This document shows, piece by piece, positions 1 to 64,000 of a DNA stretch of 64,000 bases. The notes under the pieces are model-generated. The model saw only the letters and a program-made list of their open reading frames with translations. It was not told where the DNA came from and ran no database searches. The stretch lies in NCBI RefSeq assembly GCF_004210375.1, contig NC_134828.1, forward strand, positions 20,452,400 to 20,516,399, written 5' to 3'. The translations under genes were made by a program, and so were the position numbers. Origin of the DNA: Tachypleus tridentatus. Taxonomy: Eukaryota > Arthropoda > Merostomata > Xiphosura > Limulidae. How positions within the stretch are numbered: position 1 is the first letter of the stretch; every line of letters begins with the position of its first letter.

Positions 1-56
1 TTTTTTATTACTACTTTTTTCAGTTGTGATCAGTATGCATCTATTTTTTGTCTTAG

Positions 57-162
57 AAACTGTACATCCTCCTTGATGAACCAGATGGAGTGGCAGGAGT
101 AGCAGCATCTCGTCAAGAAGACCCCACACTTCATGATTTGATTCTAGGTCATGAAGCAACTG
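57..162 (+). CDS. ATR FAT-domain exon (contig 1 copy)
   Basis: This exon follows a polypyrimidine tract and AG (acceptor at 55-56) and ends before GT at 163-164 with a good GTATGT donor. It opens in phase 0 and ends in phase 1. It encodes 35 residues including LLDEPDGVAGVAASRQEDP, which aligns with human ATR MHEPDGVAGVSAIRKAEP at the start of the FAT region. The coding sequence is identical to the exon at 20297-20402. No preceding or following ATR exon is present on this contig, so the copy is partial because of the contig edge and gap. It may belong to the same haplotype as contig 3. Confidence 0.85.
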
Positions 163-185
163 GTATGTAAAAGTAAATATTTCTT

Positions 186-360
186 TATGTATGTAACTGT
201 TAACCCTTTCCAGATGGGTCATGGGTCAAAGGCCACATCATTGCACTTGTCAACTTACATTCAAAATTTTATTGAACTACTATTTTATAACTTCTTAAGT
301 TTGGTATCAAACTGTATGTTAATATTTAAATTTTCATATTATACGTTATTTAAAAAAGAC
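186..360. repeat. Unclassified interspersed repeat, copy 1
   Basis: The segment holding ATGGGTCATGGGTCAAAGG reappears at 20426-20600 as the allelic or duplicate copy. It also appears in clearly diverged form at 16431-16600, where the matching core is ATGGATCATGGATCAAAGG. The diverged copy in a different intron shows it is an interspersed family. No terminal repeats or coding potential are visible. Confidence 0.5.
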
Positions 361-570
361 ACCTAAACATCGATTTTTGTGTGTCATGATGTGTTTTTAT
401 CTGATTTTTGAGTTATCTGTGAACTTTTAAATTTGGTTGTTTGTTAGTAATTCAAATTAGCATATACTAAGGTAATTAGAGAACTGATTTTGTGGTCTTT
501 ATTTACTGAGTACTAACTTAAACATAATTAAATTTTATCCTGTGTATAGTATTATCTACTAATTGATTTG

Positions 571-696
571 TTCCCAGTTGGTACAGCAGTAAGTTTATAG
601 ATTTACAATGCTAAAATCAGGGGTTCAATTCCCCTCGGTAGACTCAGCAGACAGCCAGATGTTTGCTATAAGAAAACATATACACACACACACACT
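571..696 (+). repeat. tRNA-derived SINE fragment with CA tail
   Basis: The head carries AGTTGGTACAGC, similar to a pol III A box, and GGTTCAATTCC, which fits the B-box consensus GGTTCRANNCC. The spacing is tRNA-like. It is followed by a non-tRNA body (CTCAGCAGACAGCC, TTTGCTATAAGAAAAC) and a short CA microsatellite tail. It cannot fold as a full tRNA, since the acceptor stem is not recognisable. The duplicate copy is at 20811-20925 and differs in the tail length and a few bases. Confidence 0.7.
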
Positions 697-928
697 TATT
701 GATTTTTGTTGTTTTTTATAAACTGGTAAGTCTATAACCTAGTTATTTTTGGTGAATTTCTGTTTTCTCAATCACTATGATTTTCTTTTACACAGATATA
801 CTATCCATTTATTTTATTAATTCAAGCTATGCTATTTTTATTAATTATTCTATTACATTGTATCCAACATAAAATTTATACAATTATACACTTGTGCTTT
901 TAATGTTTTAAAAAGTTGTCCAAAGATG

Positions 929-2310
929 ATGAGAAGTCTTCATGACAACACTGGTATTACTGATGATGATCTTTTTGCTTCCAGCATCTCTCTTCATCCT
1001 CAGATAACTTAACTCTGGGTGTACAAGCTAAAGAGGCATATTGAAAACTTCTTAAACAGCTTACCTGTTTGCTGTGGATGGACATACTTTGTCAGCATTC
1101 AAAACTCTAGTAAAGTATAAAAGCAAAATGGGGTACAGTTGATTTCAGATCTTGATAATGCCAATAGAAAGAAATAATTAATTAACATTATTGTTGAAGC
1201 CATTCAAGTTGCAGTACTTTTATGCAATGCTTAGTTGTGGTAGTTACACATGAAAACTGGCTCTAAAAATAAACAAACTGATTTTTGCTAAAGCAGTGAA
1301 GCAATGTTTTACAGTTTATTTCTGTTGTTGCCTTACAGAACATTGGGAGCTTTGGCGATGTAGGTACAAGTAATCTAAAGAGGATTATTGGTGATGGACT
1401 TAAAGATGATGGAAATGTTTTAATTCCATCAAAGAAATATGCTTACATGCTAATTTTAGCTACAGCTTATGAAGTCTCTTTTGACAAATCCTGTTTTTTT
1501 AAATATTGCCTTTAGAATTAAGAACTTAAAACTTGTATACTGTTATAATATGCATTATTAGCTGAGATGTTTATGCTATTCTAATTGTTCTAACAAATTA
1601 ATTAAATTTTGATTGTGAGACACTAAGATCTTGTGTCATGCCAAGTAAGTAATACTTTTGGCGATCGGTTTATCTTTTTCAGAACAAGCATCATAGTGTG
1701 AGAATTGACATTTGCTCAGTAGGTAATACCCTCTTCTCTAACTCATTTTCCATTGCATCAAGAGCTATGAAAGTTAACATAATTTCTTATAATGTTGTAA
1801 TCACTCACACAAAGCATAACTTTTATAGTCTTCGATCTCATTTGGTTACACATCCCAGAAATTGTAAATTTGTAAATCAGACCCAATGTGACATGCCCAC
1901 ATATCACATCCTCTTGTTTCAGAAATTGATGTGACATGTCCACATATCACATCCTCTTGTTTCAGAAATTGTAAATTTGTAAATCAGACCCAATGTGACA
2001 TGTCCACATATCACATCCTCTTGTTTCAGAAATTGTAAATTTGTAAATCAGACCCAATGTGACATGCCCACATATCACATCCTCTTGTTTCAGAAATTGT
2101 AAATTTGTAAATCAGACCCAATGTGACATGCCCACATATCACATCCTCTTGTTTCAGAAATTGTAAATTTGTAAATCAGACCCAATGTGACATGCCCACA
2201 TATCACATCCTCTTGTTTCAGAAATTGTAAATTTGTAAATCAGACCCAATGTGACATGCCCACATATCACATCCTCTTGTTTCAGAAATTGCCAGTAGTT
2301 ATCTGTGATG
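929..2310. other. 1,382-bp segment present only in the contig 1 copy
   Basis: Up to position 928 and again from 2311 this contig matches contig 2. In contig 2 the two flanks meet directly at CCAAAGATGTTTAATACC near 21157. GATG occurs at both edges, so either an insertion with a 4-bp target duplication or a microhomology deletion in contig 2 would explain it. The segment has no terminal inverted repeats. It holds unidentified AT-rich sequence and the 64-bp tandem array at 1855-2292. Confidence 0.7.
1855..2292 (+). repeat. 64-bp tandem repeat, about 7 units
   Basis: Seven cores of CACATCCTCTTGTTTCAG lie 64 bp apart, except that the first spacing is about 41 bp because one unit lacks its middle part. 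Units are nearly identical, differing mainly at ATGCCC versus ATGTCC. The strong homogeneity suggests recent expansion or gene-conversion-like turnover. Each unit contains a pyrimidine run followed by CAG that resembles a 3' splice site. Confidence 0.9.
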
Positions 2311-2434
2311 TTTAATACCACATTATGTGTAAATAATAGAAAGCCAACATTCTAAGGCTGGTGTAGAATCTCTAGCATCAGGGAAACATTTGCTGAGGCT
2401 TTATATCTTAACATCTTTTTATATTTTGGTTTTT

Positions 2435-2934
2435 NNNNNNNNNNNNNNNNNNNNNNNNNNNNNNNNNNNNNNNNNNNNNNNNNNNNNNNNNNNNNNNNNN
2501 NNNNNNNNNNNNNNNNNNNNNNNNNNNNNNNNNNNNNNNNNNNNNNNNNNNNNNNNNNNNNNNNNNNNNNNNNNNNNNNNNNNNNNNNNNNNNNNNNNNN
2601 NNNNNNNNNNNNNNNNNNNNNNNNNNNNNNNNNNNNNNNNNNNNNNNNNNNNNNNNNNNNNNNNNNNNNNNNNNNNNNNNNNNNNNNNNNNNNNNNNNNN
2701 NNNNNNNNNNNNNNNNNNNNNNNNNNNNNNNNNNNNNNNNNNNNNNNNNNNNNNNNNNNNNNNNNNNNNNNNNNNNNNNNNNNNNNNNNNNNNNNNNNNN
2801 NNNNNNNNNNNNNNNNNNNNNNNNNNNNNNNNNNNNNNNNNNNNNNNNNNNNNNNNNNNNNNNNNNNNNNNNNNNNNNNNNNNNNNNNNNNNNNNNNNNN
2901 NNNNNNNNNNNNNNNNNNNNNNNNNNNNNNNNNN
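2435..2934. other. Assembly gap (500 N)
   Basis: Exactly 500 undetermined bases separate contig 1 from contig 2. The round length suggests a placeholder of unknown size. The apparent open frames running through it are artefacts. Confidence 0.98.
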
Positions 2935-5171
2935 TGACCACTGATTTGTGGACTAGTAATGCAATGCAAGGTTACATTACTATCACAGAACAACACATTG
3001 ACTTGCAATGGAAAATGCACTCAAATGTTCTGGGCACCAGACTCTTTTCTGATAGACACACAGGTCAAAATATTGCTTCTGAAATTCACAATCTGTGTTC
3101 TGAATTTCTAAACACCAACAATATTGTCCACTTAACTACTGATAATGCTGCAAATATGCTTGTGGCAGCAGAAAAGTTAGGCATTTCTCACTCTGGCTGT
3201 TTTGCCCACAGCCTTCAGTTAGCTCTGCAAGATGGGCTTAAGCTTGCACCCATTGCAAAAGCCCTTGGGGCAGGAGAAGGTTGGTTACATTCTTCAACCA
3301 TTCTGTTCTGGCCACAAGTGCCCTAAAACAAAAGCAAGTTCAGATGGCTACTGAAGCCCAGAAGGAACAAGTAAAGAAGGGTCCCATCATTGCAAAGAAC
3401 CTTATACAGGATTGCCCTACAAGATGGAACTCTGCGCTGGAGATGGTGCAGCGACTGGTAGAGCTCAGAGTGCCCATATATGCAGTGTTGGTAGACGCTA
3501 CCATTGTAAAAAGTGGAGAAAGATTTGACATTGATGATGTCTTTTGGGACACGATGCATACAATAATCCCAATACTTCATCCTTTTGCAGAAGCCACTGA
3601 AATTTTGGGAAGGAAGATCTTCCCACAGGGTCCCAATTTACCCTCTGCTGACAGATATGATGGAGGACCTTAAGACCACAGAGGAAGACAAAGCACTAGC
3701 TAAGCAGTTGAAAAAACAATCAGTATGGGATTGGTGAAAGATTTAAATTCTTGTCAGAAGATGGAGGAATCATTAATGAAGGTCTGAGATAGTTCCCTGC
3801 TGAAAGCTTCAGCACTTGATCCTAGATATAAAAGTACAATTTTGACCGAAAGTCAGAGAAAGGAACTTCATGCCAACATAGCAGAAGAAATCAGGAGATC
3901 AAGCAACACTGCAGAAGTCAAGAAGGAACCTGAGGCAGATGAGGTAACAGAACCACCTGTAAAAAACCCATTATGTCAAAAGTTTTGAGTTATGTAATGG
4001 GTGATACAGTAGACTTAACAGAAGGCAGTGATGTTTCTTCAGTTGAGGAAGAGTTGGCTGATTTTGTCAGAGAGCCTCTAAGGCCACCAAACCCTCTTCA
4101 GTGGTGGTCTGTGTACAGGTCAAGGTTTCCATCAATTGCTTCAGTTGCTAGGAAATACCTGTCTATACCTGGTACATCAGTACCTAGCGAACGTACATTC
4201 AGCACAGCAGGTTTGACCGTCAGCAAGCTAAGGGCTTCCCTTAACCCTGAACATGTGGATCAATTGGTGTTCCTGAACAAGAACTTGAAGTCAGCAGTCA
4301 AAGCCAACATGACAGTCCCTTCTGATTTTCTCCTGCATCTGATGCTCTCCCTGCAGTTACAGTTACCTGTACCCCTTCGAGTGCTGCCAGTACTAGCTCA
4401 CAGGTCTCTAATCCAGTTTTTATCCCCAACTTCCTGGGCTTCCATCCTCAAATGTAAAGGAGGAAACACCATGAACAGGAATGTGCATACACTCAGTATT
4501 TTCAGTGAAAGTTGTTTTATGAGGTTTTTTTTACAAATGTTTTATTGTTAGTGTTTAACTTTTAATATTTTCCAAGTAACAATGGACAGAGCATTAATAA
4601 TTGACCAGGATGTGGAACAGGTCTATGTGGCTGCAGCATAAACTCAGTATTTTATGTCTATTTTAACTTGTTTAGTGTTAATTGTTTTCTGATGTTTTTT
4701 ATGTTCATTAATAAAGTTCATGTTTATTAATAATGTTGTTTCCCAGTGTGTAGAATAAAGAAAACAAACAACAATAATTATTTTGACAAGTATTTTATTA
4801 AACACAGTATAGTAATATAATTACATAAATAAAATAATAATGGACAACAATTTTACAGCATCAAAATAAGAAAAACAGGTCACAGGTGCCAGAAGTCAGC
4901 TTTTGTACAGAGGCTCTACATTGAACAGAGCAGCAACAATATGGTTTACAGTAATACATTACCCATGGTGCACTGTGACAGGAAGTTCAAGAAAAGAATG
5001 TAAACTTCAGTAAATGATGAAAAAAACAAGTTATTTCTATCTTTACTGGCATAAATATTGCAATTTAAGGTAAGTTAATTATTAATTAATAATTCTAAAA
5101 CGATCTAACAAGTATATGCACGAATATTGGATATTCACGAATTTTCGCACGAATCTTCGAGTGCCGCCTGA
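2935..5171 (+). mobile_element. hAT DNA transposon remnant, 5' end lost in gap
   Basis: A decayed hAT transposase fills 2936 to about 4330 and is followed by AT-rich non-coding sequence. Near 5118-5160 the motif CACGAAT occurs three times within about 40 bp, which resembles the subterminal repeats of hAT elements. A possible element end is GCCGCCTG at about 5171. The left end lies in the gap, so neither the terminal inverted repeat nor the 8-bp target duplication can be confirmed, and the right boundary is tentative. Confidence 0.6.
2936..4330 (+). pseudogene. hAT (ZBED/Ac-like) transposase, broken
   Basis: The frame at 2936-3285 encodes TTDLWTSNAMQGY, then TTDNAANML with a likely catalytic aspartate, and CFAHSLQLALQDG, the conserved CxxH-type motif of hAT transposases. 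The frame shifts near 3283 and continues to about 3672 (DCPTRWNSALEM). After further shifts and stops between about 3670 and 3990 it resumes at 3973 with a hAT C-terminal dimerisation region: WWSVYRSRFPSIASVARKYL, SVPSERTFSTAGL, LRASLNPEHVDQLVFLN. The N-terminal BED finger is missing because of the gap. At least three frame changes make this inactive. The protein family is clear, but the exact hAT clade is not. Confidence 0.9.
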
Positions 5172-5811
5172 CATTTGTTGACCGGCCTAGTACAGAAGTA
5201 GTAGAAAAGGATAGACTTGATTATTACTGTTGTAATGCTAGAGTATAAGAGAAAAGTATATGATTTTGAAGCACTGGTATTGGAAATAAATTTGGAAAAA
5301 TTAGTTTTCAAAGGAGATGTTTGTAAATGATGTCCATAAATTTACAGAAAACAAATTCATTAGAAATTTTGAGTAATTCTTTTAAATTTTAATTCTAAGT
5401 TGAAAATTGGTGGAGACTTTCAAAAGTTTGAGTTTACTAGGGATTGATTGGACATAACTGTTCTCATCTTTGTTCACAACTAATTATTTTGTGAACATCA
5501 TTTCATTTTCATTAAACTTTTTTGCTACTGTGTTGTCTTAATGGATTACACTGACTATGTTACAAGTTTTCATTCTTTTTCATGGTTTTCCTTTGTCTGT
5601 GAAGAAACAATGTGTGGATATTGCTTTCACTGAAGCTGCATTTTTCCAGAATCTAAAGAGAGAAACATCTTTTCCTTCACAGGGCCTGGAGATCAGAGTC
5701 AGTTAAAGACAGTGTGGCAATATCCATCCTATCCTGCAAGAGTGATGTTAATTTGGAAATAGTTTTGTCTAAAATGAAGATCTACATATATGTACACATC
5801 CAAACCTCTTT
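5172..5811. other. Non-coding stretch, nothing identified
   Basis: AT-rich sequence without a supported exon, repeat or RNA gene. It is probably intronic or intergenic sequence upstream of the ATR exon at 11229. Confidence 0.5.
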
Positions 5812-6572
5812 AATTACTTCAAAAGAATATTGAGACTGTAAGTCTTCTGATATGGTATGCTTAAGCAGCTAAACAATTCTTAATCTTTATTTACATTCAC
5901 TTCTGAATATCCCAAAGTAAATGCGACAGAAAGGACATAAAGCAGGTATGGTTAAGTGTTATCAACTGAGAATTAGTACACTCTCTTATTAGGTATATAA
6001 TAATGTATATAAATGTGATGTAACATTTTATAAAGTGATACATAATACAGATATGAATATTGTAAAATATGTTTTAAATTTTAATCTCCAATAGCTGTTT
6101 ACCTATAAGTCATAAAATAAAAGGTTTTGTTCCAAAATATGATAGTTGCATGTAGATTGCACAGGGTATATCCCAATAGGCAATGGGTATATCTAGTGTA
6201 GAGTGTAACATTAATTTGCACTTTGATGGATTTTCATTCTGCCTCATTGATTTTCAAGTGAAGACCATGAGGACCCTTTTACTGTGGCCTGTATAACACA
6301 TTCCCAATGCTGTGTTTTTTAGTGGAGTTTATCAACTATGTACAGTTTGACATTCCTAGCCACACTATACATGTAGCACTTCTGTGAGCCAGTTCAGATT
6401 CTGGACTGTGCTTAGGTGAAAGTCTTGAAGCTAGTGAGAAGTGAAAACATTTGTATAAAGACATACCTGATTTATGTCCCCTTCTGAATGTAAAGAAAGA
6501 ACAAGGATAGTTTAAGCTGCTTAAGCATACCTTATCAGAACACTTACAGTCAAAATATTCCTTTGAATGAGA
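5812..6572. repeat. Long imperfect inverted repeat
   Basis: The left arm (about 5812-5960) includes GGTATGCTTAAGCAGCT and the right arm (about 6445-6572) includes its reverse complement AGCTGCTTAAGCATACC. Matching continues for over 100 bp with one roughly 30-bp length difference, and shared pieces include GGACATAAAGCAGGTATG against its near-complement in the right arm. The loop is about 480 bp. It could be a fold-back element or two copies of one repeat inserted in opposite directions. No target duplication was identified. Confidence 0.65.
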
Positions 6573-8879
6573 AAATTATGTGCAAATAGTCACGTATTTG
6601 TCACCAATATAATTTCAGTTTGTGTAAGCAAATTCGAAAATGCTAACATTAAAATGAAATTCCAGTACCTCAAATTTGAAGGCATTTGATGCTCTTTAGT
6701 TTAGTATTGTGGAAATATTTTGGGTTTTTTGGCAGTGTAGAAAATAGTTGAGCAAACCTTCACAAAAATAAAAAATTGTTTTAGCTGATGAAAATACATG
6801 TCAGTGACGTAGGAGTGGAGTGGAATGGAATCAATGTGTCTTTGTACATATGCTGACATTATGAGAAGGTCAACTTGCAGAAAGTGTAGAGAAAACCTGT
6901 GAAAGGAACTGTTAGTATCATCTTTAGTGTTGTAAATTTAACATTTTAAAGTTTTTTATCTTTGATGGAATGGTTGAATTGTGTTAAATTCAAGTAAATG
7001 ACTTATTATTTATCACAAATGTACTTTTGTTAAAATGGTTGTGTATGTTGTTTGAAAAATATTTGTTTTACCTTATTTAATTAGAGGTGTAGTACAGATT
7101 GTGTGTGTTGCAATGTATTTATCTTACTATGGCTTATGTATCATGATATGATAAATATAAAACTATAATAGATCTACCATCTGACATCAAATGCAAGCTT
7201 ATAGCAGTCTTTTGTCAAAATTTCCGAGATTGCCTGTTGTCACTCAATAAATCTGATGACCATTGATGCAAATGACCCCAAAATAAAACATATTTAACCA
7301 AAATTACTACAAATTTAAATATGCAAGATGATATATAGAAATACACTTATGATAGTTATCTAATTATGATGTTGCATTAATTTCGTTCTTGAAAGTCAAA
7401 AGGCCTCATTTACTTAATGTGATATCAATATATTATACTTTTCTATAACAGAGTTCAAATCAGTTTATTTATAACACTCATAACAAGCTTACACTTAGTT
7501 ATAATGTTATTTGTAAAACTTATTCTGCTGTATTTGTTGTGCTTATTTCTGTAGCTTAATGTAAAGAAACAACAACATTTAAGCAAATATTAATCATTTT
7601 CAAAATTACTTGTTTTGCATTGAAATTATTGCAGTTATATTTATTTTAGTATAAAAAATAAAATGTTTGATACTCAAAATAACCATGTTTTCTACAGTAA
7701 TAGAGAGTGTGCTAGCCTTGGTTTTATTAGCACTGACAACTGTGTTTTAATGCTAAACTACCAATATTGTTTTACAAACATAGACCTTATAATTAAATAT
7801 AAACCCTAAGCTATATTTTGAAATAAAAATATAATCATTCTGATAAAACTTATTCTTCTTAAATTTTATACAAATCAATGTTTGCTATGGTTGAATAAAA
7901 CACAACTAAACATGTCATATGTGTGATGTATATTTAAGGATAAAAATGTTTAGCTTTGTTCCTTTAGTATTTATCCTTGACCAGCATTACAAGTGAAAGA
8001 CAAAATTCCATGAAACTGTTGTAATTTAATGACAAGTAGTAAACTGAATGATACCTTGGTTAATATTTATTTTAAGTATTAAAAGTTTGTTACCCAGAAA
8101 GGTTAAGGTTTTTCTCTTTTGTTTTATGTGTATACATGGTTGTTAAATTGTGTTATATTAGCTGACATTACAGTAGTTTTATTAGTTGTTGATGTTTTGA
8201 ATCAGGTATTAATATTTCAAAATTATTAGGAAAGACACTCATTAAAATATCTAACATCTACTCATAGCCCCATAAAATTAACAATTGAGTGCTAAAACTC
8301 ACTGTAAAGTCTGTCTTAAGATCTCTTTCACAGTTAAAAGAACAAAATATATGTATGTATATAAATAAGATCTAGGCTGAATATTTTTATAAAGTGAATT
8401 TTTTTTTATTTGTTTTAATTTCAAAGTTTTCTGATCATAGTTGTCAGTTCTTATATTGCTGTTGAAAATCATATACTAGAAAATTAGTTTCTTGTTTGTG
8501 TTATGATATGCCTTAATATTTCATGTTAAATCTCAAATAAGTATTAACTTTGTCTTTACTGAATTAATTTTAACATTTTTAATGTTTGTTAATAGAAGGA
8601 TTGGGGATAAATGAAGTTAATGCAGTCGATTTGGTATTGGGCTTGTAAATAATATAATGCAAAATTAGTTTCCTGTTTAAGTTATTTTATTATATGCAGC
8701 ATTGCTGTTATTGTGCAGGAAGTGGCTGGCTTTGTTCTACATTTTGTACCTTAGAGCCTGGATGTATGGCCTCTTGCTTTTTAACTTATTTTCTCAACTT
8801 GTTGTGTCTTTGGAAGATTTTGTTCAGCATTTCCAACAGCTTTCTTTTACTTTTTGTTATTCAGATGAGGATCAGATAA
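6573..8879. other. AT-rich non-coding stretch
   Basis: No ATR exon or other gene was recognised on either strand. Short open frames at 8694-8890 give a leucine- and phenylalanine-rich peptide without a recognisable family. The sequence is probably intron or intergenic DNA, and its last part may belong to the repeat element that follows. Confidence 0.45.
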
Positions 8880-9417
8880 CTGTAGGATAATTCCATGTCA
8901 AATCATTCAGGTGGCTGCAGGTGACCCCCACAGAATTCCTTGAAAATTTTCACATGTGCTCATTTACCCATATAATGAAATATTGCCAAAGATTAGATAA
9001 GTATCTCTAATAGTTTCTGATTTACAGCACTGTAAAATTTAATTATTTATTTTTTATTTTTGGTGAATTCATTTTTGGGGAAATTTGGCTGCTTAAAGCT
9101 GCAAGAGTAATGGTAGTAGAAAGCTGAAATTTGCTACACTGACTGAATTAATCTCACAGAATTCAAAAATGGTCTCAAACCAAGTTTATCTCTCTGAGGA
9201 TTTGTATAGTGAGGCTGTACCATCAACTGAAAACCCAAAATTATAAAAAAAATTGGTTTATTTAAGAAGCCATAGCTCTAAGACTTAATATGCTACAATG
9301 CTGAATTTTGTTTTCAAATTTCCTATGACATATCAGTTGATAAATCAGCAATTCTTGTAGATAAAAGTCTGTTAGATCTCCTGTAAAAAATGTAGTTGCA
9401 TGCAACTTTTAATAATG

Positions 9418-9745
9418 TAGCTAAAAATAGCCCTATTTCTGGTCACAGTTTGACCATGTCATCAGTTATTCAGCCTTTTCAGATTTTTACCTTATATTCT
9501 TACATCTCTGAATATGATCTACAAAAAAAATCAGGATGGTGTTTAACCTACTTTTGAGTTATAATTTTTTAAAATATCCTCTGACCATACATTTTTTATT
9601 GAAAAACAATTCAGTTCAGGTGTGTTAATGTGTGCAAATATATCCATACAATTTTGAAAAATACCTGTCAGAATATTATGAATCCCACTGAAATATTGTA
9701 ACCAGCCTTTCACAATGTTAAATAATGAAGTTGTATGAAACAAGA
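9418..9745. repeat. Left arm of about 330-bp inverted repeat
   Basis: This stretch matches the reverse complement of about 10655-10983 at roughly 80-85% by eye. Examples are GCCCTATTTCTGGTCACAG here versus CTGAGGCCAGAAGTAGGGC there, and TGCAAATATATCCATA versus TATGGATATATTTGCA. Confidence 0.75.
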
Positions 9746-10138
9746 AAGATTTAATTCATTTCTGAACAAGTTTACTGGCATAACTAGTTAGATCACATGA
9801 CAATGCAAATATATTGTGTATGCATTACAGTTATGCAGATATGGCTGAATTTAAGATTCATAATATAATAAATACAAAGGTAAATCAGACACAAAAGGAC
9901 AGTGCTACAACAGGAGATAACTGAGAAAGATTATAGTCACACCAAACTGCAATAATCATGACAATGAAATGTTTCAAAAACTGCTTTGGTGATAAATTAG
10001 CCTTAACAACATCAAATAAACATTGATTTGTTGACACAGCTTGAATAAATTTCTAAAATTCGAGTTTGGTTATGTTGAGATCACTTTGACTTAGAACATA
10101 GTGGTGAGCACTACTGCCATGCAAGGTAGGTGCACTGA

Positions 10139-10650
10139 TCAGACAAAGAATATGTTGGAAAGGAATCCAGTTTCATCTTTATGTGACCTTGCAGGCCATG
10201 AGAACAGTTCGTTTCTTGATTTCTTCATAAATGACATCAACACAATGGAATGTTCATCTGATCTATCTTTTATGTTTCCCATATACCATTCATGATCGTA
10301 TAAGCATGCCACATATTTCCCTGGCTGATAATTGTCATTGCTATCATTAGACTCTATTTGAGCTGCTGTAGCATCACTTTCACTGTTACTACCAACAGTT
10401 ACAACTGTGTACACATCATCATCTGATAACCTTCTCATATACAATTTGTTGGTAGAATAAAGCTATGATGTGACTTAATACCTGCCACAGTTTTGTGTTT
10501 TTCATCGCACTCAAGTAGATCAAACTTTACACAATTCTGCAGGACTGATTCCTGATTGACCATAAAGAACTGAATGCCGTGAATGTGGTCCTTTGCCCAA
10601 TGGTACATATCAGAAACACTTAAAATTTGATAATTTATTATTTTACACAA
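10139..10650 (-). pseudogene. Fragment of conserved protein of unknown function, probably element-borne
   Basis: Read leftwards, two adjacent frames (10650-10435 and 10444-10139) form one domain-like unit. The first contains HIHGIQFFMVNQ, CVKFDLLECDEKHKTVAGIK and HHSFILPTN. The second contains YQPGKYVACLYDHEWYMGNI and a following FMKKSRNELFSWPAR. The second part resembles C-terminal segments (GQYVxCxYDxxWYxGN ... FMxxxxxxxxFxWP) that I recall from many uncharacterised, multi-copy invertebrate proteins. The one-base change of frame between the halves and the lack of an upstream region suggest a truncated remnant. Its place between inverted repeats suggests a transposon origin. The function is unknown. 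Confidence 0.5.
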
Positions 10651-10654
10651 CCTT

Positions 10655-10983
10655 GAACTTTTTGAAGATCATGTTCAGAGATGTAAGAATATATGGTAAA
10701 GGCTGATAAGAATATTTCAATGGTATTCATAAATTATTTCAAAATTTTATGGATATATTTGCACACAGTAACACACCTGAATTGAAGTTGTTTTTTTCAA
10801 GTAAACAACGTATCACAGGATACTTTAAAAAATTATAACACAAAAGTTGGTTGAACACCATCCTGATTTTTTTTTTTTGTTAATCATATTCAGAGATGTA
10901 AGAATATATGGTAAAAATCTGAAAAGGCTGAATAACTGGTGACATGGTCAAACTGAGGCCAGAAGTAGGGCTATTTTTAGCAC
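10655..10983. repeat. Right arm of about 330-bp inverted repeat
   Basis: This is the reverse-complement partner of 9418-9745. Within this arm, CAGAGATGTAAGAATATATG occurs twice (near 10676 and 10891), so the arm also contains a direct duplication. Confidence 0.7.
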
Positions 10984-10986
10984 GAT

Positions 10987-11103
10987 ACAGTCACACACGA
11001 TACCTTATATCTTTCACAGTAAGCACAGTCACACGTTATACCTTATATCTTTCACAGTAAACATAGTCACGTATGATACTGTAGGCCTTTCACAGTAAAC
11101 ATA
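10987..11103 (+). repeat. Short tandem repeat, period about 38 bp, 3 units
   Basis: Three units share AGTCAC near the start and CTTTCACAGTAA near the end. The first two are close (CCTTATATCTTTCACAGTA) and the third is more diverged. Confidence 0.8.
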
Positions 11104-11228
11104 TGGTATTGTGTGTATTTATTATTTCTCCACTTCCTAACGTTTTTCTTTTTTTCTGGAACTGAAGTTTTTCATGCTGTGTTTATGACTGTTTTCTTAT
11201 GTAAAGTACACATTTTTCTTTTTTGTAG

Positions 11229-11376
11229 GACTGTGCATCTTATGCACTGCAGGAAACCCACAGATATATACTTGTCAAAGTGGAGAGTTGTCACAAATTG
11301 TGAGACCAAGTAATAGTCTTTGGAACAGGTTTTCAGAAGAGATTCAAGAAATTTTGGTACCTTTGCAGCACTCCAG
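11229..11376 (+). pseudogene. ATR exon with a frameshift (pre-FAT region)
   Basis: The acceptor TTTTGTAG ends at 11228 and the donor GTATGT follows 11376. The first codons read DCASYALQE, matching human ATR SAYALQE. The later part reads IYTC and SLWNRFSEEIQEILVPLQHS in another frame, matching human IYDC and QLWRRFPEHVREILEPHL. The switch falls at GAAACCC near 11255, where one extra base would restore the frame. In the unshifted frame a TGA follows soon after. This may be a true mutation or a homopolymer error. The exon has no second copy in the window to compare with. Confidence 0.8.
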
Positions 11377-11670
11377 GTATGTATTTTATTTTTTATTATA
11401 ATGAAATTTAGACAGTAATTTTCAGTTATTTTCTTTCTTATCAATTTTTTTTCTAACATTGTTCATTGTGTTATGTTTTTCTTTTATCTTTACTGTGTTA
11501 TAAAACATTACAATTCAACAGTATTTTAGCCTAGTTTAAACATTAAAAACTCAATTTTTTTTTAAATATTTCACATAAACTGAAAAGTTATTTGAATATT
11601 GAAGTTGTTCTGCTTTTTAATAAAAAAGTAAAAAAAAAAGTTCATCAGGTTTTCTGTTATTATTTGATAG

Positions 11671-11783
11671 GTACATTATGTCTAGTAACAAGAGGACTTC
11701 CTTTCCATGCCCAATATATGGGAGCAAACTAGGAAGCACTTTTAAAGATTGGGCCTGTAATTGGGCATCTTGTCTTCCAGAAG
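11671..11783 (+). CDS. ATR exon (pre-FAT region)
   Basis: The acceptor TTTGATAG ends at 11670 and the donor GTAAGA follows. The exon is open and continues the reading phase of the preceding exon end (AG plus G gives Arg). It encodes SSNKRTSFPCPIYGSKLGST followed by FKDWACNWASCLPE. This aligns with human ATR SSQKSTDWSGVKKPIYLSKL, then GSNFAEWSASWAGYL. It ends in phase 1. No frame break is visible inside this exon. Confidence 0.85.
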
Positions 11784-12443
11784 GTAAGAAGCACTTTTCT
11801 GTGATAAAAAGAAATGAGATAATTAGGTTGCTAATCAATATTATTGTTATAGGTGATTATTATATTAATTAAAACCATGACAAAATTTGAACTAGAGATC
11901 AGACTGTGTAGATAAAAGTATTACAGAAACAGAGGCACCTCACAGTTCAGCTAAACATATCTGTTCACACAGTTTTGTAAGTCTGAGTTTCATTTCCTTT
12001 CTAATTCAGGAGAATGTTAATTTCAACTATTAAGTAACGTGCACACAGTTCTGTAACATTTGTCACAGTTTTAGCCCATTAGGAGCACATTATTGAAACT
12101 TACTCTACAAATATGTTTAGAACATAAAGGTGGTATACACTTTAGAATTTCTTTTGGGGTAGACTACTGTAGTATCAAAGACAAGTACTAGATTATAATC
12201 ACCACATTACACTTAAAATTCTCTCATTTTGTCTTTGTATATGTTAATTTTCTGTTTCTAATGGAAAGAAAAGAAATAATGCAGAATAGTTTTTATAAAA
12301 CTGCTTTTGAGAACAGATTATGCCATAGAGAAAAACAACCAAAATCATTTCAATTTAAAACTAACTTTTCCATGCTCATTAGCATGTTTTAAATGCCCTT
12401 AGTTTTATAAAATTTATATGGTTTTGTGTATTTAATTTCTCAG

Positions 12444-12580
12444 ATAAAGCGAGAGAATACAGCTAGAGTTTTTCAGTCATGCTTCATGATTGTCAAAACG
12501 ATGTGAAGACAGCAGTTTTTCTTCTTCCTCACATCATGGTTAATGTTTTACAAGATGCAAGCAATGAAGAAAAGGAAGAT
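12444..12580 (+). pseudogene. ATR exon with two frame breaks
   Basis: The acceptor TTAATTTCTCAG ends at 12443 and the donor GTTTGT follows 12580. Protein similarity is unmistakable: RENTARVFQSCFMIVK aligns with human RHDLASKIFTCCSIMMK, and DVKTAVFLLPHIMVNVL aligns with DFKVTIYLLPHILVYVL. The entry phase from the previous exon does not fit the frame used from 12450 on, which points to a small indel in GATAAAGCGAG. A second shift lies in GTCAAAACGATG near 12494-12505, consistent with one lost A. Two indels in one 137-bp exon argue for decay rather than an isolated base-calling error. Confidence 0.8.
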
Positions 12581-14763
12581 GTTTGTTTTAAGAAATAATA
12601 TAAAGTATAGAAGTAAATGTACATAATTCTTTATATGACATTTTCTTTTTTTCAGAAGTAAAGAATGTAATACAACTGATAGGCTGTGAGATTTTAAAGA
12701 CAGAGCTTAGCATTGATAGCCATTTGACAGACTTCTGCATCTTCTCTTATCAGATTGGCCAATCATTAATTTTGTTTAGATCTGGTAATAAAATGTTTTA
12801 AGGGGTAAGAAAGCAGGGAACAGAAAGAAAATACCAGTACCAGTACATCTGCTTTGATGTTTACAGTAAATAGAAAAGATTCTGAATTGGTTAATTATCC
12901 ATCAGTCAGCCAAAGGTATTCTGACTTTTGGAACATTTTACTTAACTTTAGTCTTTCAGTCGTTTTCAGGATGTGAATTCTATTGTGAGAAACTATTTTC
13001 AAAATAATATTAAAAGTACTTCCTTTTATCAAAAAATTTTCTTTCTTTCTTATTGTTGATTACAAATCCTAGTTCCATCTTACATATCTAGTCAATTTCA
13101 ACTTGATTGAAAGTAACATTATTTCTTTTGACAGTTTATTTTGCCAGTTACAACTGTCACTGCCAGAAACAAAGATAAAACTGTCAAAAATGTATGAGAG
13201 ACCTATGGTCAGATCTTTGAAATTGAGATCAACGTTACTTTTGTCAGTCTAATTAACAATATTTTGCTAAGAGTATTTTTGGACAGCATGAATTTATATC
13301 TAATAATGTTTTTTTTAATAGATATTAAATTATTTATGTGTATCTTATGAGTGCTATAAACTTAACAGTAACATTCAAGAAGAAATAGTTTGAATTATTA
13401 GAATAATTTGTTTTTATTTACTGTACATGTTTACTTAGCTTATGTGCACTGAAGTCTTGTCATAGCTTTCAACAAATATAATGTAATATGATAAACATGA
13501 ATGTTAAAATAAACTATAATCCACTTTTGCATGTTACACCAAATGTTATAGCATTAAAAATACCAGTTGAACAGTGATTTTGATTTATATAATTATATAA
13601 GACAACATTGTTTGTTTTTTGAATGCTGTGCAGTGTAAGACTACAGTGTTACTGCAATAGTAAATGATGCACAGGCAGATAGGTTTAAAAAAACTGCATC
13701 TAGGTTGAGTCAGGTGTCTAAAGCTCTGTTTGGTTGGTTAAACTTGCTCTTAGACTGTGTCAAATGTCTGTAGTTTTTACTTTGGCACTGTAAGTATACA
13801 GACTGCTAAAATAGAGACTATACGAGGATAGCTTGTATTTCACACACCTACTAAGGTGCATTATGCTCACATATAGCAGGAAATGACTTGCTTCTTATTG
13901 TGCCAAGAACATACCAAGTGGACCAACAATATAAGAATAGTAATTTTACAAGTGAGCTATGTCTCACCCTGCTACCACATAACAGCTATGTGCTTATTTG
14001 ATGAGTATCTGAGAGTCAGGTTAAATACCATATTCATATGGAGACATTGTACATATGATGGTGATTCAAGTTGGTGTTGACAGTAATGAACATTGGAAGA
14101 CTTTGTTTTACGATCTTCTGATTGGACTACTAATGCCTTAAATTCTATTATCCTGTGTTCTGTCACATAATGAATTATGATTTTCATTCTAACTGTGTAG
14201 AAGTAATCAGTACATCGTCTTCAAAAAGAGGGGATTGAGTGAAGTGTGTCACCAGTCTTCATATCCATTGTTCATGCATGAGATACTCTTGTGAGCTTCA
14301 TAACATCCTATGAAATAATTCAGAATACTGAAAATGCCCTGAAGATATTTGTTTTAATGGAGTGATTACTGATGCCTTAGAACTTAATGAACATTCTGAT
14401 TTCGAGTATACAGCATCAGTGCTGTACTGCCTTTGTTGTTCATGGTGGTTGTCCTACATATTAAGATGAAATCCCAGAATTGTGGAGGTGTAAAGATGAC
14501 TGATTTATACCAAAGTGAACTGAAAATGTGAGCTGAATAATGTGTTCACAGCAGTTTTGCATTATCATAGATGTTATAAATTACAAGAATCTATGAAATA
14601 TTTTGCTGCATATTTTAGTAGTAGAATTTTAAAAGCAAAATGGAATGTGAAATAATTTTTTAACGTTGATAATCAAGGTAGATTTTAATCTCACTAAAAT
14701 TTAGAATTAATATGTGTTATTATAAAAAGAAAAGCAAAACTTTTTATGTATTTGGGTCTATAG
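12581..14763 (+). other. ATR intron, no further feature seen
   Basis: An AT-rich intron between two ATR exons. Short open frames on both strands around 13883-14187 have no family resemblance and lack supporting splice structure. Confidence 0.6.
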
Positions 14764-14971
14764 ATCTACAGAGAGATTATGGCTGTTCTAAGCCATGTTG
14801 ACCAAGCTGAACAGAGCAAATTGAAGTTTCATGAGAAGACTGACCTTTGCCACTTGAGTGCCCAGACTGTGTTTTCAATATTGGATTGTTTAACGGTTTG
14901 GTGTCGTCAGTATTTTGTGATGTTGAGATCTAGAAACCAGAATAACTCCAAGCCTGCAAATAAAGGGAAAG
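14764..14971 (+). CDS. ATR exon at the start of the FAT region
   Basis: The acceptor GTCTATAG ends at 14763 and the donor GTAGTT follows 14971. The 208-bp exon is open from phase 0 to phase 1. It encodes IYREIMAVLSHVDQ, then LKFHEKTDLCHLSAQTVFSI and LDCLTVWCRQYF, ending NQNNSKPANKGK. Human ATR has YAEIMAVLKHDDQ, LCQLSTQTVFSML, DHLTQWARHKF and HSKSNRNK in the same order. It joins in phase to the exon at 19375, giving GKVVISLVDPHND. Confidence 0.9.
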
Positions 14972-15639
14972 GTAGTTGGAATACTCATTAATTAATCATG
15001 AGCTTAAGTTACTGGTATTTTATGTTCATTTTCTTTGAGAAATTAAAGACTGTAAATATTATAAAACAATTAAAATGCTTGTTCTAGTCATTGATTAACA
15101 GCCTTATTTATGTTTTTACAACATAAAAATGTCACTTTGCTAGGAAATAAGTAATGATTTATTAGGGTAATAATTTCAAAATTTGAAGCAGAGTTACCAG
15201 AATATTTTCTCATGTAAAATAATTGAATTTACTACAAGACTTTCATCTGTAGAAGCTAGTGGTGGTAATAACTTTTGGGTAACAAATTTTCTACAGTGTT
15301 CTTTAAGAAAACATTAATTTCATTATTAGTCTAGCCTGTATTTCTAAAACTGTTGTGTTGCCTTTAGATTCCTTTAGGTAGAGGAGAAGGTTTGTCCACT
15401 TAGTTGTTGTTGCTTTCTCATTGTGTAAAGCATCATTCTTTGGCTACAGGTTGAGATCCAGTCATATATATTTATATACACACACAAAACATTGTGGTCC
15501 AATAACCCTAACCACTAACATGAGATACAGGTTTCATGACTGCCTAAATCCAACCTTGGCTACCTGGTTGAGGTTAACCTATACGAATGATTACTCGTAT
15601 TCTGTTCCACCTTGGATATAAAAAATTAAGTTTCAGGTG

Positions 15640-15900
15640 AAGAGCATATCTGTTCTGGATGTAGTTCAGTTCTCCCACTCTTGTACTATTCTTTTTCTTG
15701 GTATACTCCTGTTCTATGAAGACACTTTCTGTATGGATCATGCCTGCACCAGCCCCTCCACCTTCTTAACATGGGATTCTAGTGTCAGTAGATGGTCTAT
15801 TTCGAAAGTTAACTGAACATGTATTTTCGATAATACTTACCTTCACTGACACTCTCCTGTTCTATCTTCCCACTAAAACCAAATGTATTTCTCAGAAAAA
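15640..15900. repeat. Possible diverged dispersed repeat
   Basis: The stretch around 15818-15850 (TGTATTTTCGATAATACTTA) resembles 43080-43110 (TGTATTTCGTATAGGTACTT) and both are followed by a TCACTGACACT- or TCTGTCACACT-like sequence. This suggests one repeat family, perhaps related to the DIRS-like element, but the match is short. Confidence 0.3.
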
Positions 15901-16430
15901 GTGACTGTGTTGTCAGGATGAGATGGTTATATACAGTACCTAGTTTGAAGGCACATTAAAGTTTGTGGAGCAGTTTGCTAGTTAGAACTTGTCTAAGGTA
16001 TTTAGGTTGGGTATAAAAGACTGAAGTTAGTATTTTCAGTGCTCAGATGGGCAAAATATGGAATCCTTAGAAATCATGAAATAGCTGTAATGTCTGCATA
16101 GGTAAGTATTATTGGAAGTGCATTTTAGTTTAAGAAAGCATTAGTTTCCATTTTTGATACATTACCATCTAAACCCTGAGTTTGACTTATAGTTTAATGA
16201 AGAGCAATTGAATATTTTAAATGGTAGTGTGTACACAAACCTATGTATGTCACTTAGGTCTTTAACATTCAAGAGATGTACAAACAAGTCATCATGTTCT
16301 TTCAAGAGCTGTAGTTTGTGACAGGACCTTTTCATCCATGTAGCAAGTGTATAGTTATACTGTGACTTAATCTGGTGCATTATATTCAGTACTGTGTGGT
16401 CTAACTTTCATGCAGTATTAAGGACTTAAC

Positions 16431-16600
16431 AATGTTTAATCCTTTTATAATGGATCATGGATCAAAGGCCATCTTGTTGTGTTTGTTGACTTGCATTCAA
16501 GATTGTATTGAACAAATATTTTATGAATTTATGTCAGTAAGTTTGGAATCAAATTGTAGATTATAATTTTACTATTTAATGTTATGTATGAGTTAATTTC
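16431..16600. repeat. Unclassified interspersed repeat, diverged copy
   Basis: About 75% similar by eye to 186-360 and 20426-20600, over a stretch that includes ATGGATCATGGATCAAAGG and the downstream TTGACTTGCATTCAAGATT. It lies in the intron between the exons at 14764 and 19375. Confidence 0.5.
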
Positions 16601-18880
16601 TTAGTTTAAAAATAAGTATTAAAAGAAGATAAATATTGATTTTAGTGAGTCACATGTTATGTTTAATGCTGCACAGTTTAAAATTAGATGTTTGTGGTGT
16701 CAAAATACTAAGTTCACAGTTTCATACAAATTAGAACTCAGATTACTAACTTTAACAAGCTAGAATATAAAATAAAAAGGTATGAGGTCTTTAACACAGT
16801 GGGCTCTATTCAACTCTTTCCAATTTTTGAAACAGTCCATTATATACTCTTACTACAGTATATGACATGTGAATAACCAATCACTAGCTTAAGATGTTCC
16901 TAAAGTGGTTTTTAGCTATTTTAATCTTCGAAAAAGCTAGTGTTCTTTCAATCTAAGTTTTCAAGGAGTTTGGATGTGTCTTTAGTCTGCTCATAGTTTC
17001 ATATATTTTAAAATTGATATAAATCTAGTTACTAAGTGGAATTCTATGGTATCAGTGTAGTTATTTATGATTTTTGGTTATTCAACTGTATGTATAAAAC
17101 CTAAAAAAAATTGTTTGATATCCTCCACTTGTGAAATTTCAAAAGGCTTAGCAACTTATGTCCAGCAACAACCAAGTACAGAGATCGTAGAGAGAAGAGA
17201 TAATTGTTTGCTTTTCCCATTTTTTTTTCTATATTTTAAGAAAAGTTTAATAATTTATTTCTAAATAGTCATAATGTATATACATATATATAATGTATAA
17301 TAATTTAAATGTGTCTGTATATTACAAAATACTAGTCCACTAAAACACAGCCAAGACAGAAAAGACTAAAGGTCAGTTTTACATTACTGGATATGTAATA
17401 TGAGAGCACCAGATCAATGCAAGTTGCACAATGCTAGCTAGGCATGACTGGAAGGTCAGTAACATAATAAATATATATGTAACATATAGCATTATGAGAC
17501 TTAGTCTACTTAAACTAAACATTTGTATTTTCATGTTACAATATGTCATCATCATAGCACTAAAAAAAATAAAATTATTTATTTCCTAATTTTTTTAATG
17601 ATAGTTACAAAGCTAGTTAAGTGACAGACCCCACAGCTGGAGTGTAGAAAATAACATAATGTATAAAGTTTTGCTGAAATCAAACATCTGAAATATATTT
17701 GGGAAGTTTTAGAGATTATGCAAATAATATTTGAGATTTTTGGGATGAAGAACAGTTTTTAACTCATAACATGAAATCACTTTGCACTCATACTAGTAAT
17801 GAAACAGGCTCAATTTTCACAAACAGATCTTTTATAAAAATAGTTCATGAAACATCTGATTTTGTAAAAAAATACTTGTATCTGTACTAATGTCTACCAG
17901 ATTTTGTGAAGGTACATGTGCTGTATCAAAAGTTATAGTACAAATACTTAATGTGTGCAAATGTGTAGATGAACTTGTATATTATACTGAGTCTGTAGCA
18001 AAAGGGCAAATTACTGCTAGTTATCATAATTTTTTCCTGATCTGTCTCTAGCAAAAGCTATCCTTCATATATAAAATGAAGTAGCATGTATAAACTATCT
18101 GTTACACCTTATTCATTGATATTTGTATGTAACTTCTAAAAATATGTAACCTGTAAACTTTAGAACTACATTGATAATGAAGAGAAATTCATCTTTGTAT
18201 GTGGCTTATGTACTTGTATTGTATATTGTGTTTTCAACTTGATTCACGGATGAAAACTTTGACTGCATTTAACAGAAACAAGATATGTCAGCAGTCTCAT
18301 TTGAAAAATCTGATAAGCTGACAATTTTGTAGATTTTGGTTTAAAGTGGAGAAACTATAGAATGATGTGTTGGAGCTTTCATCCTGAAAGGAAGCAAATG
18401 TGATGATTGTTATGGTATAAATAAAACCAGAATTTACAAAATATTTGATTTCTCAAAACAAGCAAAGTAAGTTGCAGTTTAATAATAAAATGATCTTGTG
18501 GAAACCACCAAAATGTATTGCCAACTTGCCCTTGAAAGTAGAAATTCAGCTAATAAATGATGGCAGAGTTTCAATGTTGAATTCATTTGCAATTTTTTCA
18601 GTTTCTGTGCCACATCTCCTTTAGCTCTATATATATATCAACATACTCCATGAAATGCTTCAGTTCATTGTAGAGTCAAATTATTGCAACATCAGTATTT
18701 TGTGATTCATCTTTAGTGGTTTTTATTGTTTTTCTGATAAGCTTCAAAGATCTGAAGTTGTTTACATGTACAATCTGTACTATTATAGTTCATTCAAACT
18801 TTGCTGCTTTCAACATCTGTTTTGTAACTGATATCAACTTCTGTTTAGAACTTTATCGTTAAAATAATAGATAAAATTCC
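16601..18880 (+). other. ATR intron, no recognised feature
   Basis: AT-rich intron sequence with no protein similarity, structured RNA or clear repeat recognised. Confidence 0.5.
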
Positions 18881-18884
18881 AAAT

Positions 18885-19255
18885 TATTGTGCTGTGACCA
18901 ATTTTCTTTTGACTTGATGGAGGTTGTTAAGATTTTGTTATTGACAAATAAAAACCCATAATTACACATTTTGCAAGGTGACCTGTTTTTCTTGGACCTG
19001 ACAGAAATTTTTGTGATTCTATTCTTTACATAATAAGACATGGTTTGTAATTATTGGTGACCTAATGGAGGTCCTATGGGTTTTGTTCTTGACAGAATAA
19101 AAACGATTCTTAGTTGTTGAGATGTAATCTGCTACTAGGACCTCAAGATGGCTGTTTTGGTTCTGTTGTTAACAGAATAGAATTATTCTCAGTTATTGAG
19201 ATGTGACCCATTACTAAGACCTCATGATGACTGTTGTGGTTCTGAATATTCATAA
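18885..19255 (+). repeat. Diverged tandem repeat, period about 81 bp
   Basis: At 19050-19255 units share GAATAAAAACGATTCTTAG or GAATAGAATTATTCTCAG, followed by TTGTTGAGATGT or TTATTGAGATGT, then a GGACCTCAAGATG or AGACCTCATGATG core. An older, looser unit lies near 18885-18960 (GACTTGATGGAGGTTGTTAA). The array ends about 120 bp before an ATR exon. Confidence 0.6.
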
Positions 19256-19374
19256 GCTCATGCATAGAATGAATACACCAACTTTCCTTAATCTATAATA
19301 AATGTTTTACATGTAAAGACAATGTATTTTTCGTTTTTTGTGATTTGCTTTTGCTAATGCATGAATTGACAAAG

Positions 19375-19568
19375 TTGTTATTTCTCTTGTGGACCCACAT
19401 AATGATCCCAACTATAAGTCTGTTTATGACATCCTGAAGAGTGTTCCAGAAGACCTTTTAGCTCGTGCCTCCTTTGTTTGTCAAGCTTTTGCTCGGGCTT
19501 TAATGTATTTAGAATTATCAATCAAGAATAACCAAGAATCATCACGGCTACAGTTGGCTTTCTTGCAG
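19375..19568 (+). CDS. ATR FAT-domain exon
   Basis: AG at 19373-19374 precedes the exon and the donor GTAAAT follows 19568. Joined in phase with the exon at 14764, it reads VVISLVDPHNDPNYKSVYDI and then LKSVPEDLLARASFVCQAFA and RALMYLELSIKNNQ, ending LQLAFLQ. This matches the human ATR segment with VASFRSKAYTRAVMHFESFI and HLGFLQ. The exon is 194 bp, open, and ends in phase 0. It joins directly to the next exon, which starts KLYILLDEPDG, as in human FLQKLYAAMHEPDG. Confidence 0.9.
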
Positions 19569-20296
19569 GTAAATAATTTTGAAATGATATCTCTTGTAAT
19601 TTTGTATAATGAAATATTAATAAAATATTAATACTACTAAGATTACATCACATGCCAGAATATTCTGTTTGATATCAAATGACAAAATAATAGTTTAAGG
19701 AAAACAATAGATATTGGTAATTTTGCATTGAAACAGATTTTAAGTGTGAATCTGCAGTGTGTGTTATGTGAAGTTGCAATATTCATGAGATGAATAGAAA
19801 CCAAACTGTGTAAAGTTTAATACTTACAATCTTTCAATGAGCTAATTGTATAATAAAATTCTGGGCTTGTACCTTAAACTCAGATTTGTGCTATAACTTT
19901 TACTACTGTCAGACTTACATCTTCTGTAGTACAACTTTACATGCACATATACATAAAATTATAGCTCTCAAAGAATATTTTCAGAGTACTCATGTTAAAA
20001 TGTTTTTATTTTTCATTGTTTACACCTTTTCTCCTGATAATTTGGTTCATATCAACAAAATTTCCCATTATTTCAATGGTACTGTCACAGGGCAGACTCA
20101 GTGTACCTTATTTCTGATCCTGTGCCTCTCCTTACCTGTTAATGAACTTCAGAATCACTCTTTATAAGAATAAGGAATCTAAAAATATTCAGTATTCAAA
20201 TGCAAAAAATGTTTATATATATATAGGATGAATGCATTGTTTTTTATTACTACTTTTTTCAGTTTTGATCAGTATGCATCTATTTTTTTGTCTTAG

Positions 20297-20402
20297 AAAC
20301 TGTACATCCTCCTTGATGAACCAGATGGAGTGGCAGGAGTAGCAGCATCTCGTCAAGAAGACCCCACACTTCATGATTTGATTCTAGGTCATGAAGCAAC
20401 TG
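20297..20402 (+). CDS. ATR FAT-domain exon (contig 2 copy)
   Basis: The acceptor TGTCTTAG ends at 20296 and the donor GTATGT follows 20402. It encodes KLYILLDEPDGVAGVAASRQ and EDPTLHDLILGHEAT, aligning with human KLYAAMHEPDGVAGVSAIRK and AEPSLKEQILEHES. DEPDGVAGV is the most diagnostic ATR motif in the window. The exon is open and ends in phase 1. It is identical in coding sequence to 57-162. The next exon expected from the human protein (LLRDATACYDRAI) was not found. Confidence 0.92.
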
Positions 20403-20425
20403 GTATGTAAAAGTAAATATTTCTT

Positions 20426-20600
20426 TATGTATGTAACTGTTAACCCTTTCCAGATGGGTCATGGGTCAAAGGCCACATCATTGCACTTGTCAACTTACAT
20501 TCAAAATTTTATTGAACTACTATTTTATAACTTCTTAAGTTTGGTATCAAACTGTATGTTAATATTTAAATGTTCATATTATACGTTATTTAAAAAGACA
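20426..20600. repeat. Unclassified interspersed repeat, copy 2
   Basis: Duplicate of 186-360 in the second copy of this intron. It differs by a few bases, for example TTTAAATGTTCAT against TTTAAATTTTCAT. Confidence 0.5.
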
Positions 20601-20810
20601 CCTAAACATCGATTTTTGTGTGTCATGGTGTGTTCTTATCTGATTTTTGAGTTATCTGTGAACTTTTAAATTTGGTTGTTTGTTAGTAATTCAAATAACA
20701 TATACTAAGGTAATTAGAGAACTGATTTTGTGGTCTTTATTTACTGAGTACTAACTTAAACATAATTAAATTTTATCCTGTGTATAGTATTATCTACTAA
20801 TTGATTTGTT

Positions 20811-20925
20811 CCCAGTTGGTACAGCAGTAAGTTTATAGATTTACAATGCTAAAATCAGGGGTTAAATTCCCCTCGGTAGACTCAGCAGATAGCCAGATGT
20901 TTGCTATAAGAAAACACACACACAC
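20811..20925 (+). repeat. tRNA-derived SINE fragment (second copy)
   Basis: Same element as 571-696, with the pol III B box GGTTAAATTCC changed at one conserved position and a shorter CA tail. It is the matching insertion in the other copy of this intron, not an independent insertion. Confidence 0.65.
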
Positions 20926-21283
20926 TAATTGATTTTTGTTGTTTTTTATAAACTGGTAAATCTATAACCTAGTTATTTTAGGTGAATTTCTGTTTTCTCA
21001 ATCACTATGATTTTCTTTTACACAGATATACTATCCATTTATTTTATTAATTCAAGCTATGCTATTTTTTATTAATTATTCTATTACATTGTATCCAACA
21101 TAAAATTTATACAATTATACACTTGTGCTTTTAATGTTTTAAAAAGTTGTCCAAAGATGTTTAATACCACATTATGTGTAAATAATAGAAAGCCAACATT
21201 CTAAGGCTGGTGTAGAATCTCTAGCATCAGGGAATCATTTGCTGAGGCTTTGTTCTCTTAACATCTTTTATATTTTGGTTTTT

Positions 21284-23084
21284 CTGATTTACTTGCTCCT
21301 GATTATGATATAGTGACCTAATCTTAATTCACTAACTTGACAGGTTCTCTTCTGCCAAAGAAAATCCACAGTCAATTTAATGTGACTCCGACAAGGGGAT
21401 CATTGTGATTATTAAATGGTACTTCTGTACGTGAAATCAGAAAACATCGTGTTTAAGTGTGTATCTTTATTAATAACTGTTTATACATACCCATGTTATT
21501 CCATCCTTCATTGTGTGCACTAAAGAGAGGTTTTTGTGCACTTTATATTTTTAATGTGTTTAGTTATTCATTATGTAATTGGGCTGTAACAACCAGTTTT
21601 TTGTGTCTTAAATATGAAATGTATATTCTTGCTCACATCCAACAAATGTCTGGAAAACTGGCATCTTGAATAATTTCAGTGTCTTTGAAATACTTCTCTT
21701 GCTGCTGTTTATGAGCTAAGTACTCATCAACAAAGTTTTGCAGGCACATGAATTCATATTTTCTTTACTAACTAAACATTTCTTTCTGCTGTAATGGTAC
21801 TGCTAGTGTGGGAATGTTTCTTCTATGTTATTCTGAAATCAAGTATTGTATTAGTTTTGAAGCTACAATTTCATATTTTGGCTGAATTTCTCTGTTATTT
21901 TATTTTGTTGTAAACAATTTTATTTTACTCTGTGATGACGACAAAACCCACTTGTAGAGAAAAATATATATGTAAAAACGGCTGGTATGAGTAGAGAAAT
22001 CTATGTACAACGATGACTGAAGAAGGTCGAAACATTGTTCGCTCTTCTACATAATGCTTTCTCTACCCATACCAACAGTTTTTACATATATAATTTTTTT
22101 ATACTGTGTAGTGTTTCAAATTTAATTTAAAACAAAATTTATCAGAGTGTTATGCATCAAAAGTTAGATCTTTCAACCAACTTTATTGTTTTGACAATAA
22201 AGCTTGAAGCTTCAGACAAGTCATAATTGTCGTTTTGACATTAAAAATTGAAGCCTTGTACCATTGTTTTGGCACCAGAGTTACAGTTTCACACTTAGAT
22301 CAAATTTACTTGAATCTTTGTAATGCTTTGAAACTACAGCTCATTTGGAAAGTCCAGTTGGACATTCAAACCAAATTTCATTGTTTTTTTTAGTGTTTTA
22401 AAATTATTATTTTATTTTCAGACTATACCCCATTTTACTTTACATTGCTTTAATATTACTACTGATAATTTATGAAATGAATGTATTTGTTCTGTTTTTA
22501 ATAGTAAGATGTATTTAAAGTAAAAAATTACATGTTGATATATTTGGTAATTATTATATAATGGTCTCTTTGTTTGTTTTTAGTTCATAAATTCATATAT
22601 GTGTATATATACATGGGTGCTCTTATCTTAAGCTATTTGACTTTTGTTAATTTTGTTAATCCCCACATTGCTATTTTAACCTTGTGATAAAACAAGAATA
22701 CATGAAGTCACCAAAGACAAGTGAAGATATCATTTCACATGTATTTCAGATAACTTCTGGAACATTCTAATTAACAATTATTTAAATAGCAAGTTTTTCT
22801 CCTTGGTCTTGTGGATATATATAAACAAAATCTGTCATCATTATATCTAAATTTTAAATGATTCATTAGGTGTAACCTTTAGAACTCTTACTATTGTTAA
22901 AAATAAATTTGTTGTTTTATTGCTTGAAGTACTTAAATATAAGATCAAATTGTTTGATAGATTCTTTAGGCAGAATATTCATGATGAAACTTTGTGGAAT
23001 GGACGGCTACTGCTTGTTGTGAAGACACAAGTGTAGAGGATGACATTTCAAAAGTCTTCCGCCTTTAGTCTTAAAGACAAAAAA
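21284..23084 (+). other. Intron segment found only in contig 2
   Basis: This stretch runs from the point where contig 1 ends to a sharp breakpoint at 23084/23085 and has no match in contig 3. It contains the small fold-back repeat at 21964-22092. No convincing ATR exon is present. An exon-like peptide near 22975 was considered and rejected. Confidence 0.55.
21964..22092. repeat. Short fold-back element (MITE-like), 35-bp inverted ends
   Basis: The left end includes TGTAAAAACGGCTGGTATGA and the right end its near-complement (CCATACCAACAGTTTTTACA). The ends are about 85-90% complementary over about 35 bp. The 55-bp centre includes AAGAAGGTCGAAACATTGTT. Single right-end copies lie at 34581-34623 and 61409-61450, which supports a dispersed family. 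No transposase is present, so any movement would depend on another element. Confidence 0.7.
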
Positions 23085-24860
23085 AGTAATTCTCACTTCT
23101 CCCAGTGTTTCATTTCACTGTCATGTTCTTGTTGCCAAACATAGTGTTCACCTACTGATAAGTTGTGATTGATCCGTTTCTTAATTTGAACTGACTGTCA
23201 TTCAAGTACTGTTTAATCATGAATTATTTTATGTGATTTCTGGCAACATTGACAATCATTCTTCTCTAGTATCTTACTAGCACCATCTTTGTAGGTAACT
23301 CTAACTGCTTGATTTGAGATTCTTGTTGGTTGCAAACTTGCAATCATATCACAATAAGTCTCATTTTCTAACAAGTGTAGTATCTCCCATTTGTCTGACG
23401 ACTTCTTGTCACCTGTGGTGGCATCCTGCTTGTAATCCCTCTTGTTGGCTTTGAATGGTTATGATTGGATTTGCCTGTTATGTTCTCCCCATGGGCTTCC
23501 ACATACTATTTTGCCAGCTTGATCATCTTTATCATGTCATTTGGTGCTCTTTCTGGTACAAAAAATGACATGTAAGTGGAGTACATGATAATGAATTATT
23601 CATCTGTTAGTAGGATTACCAGTCCTTCAAAACTATCTTCACACTTGGCCATGTAAATTCACCTTGTGAAATATTGCTGTATACATGCCACAAACTGAAA
23701 TATAGTTTCTCTAGTGTCAACTTTGCCTTTTCTAAATTCTAACAAAAACCATCCTATGCAATTTCATTGCATTTCAGCAAGGCAATTTTTTAACATATTC
23801 TAGTCCATGGCATCTTCTGATATTACACCTACATACACTTGTAGTCCTTTTACTGTGAAAAGGAAACTAAGCCAAAATGTCAAATTGTTTTGTCCCAGTT
23901 TTGACCTTGAGGGTGAATCTTTCACTTCTCATTAGATCATTCATGTTGTCTTTCTATTCATCAAGTTCTGTCAGCCCATTGTTAATGATCCTTCAATTTG
24001 CTTGTTAAACTTAGTGACTTCAAGTTGTACTGTTATATTCTCTTTGTTTTTTAGTCTCTCCTCTCTCTCAGTTTCCAGTTTTTTCATTTCTTTTTTCAGC
24101 CTTTATTTTTCTTCTCTTTTTTGTTGTTTGTTTCTCTCTTTATGTCTTGTTGTTGTGTAACAAACTCTCATATATCACCATCTTTAAGGCTAAGTTATTT
24201 GCCCTTCACCATCCACTTATCAAAGCCAGTTAAAATGGTGTATATGTGGCCTCTACAATATTTATTCTATTGCTTCAGCTGTGAATTTATAGGCTTATGC
24301 TTTACAGTAAGTGTCTGACTTGTTGGCATTTCAACAGTGAAGAAACAGCATAGAGTTCACTTTTTTTTTAAATAATAGTAAATTAAAGCAAGTCAAACAT
24401 ATATTCAAATGTTCATTACACTGTTGGCTATTACAGTTGTATCCAAATCTTTAAATTGTTGTCTCCTTTTCTTAAAGATCACACAATCTTGTTCATATTA
24501 TATAATTTTTACTTTGTTGTTACAATACAGTCTGTGATAATTTCACTTCAGAAATAGCCAGAATACACTCTTTATGGCTAAACTCCCACTCAGACTGTCT
24601 AGATATATCTAAGTGACCAACTCAAAGTGCATTTTGATGCATATTTGTTGTCTGAAAGAGGCCTCAGTTGCTTTACACAATGGTCTTCATGGGATATTAT
24701 GATGCAATAATTTGTGATAGTGTGTAAACCTTGGAAGGTTCTACTGACATGATTCAGCAATATACAACAAGTGCCAATTCACAACAATTTAATCAAAGTA
24801 TGATACATGCACAGCTATGTAACAAACCTGTGGTAAACCATCTCCACAAAAAAGAAGTGA
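23085..24860 (-). mobile_element. Gmr1-like Ty3/gypsy fossil, 5' part only
   Basis: Minus-strand fossil matching 49945-51725 of contig 3. It retains the 5' LTR (about 24312-24860) and a gag-like region. It stops abruptly at 23085, where the longer copy continues into protease and pol. It is broken in many places and old. The sharp edge marks a deletion or assembly junction. Confidence 0.65.
24312..24860 (-). repeat. LTR of the truncated Gmr1-like fossil
   Basis: It corresponds to 51177-51725 in contig 3, which is similar to 47018-47640, so this is the 5' LTR of the minus-strand element. It starts TGTCTGAC. The outer boundary is approximate. Confidence 0.55.
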
Positions 24861-25359
24861 ATTTAACACCAAAGATGTATTCAAACTGTTTAAATCTACC
24901 TGTTCATTGAGAGCATATGAAAATAAGTTCATACCATGAATGTGATGTTATGTAGAAGATCTTGTAACATAAATTTTCAATTAATTTTGATTTTGCCATT
25001 GGTTATAATCATACACAACATTATAGCAAAGTTCTTGAGAAAACTTAGTTTCCTTCCTGAGTTTTAAAGTATAATCATAGTATAAATAAACTTTTGTATC
25101 TCAATAAGAAAATAAATGCTTTAATTAGCAAAGATGTATTTCCAACATTCAAGTGCAATATATATTTTTTTTATATGTTAGTAATGTAAATGTATTTGGA
25201 AGAAGTGAAGAGGCATGTCACTTAAAGATTATTCATGTCTCTAGGAAATATTCAAAATACTTTTTGGATTGATGTGGTAAATTTTGTTCCACCCTTGACT
25301 ATCTCACATAGTGTAAAATTGTAAGAACTCAGCAGATGGGACCTTTATCAGCAGCCTCC
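24861..25359 (+). other. Intron between LTR fossil and minisatellite
   Basis: AT-rich sequence also found at 51726-52224. No exon or RNA gene is recognised. Confidence 0.5.
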
Positions 25360-26770
25360 ATGGAAAATGGTGCATACCAGCGTGGATACAGTCACGTTCT
25401 CAGTTAATTATATTAAATCTCCATTTATATAAAAGTATATATCATGTTCTTCAGTAATTTTTTATATCTACTTACAAGGGAATAGTTAATACCAGTGTGG
25501 ATTCCACCATGGTATCAAGTGATTGCAATTAATTTTATTTCTATTTACAAGATAAATTGTATGTACCAGGGTAGATATAATGTTCTCACGTAACTGTTTT
25601 TATCACATTATAAGAAAAGTGATGCATTTCATGCTTACAGAATTAAGAAATAAGAGTTTAAATGAAAGTAACTAACAAAGGATTAACAATCATATTGACA
25701 AAAGTCTTAAAGTAATGGGGACAAAATAAACTGAAGAAGCAAAAATATAAAAGTTCTGAGGTTACATGGAGAATGGTACATATCATTGTGGATATCTTTG
25801 AACTAATTGTTTTAATGTCTAATTACATGGAGAATGGTAGATATCATTGTGGATATCTTTGAAGTAATTGTTTTAATGTCTAATTACATGGAGAATGGTG
25901 CATATCATTGCGGATATCTTTGAACTAATTGTTTTAATGTCTAATTACATGGAGAATGGTACATATCATTGTGGATATCTTTGAAGTAATTCTTTTAATG
26001 TCTAATTACATGGAGAATGGTACGTATTGTGGATATTGTGAAGTAATTGTTTTAATGTCTAATTACATGGAGAATGGTACATATCATTGTGGATATCTTT
26101 GAAGTAATCGTTTTAGTGTCTAATTACATAGAGAATCGGTACATATCATTGTGGATATCTTTGAAGTAATTGTTTTAATGTCTAATTACTTGGAGAATGG
26201 TACATATCATTGTGGATATCTTTGAAGTAATTCTTTTAATGACTAATTACATGGAGAATGGTACGTATTGTGGATATTGTGAAGTAATTGTTTTAATGTC
26301 TAATTACATGGAGAATGGTACATATCATTGTGGATATCTTTGAAGTAATCGTTTTAGTGTCTAATTACATAGAGAATGGTACATATCATTGTGGATATCT
26401 TTGAAGTAATTGTTTTAATGTCTAATTACATGGAGAATGGTACATATCATTGGGGATATCTTTGAAGTAATTGTTTTAATGTCTAATTACATGGAGAATG
26501 GTACATATTGTGGATATCTTTGAAGTAATTGTTTTATTGTCTAATTACATGGAGAATGGTACATATTGTGGATGTCTTTGAAGTAATTGTTTTAATGTCT
26601 AATTACAAGGAGAAAGGCACATATCATTGTGGATATCTTTGAAGTAATTGTTATAATGTCTAATTACAAGGAGAAAGGCACATATCATTGTGGATATCTT
26701 GAAGTAATTGTTTTCATGTGTAGTTACATGATGAATAATATTTACCATTGTGGATTTCTTCAGGTAGTTG
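25360..26770 (+). repeat. 61-bp minisatellite, about 16 clear units plus decayed flanks
   Basis: The unit holds TGGAGAATGGTACATATCAT, then TGTGGATATCTTTGAAGTAA and TTGTTTTAATG. Sixteen recognisable units run from about 25760 to 26700. Several are variant: two lack a few bases (GGTACGTATTGTGG), one has GAGAATCGG, and two late units have GGAGAAAGGCAC. Before the array, at 25360-25600, three loosely similar segments (GGATACAGTCACGTTCTCAG, ACCAGTGTGGATTCCACC, ACCAGGGTAGATATAATG) look like older decayed units. The matching array in contig 3 is much more uniform. Confidence 0.92.
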
Positions 26771-27189
26771 TTCCCCTCATTCTGGATTCCTGTGATTGGT
26801 GAGGGGACCTCCCAGGGGAGGTTCTGTTCTTTTAGTTTACCTCTTTTGTGATCTAAAGATCCACCAACATGTGTGTTGTGCATGGTGACCCATGAAGAGG
26901 AGGAGAAGATCCTGATGGTTGAGGGGTCCAACCCTAACATACCACTGTGGCCTTGAATTCCTGTAGATGGGCAGCCTTGGGGTGGCTCCCCTTGGGTCAG
27001 TTGGCTGGTTCACTTGGCCTAGGGTTAACCAAGTACCAGTGTTGGATGTTCTCAGCAGGTGTTGTGGACATTGTATCTGATGCTGGTGTTTGGGTATAGT
27101 GCTCATGAAACCCTGGTGTTGCTCCAGTGTTCTTGTTTGGCATTGTAATGCCATCCACTCATGGGGCTTTATGGTGGGTGGGGACAGTG

Positions 27190-28460
27190 GACACCGAAAA
27201 ATTCATTTTTATTATGGACCATCCAAATAAAAAAGTTAACCAAAATAGTGAAAAACAGTTTATGAGTAAACAATAACATCTTGAAGATTCTGAGCAGCAA
27301 TCTTTAACATTTGTAACTTCTGTACCTTATTTTATTATACTACATTTTCTTTCAGACAAACCTTTAGGGCAAATGTCTCCCTTTTTCATTCAGAAGGGAC
27401 CAGAAGGTCTCACTGGCTCTCCAAAGTTGGTCAGAAGGATTCGCTCTTGTGACATATTGGTAGAAATATCCACATCTCGAGCACAGTGAATTCCTCTTAC
27501 ATTCCAAGGCAATATACCTATTGAGGTTATGCCTCATTCAACTTTGAATTCGTAACAAGAAGTTATTGTTGATAGGGATTTGAAGAACATCCTGAGTCAG
27601 AGATTCCCACTGGTTTCTCCCACCACAAGGAGTTTCTTCAGTAAGGTGTATCTCCACTCCCAAAGATGGAATTATGATGCCGATCAATGTCCTCATTTTA
27701 ACATTTACATCACAGCATCCACCTGCTACCAACAAGGCAGGTTATTTTAACTGCAAGGTACGGCCATACATTCCAAACCCTCTCGGATAGTTCCCGGTGT
27801 CAGCCATTTCATCACTCGGAGACATCATGTCTTGGTTCCTTGACATGTGCTCGTTGCAGTGGCAAGGATTATGGTGCCTCTGAGTATGAAACAGACCCTT
27901 GTTGCATCACTTGCAATGGCTCTCACCCATCTTACTTTTATTCTTGCCCTAAATGGTTGGAAGGAATAAAAAGGTACAGTGTTTAAAGACGATTCAAAAC
28001 ATTACTTGCCCTGAGGCTTGAAAATTGCTATCTACCACTTTATGTTTGACTTATGCTGATGCACTTCATTCCACTACTACAGTGGGAGTGCAGACATCTC
28101 TCTGTACCTCCAAAAGAATCATTCTCAAAACAAACAGAAAGTCTTCTGACTTTTAAAAAAAGTTAATGAATCAATGTCAACACCCATCTTTGTCTCTAAC
28201 ATTAATTTCAGCAAACCCCAATATCTGCTTCCTTTGGTTTTGGTTACACTTTCTTCTCCTTTCCCAAGGTGCAAAATGATCATTTGTTTGCACCCTAAGT
28301 CACTGGAATCCTCTTCTAACAACAAAGACTTGCCCAATCAACTCAGGGTAGGATCCATTGAGGTTGGTAAACCTCCCTCGAATAAAGACAATAAAGAAAT
28401 AAAACATGGTCTGCACCCAATTTGCCTAAACATAAATAAAAGTAGCCACCTTGATACAAT
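27190..28460 (+). pseudogene. LINE ORF1 (gag-like), broken
   Basis: Frames carry segments typical of Jockey-group ORF1: PLGQMSPFFIQKGPEGLTGS near 27362, IPIEVMPHSTLN near 27516, and a zinc-knuckle region from about 27770 with CARCSGKDYGASEYETDPCC and GSHPSYFYSCPKWLE. The C-terminal part (SMSTPIFVSNINFSKPQYLL, 28174 on) is an uninterrupted frame to 28461. At least five stops or frame changes occur across the ORF. The product would have bound the LINE RNA. Confidence 0.75.
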
Positions 28461-28539
28461 GTAAACTATTGAAGTTTACATTCTAATCTGGGTGACATCA
28501 AAACACTTATTTCTTCCTACCATCCTGTATGTCTTTCCT

Positions 28540-31500
28540 TGCAGGAAATCTTTCTGAAACTTGCTGATACAATCACCTTTCAGCAGTTTTTTTTTGTACA
28601 GAAATGACAGGCTGTGTGATGGACAAGTGCATGGAGGGGTAGCACTGTTGGTTGATCAGCATGTGCTTACCCTGTCTTTGTTACTCAACACACCCTTGGA
28701 GGCTGTAGCCATTTGTGTTTCTTTGTGTCGTATCATCACTGTTTGTTCTCTCTACCTGTTGCCTAGAGAGACCTATGATCAATCAGACCTTGATGCTCTC
28801 ATTAAACAGTTGCCATCTCCATTTTAATGCTGGGGGGCTTTAATGGAAATCGTCCCCTCTGAGGAAGTGCTGATATTGATGGGAGGGTCACTCCGTAGAG
28901 TGTATGCTCTCTGATCACAACTTTTCTCTCTTCAATAGTGGTTCTTATACTTATTTTCATGCATCTTGTCAGTTCTTTACTGCTTTTGATCTCTCCATTT
29001 ACTCCCCTTCACTATTCTCCCACTTTTCGTGGAGGGTTGACAATAACCCATGCAGCAGTGATAATTTTTCTACAATTTTGAGAGAGACTGGCTGTGGTCA
29101 ATGCCACCCAACCCATGTGCACCAATGGAAAAAGGATCAAGCAAACTTGCTCTCTTTTACTGTTCTTACAGAACTTGATCCTGCCATCATCTGTATGCCA
29201 TCAATAGATGACTGTGTGACAGCAATAACTGACTGTATTGTACAGAAAGCTGCTCAAAGTATTCCTAAAGCCTTGACATATTTTCACAATATCATCATCT
29301 GTGGTGGAATCTTGCCTGCCACATGGCACAGAAGACTCAAAAATGGACGTGGGATACTTTTCATAGGTATCCCACATTCTCGAATCGCATCGCTTTCCAA
29401 CAGGCCCGTGCACATGCTTGGTGGGTAATATGTCAAAGCCAGAAGGACTCTTGGATTAAGTTCACAACCAACATATCTTTTATCACCAGTTGGGCAGAGT
29501 AATCACTTCTTTCCTTTGAGCTGATTGTCTCTGTGACTATAATCGTCCCCTTACACTGGCTCTTCATCAGTCTGTCAGTACATTCGGTTGGATCTGATGA
29601 TGTGCACAATGAAATGCTGTGCTATCTCTTTCCTGCTTCTCTTGCTGTTTTTTTATTGTTTTCAACCAGATCTGGCAGGAGAATGTTTTCCTGATGCCTG
29701 GCACTGAGCTATATTCCCATCTTTCTCTAAGCCTGGGAAGGATCCGAAGATTCCTTCAAACTACCATCCAATTGCTTTGATGAAATGTCTCTGTAAGACC
29801 TCAGAGAGGATAGTTAAAGCTCGTCTTGTTTGGTTCCTTGAAGAAAATAACCTCCTCTCGCCCACCCAGTGTGTGTGTCCTAACGACAGTGCTCCACCAT
29901 GGACCACTTGATTCAACCTGAAACATTAATCAGAGAAGCTTTTCTCAAATGACAAAATCTTGTATCAATATTCTTTGATATTGAGAAGGCTTGTGACACA
30001 ACATGGAGGTATGGCATTTCTGAGACCTCCATATATATGGGTTACTTGGCCATTTACCCATGTTTATTAAAAAATTTTTAATGGACAGGTGATTCCAAGT
30101 TCATGTGGGTTCAACACATTCCCGTTTTATCTACAGGAACTTGGAGTTCTTCAGGGCTGTGTTTTGAGTGACACATTTTTCAGTATAAAGATTAATGCCA
30201 TCACTGAACTACTCCCTCTTACTGTTGCATATGGTCTCTATGTCAATGACTTTCACATTTCATGTCAATCATCAAACATGCAGTATATTGAGCGACAGCT
30301 ACAAACTGCCCTCAATTGTTTTCTGAAGTGGATCACTGCAAACAGTTTTAATTCTCTCTCTCTAAAACTGTTTGTATGCACTTTTGCCACCAATGGGGTA
30401 TTCACCCTGATCTTGAACTTAATATTGGTGAAGTTGTGCTAACTGTGGACTTATCTTTGACTGAAAGCTGAGCTTCATAACACATACCAAGCAGCTACAG
30501 GTCAAATGTACAAGAGCACTGAACATCCTCCACGTCCACTCTTGCACATCTTGGGAGTGGATCAATGTTCTTTGCTAAAGATATATCAGGCTATTACTTG
30601 ATCAAAACTAGAGTATGGATCACTGGTCTATGGCTCTGCCAGCACCTTGGCCTTCAAGATCATCATCAGGGACTTCAGCTCTGCACCAGGGCTTTCAGCA
30701 CTTCCCCTGTTCATAGCTTATACGTAGAATCTCATGAACTTTCTTTGCACCTCTGCTGTTTGCAACTGTCTTTACTGTATGCTTCAAAACTTCAGTCCTT
30801 ACCATAACATTCCACCTGGGATTATGTTTTCCTTCCTCAGTGGGCCATGCTTTTGCAAAATAGACAATCAGCCATTGCTCCTTTTGGCCTTTGTATCCAA
30901 GTACAGTTGGATGAATTGGGTCTATCCTTGGAAACATTTGCTGTATCCACTGGTCAGCTCATCCTACCATGGCTATTACAGTCCCAAGATGTAACCTTTC
31001 TTTAAGTCATCTGAGAAAAGCAGACACTCCTGATTGGAAATACTGTATGTTATTTGCAGAACATCTTTCAAACCACCCTTCCATTCCTATTTATACAGAT
31101 GGTTCAAAATCAGGTGACTCTGTGGGCTCAGCCATGGTTTGGTGGTTGTGCAGAGAATCCTCTCTACAGTTTCTGTGTTCACTGCTGAACTGTATGTCAT
31201 TTCTCTTGTCCTGTATCACACAGAAGCTAAGCAGTACTCAAATTGTACTATTTATACTGATTCGCTTAGTTCTCTACTGGTCCTTGAATTGTTTCATCTT
31301 AGTTCTTACTGATATTCAAAATCGACTGGCCCATTTCTCTTTAACATCTACTTCTGTCCAGTGTTTCTAGATACTGGGCCACATTGGTATTTGCAGGAAC
31401 GAGCTTGGTGACACTGCAGATAAATCTGTCTGCTCTGGCTCTATCACTGCTGTTTCTGTTCCATACGTGGACTATGGTCCTGTATTCAAGGCTCATCTCT

Positions 31501-31550
31501 ATGCCAGTTAGCAGTCGACTTGGAAGTGAGCAACGTGAAAACAAGCTTTT
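28540..31550 (+). pseudogene. LINE ORF2: endonuclease, reverse transcriptase, RNase H; broken
   Basis: The endonuclease part includes LYRNDRLCDGQVHGGVALLV (28596 on), ICSLYLLP-like residues and LMLGGFNGN (D of the usual GDFN replaced). Next comes SDHNFSLFNSGSYTYFHA (28910 on). The RT part has NYHPIALMKCLCKTSERIV (29760 on), FDIEKACDTTWRYGI (29970 on), LGVLQGCVLSDTFFSIKINA (30137 on) and YVNDFHISC (30238 on), where the usual YVDD active site has Asn for the first Asp. RNase H begins IYTDGSKSGDSVGSAM (31090 on) and later YTDSLSSLL-like residues. There are many frame changes and stops. The RNase H domain argues for the I-like side of the Jockey superfamily. Confidence 0.85.
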
Positions 31551-32658
31551 CTAAATAAAACGTGCTATTGGACTTTGGCTATCTTGCTTTCTTAAGGACC
31601 AGAAATGGAAAGAGGAAATTGTCCTAACTAGACTACACATTGGTCACAGTTTTTTAAATCATCGTTTTCTTTTATCTGGGACTGATGCACCAATGTATTG
31701 TGTGTTACATTAAGCCACATTTTACTGTTTCGCTGTCATTACGACTTAATTATGGCACCATTTTAAACATGTTTTGTCCCAAGGTTTATTTGTTAGATAT
31801 TGTTATTGGCGATGGTGACATTGTCCACCTTTGAAATGTTTTTAGTTGTTTAAAGTCTATTAATCTTTTTAATGCTATTTAAGTTTGTTTTTTTTTACTT
31901 TATATATTAGACATTTTTTTGATGTGATTCACTTTTAAGGATCAAAGTACATCTAGTTCAATCTAAAATTAGAAAATGGCCATAACATCCAATAACTTGA
32001 AACCAGGAATGGAAAGACCAATTTCAGGTGACTAATGCTACTTTTTAACTACCTGTTGGTCATTCTGGCAAGTTATGATAATTATAATTATGCTATAAAA
32101 AGTCCTTCACAACTTGTATTACTGTAGTTTTCTTCTTACTGCTGTAGACTAGATGTAAAAGTTGGATTTAATGCTATTTGTGTTTTTAATTCAAAAATGT
32201 AACTTTGTTTTGTTTTATTTTAATTTCCTTTAATGAATTTTAATAATTTTACTTTACTTTTAACTTTTAACCAGATGTTTGGTGCACATAGCCTGGTTGC
32301 TAGAACACCAAATCAACCAGCCATCCATGTAATTGTTTCCATGTCTAGTTGCATGGAAATGTTACATTATATTTGGGGGTATCATCATATCATCAGATAT
32401 TATTCTTTTATCTTAGTAACAGTGAATTAGAAGTATGTTTTTTTATTATGCTGCTTTCAGCTGTGTTTTCTTTTTCATGCTAAAAAATGTTTAAAAGGTT
32501 TAGAAAGATATTTAACATGATTCTCTATCTCAGTTGTGTTTTTCTTTTGTTAGTTTACTTTTTTATATATATATATATACTAGTTTTTCTGTATTCGTCA
32601 GACACTGAAATGTAGTTTGTTAAGATTTTAGGGAGTATGTGTTTGTTTTTTCTTCCAG

Positions 32659-32799
32659 ACTACACATGTTGACAGATATGGAGAAAGCAGTCTAAGTTTT
32701 TTACAGGTCTCTGCCCTTCATTTCAAGGAAGCTACTCCTCAGTCAGTAGATTGAACTCCACTCTTAGAAGAGTGGAGAGGAAGAAGAAAATTGGTTCAA
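32659..32799 (+). pseudogene. ATR FAT-domain exon with stop and frameshift (copy A)
   Basis: The acceptor TCTTCCAG ends at 32658 and the donor GTATGT follows 32799. It begins LHMLTDMEKAV, aligning with human ATR LHMLCELEHSI. After a frame change near GTCTAAGTTTTTT it continues SALHFKEATPQSVD, then a TGA where human has Trp (SLNW), then TPLLEEWRGRRKLVQ, which leads in phase into the next exon. The TGA is present in both copies (also 59484-59623), so it is not a random sequencing error. The T run differs in length between copies (six versus five). This exon alone would truncate the protein. Confidence 0.82.
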
Positions 32800-33589
32800 G
32801 TATGTGTTTCAGGTTTTACTTTTATTGCAAATAGAATATATAAAAACTGCAGTCTCAAAAGCTAGGAATGATTTTTTTTATCTAATGATATTGATAATTT
32901 AACTTATAGTTTGTATACATTACTGATTATTTCTTTAAAGCTTTAAAGATACCAAATGAGATGTGAAGAGAAAAATAGAAAGCACTTATCATTCTTGTTT
33001 TAAAAAAAAGTGTCTCATTATATATCGGGAGCAACTACTCTAATGATAAGAACTTCAACATTTATATCTTTGATATTGTACATTTTTAGGTACGAGAACA
33101 CATTTCTGAGTTTAAAAACATAAATTGTTTAAAGCAGATTATACAATATAAATAATAAAGAATCATTTAATGATCATATACACAAACGTTTTAAAATAAT
33201 TAGTATACTAATAATCAAAGTCTACATTAAAACAAAGATTAAAATTTTATTAATCTAACCTTGAACAGGCACTTATAGTTCTGTTTGTCTCTCTAGAAAT
33301 AATTAAAAGTAATATAGAAATGAAATTTACTGAAATACCATGACCCAAACTTAAAGATATACCATTTTAATTATAACAACTGTTTCATTGGTTTTCATAT
33401 AATATTTGTCTATTTTTACTTAATTCTTTATTTTAAAGGCTAAAATTTAGATGAATTATATTTTATGATTATAAATGTTTGTTAATTGTATATAACTTCC
33501 CTTTAAACAGTACTTAGTAGAGGAGATCTTGAATTAGAAATAATATTTTGTATTCATGAGTGTTTTTTTTAAACTTCTTTGTTTTACAG

Positions 33590-33732
33590 TCCTCACTTCG
33601 TTATCAGGAACCTCTTCTTAATCTGTACCGGGTTCTCCTTACAATAGCCAAGAACAACATTCCTGAGCAGACCAAAAAGATTGATTACGAAATCGTAACT
33701 TGCTGGTTACAAAGTGCAAAACTTGCCAGAAA
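33590..33732 (+). CDS. ATR FAT-domain exon (copy A)
   Basis: The acceptor GTTTTACAG ends at 33589 and the donor GTAGGT follows 33732. The exon is open from phase 0 to phase 2. It encodes SSLRYQEPLLNLYRVLLTIA followed by YEIVTCWLQSAKLAR. Human ATR has NSYRAKEPILALRRALLSL and MVGECWLQSARVAR. CWLQSA and the EP(I/L)L motif are strongly conserved in ATR orthologues. Identical in copy B (60415-60557). Confidence 0.92.
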
Positions 33733-36731
33733 GTAGGTTTTATTACACTGCAAATAAATTCTTGTAATCACCTCATCTGTACTGTTCCTTTAACTTTTCA
33801 GTCGATTATTAATCTGATCTATTCTTTCATTAATATCATATAGTAACATACATTTCTCTGAAATGTGTATGGAGTATTTCAGAAGCATCAGACCTGGAGG
33901 TGTTGTAACATCCCCACTTTTACATATTTTACATGCATAGCAACTGTAAATTATTATATCAATTTTCTGGTGAGGACATGACCTAAATCTTTACAGACTT
34001 AGCTGACTTTGACAGCAGGGGAAACACTTAGCAGCTTCTTATACTTTAAATTCCTCGTTGTAAATTTTGCGTGTCTAGTCAAGCACTCCACCTATTTCTC
34101 TCCTTCCTGCACCACTAATACTGAAGATATCACATTGAAAAGTTCCTAAACCTGTCAGTGCATGCATGTAGAAGTTATTACTCATTTCTAATTCTTTGTA
34201 AGACATTATTGAGCTTTTATGTACATTCTCACAGAGAGAATATTATATAATGTGTTTATGGGGTATCATTTTCTTCTAACACTTTGTTCACATTAACAGA
34301 ATCATTAATGTTTATTAAATTATTTTAATTTATAATCACAGTAAAGTTATATATTAGTCTCACAATTTATACAAGTTGCACACCTTGGTTGTAAGCTTCT
34401 GATGAAAATTTAAACTAAATGCAATTTAAAAAAAAACAAATTTGTAATCCAGTTTACTGAGTTAAGTTGGGGGAGTATTTCTCATCAAAATCTGACTTTT
34501 TGATTCTGTTGTTAGTGTCACATAGTAAAATGTTAAAGAAATAATTTATGATCCATGATGGTGAGAAAAACCTGCTACATAGAGTTTTTCTCTGCCCATA
34601 CCAGCCGTTTTTACATATATATTTTAATTATGCATTGTCACTTTAGCCTAAAATTATGTCAAGTTAAAAGACATGTATTATTTGTAACCCAGTTATAAGT
34701 TTTGAAAGAAAACTTCATATTTAAAATGATTCTATCTTCATAGATAAGGTCCATAAGTTTTATACAGGAATGATCAAACAAAAAGAGGACATTACAAACC
34801 AAATCATACTGTTTCAAAAATAATTTTGTTTACCATCTGGCATTGCTTTTATTTCTCTTTTTGTCAACAGTATGATAATGGAGATTTAAATGTGTGCCAT
34901 TACTCAGAATATTGTAAGAACCATTGAACTTTGTTTAGAATAGATTATTTTTGAAGTTGCTTAATTTTTAGGGATTAGCTTGATACCAGAGTAGCAAAAT
35001 GTCCAAAATCGTGAGGGTACAGACCTCAAACTTTACAGAAATATGGAGGCCTACTGATGGATGTAATGAAACTAAAGCTTGTTTCAGTTGATCTGATAGA
35101 TATTTGATTATGTTCTTCTATCTCACATTTTCTGTACATAAGTGAATAAATACAACATACATGTTTCAGGGGACTGTAAGTCTGGCATAAGAGGTGATGA
35201 GGATAACATTTGTGTGTGTGTGGATTGATATGGTTCTTGTGCAGAACTGGGTTTGAATATGAAAATGATATTGTATTGATAATTTGACAATTACCCCACT
35301 AGCAGTTTTCTGAACTTTAAGGTGGAATTATTCTGTGGCATGGTGGGCTTTTATAATAGATTACTTTTACCAGTTACTGTGTATCTCTTATATTTCTGAA
35401 TTCTAGTGTTTTTTAGTCTTGATGTTTCTACAGCATATTGGAATCCACAGAAGATGCTGTATATGATCTCTCTCTGTTAGGTGATTTGATACAAATTAAT
35501 TACAGTTGTTTTTGGCTTCTAAATGCTTTTCTGACTTAATATTGTGTACATATCCTGTATATGTGTTTTTAGAGAAATTTCTGACATATAGTTTTCTTCT
35601 TAGAGTAATGCTAAAATAATAGGACTTGAACCCCATATAACAAAAGGTAATACGAATAAATGTATACATCTGGTTACTACTGATATCATACATAATCTAC
35701 CTAGGATATCAATCAATCTAAACTTGTATACCCCTATTGAAAATATTCAAACACAGAGAATGAGTCAATGATTTTGTTGGAGTACTGCAGCTCATGTTGC
35801 CACATAGTTGTGCTCTGTCTAACGATTGTACATCTTGACAATATTCTGACAGCACAGTCTCCATTACAGAAGGCTCTTTCATGCAACTGTCATGTAGAAA
35901 TTACATCTGAAACTTGATAATTAGGCTTTTCAGCTCGTAATCTACAGATTACAGGATTGAACCTCATTACTGAACATGTTTGCCCTCTCAGCTGTGGGAA
36001 CATTATATATTGTGACAGTCTGTCCCACTATTCAGTCTGACAAAGGTTAGTGGTGAATGGTATTGGCTAATTGCTTTCTATATAATTCATCACTCAAAAT
36101 TAGAGAAGGCTAGTGCAGATGGCTCTTGTGTAGCTTTGCATAAACATTCAACAACGAGTCTCAGGACACCATGCTTTCTATAATTGATTTAATTTATGGG
36201 GACATTAGTTTCTCAGTGCTTGTTTTGGAAGTTTGTTAGTACAGGAATCTGTAAGTGCTGTATCTAGGTTTGTTTTTTTTATGATAATAAATGCTCTTTG
36301 TTTTAACTCGTGTATTTTATAGCCACTTCAAGTTCTTGACATGCTTGAAGCTTTCATGTGTTCATCAACTAATCTTGTGCATATTAATAGCTTGTATTCA
36401 AGTTCACTGCTAAAGTCCAGAACTGGTACTAGATTTGAATCATTAGAATAAATATTATATTTGATAGTAATTCATCTGATAACTGTAGAATTAGTACCAT
36501 ACACTAAGTGAAAAATTTATTTAAGAATGAGTTGTAATTAAATTATATCATTAGATTTAACTGTTATTAAAAACTAAGAAGTATCTGTGTAATAATTAAT
36601 TGCATAATTATATTAATTATGTAATAATTAATTGCATTATTATATTGCATACATTATGATTAGAATCCATTAACTGTACAATGAATCATGTCCATTAATT
36701 TTCAGAATAGTATTTTCAACCTGTGTTTTAG
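33733..36731 (+). other. ATR intron with one MITE-end fragment and an AT palindrome
   Basis: AT-rich intron, also present at 60558-63562. It includes the solo fold-back end at 34581-34623 and, at about 36588-36655, a duplicated TAATAATTAATTGCAT motif forming an AT-rich near-palindrome. Short minus-strand open frames near 35496-35693 have no recognisable similarity. Confidence 0.6.
34581..34623 (+). repeat. Solo end of the fold-back element
   Basis: It carries TCTGCCCATACCAGCCGTTT followed by TTACATATATA, matching the right end of the element at 21964-22092. Confidence 0.65.
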
Positions 36732-36850
36732 AAGTGGTCATCAACAGAGGGCTTATAGTTGTCTGCTAGAAGCTTCAGTATTAAACATACCTGAGACATT
36801 TGTGGAAAAATCTAAGTGGCACTGGAATAAAGTAAATATAAATCTCAGTG
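36732..36850 (+). CDS. ATR FAT-domain exon (copy A)
   Basis: AG at 36730-36731 precedes the exon and GTAATA follows 36850. Joined to the previous exon (AA plus A gives Lys) it reads KSGHQQRAYSCLLEASVLNI and then PETFVEKSKWHWNKVNINLS. Human ATR has KAGHHQTAYNALLNAGESRL and AELYVERAKWLWSKGDVHQA. The exon is open and ends in phase 1. The downstream donor GTAAAT inside the exon (after TGGAATAAA) is a possible alternative, but protein similarity favours the longer exon. The next exon (human LIVLQKGVELC) was not found before the gap. Confidence 0.88.
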
Positions 36851-37859
36851 GTAATATTTTTTGTAATTATTAAAGCAGATACTGTTCTTAGTTGTTTGTA
36901 AAACTTTTGATGAAATTATTTAAAGTACCTCTTTTTAATATTTTTGAAATGCCAAAATTGTGAAATTGGAAGCTCCAGGATTTTGCTGTGATTTAAAATT
37001 TTTGAACTATTATGTTATAATGTAGTAAATTTGAAAATTATTAATTTATAAATGTCACTTTTTAAACTTTGAAACTGTTAAATTATGAACATTGTATGTT
37101 CTAAATGTATACATTTGAAGTACAAGATTCTGGAACTTAAAAGCATTAAGAATTTAACCTTGGAAGTGAAAAATTTTTATATTTGAGGCAGTAAAAAATG
37201 TTCTCTCATCAAACACCATAACATTTGGTATTTCTAAACTGTAATATTTACTTTGAATCTGAGTTTTTGTGAAGATTATAATGATGAATTTGCAATTAAC
37301 AAAAATGTTACAGCAGTCTATTTATTTTGGCACTTTACTGGCAAATTTTAGTGTTTAGTTATAACAGTTTTCTGTCGACTTGCATTTTTTGAACTAATAG
37401 TAAATAAATAAATTTTATTTATGCATATGATTGTTATCTCAAATTAGAACCACATCAGTGCAGTATTAGTATCTTATACCTCTTAAAAAAGAAACAATTA
37501 GTTCAAATGTGAGTTGCATTACATCAAAAATAAAATTTCCAAAATATATTTATATCTTCTTACCTTACAGTTATTATTCAGCTGCTATGGTTTCTTTTCC
37601 TTTGTCCATCTAAGTATAGGTCTGATTTTTTTCTCCTTTGCTCCAGTGTTTTATTTCACCTTTAAATCTATCTCATTACACTTTTCACCTTCATCAATGT
37701 GACCTCTGTTTTAAAACTGTATATAAACATTTCTTAACAGGTGCATGTAGTACAGTTGTTGAAGATATTTTATGCATTTTTTCAGGTTTTTATATTTGAC
37801 TTTCATGTAGTAAAAAAAAAATTGTTTGGTATGTACGTTTACAGCTTGAATTCATGAAT
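36851..37859 (+). other. Intron, nothing identified
   Basis: AT-rich sequence. The first about 320 bp are duplicated at 63682-64000 and the rest lies beyond the window in the second copy. Confidence 0.5.
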
Positions 37860-40800
37860 TAATGTATCCAGCATGGAAACAAATTAGGCCTCTCCTATCT
37901 CACCTCTGATATATAACATTGCTCCCAAATTGGGAAAGGAGTCGCTCTTAGTTGAGGCTGTCCATGACCTTATCTGTAGTAAGGTGGAAACATAGGTTTG
38001 ATGTGGTGGTCTCCAGGGGACTGTGATGCTGAACTTTTAGGTGATCCTGGACATTCTGGAGAGAATTTAGATTTGCTTTTTCTTGTGCCTTCCTTTCATC
38101 TGTTTGCTTCTAATGAGGCTAATTTTGATCACCTTTTACCAACTTCTTTTCTTTACTTAGTTCATTCAGTGTGTCATGTTTTTTGTCATTACTTGGTGGG
38201 TTTTCCTTGGGGGTGGAAAGGTCTGAAGGTGAGTACTTAGTCCTCCCTCCATTCCCTAATACTGAGGCTCATATAGAGATGTTTACTGCTCAGTTTGGTG
38301 AGTACTTAGTCCTCCCTCCATTCCCTGATACTGAGGCTCATATAAGAGATGTTTATTGCTCAGTTTTGTGAAGGGACAGCTATGTCTTGTCTGCCATGTT
38401 TGTCAGAACAGCATGTTTAACTCATTATCATGAGGTAGATACACGTTTAGACTCTCAGAGAATAGATCAGCTCCTGAAAATGTTCCATAAAGAAGTTTAT
38501 GCTTGATCTGAATATATCACAGTTTTGTAGGATTTGTTTGACCTTAACTAACACTAATATTTACTGTATGGACACTTTTTTTCTCCTCATTTCAGTTGTC
38601 GACTTCAACACTTTCCTGAATTTCGTGGCTGGTATTTCATTGAAACATATTAGAGGGCATTTGTCTACTTACTGACAACCTCCATGTGTTATATGAGTCC
38701 TTTTTCTCAAACTCTTGATTTTTGCAGGCATTCCAGACCCTTCATATTCAAGGGCTTATGTCACCCATCTGCATTCGTCTTAGTTGTTGGTTGCTTGACT
38801 TTCCTCAGCTCTTACAGGAGGTCTAGTTCCAATGTTGTCCTGACCCTAACAACAACCCCTTGTTTCATCATTACTTACAATATTTTATGCCCTTATCTAC
38901 AGGGTTCCATGTTCAATTGATTGGAGTATTGCCAGCAGTGTAAATGACTACTGTATTCCTTTGTGTCCTGTGGGGACTCATCTACATTAATTTTTGTACA
39001 TGTAGAAAACCTTTACCACAGATCCATGGGTACTACAGGCCCTTGCATCAGAATTGATCATTCATTTCTCATATCCACTACCATTTTTCATCATCTTATA
39101 GTATTTCACTTCCTGCAAGTCCTCAAATGTTTTAACTTCATTCCATCCATGGTTATCAGAGATGTGTTGGTCATTGGAGTGATTGAGAGAGTTGTTTCAG
39201 TTCTTACTAAGGTTTATTTCTGTATATTTGTTGTGCCCATATTGTCATCAGTCTTTTCATTTAAATCAATTCCTAAATCTTCCACAGTTCACGGTGGAGT
39301 CATTCCTCATTCTATATTGGTGTTTTTTTGTTGGGAATGTTGTTGACCATGTTTAATGTTGCTAATGCCTATCTACACATTTCCATGGTGAAGTCATCCT
39401 GCTACTATCTATGTTTTGTGCACAAGGGTTTGGTGCTGCAGGTCATCTCTCAGCCCTTTAAACTCACACTGGTTCCATATGTTTACAGTTTATAGTTCAT
39501 GTTATTTTCTTTACCCTATCTCAAAATGGAATCAGTCAATATTAGCTATCTCGTAAGCACCAGAAAAAACAACCAAAAAAGCACCCATCTTTTCTTTCCA
39601 GAATGACTTCAAATTGTAACATAAACCTACATTCTTTTATCCCAAGAAGTTTTAAGCTCATAGCAGAATAAATCTACTTATAATTAAACCATTATCCCAC
39701 CATTATAAGATGTTAATCACCTGGGAAACATGCAGCTCACGTTACATTAATAAATTAAATTTACTCGTGAGTTGCTTGCTCATGAAAAAATATTATTATT
39801 ACTTATTTTGCCTAAACTAAACTAAAGGATACTTATTTTTTACACTTTAGTTACTTTTATAAATATACATAAAAATAAAAAATAAAATGATTAACAATTT
39901 TCATTTTTTTTCTTGCTATTGACTATTAAAGTTTACAAATCTTTTTTAATTAACCCCATCCTCTGGGCCTATGCACACACCATTACATGGACATCTTGCT
40001 ACTAGTAGCAGCATCACAGCACAGTCAGATACTATTTCTCTAAAGCAAAAAAAGATAGAATTTATTATCAGAGCTAAAACTTCTCATTTTCTTTGGAACA
40101 CTCAACTACCAGCCTTTTGGTCTCTAGTAACCCACCCTTAGGCATTGACAATAGTTCTATTCAGTCATAACTGGACTGGATTGTGCTTATACACCTACCC
40201 ACTGATTAATCTGTTACCCAGCTTCCTAGCAATGATTTCTTCAATCTCTTGTCGTATTCTGTTGATTGCACGAGATTGGCCTAATCAACCCTTATCTCAT
40301 ATACCATGTACCACTTTTCCCTTAGGGTTTATTTTATGTTGCTTCTGGCCTGTGGACATCACCAGTCAGAGTTATTTGCATTACACTTACAGAGGACACT
40401 TTTCATTCTACCCATGTTTTCTGTACCCAGATAGGTCCTTCTTACCTTACCACTGGCAGCCAGGGAAAGGGATAAATACTTTCACTGATTCATCTGACCT
40501 CTTTATTTTCACACATATAAATGATGGGTCCCCATTGTTTCTTATGTCTAATGAAGGCCTTGAGGTGTTAGGTTGCCTAAACTAAAGGTTTTAGTGGTGC
40601 TGGACAATGGCTTTTTATTTATTGTGTCTCTTTAGTTTCCCAGGGCTTACCTCTGGTTACCTCAATGGGATGAGTGGTAGAATTGATCCATATTGATTTT
40701 TATGGGCTCTCTCTGAAGGCAAGGAAAATTCTACAAGTCTCAACTTATCACATTTCTATGTTCATCGTGGCCCAGTTGAATTGCTCACTGGAGGACATTC

Positions 40801-41384
40801 TGAGCTTGTGTGTGAACCTTCCCCAATACTTTTATCTCACATTATTTACATAATCTGGCATTATCTTTCTTTGAGGGTTTTTTACTACCCTACATCTATG
40901 TTAACCTCATCTGCTAGGTTATACTGAAAGGTGAGTATTTGCATTACTAATCTTCTCTCTTTTTTTTAATTTCAAAATTCTACTTTTTGGTGAGTGTTGC
41001 CCAGTCAAGTGTGCTTTTATCAAACCAAATTCACTCTAGCAACTACTGACACAGTATACTTTATCTAGGTTGTTACAGGCTCTGTGGAAATATGGTGTCA
41101 CATACAACCACACAGAGACAGACTGAGTGGTATTACTCTACTATGCTGGATTACCACTCAGAAAATATAATGAATAAAGCATAAGGGGTTCTTCCCCATC
41201 TCTGCATCAGTGGATTGAATAAATCAGGGTCAGTTTGCTTTTAGAAATTTAGGAAATTTGGTTCACTTACTTTGCTGATTCTAGAGCATTGTTTTTTAGG
41301 ACTTCTCTAATGTGCACTACCCCTGCCCCCAGTTAGAAACCTTTCTACTCAGGATTTTGAGTGTTGTTTTTTTTTTTCCAGATT
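37860..41384 (+). mobile_element. DIRS-like tyrosine-recombinase retroelement fossil
   Basis: Scattered plus-strand peptide segments resemble DIRS-group pol. NVANAYLHISMVKSSCYYLC and GLVLQVISQPFKLTL (about 39350-39470) fit the RT block that usually reads DxxNAYxHIPI, then a LPFGLS-type motif. LINLLPSFLAMIS and CRILLIARDWPNQPL (about 40200-40295) fit the conserved region after RNase H. The copy is heavily broken and old. Its 3' part runs into the gap at 41385, and related sequence may continue after it. The left edge is an estimate. Confidence 0.55.
38228..38366 (+). repeat. 69-bp direct duplication
   Basis: Two near-identical units start GGTGAGTACTTAGTCCTCCC at 38228 and 38297. They lie inside the DIRS-like fossil. 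Confidence 0.9.
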
Positions 41385-41884
41385 NNNNNNNNNNNNNNNN
41401 NNNNNNNNNNNNNNNNNNNNNNNNNNNNNNNNNNNNNNNNNNNNNNNNNNNNNNNNNNNNNNNNNNNNNNNNNNNNNNNNNNNNNNNNNNNNNNNNNNNN
41501 NNNNNNNNNNNNNNNNNNNNNNNNNNNNNNNNNNNNNNNNNNNNNNNNNNNNNNNNNNNNNNNNNNNNNNNNNNNNNNNNNNNNNNNNNNNNNNNNNNNN
41601 NNNNNNNNNNNNNNNNNNNNNNNNNNNNNNNNNNNNNNNNNNNNNNNNNNNNNNNNNNNNNNNNNNNNNNNNNNNNNNNNNNNNNNNNNNNNNNNNNNNN
41701 NNNNNNNNNNNNNNNNNNNNNNNNNNNNNNNNNNNNNNNNNNNNNNNNNNNNNNNNNNNNNNNNNNNNNNNNNNNNNNNNNNNNNNNNNNNNNNNNNNNN
41801 NNNNNNNNNNNNNNNNNNNNNNNNNNNNNNNNNNNNNNNNNNNNNNNNNNNNNNNNNNNNNNNNNNNNNNNNNNNNNNNNNNNN
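41385..41884. other. Assembly gap (500 N)
   Basis: Exactly 500 undetermined bases between contig 2 and contig 3. Open frames spanning it are artefacts. Confidence 0.98.
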
Positions 41885-42289
41885 GTTTGTTTCATTCACC
41901 TTATTTCTGTAGAAATCTCAATCTTACAATGGTGTTTTGGTGCATGCTCTTTTACTTATCTTTTCTACAGTTGATTTGTTGCTACCATTTGTTAGGAGCA
42001 TAATGCCCTTGTTACTTGAAGTCCTTTAACCCCACCCCTATTTTGTTCTGATATGTTTTCATCTGCCTGTGTAGTTTTACTAAAATATTGTAAAGTGTTT
42101 CATTTCTCTGTATTCTACATGGTATATCTCCCTTTCAGTGCAGTATGGAAGTTCTTGCAACTTACCAGTTTCTAACTGCTGGAGTGGTGGACCATGAAGG
42201 CTTCGTCAAGTGCATGACAACTTTCAATCAGTAGAGAGTAGGGTGGTGGTGCTCTGCTAGTGCATATAGTGTGTATCCTTTTACTACTG
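41885..42289. other. Contig 3 start, no gene identified
   Basis: Moderately AT-rich sequence after the gap with no recognised exon. It may belong to the same repeat as the next entry. Confidence 0.4.
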
Positions 42290-42800
42290 AGCAATGGATG
42301 AAAAATTCCCAATATTGTATGGTTTTCTGTTAAACAAGTCTGCCTCATGCATTTTACTCCTGGCTAACTTTTTCCCACATTTTACTATCACTTGAATATC
42401 AGTTCTCATGCAGTCTTGTGTTTGAGTCACATATAACCAGTCAGCATACGGCCTCCCATGTATGAATGATAGGGACCCTACACCTACCATGGACCAGACA
42501 AAAAATTCCTGACACTACATGGTTTATGACTGGAGTTGACCCACCATGTTTGCATTCCCTTTTTTTTTTTACCATTTCCCAGGTGTTAAGTTCTCAGGTA
42601 GCCTTTTCTTAGTTGTGTACTGGGTCTTCAAACATTTGCCATATCTAAGTTGCCAGAAAAAATGTTGCTTTTCCTTTCTGCTTCCTGCCATTGAAGTAAA
42701 GATTTTTGGGACCCTTCTCCTTCTGTAGACTAGAAGACATGTATTCAATACTACCTGGTTTTGGACTAGAGTTAACCTACCATGTACTTTCTATTGCACC
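42290..42800 (+). repeat. Diverged subrepeats, spacing about 200-240 bp
   Basis: Three related segments start near 42292 (ATTCCCAATATTGTATGG), 42490 (ATTCCTGACACTACATGG) and 42727 (ATTCAATACTACCTGG). The last two continue with GACTGGAGTTGACCCACCAT and GACTAGAGTTAACCTACCAT. They look like old internal repeats of an element. Confidence 0.5.
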
Positions 42801-43024
42801 TAGCTACTACACCATCAAGCATATCCATTTTCCATACTGGACTTGTTTTCTTGGTGACACGTATCTTCACTACAGGTGAAGACTATACCCTGCATGTGTG
42901 TTCCTATGCTTTTGTAGTATAGGGTATTGTGCTCCATCTGTTTTCTTCAGGCACTTTCTGAAGGGAGTTCACCTAAGTTGCTTTTGTTTTGGTTTCTCCA
43001 CTGTTTTAGTGTGGGATTTAAGCT

Positions 43025-43330
43025 CTAATGTGAGGGTAGGTAAGATATTGTATTGAATGTTAAGGTTTTCCAATGTTGAAAATGTATTTCGTATAGGTAC
43101 TTACCTCTGTCACACTTCCCACCCTTCTTGTTTACTTCCAGTACATCTTTAATTGAGTAATTTAAAGTGATAATTGAATAATTATTATAGATTATGCCAG
43201 CTGTGCTAGGATAGTACATCACACCCCTATTGGTGGAAAGTTGTCTCATGCTCATTTTTATACTACAGTTCATCAATAGCATGTGGAAATGTGAATTGAG
43301 GTGTGAGTCTCAAGGCTACTGGAGAGTAAC
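43025..43330. repeat. Possible element terminus related to 15640-15900
   Basis: TGTATTTCGTATAGGTACTT followed by ACCTCTGTCACACT resembles the stretch near 15818. Because it lies after a DIRS-like fossil it may be part of that element's end region, but this is not shown. Confidence 0.3.
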
Positions 43331-44254
43331 AAATTGTGCATGTGGAGGGCAGTATGACCTGAAAAGAAAATTGTTATGTGAGAGGATCTAAGTTTTTATT
43401 ACAAGTACATTTATGGTGTTGGAAAATTTTAACTTTATGCAGTACTGCCTGGAAATTGTTATCAGATATTATGTCATGGAACTTTCTATTTGCAGTTCCT
43501 TGTTTTCCATAATCTAGAAAACAGCTTGTTGTGTGGCTTCCATCTCTGTTCTTGAACTTCTTGTATAAGACTTTTAAGTTTCACAAGAAGAATGTGCTGT
43601 TTTGCAAGACAGTAAGTACCCAGTCGTCTCTCTGTTTAATATAGGGACCATTTGTGAGTGCGATGACAGATCACTGCTTACATTTTAAATAACTGCTGAC
43701 AAAATTTTTCTGATTCCCTCTTTGTCTTCTCTCTCTATTTTCTGTTCAGGTTAATTACCACAGATTCCAGTGGTACCAGATGTTTATTTAACATGAGGAA
43801 CAATGAAACAAGTTGGTGATCAGTTATCTTAATGGTGACTCTTTAACATAGGTCCAACCATAACTGTATCTTTAGGTGCCATTTAGGTTGTCTCTTTCTT
43901 GATTGATATCTGTAAATCATTGTGGAGCTGTAATTTCCCAACTAAAAAGGACAGTGGTTCAATGATGAACTTTCTAGAAAAGTTTATTTTTTATTATTTT
44001 ACATTTAACTTTGAAAAAGTGAAAATTGCTTGATTCTGCAGAACACTTTAAGGAATTATAAACAAGGGAGAAAATACAAAATATTAATAATTGGTGCAGC
44101 TATGTGTATTTTAATAGTCAATATAGTTTCAGTTAAAAGGTAATAAATGAAGTTCATTCTAAGAATGTGTATATTTTTGCCTGCTAATTGTTCCATGTTA
44201 CCTGTACCTTAGTACAGTTTTGTAACTCCATTTTTTTATTTATCAAATTTGTAG
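43331..44254 (+). other. Intron before ATR exon 44255, nothing identified
   Basis: AT-rich sequence without recognised features. Confidence 0.45.
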
Positions 44255-44317
44255 CAGATTTCTTCTGATAACTGGGAAGTTGCAGTTGGAAAAATTCTTC
44301 TTTCTGTTAAAGAAAAG
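44255..44317 (+). CDS. ATR FAT-domain exon, found only in contig 3
   Basis: The acceptor AAATTTGTAG ends at 44254 (a second AG three bases later is also usable) and the donor GTATGA follows 44317. The 63-bp exon is open in phase 0 at both ends and encodes SSDNWEVAVGKILLSVKEK. Human ATR has STTWSVRLGQLLLSAKKR at the matching place, with W, the G-(K/Q)-(I/L)-LLS core and KxK in register. In the protein this lies between the exons at 20297 and 32659, so its position here, after 36732, is out of order. Short length is the main reason for doubt. Confidence 0.7.
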
Positions 44318-45031
44318 GTATGAGAAACTTTTAATAACTAATATATAGTCATTTATATAACAAGTTTAATATGTAGTAACTTATGGATGACACTTTTTTG
44401 CCAAGTGCCCTTGTTTCTTAATTAGTAATTGTAAAAATTACTAATTAAGAAAGTAAATTTTAAAGTTAGATTATTTACAACAAACAAACATACTTATCTC
44501 AAATAATACAAAGGTTGTATGTGCTTAGTGGCTAATAATCTTTGAGGGTCCTACAATGGGCCTCCATTAAGACCATAAGCCCTAGGGCTGAGCCCCTTCT
44601 AGCCCCAACCTAAATGACCCATTGGATCTTTCAATTTAAATTATATTGTAGACTTTAAGAAAATGTTTATTGTGTTGCACTCTTGGTTTCACTCAGTGTC
44701 AAGCCTCTGACATATTAGTACCACACACTGCAAAAGTAATTGTTGAGCATTTTAGTCATCCTAAGTGGTGCTCAGCAATAACATATGGTAAATGTACATT
44801 TTTATTCTTTAAGTTATGTTACATTTTGAAATTTGAATGACAGTATGATTACTTTCTAACATTTAATGTAGAATATCCTGTTTGTGAAATAAAATTTGGC
44901 ATCAACATTATCCATGTCTGTTCTTCTGTAATTTCAAAAGTAAATGTTGAGTTTTGTTTCTTTGTGCAACTTTTCAAACTGGAGACAGGCAAATGATTGA
45001 ACAGAGACCACTATTTGCAATATATGATGTA
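44318..45031 (+). other. Intron, nothing identified
   Basis: AT-rich intron sequence with a short GC-richer patch near 44540-44630 (GGCCTCCATTAAGACC, AGGGCTGAGCCCCTTC), whose origin I cannot name. Confidence 0.4.
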
Positions 45032-46085
45032 TTGTCAAAAAGTTCTAAGACTTCACTTTTATTGCACAGAACAATGTACATACATCAGTAATATATTATA
45101 TCCCCTCCAGCTAATACACACTTGTCCTGATGTTCCTGCCATTTTCGAAAGCCTTCAACTTTTGTGTGACTAAGTTCTGCTTTCACACAATTGTGGATGG
45201 TTGGAATGTCATCAAATCACCTTCCTTTCAACTTAATTTTGATTTTTGGGAACAGAACAAAATCACATGTGGCAAGATTGGGAGATTACAGGGGTGTGGT
45301 ATCACAGGAATGTTTCTTTCTGCCAAACGTTCTTGAACAGATACAGCACTATGTGAAGGTGCATTGTCGTGACAGAGAAACCAATAATCATTTTCCACAG
45401 CTCGCAGCAGTTTCTTCTAATTTCTTCCCTCAAGCAAATTAGGACCTTTTTATAAAATGCTTGGTTAACTGTCTGGCCATTAGGCACGCATTCATGATGA
45501 ACAATACCTTGAACATCAAAAAACACGATCAACATTGTCTTTACATTTGATCAAGACTGTCATGTTTTTTTGGAAGTGGTGATGATGGAGATTTCCACTG
45601 GGGTGACTGAAATTTCGTTTCAGGGTCATAACTGTGTACCCATGACTCAATCACCAGTAATAATGATGTTGATGAAATTTGGATCAATTTCTAGCCTTCT
45701 TTTCAAATCCTCACACACTTGTTGATGGTGAAACTTTTGGTCATCCATCAACAGCCTTGGAAAAAATTTTGCAGACACTTGACACATGCAGAGTTTTTCA
45801 GCTAAAATCACATGACATAATGCAAAGGAAATGTTCAGTTTGTCAGCAATTTCATGAATAGTTAATCTTTGATGACTTTGACTATTTTCTTTCATCTTAG
45901 CAACCATTTCATCAGTGGATGATGTCGGTGATTGCCCAGAATGGTCGTCATCTTTGACTGATTTCTGGACATCTTGGAAGTGTTTTATCCACTGATAAAC
46001 AACAGTTTTACTTAAGCAATCATAATTAAAAGCAGTTCTTAACATTTCAATGATTTCTGTTCCTACTGTACCATTTTTCATAAAA
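45032..46085 (-). mobile_element. Mariner (Tc1/mariner, DD34D-type) remnant
   Basis: A minus-strand mariner-like element. Its left end starts TTGTCAAAAAGTTCTAAGAC directly after a TA dinucleotide (45030-45031), as expected for TA target sites and mariner ends. I could not find the matching inverted repeat beyond the transposase start at 46081, so the right end is probably lost or rearranged. Confidence 0.75.
45062..46081 (-). pseudogene. Mariner transposase, broken
   Basis: From 46081 leftwards the frame encodes a mariner N-terminal domain: EIIEMLRTAFNYDCLSKTVV, VYQWIKHFQDVQKSVKDDDH and the DDHSGQSPTSS linker. Next come LTIHEIADKLNIS, FFPRLLMDDQKFHHQQVCED and IITGD. A TGA follows the first catalytic Asp, where mariners have GDE(S/T)W. 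Later frames hold MLIVFFDVQGIVHHECVPNG and QTVNQAFYKKVL. An HDNAPSHSA-like block carries the second Asp, followed by an NLATCDFVLFPKIKIKLKG block with the third. At least one stop and several frame changes are present. Length is close to the usual 345 residues. Confidence 0.9.
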
Positions 46086-46734
46086 AATTTGATGCAAACA
46101 TGTTGCTTTTATTTTCTGTCCATTTATATTTCAACAGAAGCAAGAGATGCTTCTGTCTTTGAACACGGGTATAAGGTCTGGATAAGTGGTTTATCCGTGA
46201 GGTAGATCACTATTTGTACTTTGTACACACCTCAGTAAAGCTTACTGCCTCTGTACTGGCACCTGTAACAGAAGAAATCTTTTTGATCAGAACTCATATA
46301 TAAGATATATCAAGTTGTTTATGAGTTATGTTTGGAATATTATTGTGTGAGTAAACATTCAAATAATAAATAATATATATTAAAACAAGAACACTTGAGT
46401 TCATGTCCTTTTTAAGTCACACAGTTTGAAAAATTATGAGTTCTCTTACATAGTAAAAGTTGAGCTAAGATAGTCCATTTTATTGATTCCATAAACTGTA
46501 GTGGAAAACTATTTTGTAATTTTAAAACAAATCGTCTTTTTTTTGCTAGTACTTATTAGTCAAGAAAATATAATATCAACAAAAGTATCATATTTTGTAA
46601 TTGTTATTGTATGTATGTATATATATTATCTACACTGTATGAATATTCAAACTAAATCTACATCATGGGAAAATAAAATGGCTCCCTTTAAAGAACTATG
46701 TACATCTACTTATTGTAGTTGTTGTATATAGTTG
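46086..46734. other. Non-coding, nothing identified
   Basis: The part at 46130-46270 has an unusual mixed composition (GGATAAGTGGTTTATCCG is a short palindrome) and may be another small repeat. No gene is recognised. Confidence 0.35.
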
Positions 46735-46935
46735 AAATCTAGTCATTTATTTGAAAGGGATGAAAATAAGTATGTGTATCTGTATCATAGTAATAGTTCT
46801 TAGTTTAAATTTAGCTATTTATTTGAAACAGATTAAAATAAGTATGTGCATTTGTTTATCCTAGTTATGGCTTTTATTTTAAAGCTAGCTATTTATTTGG
46901 AACAGGTGACATAGAGATTTGCATCTGTTTACCTT
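46735..46935 (+). repeat. Diverged tandem repeat, period about 73-75 bp, 3 units
   Basis: Units start AATCTAGTCATTTATTTGAA, AATTTAGCTATTTATTTGAA and AAGCTAGCTATTTATTTGGA. The first two continue with AAAATAAGTATGTG. Confidence 0.7.
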
Positions 46936-46959
46936 GTTTGTTGTCAGGGTGTTTTAGTT

Positions 46960-46964
46960 TATTG

Positions 46965-46995
<31 letters not shown>

Positions 46996-46996
46996 G
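46960..46996. repeat. AT dinucleotide microsatellite
   Basis: An uninterrupted AT run of about 30 bp just left of the Gmr1-like fossil. Confidence 0.9.
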
Positions 46997-47017
46997 GGCT
47001 GGATTCTTTGTAGTTGG

Positions 47018-47640
47018 TGTCTGGGACTTGGCAACAAATTTCAATAACAAACAAACAGCATACAGTTCTCTTATTTCAGGTAATAATGTATTAAAACAAT
47101 TAAAATGTATAAACAAATGTTTTTTTCATTATTTGCTAGCACAGTTGTATCTAGAGCATTAAATACTTGTCTTCTTTTCATCAAAATCCACATAGCCTGG
47201 TCCAGTTACTTTAGAATCCAATTTACAAAACAAATTAATTCTTGTCTTCTATGTTGTTACAATATAGTTTGTGATAATTTCAAGTTAGAAATCACCAATA
47301 TATGCTTTTTTATGGCTAAACTCACAATCACACAGGCTAGATCTATCTGTTCAATCAAACTAACCCAAACTACATTTTTGACACACATTTTTATAACCTC
47401 ACAGAGGTCTTAAACATTTTTCACATTATGAGTTATTGTGATAAAATAATATTCAATCAAAACAATGAGAAAAATTTAGAAGTTTCTAATAAAATAATGC
47501 AATAGTACAGCAAGTATAAATCACAGTCTGTGATTCGTACACAGAAAAGTAATTATAAACTACTGCTACTAAAAATAACTAAATTGAACACTCTCTCTTA
47601 TACTACTTAAGTAATAACACTTACATTAAACTTAAACACT
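47018..47640 (-). repeat. 3' LTR of Gmr1-like fossil
   Basis: It aligns with 51177-51725: AACAGCATACAGTTCTCTTA versus AACAGCATAGAGTTCACTTT, GTTACAATATAGTTTGTGAT versus GTTACAATACAGTCTGTGAT, and TATGGCTAAACTC in both. It starts TGTCTGGG. The inner boundary is approximate. Confidence 0.65.
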
Positions 47641-47899
47641 TGTGTGGATATAACAATAAGCTTCTCTTTAAGAAACGTGTTTACAATTATTTTTTGTACT
47701 ATATACAAAGACTGTTTCCAGTTCATCCAAAAAATCTACTCATACAGTCTTGCACCAACATTTGCAGTCCTCTTGTTGGATTCAATGTGGGACCAGAAGT
47801 TCTTGGGGTACAATACCTAACTCATGATTATTGCACATTCAGTTTTATACCTCTGGATCTTTGCAAGTGGTTGATGATTCATTTGGATGATGAACTCCT

Positions 47900-48900
47900 T
47901 CCATACAGACTGTTGAAGAAGTTCCAAATGTCAGTATGGTGGCCAAACACTTCTTGAGTCACAGATCTCACTGCTCAGTGTCTTTCTGAACAGATCCCTG
48001 AGTTTCTTCAGATGGTTACATCGTACACAATGTTGGTGGGTTTTTTGCAACATTTTTCTCATCAAGAAGTTGAATGCTGCTGCTGAATTGATTAATCCAG
48101 ATGGCATCTTTCTTGAATTGGTACCATTCATCAGGTGTCAAAAAGGCTGTCTTCTCTTGAAACTTTGCCAATACACTTTTCTGAGATTGACCTTAGTGAA
48201 GAACTTGGGCCCATTTATTTTCACTGCAATAGCATCTGGGTTGCCCATAGGTTTGGAGCCAAATTCTGTCATAAAGTTTATTTTCTGGAAATCTGTACAG
48301 ATGGTTGTGAGACATTCATGGTCTTCATGATTACCACCAGTGAACAGTAAACTTAATTCAAAGGCCCAGTTATTCCAGCTTCTAACATTACTTTAACTTT
48401 TAGCTTAATCAGGCTTTTATTATGTAGAACATTTGGTAGGGCTTCACTTTGACTGAGTTCTTGGTCATGGTCACAGTCTGTCTGGCTTTATCTGTCTGTG
48501 GAGACAGGTGCACACTGCTACTTCTTTCTTCAATTTGTCATTAATTTCTTCATTGATGTTGACACTTTTGTACATGTCATCTACACCCAGTGGTCTCAGA
48601 TTTTCATTTTTTTTTTGTGTGTGAAAATTACTAACCTTCAGATGAGTTTGTTGTGTCTTTAAGGAACAGAAACCTTCTTTCTGAAATGTTAATCCTTGGA
48701 CTTCTTATCATAGAAGCATTTCTGTCTGACATCGGCTGCATACAAACTTGTTTGAGTGAGTTGACAAGTCTTCTACAGTTGGTTTCTTAGGTCTAACACA
48801 TATTGGTATATGTGCATCACTTCTGACTCTTCTTCTTCTGTGAACAGTTTTCACAGTATCTGCATTGGACCTCATACTGCTCTTCCATGCAGTAACATGA
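47900..48900 (-). pseudogene. Reverse transcriptase region of the Gmr1-like fossil
   Basis: Minus-strand segments ICTDFQKINFMTEFGSKPMG and KFFTKVNLRKVYWQSFK (near 48190-48320) and KMPSGLINSAAAFNFLMRKM (near 48055-48115) match Ty3/gypsy RT blocks. It is a decayed fossil. Confidence 0.7.
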
Positions 48901-49850
48901 ATACTGAAAATCTTATATTTACATACGAGAATTATTAATAAGCAAATACTACTGCCTGGAGGTACTTGTCCTGGTCACGTGGTCTTTTCTCGAACATTTT
49001 CATCATGCTCTTTAGGACGTCATCAACTGTCTTGCAAAGAGCTGCTTAGTGCTGATGAGTCTGCACACCTCTTGAATCAATTTTGAGGTAAACTAGGTCC
49101 CTCTGTCACTTGAGACTTCTTTTTAAAACCCTTCTCTGCAGAACACCTATAAGGAAGGTTTCTGCGAGTTTCTCTGTCTTTGGTAGTGCTATGGCTTCTG
49201 GGTAAAGTGTTACATAGCTACTATCATCACATACATATTGCTCATGTCAGGTGTTAGTTGTCCAATCAAGTCCATGGCAACTGTGTTGGATAGCACTCCT
49301 ATAAGAGACATTTCATCTCATGGCTCTATGGCTACATTCATTCTAGGTAGAGTCCCTTTATTTTGTATGCCATCTTCTTTATTCCTTGGTGTCATTTCAA
49401 AAGTTACTTGTTGGCCAACTTCTTCATTACTTGAGTCTAGTGCTTTGTTGGTACAATGATCTGTTTAACTTCTGGTAGAAGTGCTTTGATAGATCTGATA
49501 CAGCACTTTCTTCTGATTCTCTGTTCTGTATATCCTTTTATTCCTCATTTTTGTGCTCAATTGTCTCTTAGACATTGTTTCAAAGTTTCATCATTGAAGG
49601 GTCTTTCTTCTGTGCTTCCTTCAATTCCCATAGACATACATACACAATGTCACTTTTTGAGATTTGCAGAGGGTTGATGTTTTGCTTGCTTTTATTTTTT
49701 TGAATTCTTGTGGTGACTGCAGATACTTCATCAGTCTCCTTTCTGTCTGGTTCCTTCAAATTTCTGTTGTCAGGTATATTGCTGATTACCATGTCATAGA
49801 TGGGTGCTTTCTTATGTGTTGTCTCAAGGTCTCCCACATAGTATGGAGTT
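48900..49850 (-). pseudogene. Protease-linker and integrase region of the Gmr1-like fossil
   Basis: Near 49700-49837 a segment with YDMVISNIPDNRNLKEPD and EVSAVTTRIQKNKSKQ resembles the linker after the protease in this group. At 49200-49360, VAMDLIGQL and LYPEAIALPKTEKLAETF resemble the integrase core, and KYLQAVVFAY near 48945 its end. It is a decayed fossil. Confidence 0.65.
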
Positions 49851-49944
49851 TCCCCTTTATTGTTACTATAGGAAACTTTCTCACTGTCCCATCAGTCAGC
49901 ACACATATATGTACTTTTGCCATTATCTGGTCATTTGATACTAG

Positions 49945-51176
49945 AGTAATTCTCACTTCTTCTCCCAGTGTTTCATTTCACTGTCATGTTCTTGTTGCCA
50001 AACATAGTGTTCACCTACTGATAAGTTGTGATTGATCCGTTTCTTAATTTGAACTGACTGTCATTCAAGTACTGTTTAATCATGAATTATTTTATGTGAT
50101 TTCTGGCAACAGTGACAATCATTCTTCTCTAGTATCTTACTAGCACCATCTTTGTAGGTAACTCTAACTGCTTGATTTGAGATTCTTGTTGGTTGCAAAC
50201 TTGCAATCATATCACAATATGTCTCATTTTCTAACAAGTGTAGTATCTCCCATTTGTCTGACGACTTCTTGTCACCTGTGGTGGCATCCTGCTTGTAATC
50301 CCTCTTGTTGGCTTTGAATGGTTATGATTGGATTTGCCTGTTATGTTCTCCCCATGGGCTTCCACATACTATTTTGCCAGCTTGATCATCTTTATCATGT
50401 CATTTGGTGCTCTTTCTGGTACAAAAAATGACATGTAAGTGGAGTACATGATAATGAATTATTCATCTGTTAGTAGGTTTACCAGTCCTTCAAAACTATC
50501 TTCACACTTGGCCATGTAAATTCACCTTGTGAAATATTGCTGTAGACATGCCACAAACTGAAATATAGTTTCTCTAGTGTCAACTTTGCCTTTTCTAAAT
50601 TCTAACAAAAACCATCCTATGTAATTTCATTGCATTTCAGCAAGGCAATTTTTAACATATTCTAGTCCATGGCATCTTCTGATATTACACCTACATACAC
50701 TTGTAGTCCTTTTACTGTGAAAAGGAAACTAAGCCAAAATGTCAAATTGTTTTGTCCCAGTTTTGACCTTGAGGGGTGAATCTTTCACTTCTCATTAGAT
50801 CATTCATGTTGTCTTTCTATTCATCAAGTTTTGTCAGCCCATTGTTAATGATCCTTCAATTTGCTTGTTAAACTTAGTGACTTCAAGTTGTACTGTTATA
50901 TTCTCTTTGTTTTTTAGTCTCTCCTCTCTCTCAGTTTCCAGTTTTTCATTTCTTTTTTCAGCCTTTCTTTTTCTTCTTCTCTTTTTTGTTGTTTGTTTCT
51001 CTCTTTATGTCTTGTTGTTGTGTAACAAACTCTCATATATCACCATCTTTAAGGCTAAGTTATTTGCCCTTCACCATCCACTTATCAAAGCCAGTTAAAA
51101 TGGTGTATATGTGGCCTCTACAATATTTATTCTATTGCTTCAGCTGTGAATTTATAGGCCTATGCTTTACAGTAAG
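49945..51176 (-). pseudogene. gag-like region of the Gmr1-like fossil
   Basis: Located between the 5' LTR and the protease linker on the minus strand. No gag motif is intact enough to name with confidence, so the assignment rests on position. It is duplicated at 23085-24311. Confidence 0.45.
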
Positions 51177-51725
51177 TGTCTGACTTGTTGGCATTTCAAC
51201 AGTGAAGAAACAGCATAGAGTTCACTTTTTTTTAAATAATAGTAAATTAAAGCAAGTCAAACATATATTCAAATGTTCATTACACTGTTGGCTATTACAG
51301 TTGTATCCAAATCTTTAAATTGTTGTCTCCTTTTCTTAAAGCTCACACAATCTTGTTCATATTATATAATTTTTACTTTGTTGTTACAATACAGTCTGTG
51401 ATAATTTCACTTCAGAAATAGCCAGAATACACTCTTTATGGCTAAACTCCCACTCAGACTGTCTAGATATATCTAAGTGACCAACTCAAAGTGCATTTTG
51501 GATGCATATTTGTTGTCTGAAAGAGGCCTCAGTTGCTTTACACAATGGTCTTCATGGGATATTATGATGCAATAATTTGTGATAGTGTGAAAATCTTGGA
51601 AGGTTCTACTGACATGATTCAGCAATATACAACAAGTGCCAATTCACAACAATTTAATCAAAGTATGATACATGCACAGCTATGTAACAAACCTGTGGTA
51701 AACCATCTCCACAAAAAATAAGTTA
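51177..51725 (-). repeat. 5' LTR of Gmr1-like fossil
   Basis: Partner of 47018-47640, beginning TGTCTGAC. It is the same LTR as 24312-24860 in contig 2. Confidence 0.65.
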
Positions 51726-52627
51726 ATTTAACACCAAAGATGTATTCAAACTGTTTAAATCTACCTGTTCATTGAGAGCATATGAAAATAAGTTCATACC
51801 ATGAATGTGATGTTATGTAGAAGATCTTGTAACATAAATTTTCAATTAATTTTGATTTTTGCCATTGGTTATAATCATACACAACATTATAGCAAAGTTC
51901 TTGAGAAAACTTAGTTTCCTTCCTGAGTTTTAAAGTATAATCATAGTATAAATAAACTTTTGTATCTCAATAAGAAAATAAATGCTTTAATTAGCAAAGA
52001 TGTATTTCCAACATTCAAGTGCAATATATATTTTTTTTTATATGTTAGTAATGTAAATGTATTTGGAAGAAGTGAAGAGGCATGTCACTTAAAGATTATT
52101 CATGTCTCTAGGAAATATTCAAAATACTTTTGGATTGATGTGGTAAATTTTGTTCCACCCTTGACTATCTCACATAGTGTAAAATTGTAAGAACTCAGCA
52201 GATGGGACCTTTATCAGCAGCCTCCATGGAAAATGGTGGATACAGTCACATTCTCAGGTAATTATATTAAATCTCCATTTATATAAAAGTATAAATCACC
52301 ATACATGTTATCATGTTCTTCAGTAATTTTTTATATCTACTTACAAGGGAATAGTTAATACCAGTGTGGATTCCACCATGGTATCAAGTGATTGCAATTG
52401 ATTTTATTTCTATTTACAAGATAAATTGTATGTACCAGGGTAGATATAATGTTCTCACGTAACTGTTTTATCACATTATAAGAAAAGTGATGCATTTCAT
52501 GCTTACAGAATTAAGAAATAAGAGTTTAAATGAAAGTAACTAACAAAGGATTAACAATCATATTGACAAAAGTCTTAAAGTAATGGGCACAAAATAAACT
52601 GAAGAAGCAAAAATATAAAAGTTCTGA
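51726..52627 (+). other. Intron with decayed minisatellite-like units
   Basis: It matches 24861-25766. Old units of the 61-bp family are visible at about 52225-52480 (ACCAGTGTGGATTCCACC, ACCAGGGTAGATATAATG). Confidence 0.55.
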
Positions 52628-53585
52628 GGTTACATGGAGAATGGTACATATCATTGTGGATATCTTTGAAGTAATTGTTTTAATGTCTAATTACATGGAG
52701 AATGGTACATATCATTGTGGATATCTTTGAAGTAATTGTTTTAATGTCTAATTACATGGAGAATGGTACATATCATTGTGGATATCTTTGAAGTAATTGT
52801 TTTAATGTCTAATTACATGGAGAATGGTACATATCATTGTGGATATCTTTGAAGTAATTGTTTTAATGTCTAATTACATGGAGAATGGTACATATCATTG
52901 TGGATATCTTTGAAGTAATTGTTTTAATGTCTAATTACATGGAGAATGGTACATATCATTGTGGATATCTTTGAAGTAATTGTTTTAATGTCTAATTACA
53001 TGGAGAATGGTACATATCATTGTGGATATCTTTGAAGTAATTGTTTTAATGTCTAATTACATGGAGAATGGTACATATCATTGTGGATATCTTTGAAGTA
53101 ATTGTTTTAATGTCTAATTACATGGAGAATGGTACATATCATTGTGGATATCTTTGAAGTAATTGTTTTAATGTCTAATTACATGGAGAATGGTACATAT
53201 CATTGTGGATATCTTTGAAGTAATTGTTTTAATGTCTAATTACATGGAGAATGGTACATATCATTGTGGATATCTTTGAAGTAATTGTTTTAATGTCTAA
53301 TTACATGGAGAATGGTACATATCATTGTGGATATCTTTGAAGTAATTGTTTTAATGTCTAATTACATGGAGAATGGTACATATTGTGGATATCTTTGAAG
53401 TAATTGTTTTAATGTCTAATTACAAGGAGAAAGGCACATATCATTGTGGATATCTTTGAAGTAATTGTTATAATGTCTAATTACAAGGAGAAAGGCACAT
53501 ATCATTGTGGATATCTTGAAGTAATTGTTTTCATGTGTAGTTACATGATGAATAATATTTACCATTGTGGATTTCTTCAGGTAGT
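52628..53585 (+). repeat. 61-bp minisatellite, homogenised copy
   Basis: Thirteen units run from about 52630 to 53400 at an exact 61-bp period. The first twelve are essentially identical (TGGAGAATGGTACATATCAT core) and the thirteenth lacks a few bases (TACATATTGTGG). Two GGAGAAAGGCAC variants and one degenerate unit follow. The contig 2 array has about the same length but many variant units. Confidence 0.95.
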
Positions 53586-54009
53586 TGTTCCCCTCATTCT
53601 GGATTCCTGTGATTGGTGAGGGACCTCCCAGGGAGGTTCTGTTCTTTTAGTTTACCTCTTTTGTGATCTAAAGATCCACCAACATGTGTGTTGTGCATGG
53701 TGACCCATGAAGAGGAGGAGAAGATCCTGATGGTTGAGGGGTCCAACCCTAACATACCACTGTGGCCTTGAATTCCTGTAGATGGGCAGCCTTGGGGTGG
53801 CTCCCCTTGGGTCAGTTGGCTGGTTCACTTGGCCTAGGGTTAACCAAGTACCAGTGTTGGATGTTCTCAGCAGGTGTTGTGGACATTGTATCTGATGCTG
53901 GTGTTTGGGTATAGTGCTCATGAAACCCTGGTGTTGCTCCAGTGTTCTTGTTTGGCATTGTAATGCCATCCACTCATAGGGCTTTATGGTGGGTGGGGAC
54001 AGTGGACAC

Positions 54010-55285
54010 CGAAAAATTCATTTTTTATTATGGACCATCCAAATAAAAAGTTAACCAAAATAGTGAAAAACAGTTTATGAGTAAACAATAACATCTTGAA
54101 GATTCTGAGCAGCAATCTTTAACATTTGTAACTTCTGTACCTTATTTTATTATACTACATTTTCTTTCAGACAAACCTTTAGGGCAAATGTCTCCCTTTT
54201 TCATTCAGAAGGGACCAGAAGGTCTCACTGGCTCTCCAAAGTTGGTCAGAAGGATTCGCTCTTGTGACATATTGGTAGAAATATCCACATCTCGAGCACA
54301 GTGAATTCCTCTTACATTCCAAGGCAATATACCTATTGAGGTTATGCCTCATTCAACTTTGAATTCGTAACAAGAAGTTATTGTTGATAGGGATTTGAAG
54401 AACATCCTGAGTCAGAGATTCCCACTGGTTTCTCCCACCACAAGGAGTTTCTTCAGTAAGGTGTATCTCCACTCCCAAAGATGGAATTTTGATGCCGATC
54501 AATGTCCTCATTTTAACATTTACATCACAGCATCCACCTGCTACCAACAAGGCAGGTTATTTTAACTGCAAGGTACGGCCATACATTCCAAACCCTCTCG
54601 GATAGTTCCGGTGTCAGCCATTTGATCACTCGGAGACATCATGTCTTGGTTCCTTGACATGTGCTCGTTGCAGTGGCAAGGATTATGGTGCCTCTGAGTA
54701 TGAAACAGACCCTTGTTGCATCACTTGCAATGGCTCTCACCCATCTTACTTTTATTCTTGCCCTAAATGGTTGGAAGGAATAAAAAGGTACAGTGTTTAA
54801 AGACGATTCAAAACATTACTTGCCCTGAGGCTTGAAAATTGCTATCTACCACTTTATGTTTGACTTATGCTGATGCACTTCATTCCACTACTACAGTGGG
54901 AGTGCAGACAGATCTCTCTGTACCTCCAAAAGAATCATTCTCAAAACAAACAGAAAGTCTTCTGACATCCATGGTTAAAAAAGTTAATGAATCAATGTCA
55001 ACACCCATCTTTGTCTCTAACATTAATTTCAGCAAACCCCAATATCTGCTTCCTTTGGTTTTGGTTACACTTTCTTCTCCTTTCCCAAGGTGCAAAATGA
55101 TCATTTGTTTGCACCCTAAGTCACTGGAATCCTCTTCTAACAACAAAGACTTGCCCAATCAACCCAGGGTAGGATCCATTGAGGTTGGTAAACCTCCCTC
55201 GAATAAAGACAATAAAGAAATAAAACATGGTCTGCACCCAATTTGCCTAAACATAAATAAAAGTAGCCACCTTGATACAATGTAA
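54010..55285 (+). pseudogene. LINE ORF1, copy B, broken
   Basis: As in copy A, but the last frame is longer: 54839-55285 gives 148 residues, including DALHSTTTVGVQTDLSVPPK and ESFSKQTESLLTSMVKKVNE, which in copy A is split by small deletions. The CCHC-type region lies near 54600-54770. Confidence 0.75.
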
Positions 55286-55359
55286 ACTGTTGAAGTTTAC
55301 ATTCTAATCTGGGTGACATCAAAACACTTATTTCTTCCTACCATCCTGTATGTCTTTCC

Positions 55360-58300
55360 TTGCAGGAAATCTTTCTGAAACTTGCTGATACAATCACCTT
55401 TCAGCAGTTTTCTTTGTACAGAAATGACAGGCTGTGTGATGGACAAGTGCATGGAGGGGTAGCACTGTTGGTTGATCAGCATGTGCTTACCCTGTCTTTG
55501 TTACTCAACACACCCTTGGAGGCTGTAGCCATTTGTGTTTCTTTGTGTCGTATCATCACTGTTTGTTCTCTCTACCTGTTGCCTAGAGAGACCTATGATC
55601 AATCAGACCTTGATGCTCTCATTAAACAGTTGCCATCTCCATTTTTAATGCTGGGGGGGCTTTAATGGAAATCGTCCCCTCTGAGGAAGTGCTGATATTG
55701 ATGGGAGGGTCACTCCGTAGAGTGTATGCTCTCTGATCACAACTTTTCTCTCTTCAATAGTGGTTCTTATACTTATTTTCATGCATCTTGTCAGTTCTTT
55801 ACTGCTTTTGATCTCTCCATTTACTCCCCTTCACTATTCTCCCACTTTTCGTGGAGGGTTGACAATAACCCATGCAGCAGTGATAATTTTTCTACAATTT
55901 TGAGAGAGACTGGCTGTGGTCAATGCCACCCAACCCATGTGCACCAATGGAAAAAGGATCAAGCAAACTTGCTCTCTTTTACTGTTCTTACAGAACTTGA
56001 TCCTGCCATCATCTGTATGCCATCAATAGATGACTGTGTGACAGCAATAACTGACTGTATTGTACAGAAAGCTGCTCAAAGTATTCCTAAAGCCTTGACA
56101 TATTTTCCACAATATCATCATCTGTGGTGGAATCTTGCCTGCCACATGGCACAGAAGACTCAAAAAATGGACGTGGGATACTTTTCATAGGTATCCCACA
56201 TTCTCGAATCGCATCGCTTTCCAACAGGCCCGTGCACATGCTTGGTGGGTAATATGTCAAAGCCAGAAGGACTCTTGGATTAAGTTCACAACCAACATAT
56301 CTTTTATCACCAGTTGGGCAGAGTAATCACTTCTTTCCTTTGAGCTGATTGTCTCTGTGACTATAATCGTCCCCTTACACTGGCTCTTCATCAGTCTGTC
56401 AGTACATTCGGTTGGATCTGATGATGTGCACAATGAAATGCTGTGCTATCTCTTTCCTGCTTCTCTTGCTGTTTTTTTTATTGTTTTCAACCAGATCTGG
56501 CAGGAGAATGTTTTCCTGATGCCTGGCACTGAGCTATATTCCCATCTTTCTCTAAGCCTGGGAAGGATCCGAAGATTCCTTCAAACTACCATCCAATTGC
56601 TTTGATGAAATGTCTCTGTAAGACCTCAGAGAGGATAGTTAAAGCTCGTCTTGTTTGGTTCCTTGAAGAAAATAACCTCCTCTCGCCCACCCAGTGTGTG
56701 TCCTAACGACAGTGCTCCACCATGGACCACTTGATTCAACCTGAAACATTAATCAGAGAAGCTTTTCTCAAATGACAAAATCTTGTATCAATATTCTTTG
56801 ATATTGAGAAGGCTTGTGACACAACATGGAGGTATGGCATTTCGCGAGACCTCCATATATATGGGTTACTTGGCCATTTACCCATGTTTATTAAAAAATT
56901 TTTAATGGACAGGTGATTCCAAGTTCATGTGGGTTCAACACATTCCCGTTTTTATCTACAGGAACTTGGAGTTCTTCAGGGCTGTGTTTTGAGTGACACA
57001 TTTTTCAGTATAAAGATTAATGCCATCACTGAACTACTCCCTCTTACTGTTGCATACGGTCTCTATGTCAATGACTTTCACATTTCATGTCAATCATCAA
57101 ACATGCAGTATATTGAGCGACAGCTACAAACTGCCCTCAATTGTTTTCTGAAGTGGATCACTGCAAACAGTTTTAATTCTCTCTCTCTAAAACTGTTTGT
57201 ATGCACTTTTGCCACCAATGGGGTATTCACCCTGATCCTGAACTCAATATTGGTGAAGTTGTGCTAACTGTGGACTTATCTTTGACTGAAAGCTGAGCTT
57301 CATAACACATACCAAGCAGCTACAGGTCAAATGTACAAGAGCACTGAACATCCTCCACGTCCACTCTTGCACATCTTGGGAGTGGATCAATGTTCTTTGC
57401 TAAAGATATATCAGGCTATTACTTGATCAAAACTAGAGTATGGATCACTGGTCTATGGCTCTGCCAGCACCTTGGCCTTCAAGATCATCATCAGGGACTT
57501 CAGCTCTGCACCAGGGCTTTCAGCACTTCTCCTGTTCATAGCTTATACGTAGAATCTCATGAACTTTCTTTGCACCTCTGCCGTTTGCAACTGTCTTTAC
57601 TGTATGCTTCAAAACTTCAGTCCTTACCATAACATTCCACCTGGGATTATGTTTTCCTTCCTCAGTGGGCCATGCTTTTGCAAAATAGACAATCAGCCAT
57701 TGCTCCTTTTGGCCTTTGTATCCAAGTACAGTTGGATGAATTGGGTCTATCCTTGGAAACATTTGCTGTATCCACTTGTCAGCTAATCCTACCATGGCTT
57801 ATTACAGTCCCAAGATGTAACCTTTCTTTAAGTCATCTGAGAAAAGCAGACACTCCTGATTGGAAATACTGTATGTTATTTGCAGAACATCTTTCAAACC
57901 ACCCTTCCATTCCTATTTATACAGATGGTTCAAAATCAGGTGACTCTGTGGGCTCAGCCATGGTTTGGTGGTTGTGCAGAGAATCCTCTCTACAGTTTCT
58001 GTGTTCACTGCTGAACTGTATGTCATTTCTCTTGTCCTGTATCACACAGAAGCTAAGCAGTACTCAAATTGTACTATTTATACTGACTCGCTTAGTTCTC
58101 TACTGGTCCTTGAATTGTTTCATCTTAGTTCTTACTGATATTCAAAATCGACTGGCCCATTTCTCTTTAACATCTACTTCTGTCCAGTGTTTCTAGATAC
58201 TGGGCCACATTGGTATTTGCAGGAACGAGCTTGGTGACACTGCAGATAAATCTGTCTGCTCTGGCTCTATCACTGCTGTTTCTGTTCCATACGTGGACTA

Positions 58301-58380
58301 TGGTCCTGTATTCAAGGCTCATCTTTATGCCAGTTAGCAGTCGACTTGGAGTGAGCAACGTGAAAACAAGCTTTTCTAAA
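55360..58380 (+). pseudogene. LINE ORF2, copy B: endonuclease, RT, RNase H; broken
   Basis: The endonuclease frame 55360-55665 reads NDRLCDGQVHGGVALLVDQH and ends PSPFLMLGG. The RT active-site region 56929-57267 again has YVNDFHISC, so the Asp to Asn change predates the split of the copies. RNase H begins IYTDGSKSGDSVGSAM near 57915. Stops and frame changes are mostly shared with copy A. Confidence 0.85.
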
Positions 58381-59483
58381 TAAAACGTGCTATTGGACTT
58401 TGGCTATCTTGCTTTCTTAAGGACCAGAAATGGAAAGAGGAAATTGTCCTAACTAGACTACACATTGGTCACAGTTTTTAATTCATCGTTTTCTTTTATC
58501 TGGGACTGATGCACCAATGTATTGTGTGTTACATTAAGCCACATTTTACTGTTTCGGTGTCATTACAACTTAATTATGGCACCATTTTAAACATGTTTTG
58601 TCCCAAGGTTTATTTGTTAGATATTGTTATTGGCGATGGTGACATTGTCCACCTTTGAAATGTTTTTAGTTGTTTAAAGTCTATTAATCTTTTAATGCTA
58701 TTTAAGTTTGTTTTTTTTTTTTTTTACTTTATATATTAGACATTTTTTGATGTGATTCACTTTTAAGGATCAAAGTACATCTAGTTCAATCTAAAATTAG
58801 AAAATGGCCATAACATCCAATAACTTGAAACCAGGAATGGAAAGACCAACTTCAGGTGACTAATGCTACTTTTTAACTACCTGTTGGTCATTCTGGCAAG
58901 TTATGATAATTATAATTATGCTATAAAAGTCCTTCACAACTTGTATTACTGTAGTTTTCTTCTTACTGCTGTAGACTAGATGTAAAAGTTGGATTTAATG
59001 CTATTTGTGTTTTTAATTCAAAATGTAACTTTGTTTTGTTTTATTTTAATTTCCTTTAATGAATTTTAATAATTTTACTTTACTTTTAACTTTTAACCAG
59101 ATGTTTGGTGCACATAGCCTGGTTGCTAGAACACCAAATCAACCAGCCATCCATGTAATTGTTTCCATGTCTAGTTGCATGGAAATGTTACATTATATTT
59201 GGGGGTATCATCATATCATCAGATATTATTCTTTTATCTTAGTAACAGTGAATTAGAAGTATGTTTTTTTATTATGCTGCTTTCAGCTGTGTTTTCTTTT
59301 CATGCTAAAAAATGTTTGAATGGTTTAGAAAGATATTTAACATGATTCTCTATCTCAGTTGTGTTTTTCTTTTGTTAGTTTACTTTTTTTATATATATAT
59401 ATATACTAGTTTTTCTGTATTCGTCAGACACTGAAATGTAGTTTGTTAAGATTTTAGGGAGTATGTGTTTGTTTTTCTTCCAG

Positions 59484-59623
59484 ACTACACATGTTGACAG
59501 ATATGGAGAAAGCAGTCTAAGTTTTTACAGGTCTCTGCCCTTCATTTCAAGGAAGCTACTCCTCAGTCAGTAGATTGAACTCCACTCTTAGAAGAGTGGA
59601 GAGGAAGAAGAAAATTGGTTCAA
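59484..59623 (+). pseudogene. ATR FAT-domain exon with stop (copy B)
   Basis: Counterpart of 32659-32799 with acceptor CTTCCAG and donor GTATGT. LHMLTDMEKAV is followed by TAA in frame, and the later TGA at the position of the human Trp is also present. It is one base shorter (five T instead of six). The shared stop shows the lesion was fixed before these copies diverged. Confidence 0.82.
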
Positions 59624-60414
59624 GTATGTGTTTCAGGTTTTACTTTTATTACAAATAGAATATATAAAACTGCAGTCTCAAAAGCTAGGAATGATTTTTT
59701 TATCTAATGATATTGATAATTTAACTTATAGTTTGTATACATTACTGATTATTTCTTTAAAGCTTTAAAGATACCAAATGAGATGTGAAGAGAAAAATAG
59801 AAAGCACTTATCATTCTTGTTTTAAAAAAAAAGTGTCTCATTATATATCGGGAGCAGCTACTCTAATGATAAGAACTTCAACATTTATATCTTTGATATT
59901 GTACATTTTTTAGGTACGAGAACACATTTCTGAGTTTAAAAACATAAATTGTTTAAAGCAGATTATACAATATAAATAATAAAGAATCATTTAATGATCA
60001 TATACACAAACGTTTTAAAATAATTAGTATACTAATAATCAAAGTCTACATTAAAACAAAGATTAAAATTTTATTAATCTAACCTTGAACAGGCACTTAT
60101 AGTTCTGTTTGTCTCTCTAGAAATAATTAAAAGTAATATAGAAATGAAATTTACTGAAATACCATGACCCAAACTTAAAGATATACCATTTTAATTATAA
60201 CAACTGTTTCATTGGTTTTCATATAATATTTGTCTATTTTACTTAATTCTTTATTTTAAAGGCTAAAATTTAGATGAATTATATTTTATGATTATAAATG
60301 TTTGTTAATTGTATATAACTTCCCTTTAAACAGTACTTAGTAGAGGAGATCTTGAATTAGAAATAATATTTTGTATTCATGAGTGTTTTTTTTTTAAACT
60401 TCTTTGTTTTACAG

Positions 60415-60557
60415 TCCTCACTTCGTTATCAGGAACCTCTTCTTAATCTGTACCGGGTTCTCCTTACAATAGCCAAGAACAACATTCCTGAGCAGACCAA
60501 AAAGATTGATTACGAAATCGTAACTTGCTGGTTACAAAGTGCAAAACTTGCCAGAAA
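60415..60557 (+). CDS. ATR FAT-domain exon (copy B)
   Basis: Identical coding sequence to 33590-33732, with acceptor GTTTTACAG and donor GTAGGT. It encodes SSLRYQEPLLNLYRVLLTIA and CWLQSAKLAR. The upstream T run is longer by one base. Open reading frame, phase 0 to 2. Confidence 0.9.
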
Positions 60558-61408
60558 GTAGGTTTTATTACACTGCAAATAAATTCTTGTAATCACCTCA
60601 TCTGTACTGTTCCTTTAACTTTTCAGTCGATTATTAATCTGATCTATTCTTTCATTAATATCATATAGTAACATACATTTCTCTGAAATGTGTATGGAGT
60701 ATTTCAGAGGCATCAGACCTGGAGGTGTTGTAACATCCCCACTTTTACATATTTTACATGCATAGCAACTGTAAATTATTATATCAATTTTCTGGTGAGG
60801 ACATGCCCTAAATCTTTACAGACTTAGCTGACTTTGACAGCAGGGGGGAAACACTTTTAGCAGCTTCTTATACTTTAAATTCCTCGTTGTAAATTTTGCG
60901 TGTCTAGTCAAGCACTCCACCTATTTCTCTCCTTCCTGCACCACTAATACTGAAGATATCACATTGAAAAGTTCCTAAACCTGTCAGTGCATGCATGTAG
61001 AAGTTATTACTCATTTCTAATTCTTTGTAAGACATTATTGAGCTTTTATGTACATTCTCACAGAGAGAATATTATATAATGTGTTTATGGGGTATCATTT
61101 TCTTCTAACACTTTGTTCACATTAACAGAATCATTAATGTTTATTAAATTATTTTAATTTATAATCACAGTAAAGTTATATATTAGTCTCACAATTTATA
61201 CAAGTAGCACACCTTGGTTGTAAGCTTCTGATGAAAATTTAAACTAAATGCAGTTTAAAAAAAAACAAATTCGTAATCCAGTTTACTGAGTTAAGTTGGG
61301 GGAGTATTTCTCATCAAAATCTGACTTTTTGATTCTGTTGTTAGTGTCACATAGTAAAATGTTAAAGAAATAATTTATGATCCATGATGGTGAGAAAACC
61401 TGCTACAT

Positions 61409-61450
61409 AGAGTTTTTCTCTGCCCATACCAGCCGTTTTTACATATATAT
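61409..61450 (+). repeat. Solo end of the fold-back element (copy B)
   Basis: Counterpart of 34581-34623, with CCCATACCAGCCGTTTTTAC. Confidence 0.6.
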
Positions 61451-63562
61451 TTTAATTATGCATTGTCACTTTAGCCTAAAATTATGTCAAGTTAAAAGAC
61501 ATGTATTATTTGTAACCCAGTTATAAGTTTTGAAAGAAAACTTCATATTTAAAATGATTCTATCTTCATAGATAAGGTCCATAAGTTTTATACAGGAATG
61601 ATCAAACAAAAGAGGACATTACAAACCAAATCATACTGTTTCAAAAATAATTTTGTTTACCATCTGGCATTGCTTTTATTTCTCTTTTTGTCAACAGTAT
61701 GATAATGGAGATTTAAATGTGTGCCATTACTCAGAATATTGTAAGAACCATTGAACTTTGTTTAGAATAGATTATTTTTGAAGTTGCTTAATTTTTAGGG
61801 ATTAGCTTGATACCAGAGTAGCAAAATGTCCAAAATCGTGAGGGTACAGACCTCAAACTTTACAGAAATATGGAGGCCTACTGATGGATGTAATGAAACT
61901 AAAGCTTGTTTCAGTTGATCTGATAGATATTTGATTATGTTCTTCTATCTCACATTTTCTGTACATAAGTGAATAAATACAACATACATGTTTCAGGGGA
62001 CTGTAAGTCTGGCATAAGAGGTGATGAGGATAACATTTTGTGTGTGTGTGGATTGATATGGTTCTTGTGCAGAACTGGGTTTGAATATGAAAATGATATT
62101 GTATTGATAATTTGACAATTACCCCACTAGCAGTTTTCTGAACTTTAAGGTGGAATTATTCTGTGGCATGGTGGGCTTTTATAATAGATTACTTTTACCA
62201 GTTACTGTGTATCTCTTATATTTCTGAATTCTAGTGTTTTTTAGTCTTGATGTTTCTACAGCATATTGGAATCCACAGAAGATGCTGTATATGATCTCTC
62301 TCTGTTAGGTGATTTGATACAAATTAATTACAGTTGTTTTTGGCTTCTAAATGCTTTTCTGACTTAATATTGTGTACATATCCTGTATATGTGTTTTTAG
62401 AGAAATTTCTGACATATAGTTTTCTTCTTAGAGTAATGCTAAAATAATAGGACTTGAACCCCATATAACAAAAGGTAATACGAATAAATGTATACATCTG
62501 GTTACTACTGATATCATACATAATCTACCTAGGATATCAATCAATCTAAACTTGTATACCCCTATTGAAAATATTCAAACACAGAGAATGAGTCAATGAT
62601 TTTGTTGGAGTACTGCAGCTCATGTTGCCACATAGTTGTGCTCTGTCTAACGATTGTACATCTTGACAATATTCTGACAGCACAGTCTCCATTACAGAAG
62701 GCTCTTTCATGCAACTGTCATGTAGAAATTACATCTGAAACTTGATAATTAGGCTTTTCAGCTCGTAATCTACAGATTACAGGATTGAACCTCATTACTG
62801 AACATGTTTGCCCTCTCAGCTGTGGGAACATTATATATTGTGACAGTCTGTCCCACTATTCAGTCTGACAAAGGTTAGTGGTGAATGGTATTGGCTAATT
62901 GCTTTCTATATAATTCATCACTCAAAATTAGAGAAGGCTAGTGCAGATGGCTCTTGTGTAGCTTTGCATAAACATTCAACAACGAGTCTCAGGACACCAT
63001 GCTTTCTATAATTGATTTAATTTATGGGGACATTAGTTTCTCAGTGCTTGTTTTGGAAGTTTGTTAGTACAGGAATCTGTAAGTGCTGTATCTAGGTTTG
63101 TTTTTTTTATGATAATAAATGCTCTTTGTTTTAACTCGTGTATTTTTATAGCCACTTCAAGTTCTTGACATGCTTGAAGCTTTCATGTGTTCATCAACTA
63201 ATCTTGTGCATATTAATAGCTTGTATTCAAGTTCACTGCTAAAGTCCAGAACTGGTACTAGATTTGAATCATTAGAATAAATATTATATTTGATAGTAAT
63301 TCATCTGATAACTGTAGAATTAGTACCATACACTAAGTGAAGAATTTATTTAAGAATGAGTTGTAATTAAATTATATCATTAGATTTAACTGTTATTAAA
63401 AACTAAGAAGTATCTGTGTAATAATTAATTGCATAATTATATTAATTATGTAATAATTAATTGCATTATTATATTGCATACATTATGATTAGAATCCATT
63501 AACTGTACAATGAATCATGTCCATTAATTTTCAGAATAGTATTTTCAACCTGTGTTTTTTAG

Positions 63563-63681
63563 AAGTGGTCATCAACAGAGGGCTTATAGTTGTCTGCTAG
63601 AAGCTTCAGTATTAAACATACCTGAGACATTTGTGGAAAAATCTAAGTGGCACTGGAATAAAGTAAATATAAATCTCAGTG
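63563..63681 (+). CDS. ATR FAT-domain exon (copy B)
   Basis: Counterpart of 36732-36850 with a longer pyrimidine tract (TGTGTTTTTTAG). It encodes SGHQQRAYSCLLEASVLNIP and ETFVEKSKWHWNKVNINLS, aligned with human ATR AGHHQTAYNALL and YVERAKWLWSKGD. Open, with donor GTAATA after 63681. Confidence 0.88.
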
Positions 63682-64000
63682 GTAATATTTTTTGTAATTA
63701 TTAAAGCAGATACTGTTCTTAGTTGTTTGTAAAACTTTTGATGAAATTATTTAAAGTACCTCTTTTTAATATTTTTGAAATGCCAAAATTGTGAAATTGG
63801 AAGCTCCAGGATTTTGCTGTGATTTAAAATTTTTGAACTATTATGTTATAATGTAGTAAATTTGAAAATTATTAATTTATAAATGTCACTTTTTTAAACT
63901 TTGAAACTGTTAAATTATGAACATTGTATGTTCTAAATGTATACATTTGGAAGTACAAGATTCTGGAACTTAAAAGCATTAAGAATTTAACCTTGGAAGT
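63682..64000 (+). other. ATR intron at window end
   Basis: AT-rich intron matching 36851-37167, with nothing else recognised. Confidence 0.6.

Follow-up and report, generated by a model that had tools for sequence, protein, structure and literature searches.

A probable scaffolding error within a cluster of putative kinase-less ATR pseudogenes in the Tachypleus tridentatus genome

The window (the whole 64,000-nt stretch analyzed here) consists of three contigs, all carrying exons derived from the ATR kinase gene (Table 1), as indicated by exon order and by protein matches to human ATR. Contig 1 belongs to a direct ATR-derived copy whose exons follow one another in order from contig A into contig 3, and contig A also contains an inverted copy (C4:20386176-20407374) that lies 48–69 kb to the left of contig 2. 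In contig 2, the exons for human residues 1415-1462, 1477-1503 and 1519-1548 have their frame broken by small deletions, and the exons for approximately residues 1715-1791 sit in a stretch that has been deleted. The left part of this contig, from about position 5188 on, is dispersed repeat. Neither Rfam nor a tRNA scan returned a match (0 each).

Table 1 Features of the window. Residue ranges refer to human ATR; positions beyond 64,000 lie to the right of the window.
Feature	Position	Strand	Remark
Contig 1	1-2434	+	Right end of the 123.6-kb contig A, C4:20331234-20454833
ATR exon, 1678-1714, in contig 1	57-167	+	
1.38-kb stretch absent from contig 2	929-2306	+	64-bp tandem array inside; GATG at both edges
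500-N joint, contig 1/contig 2	2435-2934	.	~4.2 kb from contig 1 to contig 3 with the inverted copy as ruler
Contig 2	2935-41384	+	Further ATR-derived copy
Left part of contig 2	4700-8700	+	Full-length match in inverted copy, C4:20401577-20405594
ATR exons, 1415-1462, 1477-1503, 1519-1548, 1548-1613	11230-14973	+	Contig 2
ATR exons, 1614-1677 and 1678-1714	19374-20410	+	Open in contig 2
Hairpin arm (22979-23082) and deletion junction (23083/23085)	22979-23085	+	
ATR FAT-region exons (25315-25401, 33587-33733, 36730-36843)	25315-36843	+	Contig 2
61-bp tandem array	25762-26760		Contig 2
Decayed LINE-like insert with weak RVT_1 remnant	30071-30439		Contig 2; below Pfam's cut-off
500-N joint, contig 2/contig 3	41385-41884	.	
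Contig 3	41885-64000	+	Extends to C4:20559868; continues copy that ends in contig 1
Repeat of contig 2's 23085-37167	49945-64000	+	Contig 3
Exon with 12-bp deletion	52181-52258	+	Contig 3
ATR exons	60412-60558, 63561-63674	+	Contig 3
ATR exon past window	72556-72732		Contig 3

Self-BLAST of the window recovered the repeats given in a preliminary description of this DNA, which had also correctly described both joints as exactly 500 N. Contig 1 repeats 20240-21283 in two pieces (1-928 with 20240-21159 at 97.6%, and 2307-2434 with 21156-21283 at 96.1%), and contig 3 repeats 23085-37167 from 49945 on (23085-26712 with 49945-53589 at 96.8%, and 25823-37167 with 52630-64000 at 98.9%). Counting substitutions alone, contig 2 differed from contig 3 by 0.43% over 14,547 aligned bases (26773-41374) and by 0.64% over 2,660 aligned bases (23085-25761), and from the copy ending in contig 1 by 0.61% over 10,126 bases. 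Its lowest divergence, 0.35% over 18,179 sites, was from the inverted copy, which matches 2935-23083 of contig 2, while 23085-41374 is matched by contig 3. Contig 2 joins 23083 directly to 23085, and contig 3 has 8 kb more there (41885-49944).

The same description took contigs 1 and 3 to bracket contig 2 and to be together consistent with one haplotype; that the two behave as one copy was supported by the arm spacing. The spacing implied by the two contigs is 10,442 bp (2,382 bp missing plus 8,060 bp in contig 3), and among the best 40 candidates scored in the DNA search, 11 other copies had two arms that could be paired; of these, 10 showed a spacing of 9.9–10.6 kb and the eleventh one of 5.0 kb. 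Because the implied spacing equals that of other copies, the comparison supports contigs 1 and 3 as one ATR-derived copy, with ~4.2 kb missing and interrupted by contig 2.

Genome-wide searches revealed that such copies are numerous. The exon for human residues 2001-2061 was detected at 26 places, i.e., 22 on C19, 3 on C4 and 1 on C3 (27 rows, with 28 of 28 candidates scored). Segment 33300-37100 had 28 full-length copies (22 on C19, 5 on C4, with contigs 2 and 3 among them, and 1 on C3), and segment 38000-41384 at least 23 among the best 40 candidates. The UME exons were found at least 18 times (14 on C19, 2 on C4, 1 on C3, and 1 on C9), a lower bound given that a contig-A copy at C4:20428807, seen in the exon map, was missed by the search. 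The best 40 candidates scored in the DNA searches ran down into short repeat matches for 19000-21000 and 33300-37100; they ended above such matches for 23085-24200, 38000-41384 and 4700-8700, for which absences are weaker. Some of the C19 copies could be unpurged haplotigs, in which case the true copy number would be lower.

The exons seen in the family span human residues of about 994 to 2061 in near-identical copies. Introns are retained, as indicated by an exon map over ~100 kb and, in the loci read, by splice-site dinucleotides that flank the UME exon. The duplicated unit contains ATR exons and introns and qualifies as a segmental duplication, for which 1 kb or more with ≥90% identity at two or more places, in something other than a mere transposon, is required. 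Segmental duplications with unprocessed pseudogenes are long and intron-containing, occur within and between chromosomes, and carry broken exons. The ATR family resembles them in its length, its introns, its mostly >95% identity, its spread within and between chromosomes and its broken exons, but differs in having ATR as its source gene and in that one 69.8-Mb chromosome, C19, which makes up 3.2% of the genome, carries most of the copies found. We know of no comparable case with ATR as the source and copies mostly on one chromosome, and no work on ATR gene copies was found in the literature, as judged by titles and abstract openings. Based on these sequence comparisons, we conclude that the middle part of the ATR gene has recently undergone segmental duplication and that the window sits in a cluster of the resulting copies.

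Neither C19 nor the C4 cluster contained any of the 28 kinase-domain rows. Seven rows were read, and one of them, at C3:67839195, was recognized as ATR (E 3e-22; next protein 3.5e-14). The copies share exon order and protein matches with the ATR kinase gene but differ from it in that no PI3/PI4-kinase exon was seen in them and the sampled frames are broken. All nine copies in the lesion sample (four from C19) were broken, seven by a common 7-bp deletion and the other two by a stop or other frameshifts. We therefore rejected the idea that functional ATR genes had been amplified, given these lesions and the lack of kinase rows. The copies are probably without function, and the frameshift common to most of those sampled suggests that the fragment multiplied after its death, i.e., as an already dead passenger. 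The family would then illustrate clearly, and at a young age, the spread of a dead checkpoint-gene fragment mainly on a single chromosome. For protein kinases in general, 2 of 125 rows were on C19, where ~4 would be expected from its genome share (123 of 2,257 candidates scored). We give hardly any credence to a further scenario, in which C19 is a sex or B chromosome where ATR pieces lacking the kinase were amplified and then retained because their transcripts or truncated proteins disturb germ-line checkpoint signalling by ATR.

The preliminary description regarded contig 2 as the other haplotype of the contig 1/3 copy, and high identity as fitting alleles better than an old duplication. The divergence is indeed only 0.4–0.6%, and contig 2 is bracketed by contigs 1 and 3. 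However, two copies within one contig are 0.51% apart, as much as the supposed alleles. Over 3,580 sites, chosen to exclude one end of the contig-1 copy where misalignment inflates all-column distances, this copy had 8 differences from the copy at C4:20.28 Mb, 11 and 15 from those at C19:38.94 and C19:33.19, and 17 from contig 2. The allele reading from identity alone was rejected on these two results, and identity cannot separate alleles from paralogs in the ATR family.

Haplotypes would be expected to comprise only two copies, mutually closest along their length and collinear through their flanks. Here there are 26 places for one exon and 28 full-length copies of another segment. As for closeness, the contig 1/3 copy was the best genome-wide match of contig 2 in two of four ranked segments (19000-21000 and 33300-37100) and nearly so in 23085-24200 (1939 vs 1944 bits), both have exon 1614-1677 intact and lack the same 1 bp in the 1519 exon, and a tree of a 3.6-kb piece placed contig 2 and the contig-1 copy as sisters (support 0.948). 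On the other hand, in 38000-41384 the contig 1/3 copy ranked behind 17 C19 copies (a 27-bp indel lowers its score), and of 56 informative sites over 10 kb, 41 grouped contig 2 with the inverted copy and 15 with the direct copy (p 0.0007, assuming independence of linked sites). Regarding the flanks, the contig 3 match persists rightward past the window and stops just short of where contig 2 ends (41374 with 68205), but leftward from contig 1 the match stops at contig 2's 10987, and the remaining left 8 kb (2935-10987) has a collinear match in the inverted copy and none in the contig-1 copy. False duplications (haplotigs) in genome assemblies are the subject of, for example, PMC9516828 and PMC8081667; the window is like them in its near-identical stretches across N joints in one scaffold and its wrong gene counts, and unlike them in the many copies on several chromosomes and a closeness that is not allele-like. 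We thus consider it unlikely that contig 2 is an allele of the contig 1/3 copy; of the earlier reading, the single interrupted copy is supported and the allele is not.

A possible but doubtful alternative makes contig 2 the second haplotype of the inverted copy and its surroundings, wrongly placed ~50 kb away. The two have their left end in common, the inverted copy is the least diverged from contig 2, and it held the only other full-length match to 4700-8700 among the best 40 of 346 candidates. Against this, at ~18–19 kb contig 2 groups with the direct copy, and past the counterpart of 23083 the inverted copy continues with ~4.6 kb followed by a 36-kb satellite instead of the sequence of 23085-41384. 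This alternative is one form of the explanation that we favor, and their probabilities overlap. That the order is real, with contig 2 a full extra copy inside the contig 1/3 copy, is what the scaffold itself says, and the C4 cluster already contains copies in both orientations. We judge this very unlikely, as it requires an insertion exactly within the missing ~4.2 kb and both contig breaks at the same place.

The copy number, the pattern of closeness and the lesions together point to a family that is probably one of kinase-less ATR pseudogenes spread by segmental duplication, plus a probable scaffolding error. With good confidence, we favor a recent cluster of mid-ATR duplications in which contigs 1 and 3 are one copy and contig 2 is a misplaced, mosaic member. 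Mid-ATR fragments would have spread recently as intron-containing segmental duplications; contigs 1 and 3 would be two pieces of a single copy with ~4.2 kb missing between them, and contig 2 a mosaic, with most of its left half most like the inverted copy. The scaffolder probably inserted contig 2 into the gap because its halves resemble both neighbors. Gene and repeat counts here would be wrong in two ways, i.e., through the probably false scaffold order, and through an identity-based haplotig purge, which would delete real paralogs.

The deletion in contig 2, of ~10.5 kb, is its own. Its junction (23083/23085) had one match genome-wide with up to three mismatches allowed (reversed control, 0), and most other paired copies hold ~10.5 kb at this site; the deletion begins at the tip of the hairpin. 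Copies also vary in the stretch at 929-2306, of which the inverted copy has a 1.0-kb version.

Contigs 1 and 3 are one ATR-derived copy, and contig 2 is something other than that copy. As the preliminary description had it, two runs of exactly 500 N join three contigs in the window, contig 1 repeats 20240-21283 of contig 2, and contig 3 repeats 23085-37167 from 49945 on. Exons at 14764-14970, within 19365-19631 and at one place outside the window match human ATR. A fuller exon map was made with a human ATR probe. Several single exons were weak (E 0.02 to 0.9) and were kept for their order and their occurrence in other copies too. On the + strand, exon order is collinear with human ATR across the left flank, contig 1 and contig 3. 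Neither kinase exons nor exons below residue 994 were found in the 264 kb examined.

Among the matches listed, the left arms of other copies stop exactly at 23083 in 13 of 15 cases and within 3 bases in the remaining two, and all 24 right arms begin at 23085; where arms are paired, they lie 9.9-10.6 kb apart in 10 of 11 copies and 5.0 kb apart in the eleventh. The inverted copy (C4:20386176-20407374), in the contig whose right end is contig 1, served as a ruler for the sequence absent between contigs 1 and 3: 4,184 bp, with 2,382 bp after 23083. Adding the 8,060 bp from contig 3 gives 10,442 bp, in line with the arm distance typical of other copies; contigs 1 and 3 are hereafter called the direct copy. 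In contig 2, 23083 is fused straight to 23085, a junction unique in the genome and placed at a hairpin tip, as the preceding 104 bp has an inverted partner (83-86% alike) just past it in other copies. Exons for about human 1715-1791 lie within the stretch missing there. The 929-2306 segment of contig 1 is also absent from contig 2, with GATG at both edges, reflecting either a deletion or an unfilled insertion site. The assembly is probably in error around contig 2.

The claim that simply two haplotypes are strung together was not supported. Contig 2 diverges by 0.35% from the inverted copy (18,179 sites) vs 0.61% from the direct copy (10,126 sites), and two copies inside one contig differ by 0.51% (11,128 sites). 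When these three sequences were compared at 10,104 sites, contig 2 grouped 41 times with the inverted copy and 15 times with the direct one. Its 4.7-8.7 kb is full length in the inverted copy only, among 40 candidates scored. Across 3,580 clean columns (about 17.5-21.2 kb), the direct copy differs less from copies at C4:20.28 (8), C19:38.94 (11) and C19:33.19 (15) than from contig 2 (17). At 38000-41384, 17 C19 copies score above contig 3 among the matches listed, partly through a 27-bp indel. However, the direct copy is the best match of contig 2 at 19000-21000 and 33300-37100 and nearly so at 23085-24200, the two share an intact 1614-1677 exon and a 1-bp deletion, and they are sisters in a tree of a 3.6-kb piece (support 0.948). 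Contig 2 therefore resembles a mosaic, which exchange of sequence between copies would produce; it may also be an allele of the direct copy, although that reading is not required.

Of nine copies sampled, seven carry a 7-bp deletion in the 1614-1677 exon: the inverted copy, the one at C4:20.28, one on C10 and four on C19. Contig 2 and the direct copy lack it. In the direct copy, the 1415-1462 exon is interrupted by a stop, the 1519 exon and the 1548 exon have each lost 1 bp, and two exons carry in-frame deletions of 12 bp. In contig 2, small deletions affect the 1415, 1477 and 1519 exons, and the splice donor following 25401 is altered. A frameshift common to copies on several chromosomes suggests that the ATR fragment was broken before it spread. 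Alternatively, the 7-bp deletion may have been passed between copies by gene conversion.

Genome-wide searches (2.17-Gb assembly, in which the window is C4:20452400-20516399) placed the 2001-2061 exon at 26 sites, 22 on C19, three on C4 and one on C3 (27 rows, two being a single split match). For segment 33300-37100 there are 28 copies of full length and further partial ones, and for segment 38000-41384 at least 23 of full length; the UME exon has at least 18 rows, 14 on C19. Hand-picked matches merged by strand within 40 kb gave 49 clusters, 38 on C19, though adjacent clusters may be one. Our search of the literature on ATR gene copies found nothing of this kind.

Of the 28 rows that a kinase-domain search of the whole genome returned, none falls on C19 or within the C4 cluster. 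Among the seven read, C3:67839195 is ATR, and we take the C12 and C10 rows to resemble SMG1 and mTOR, respectively. The C3 ATR gene is the presumed parent; the copies on C3 have the lowest scores among full-length copies (about 97%; 33300-37100 and 38000-41384), and of eight UME loci read, the one on C3 stands furthest from the rest, as expected for a parent. On C3, kinase and FAT-region exons are on the - strand (67839195, 67874096) and the UME exon on the + strand (67977858), and 19000-21000 has only a 154-bp repeat match there; the explanation is an inversion, or else a contig that is misoriented or absent here as well.

Features in and around the window (bare positions are those of the window; numbers after "human" are ATR residues)
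Feature	Position	Strand	Remarks
Human 994-1200, 1368-1422 exons	left of window	+	human ATR probe
Human 1415-1714 exons	up to contig 1	+	human ATR probe
Human 1824-2061 exons	contig 3	+	human ATR probe
Human 1415-1714, 1824-1970 exons, separate set	contig 2	+	human ATR probe
34-bp satellite	C4:20345893-20381540, 20560369-20566399		units about 70% alike; in and beside ATR cluster
Decayed hAT transposase	2952-4548		Dimer_Tnp_hAT, E 3.6e-20 in 3943-4548
Dispersed repeat	5188-8700		many chromosomes have long copies of it (mostly 92-98% alike), with many of these on C19
61-bp tandem array, paralogous introns	25762-26760; 52630-53577		16.6 copies; 15.6 copies
Reading frame	45650-46108	-	Pfam: HTH_23 only, under cut-off; presumably resembles mariner transposase N-terminus

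Elsewhere, C1:31864081-31864710 encodes a stop-free PI3/PI4-kinase domain within an uninterrupted frame of 1689 aa, which may be a retrogene. On C205, a COX1 that is close to complete resembles, when translated with code 5, that of an arthropod. COX1-like fragments on nuclear contigs C9, C13, C3 and C8 are probably inserted mitochondrial DNA.
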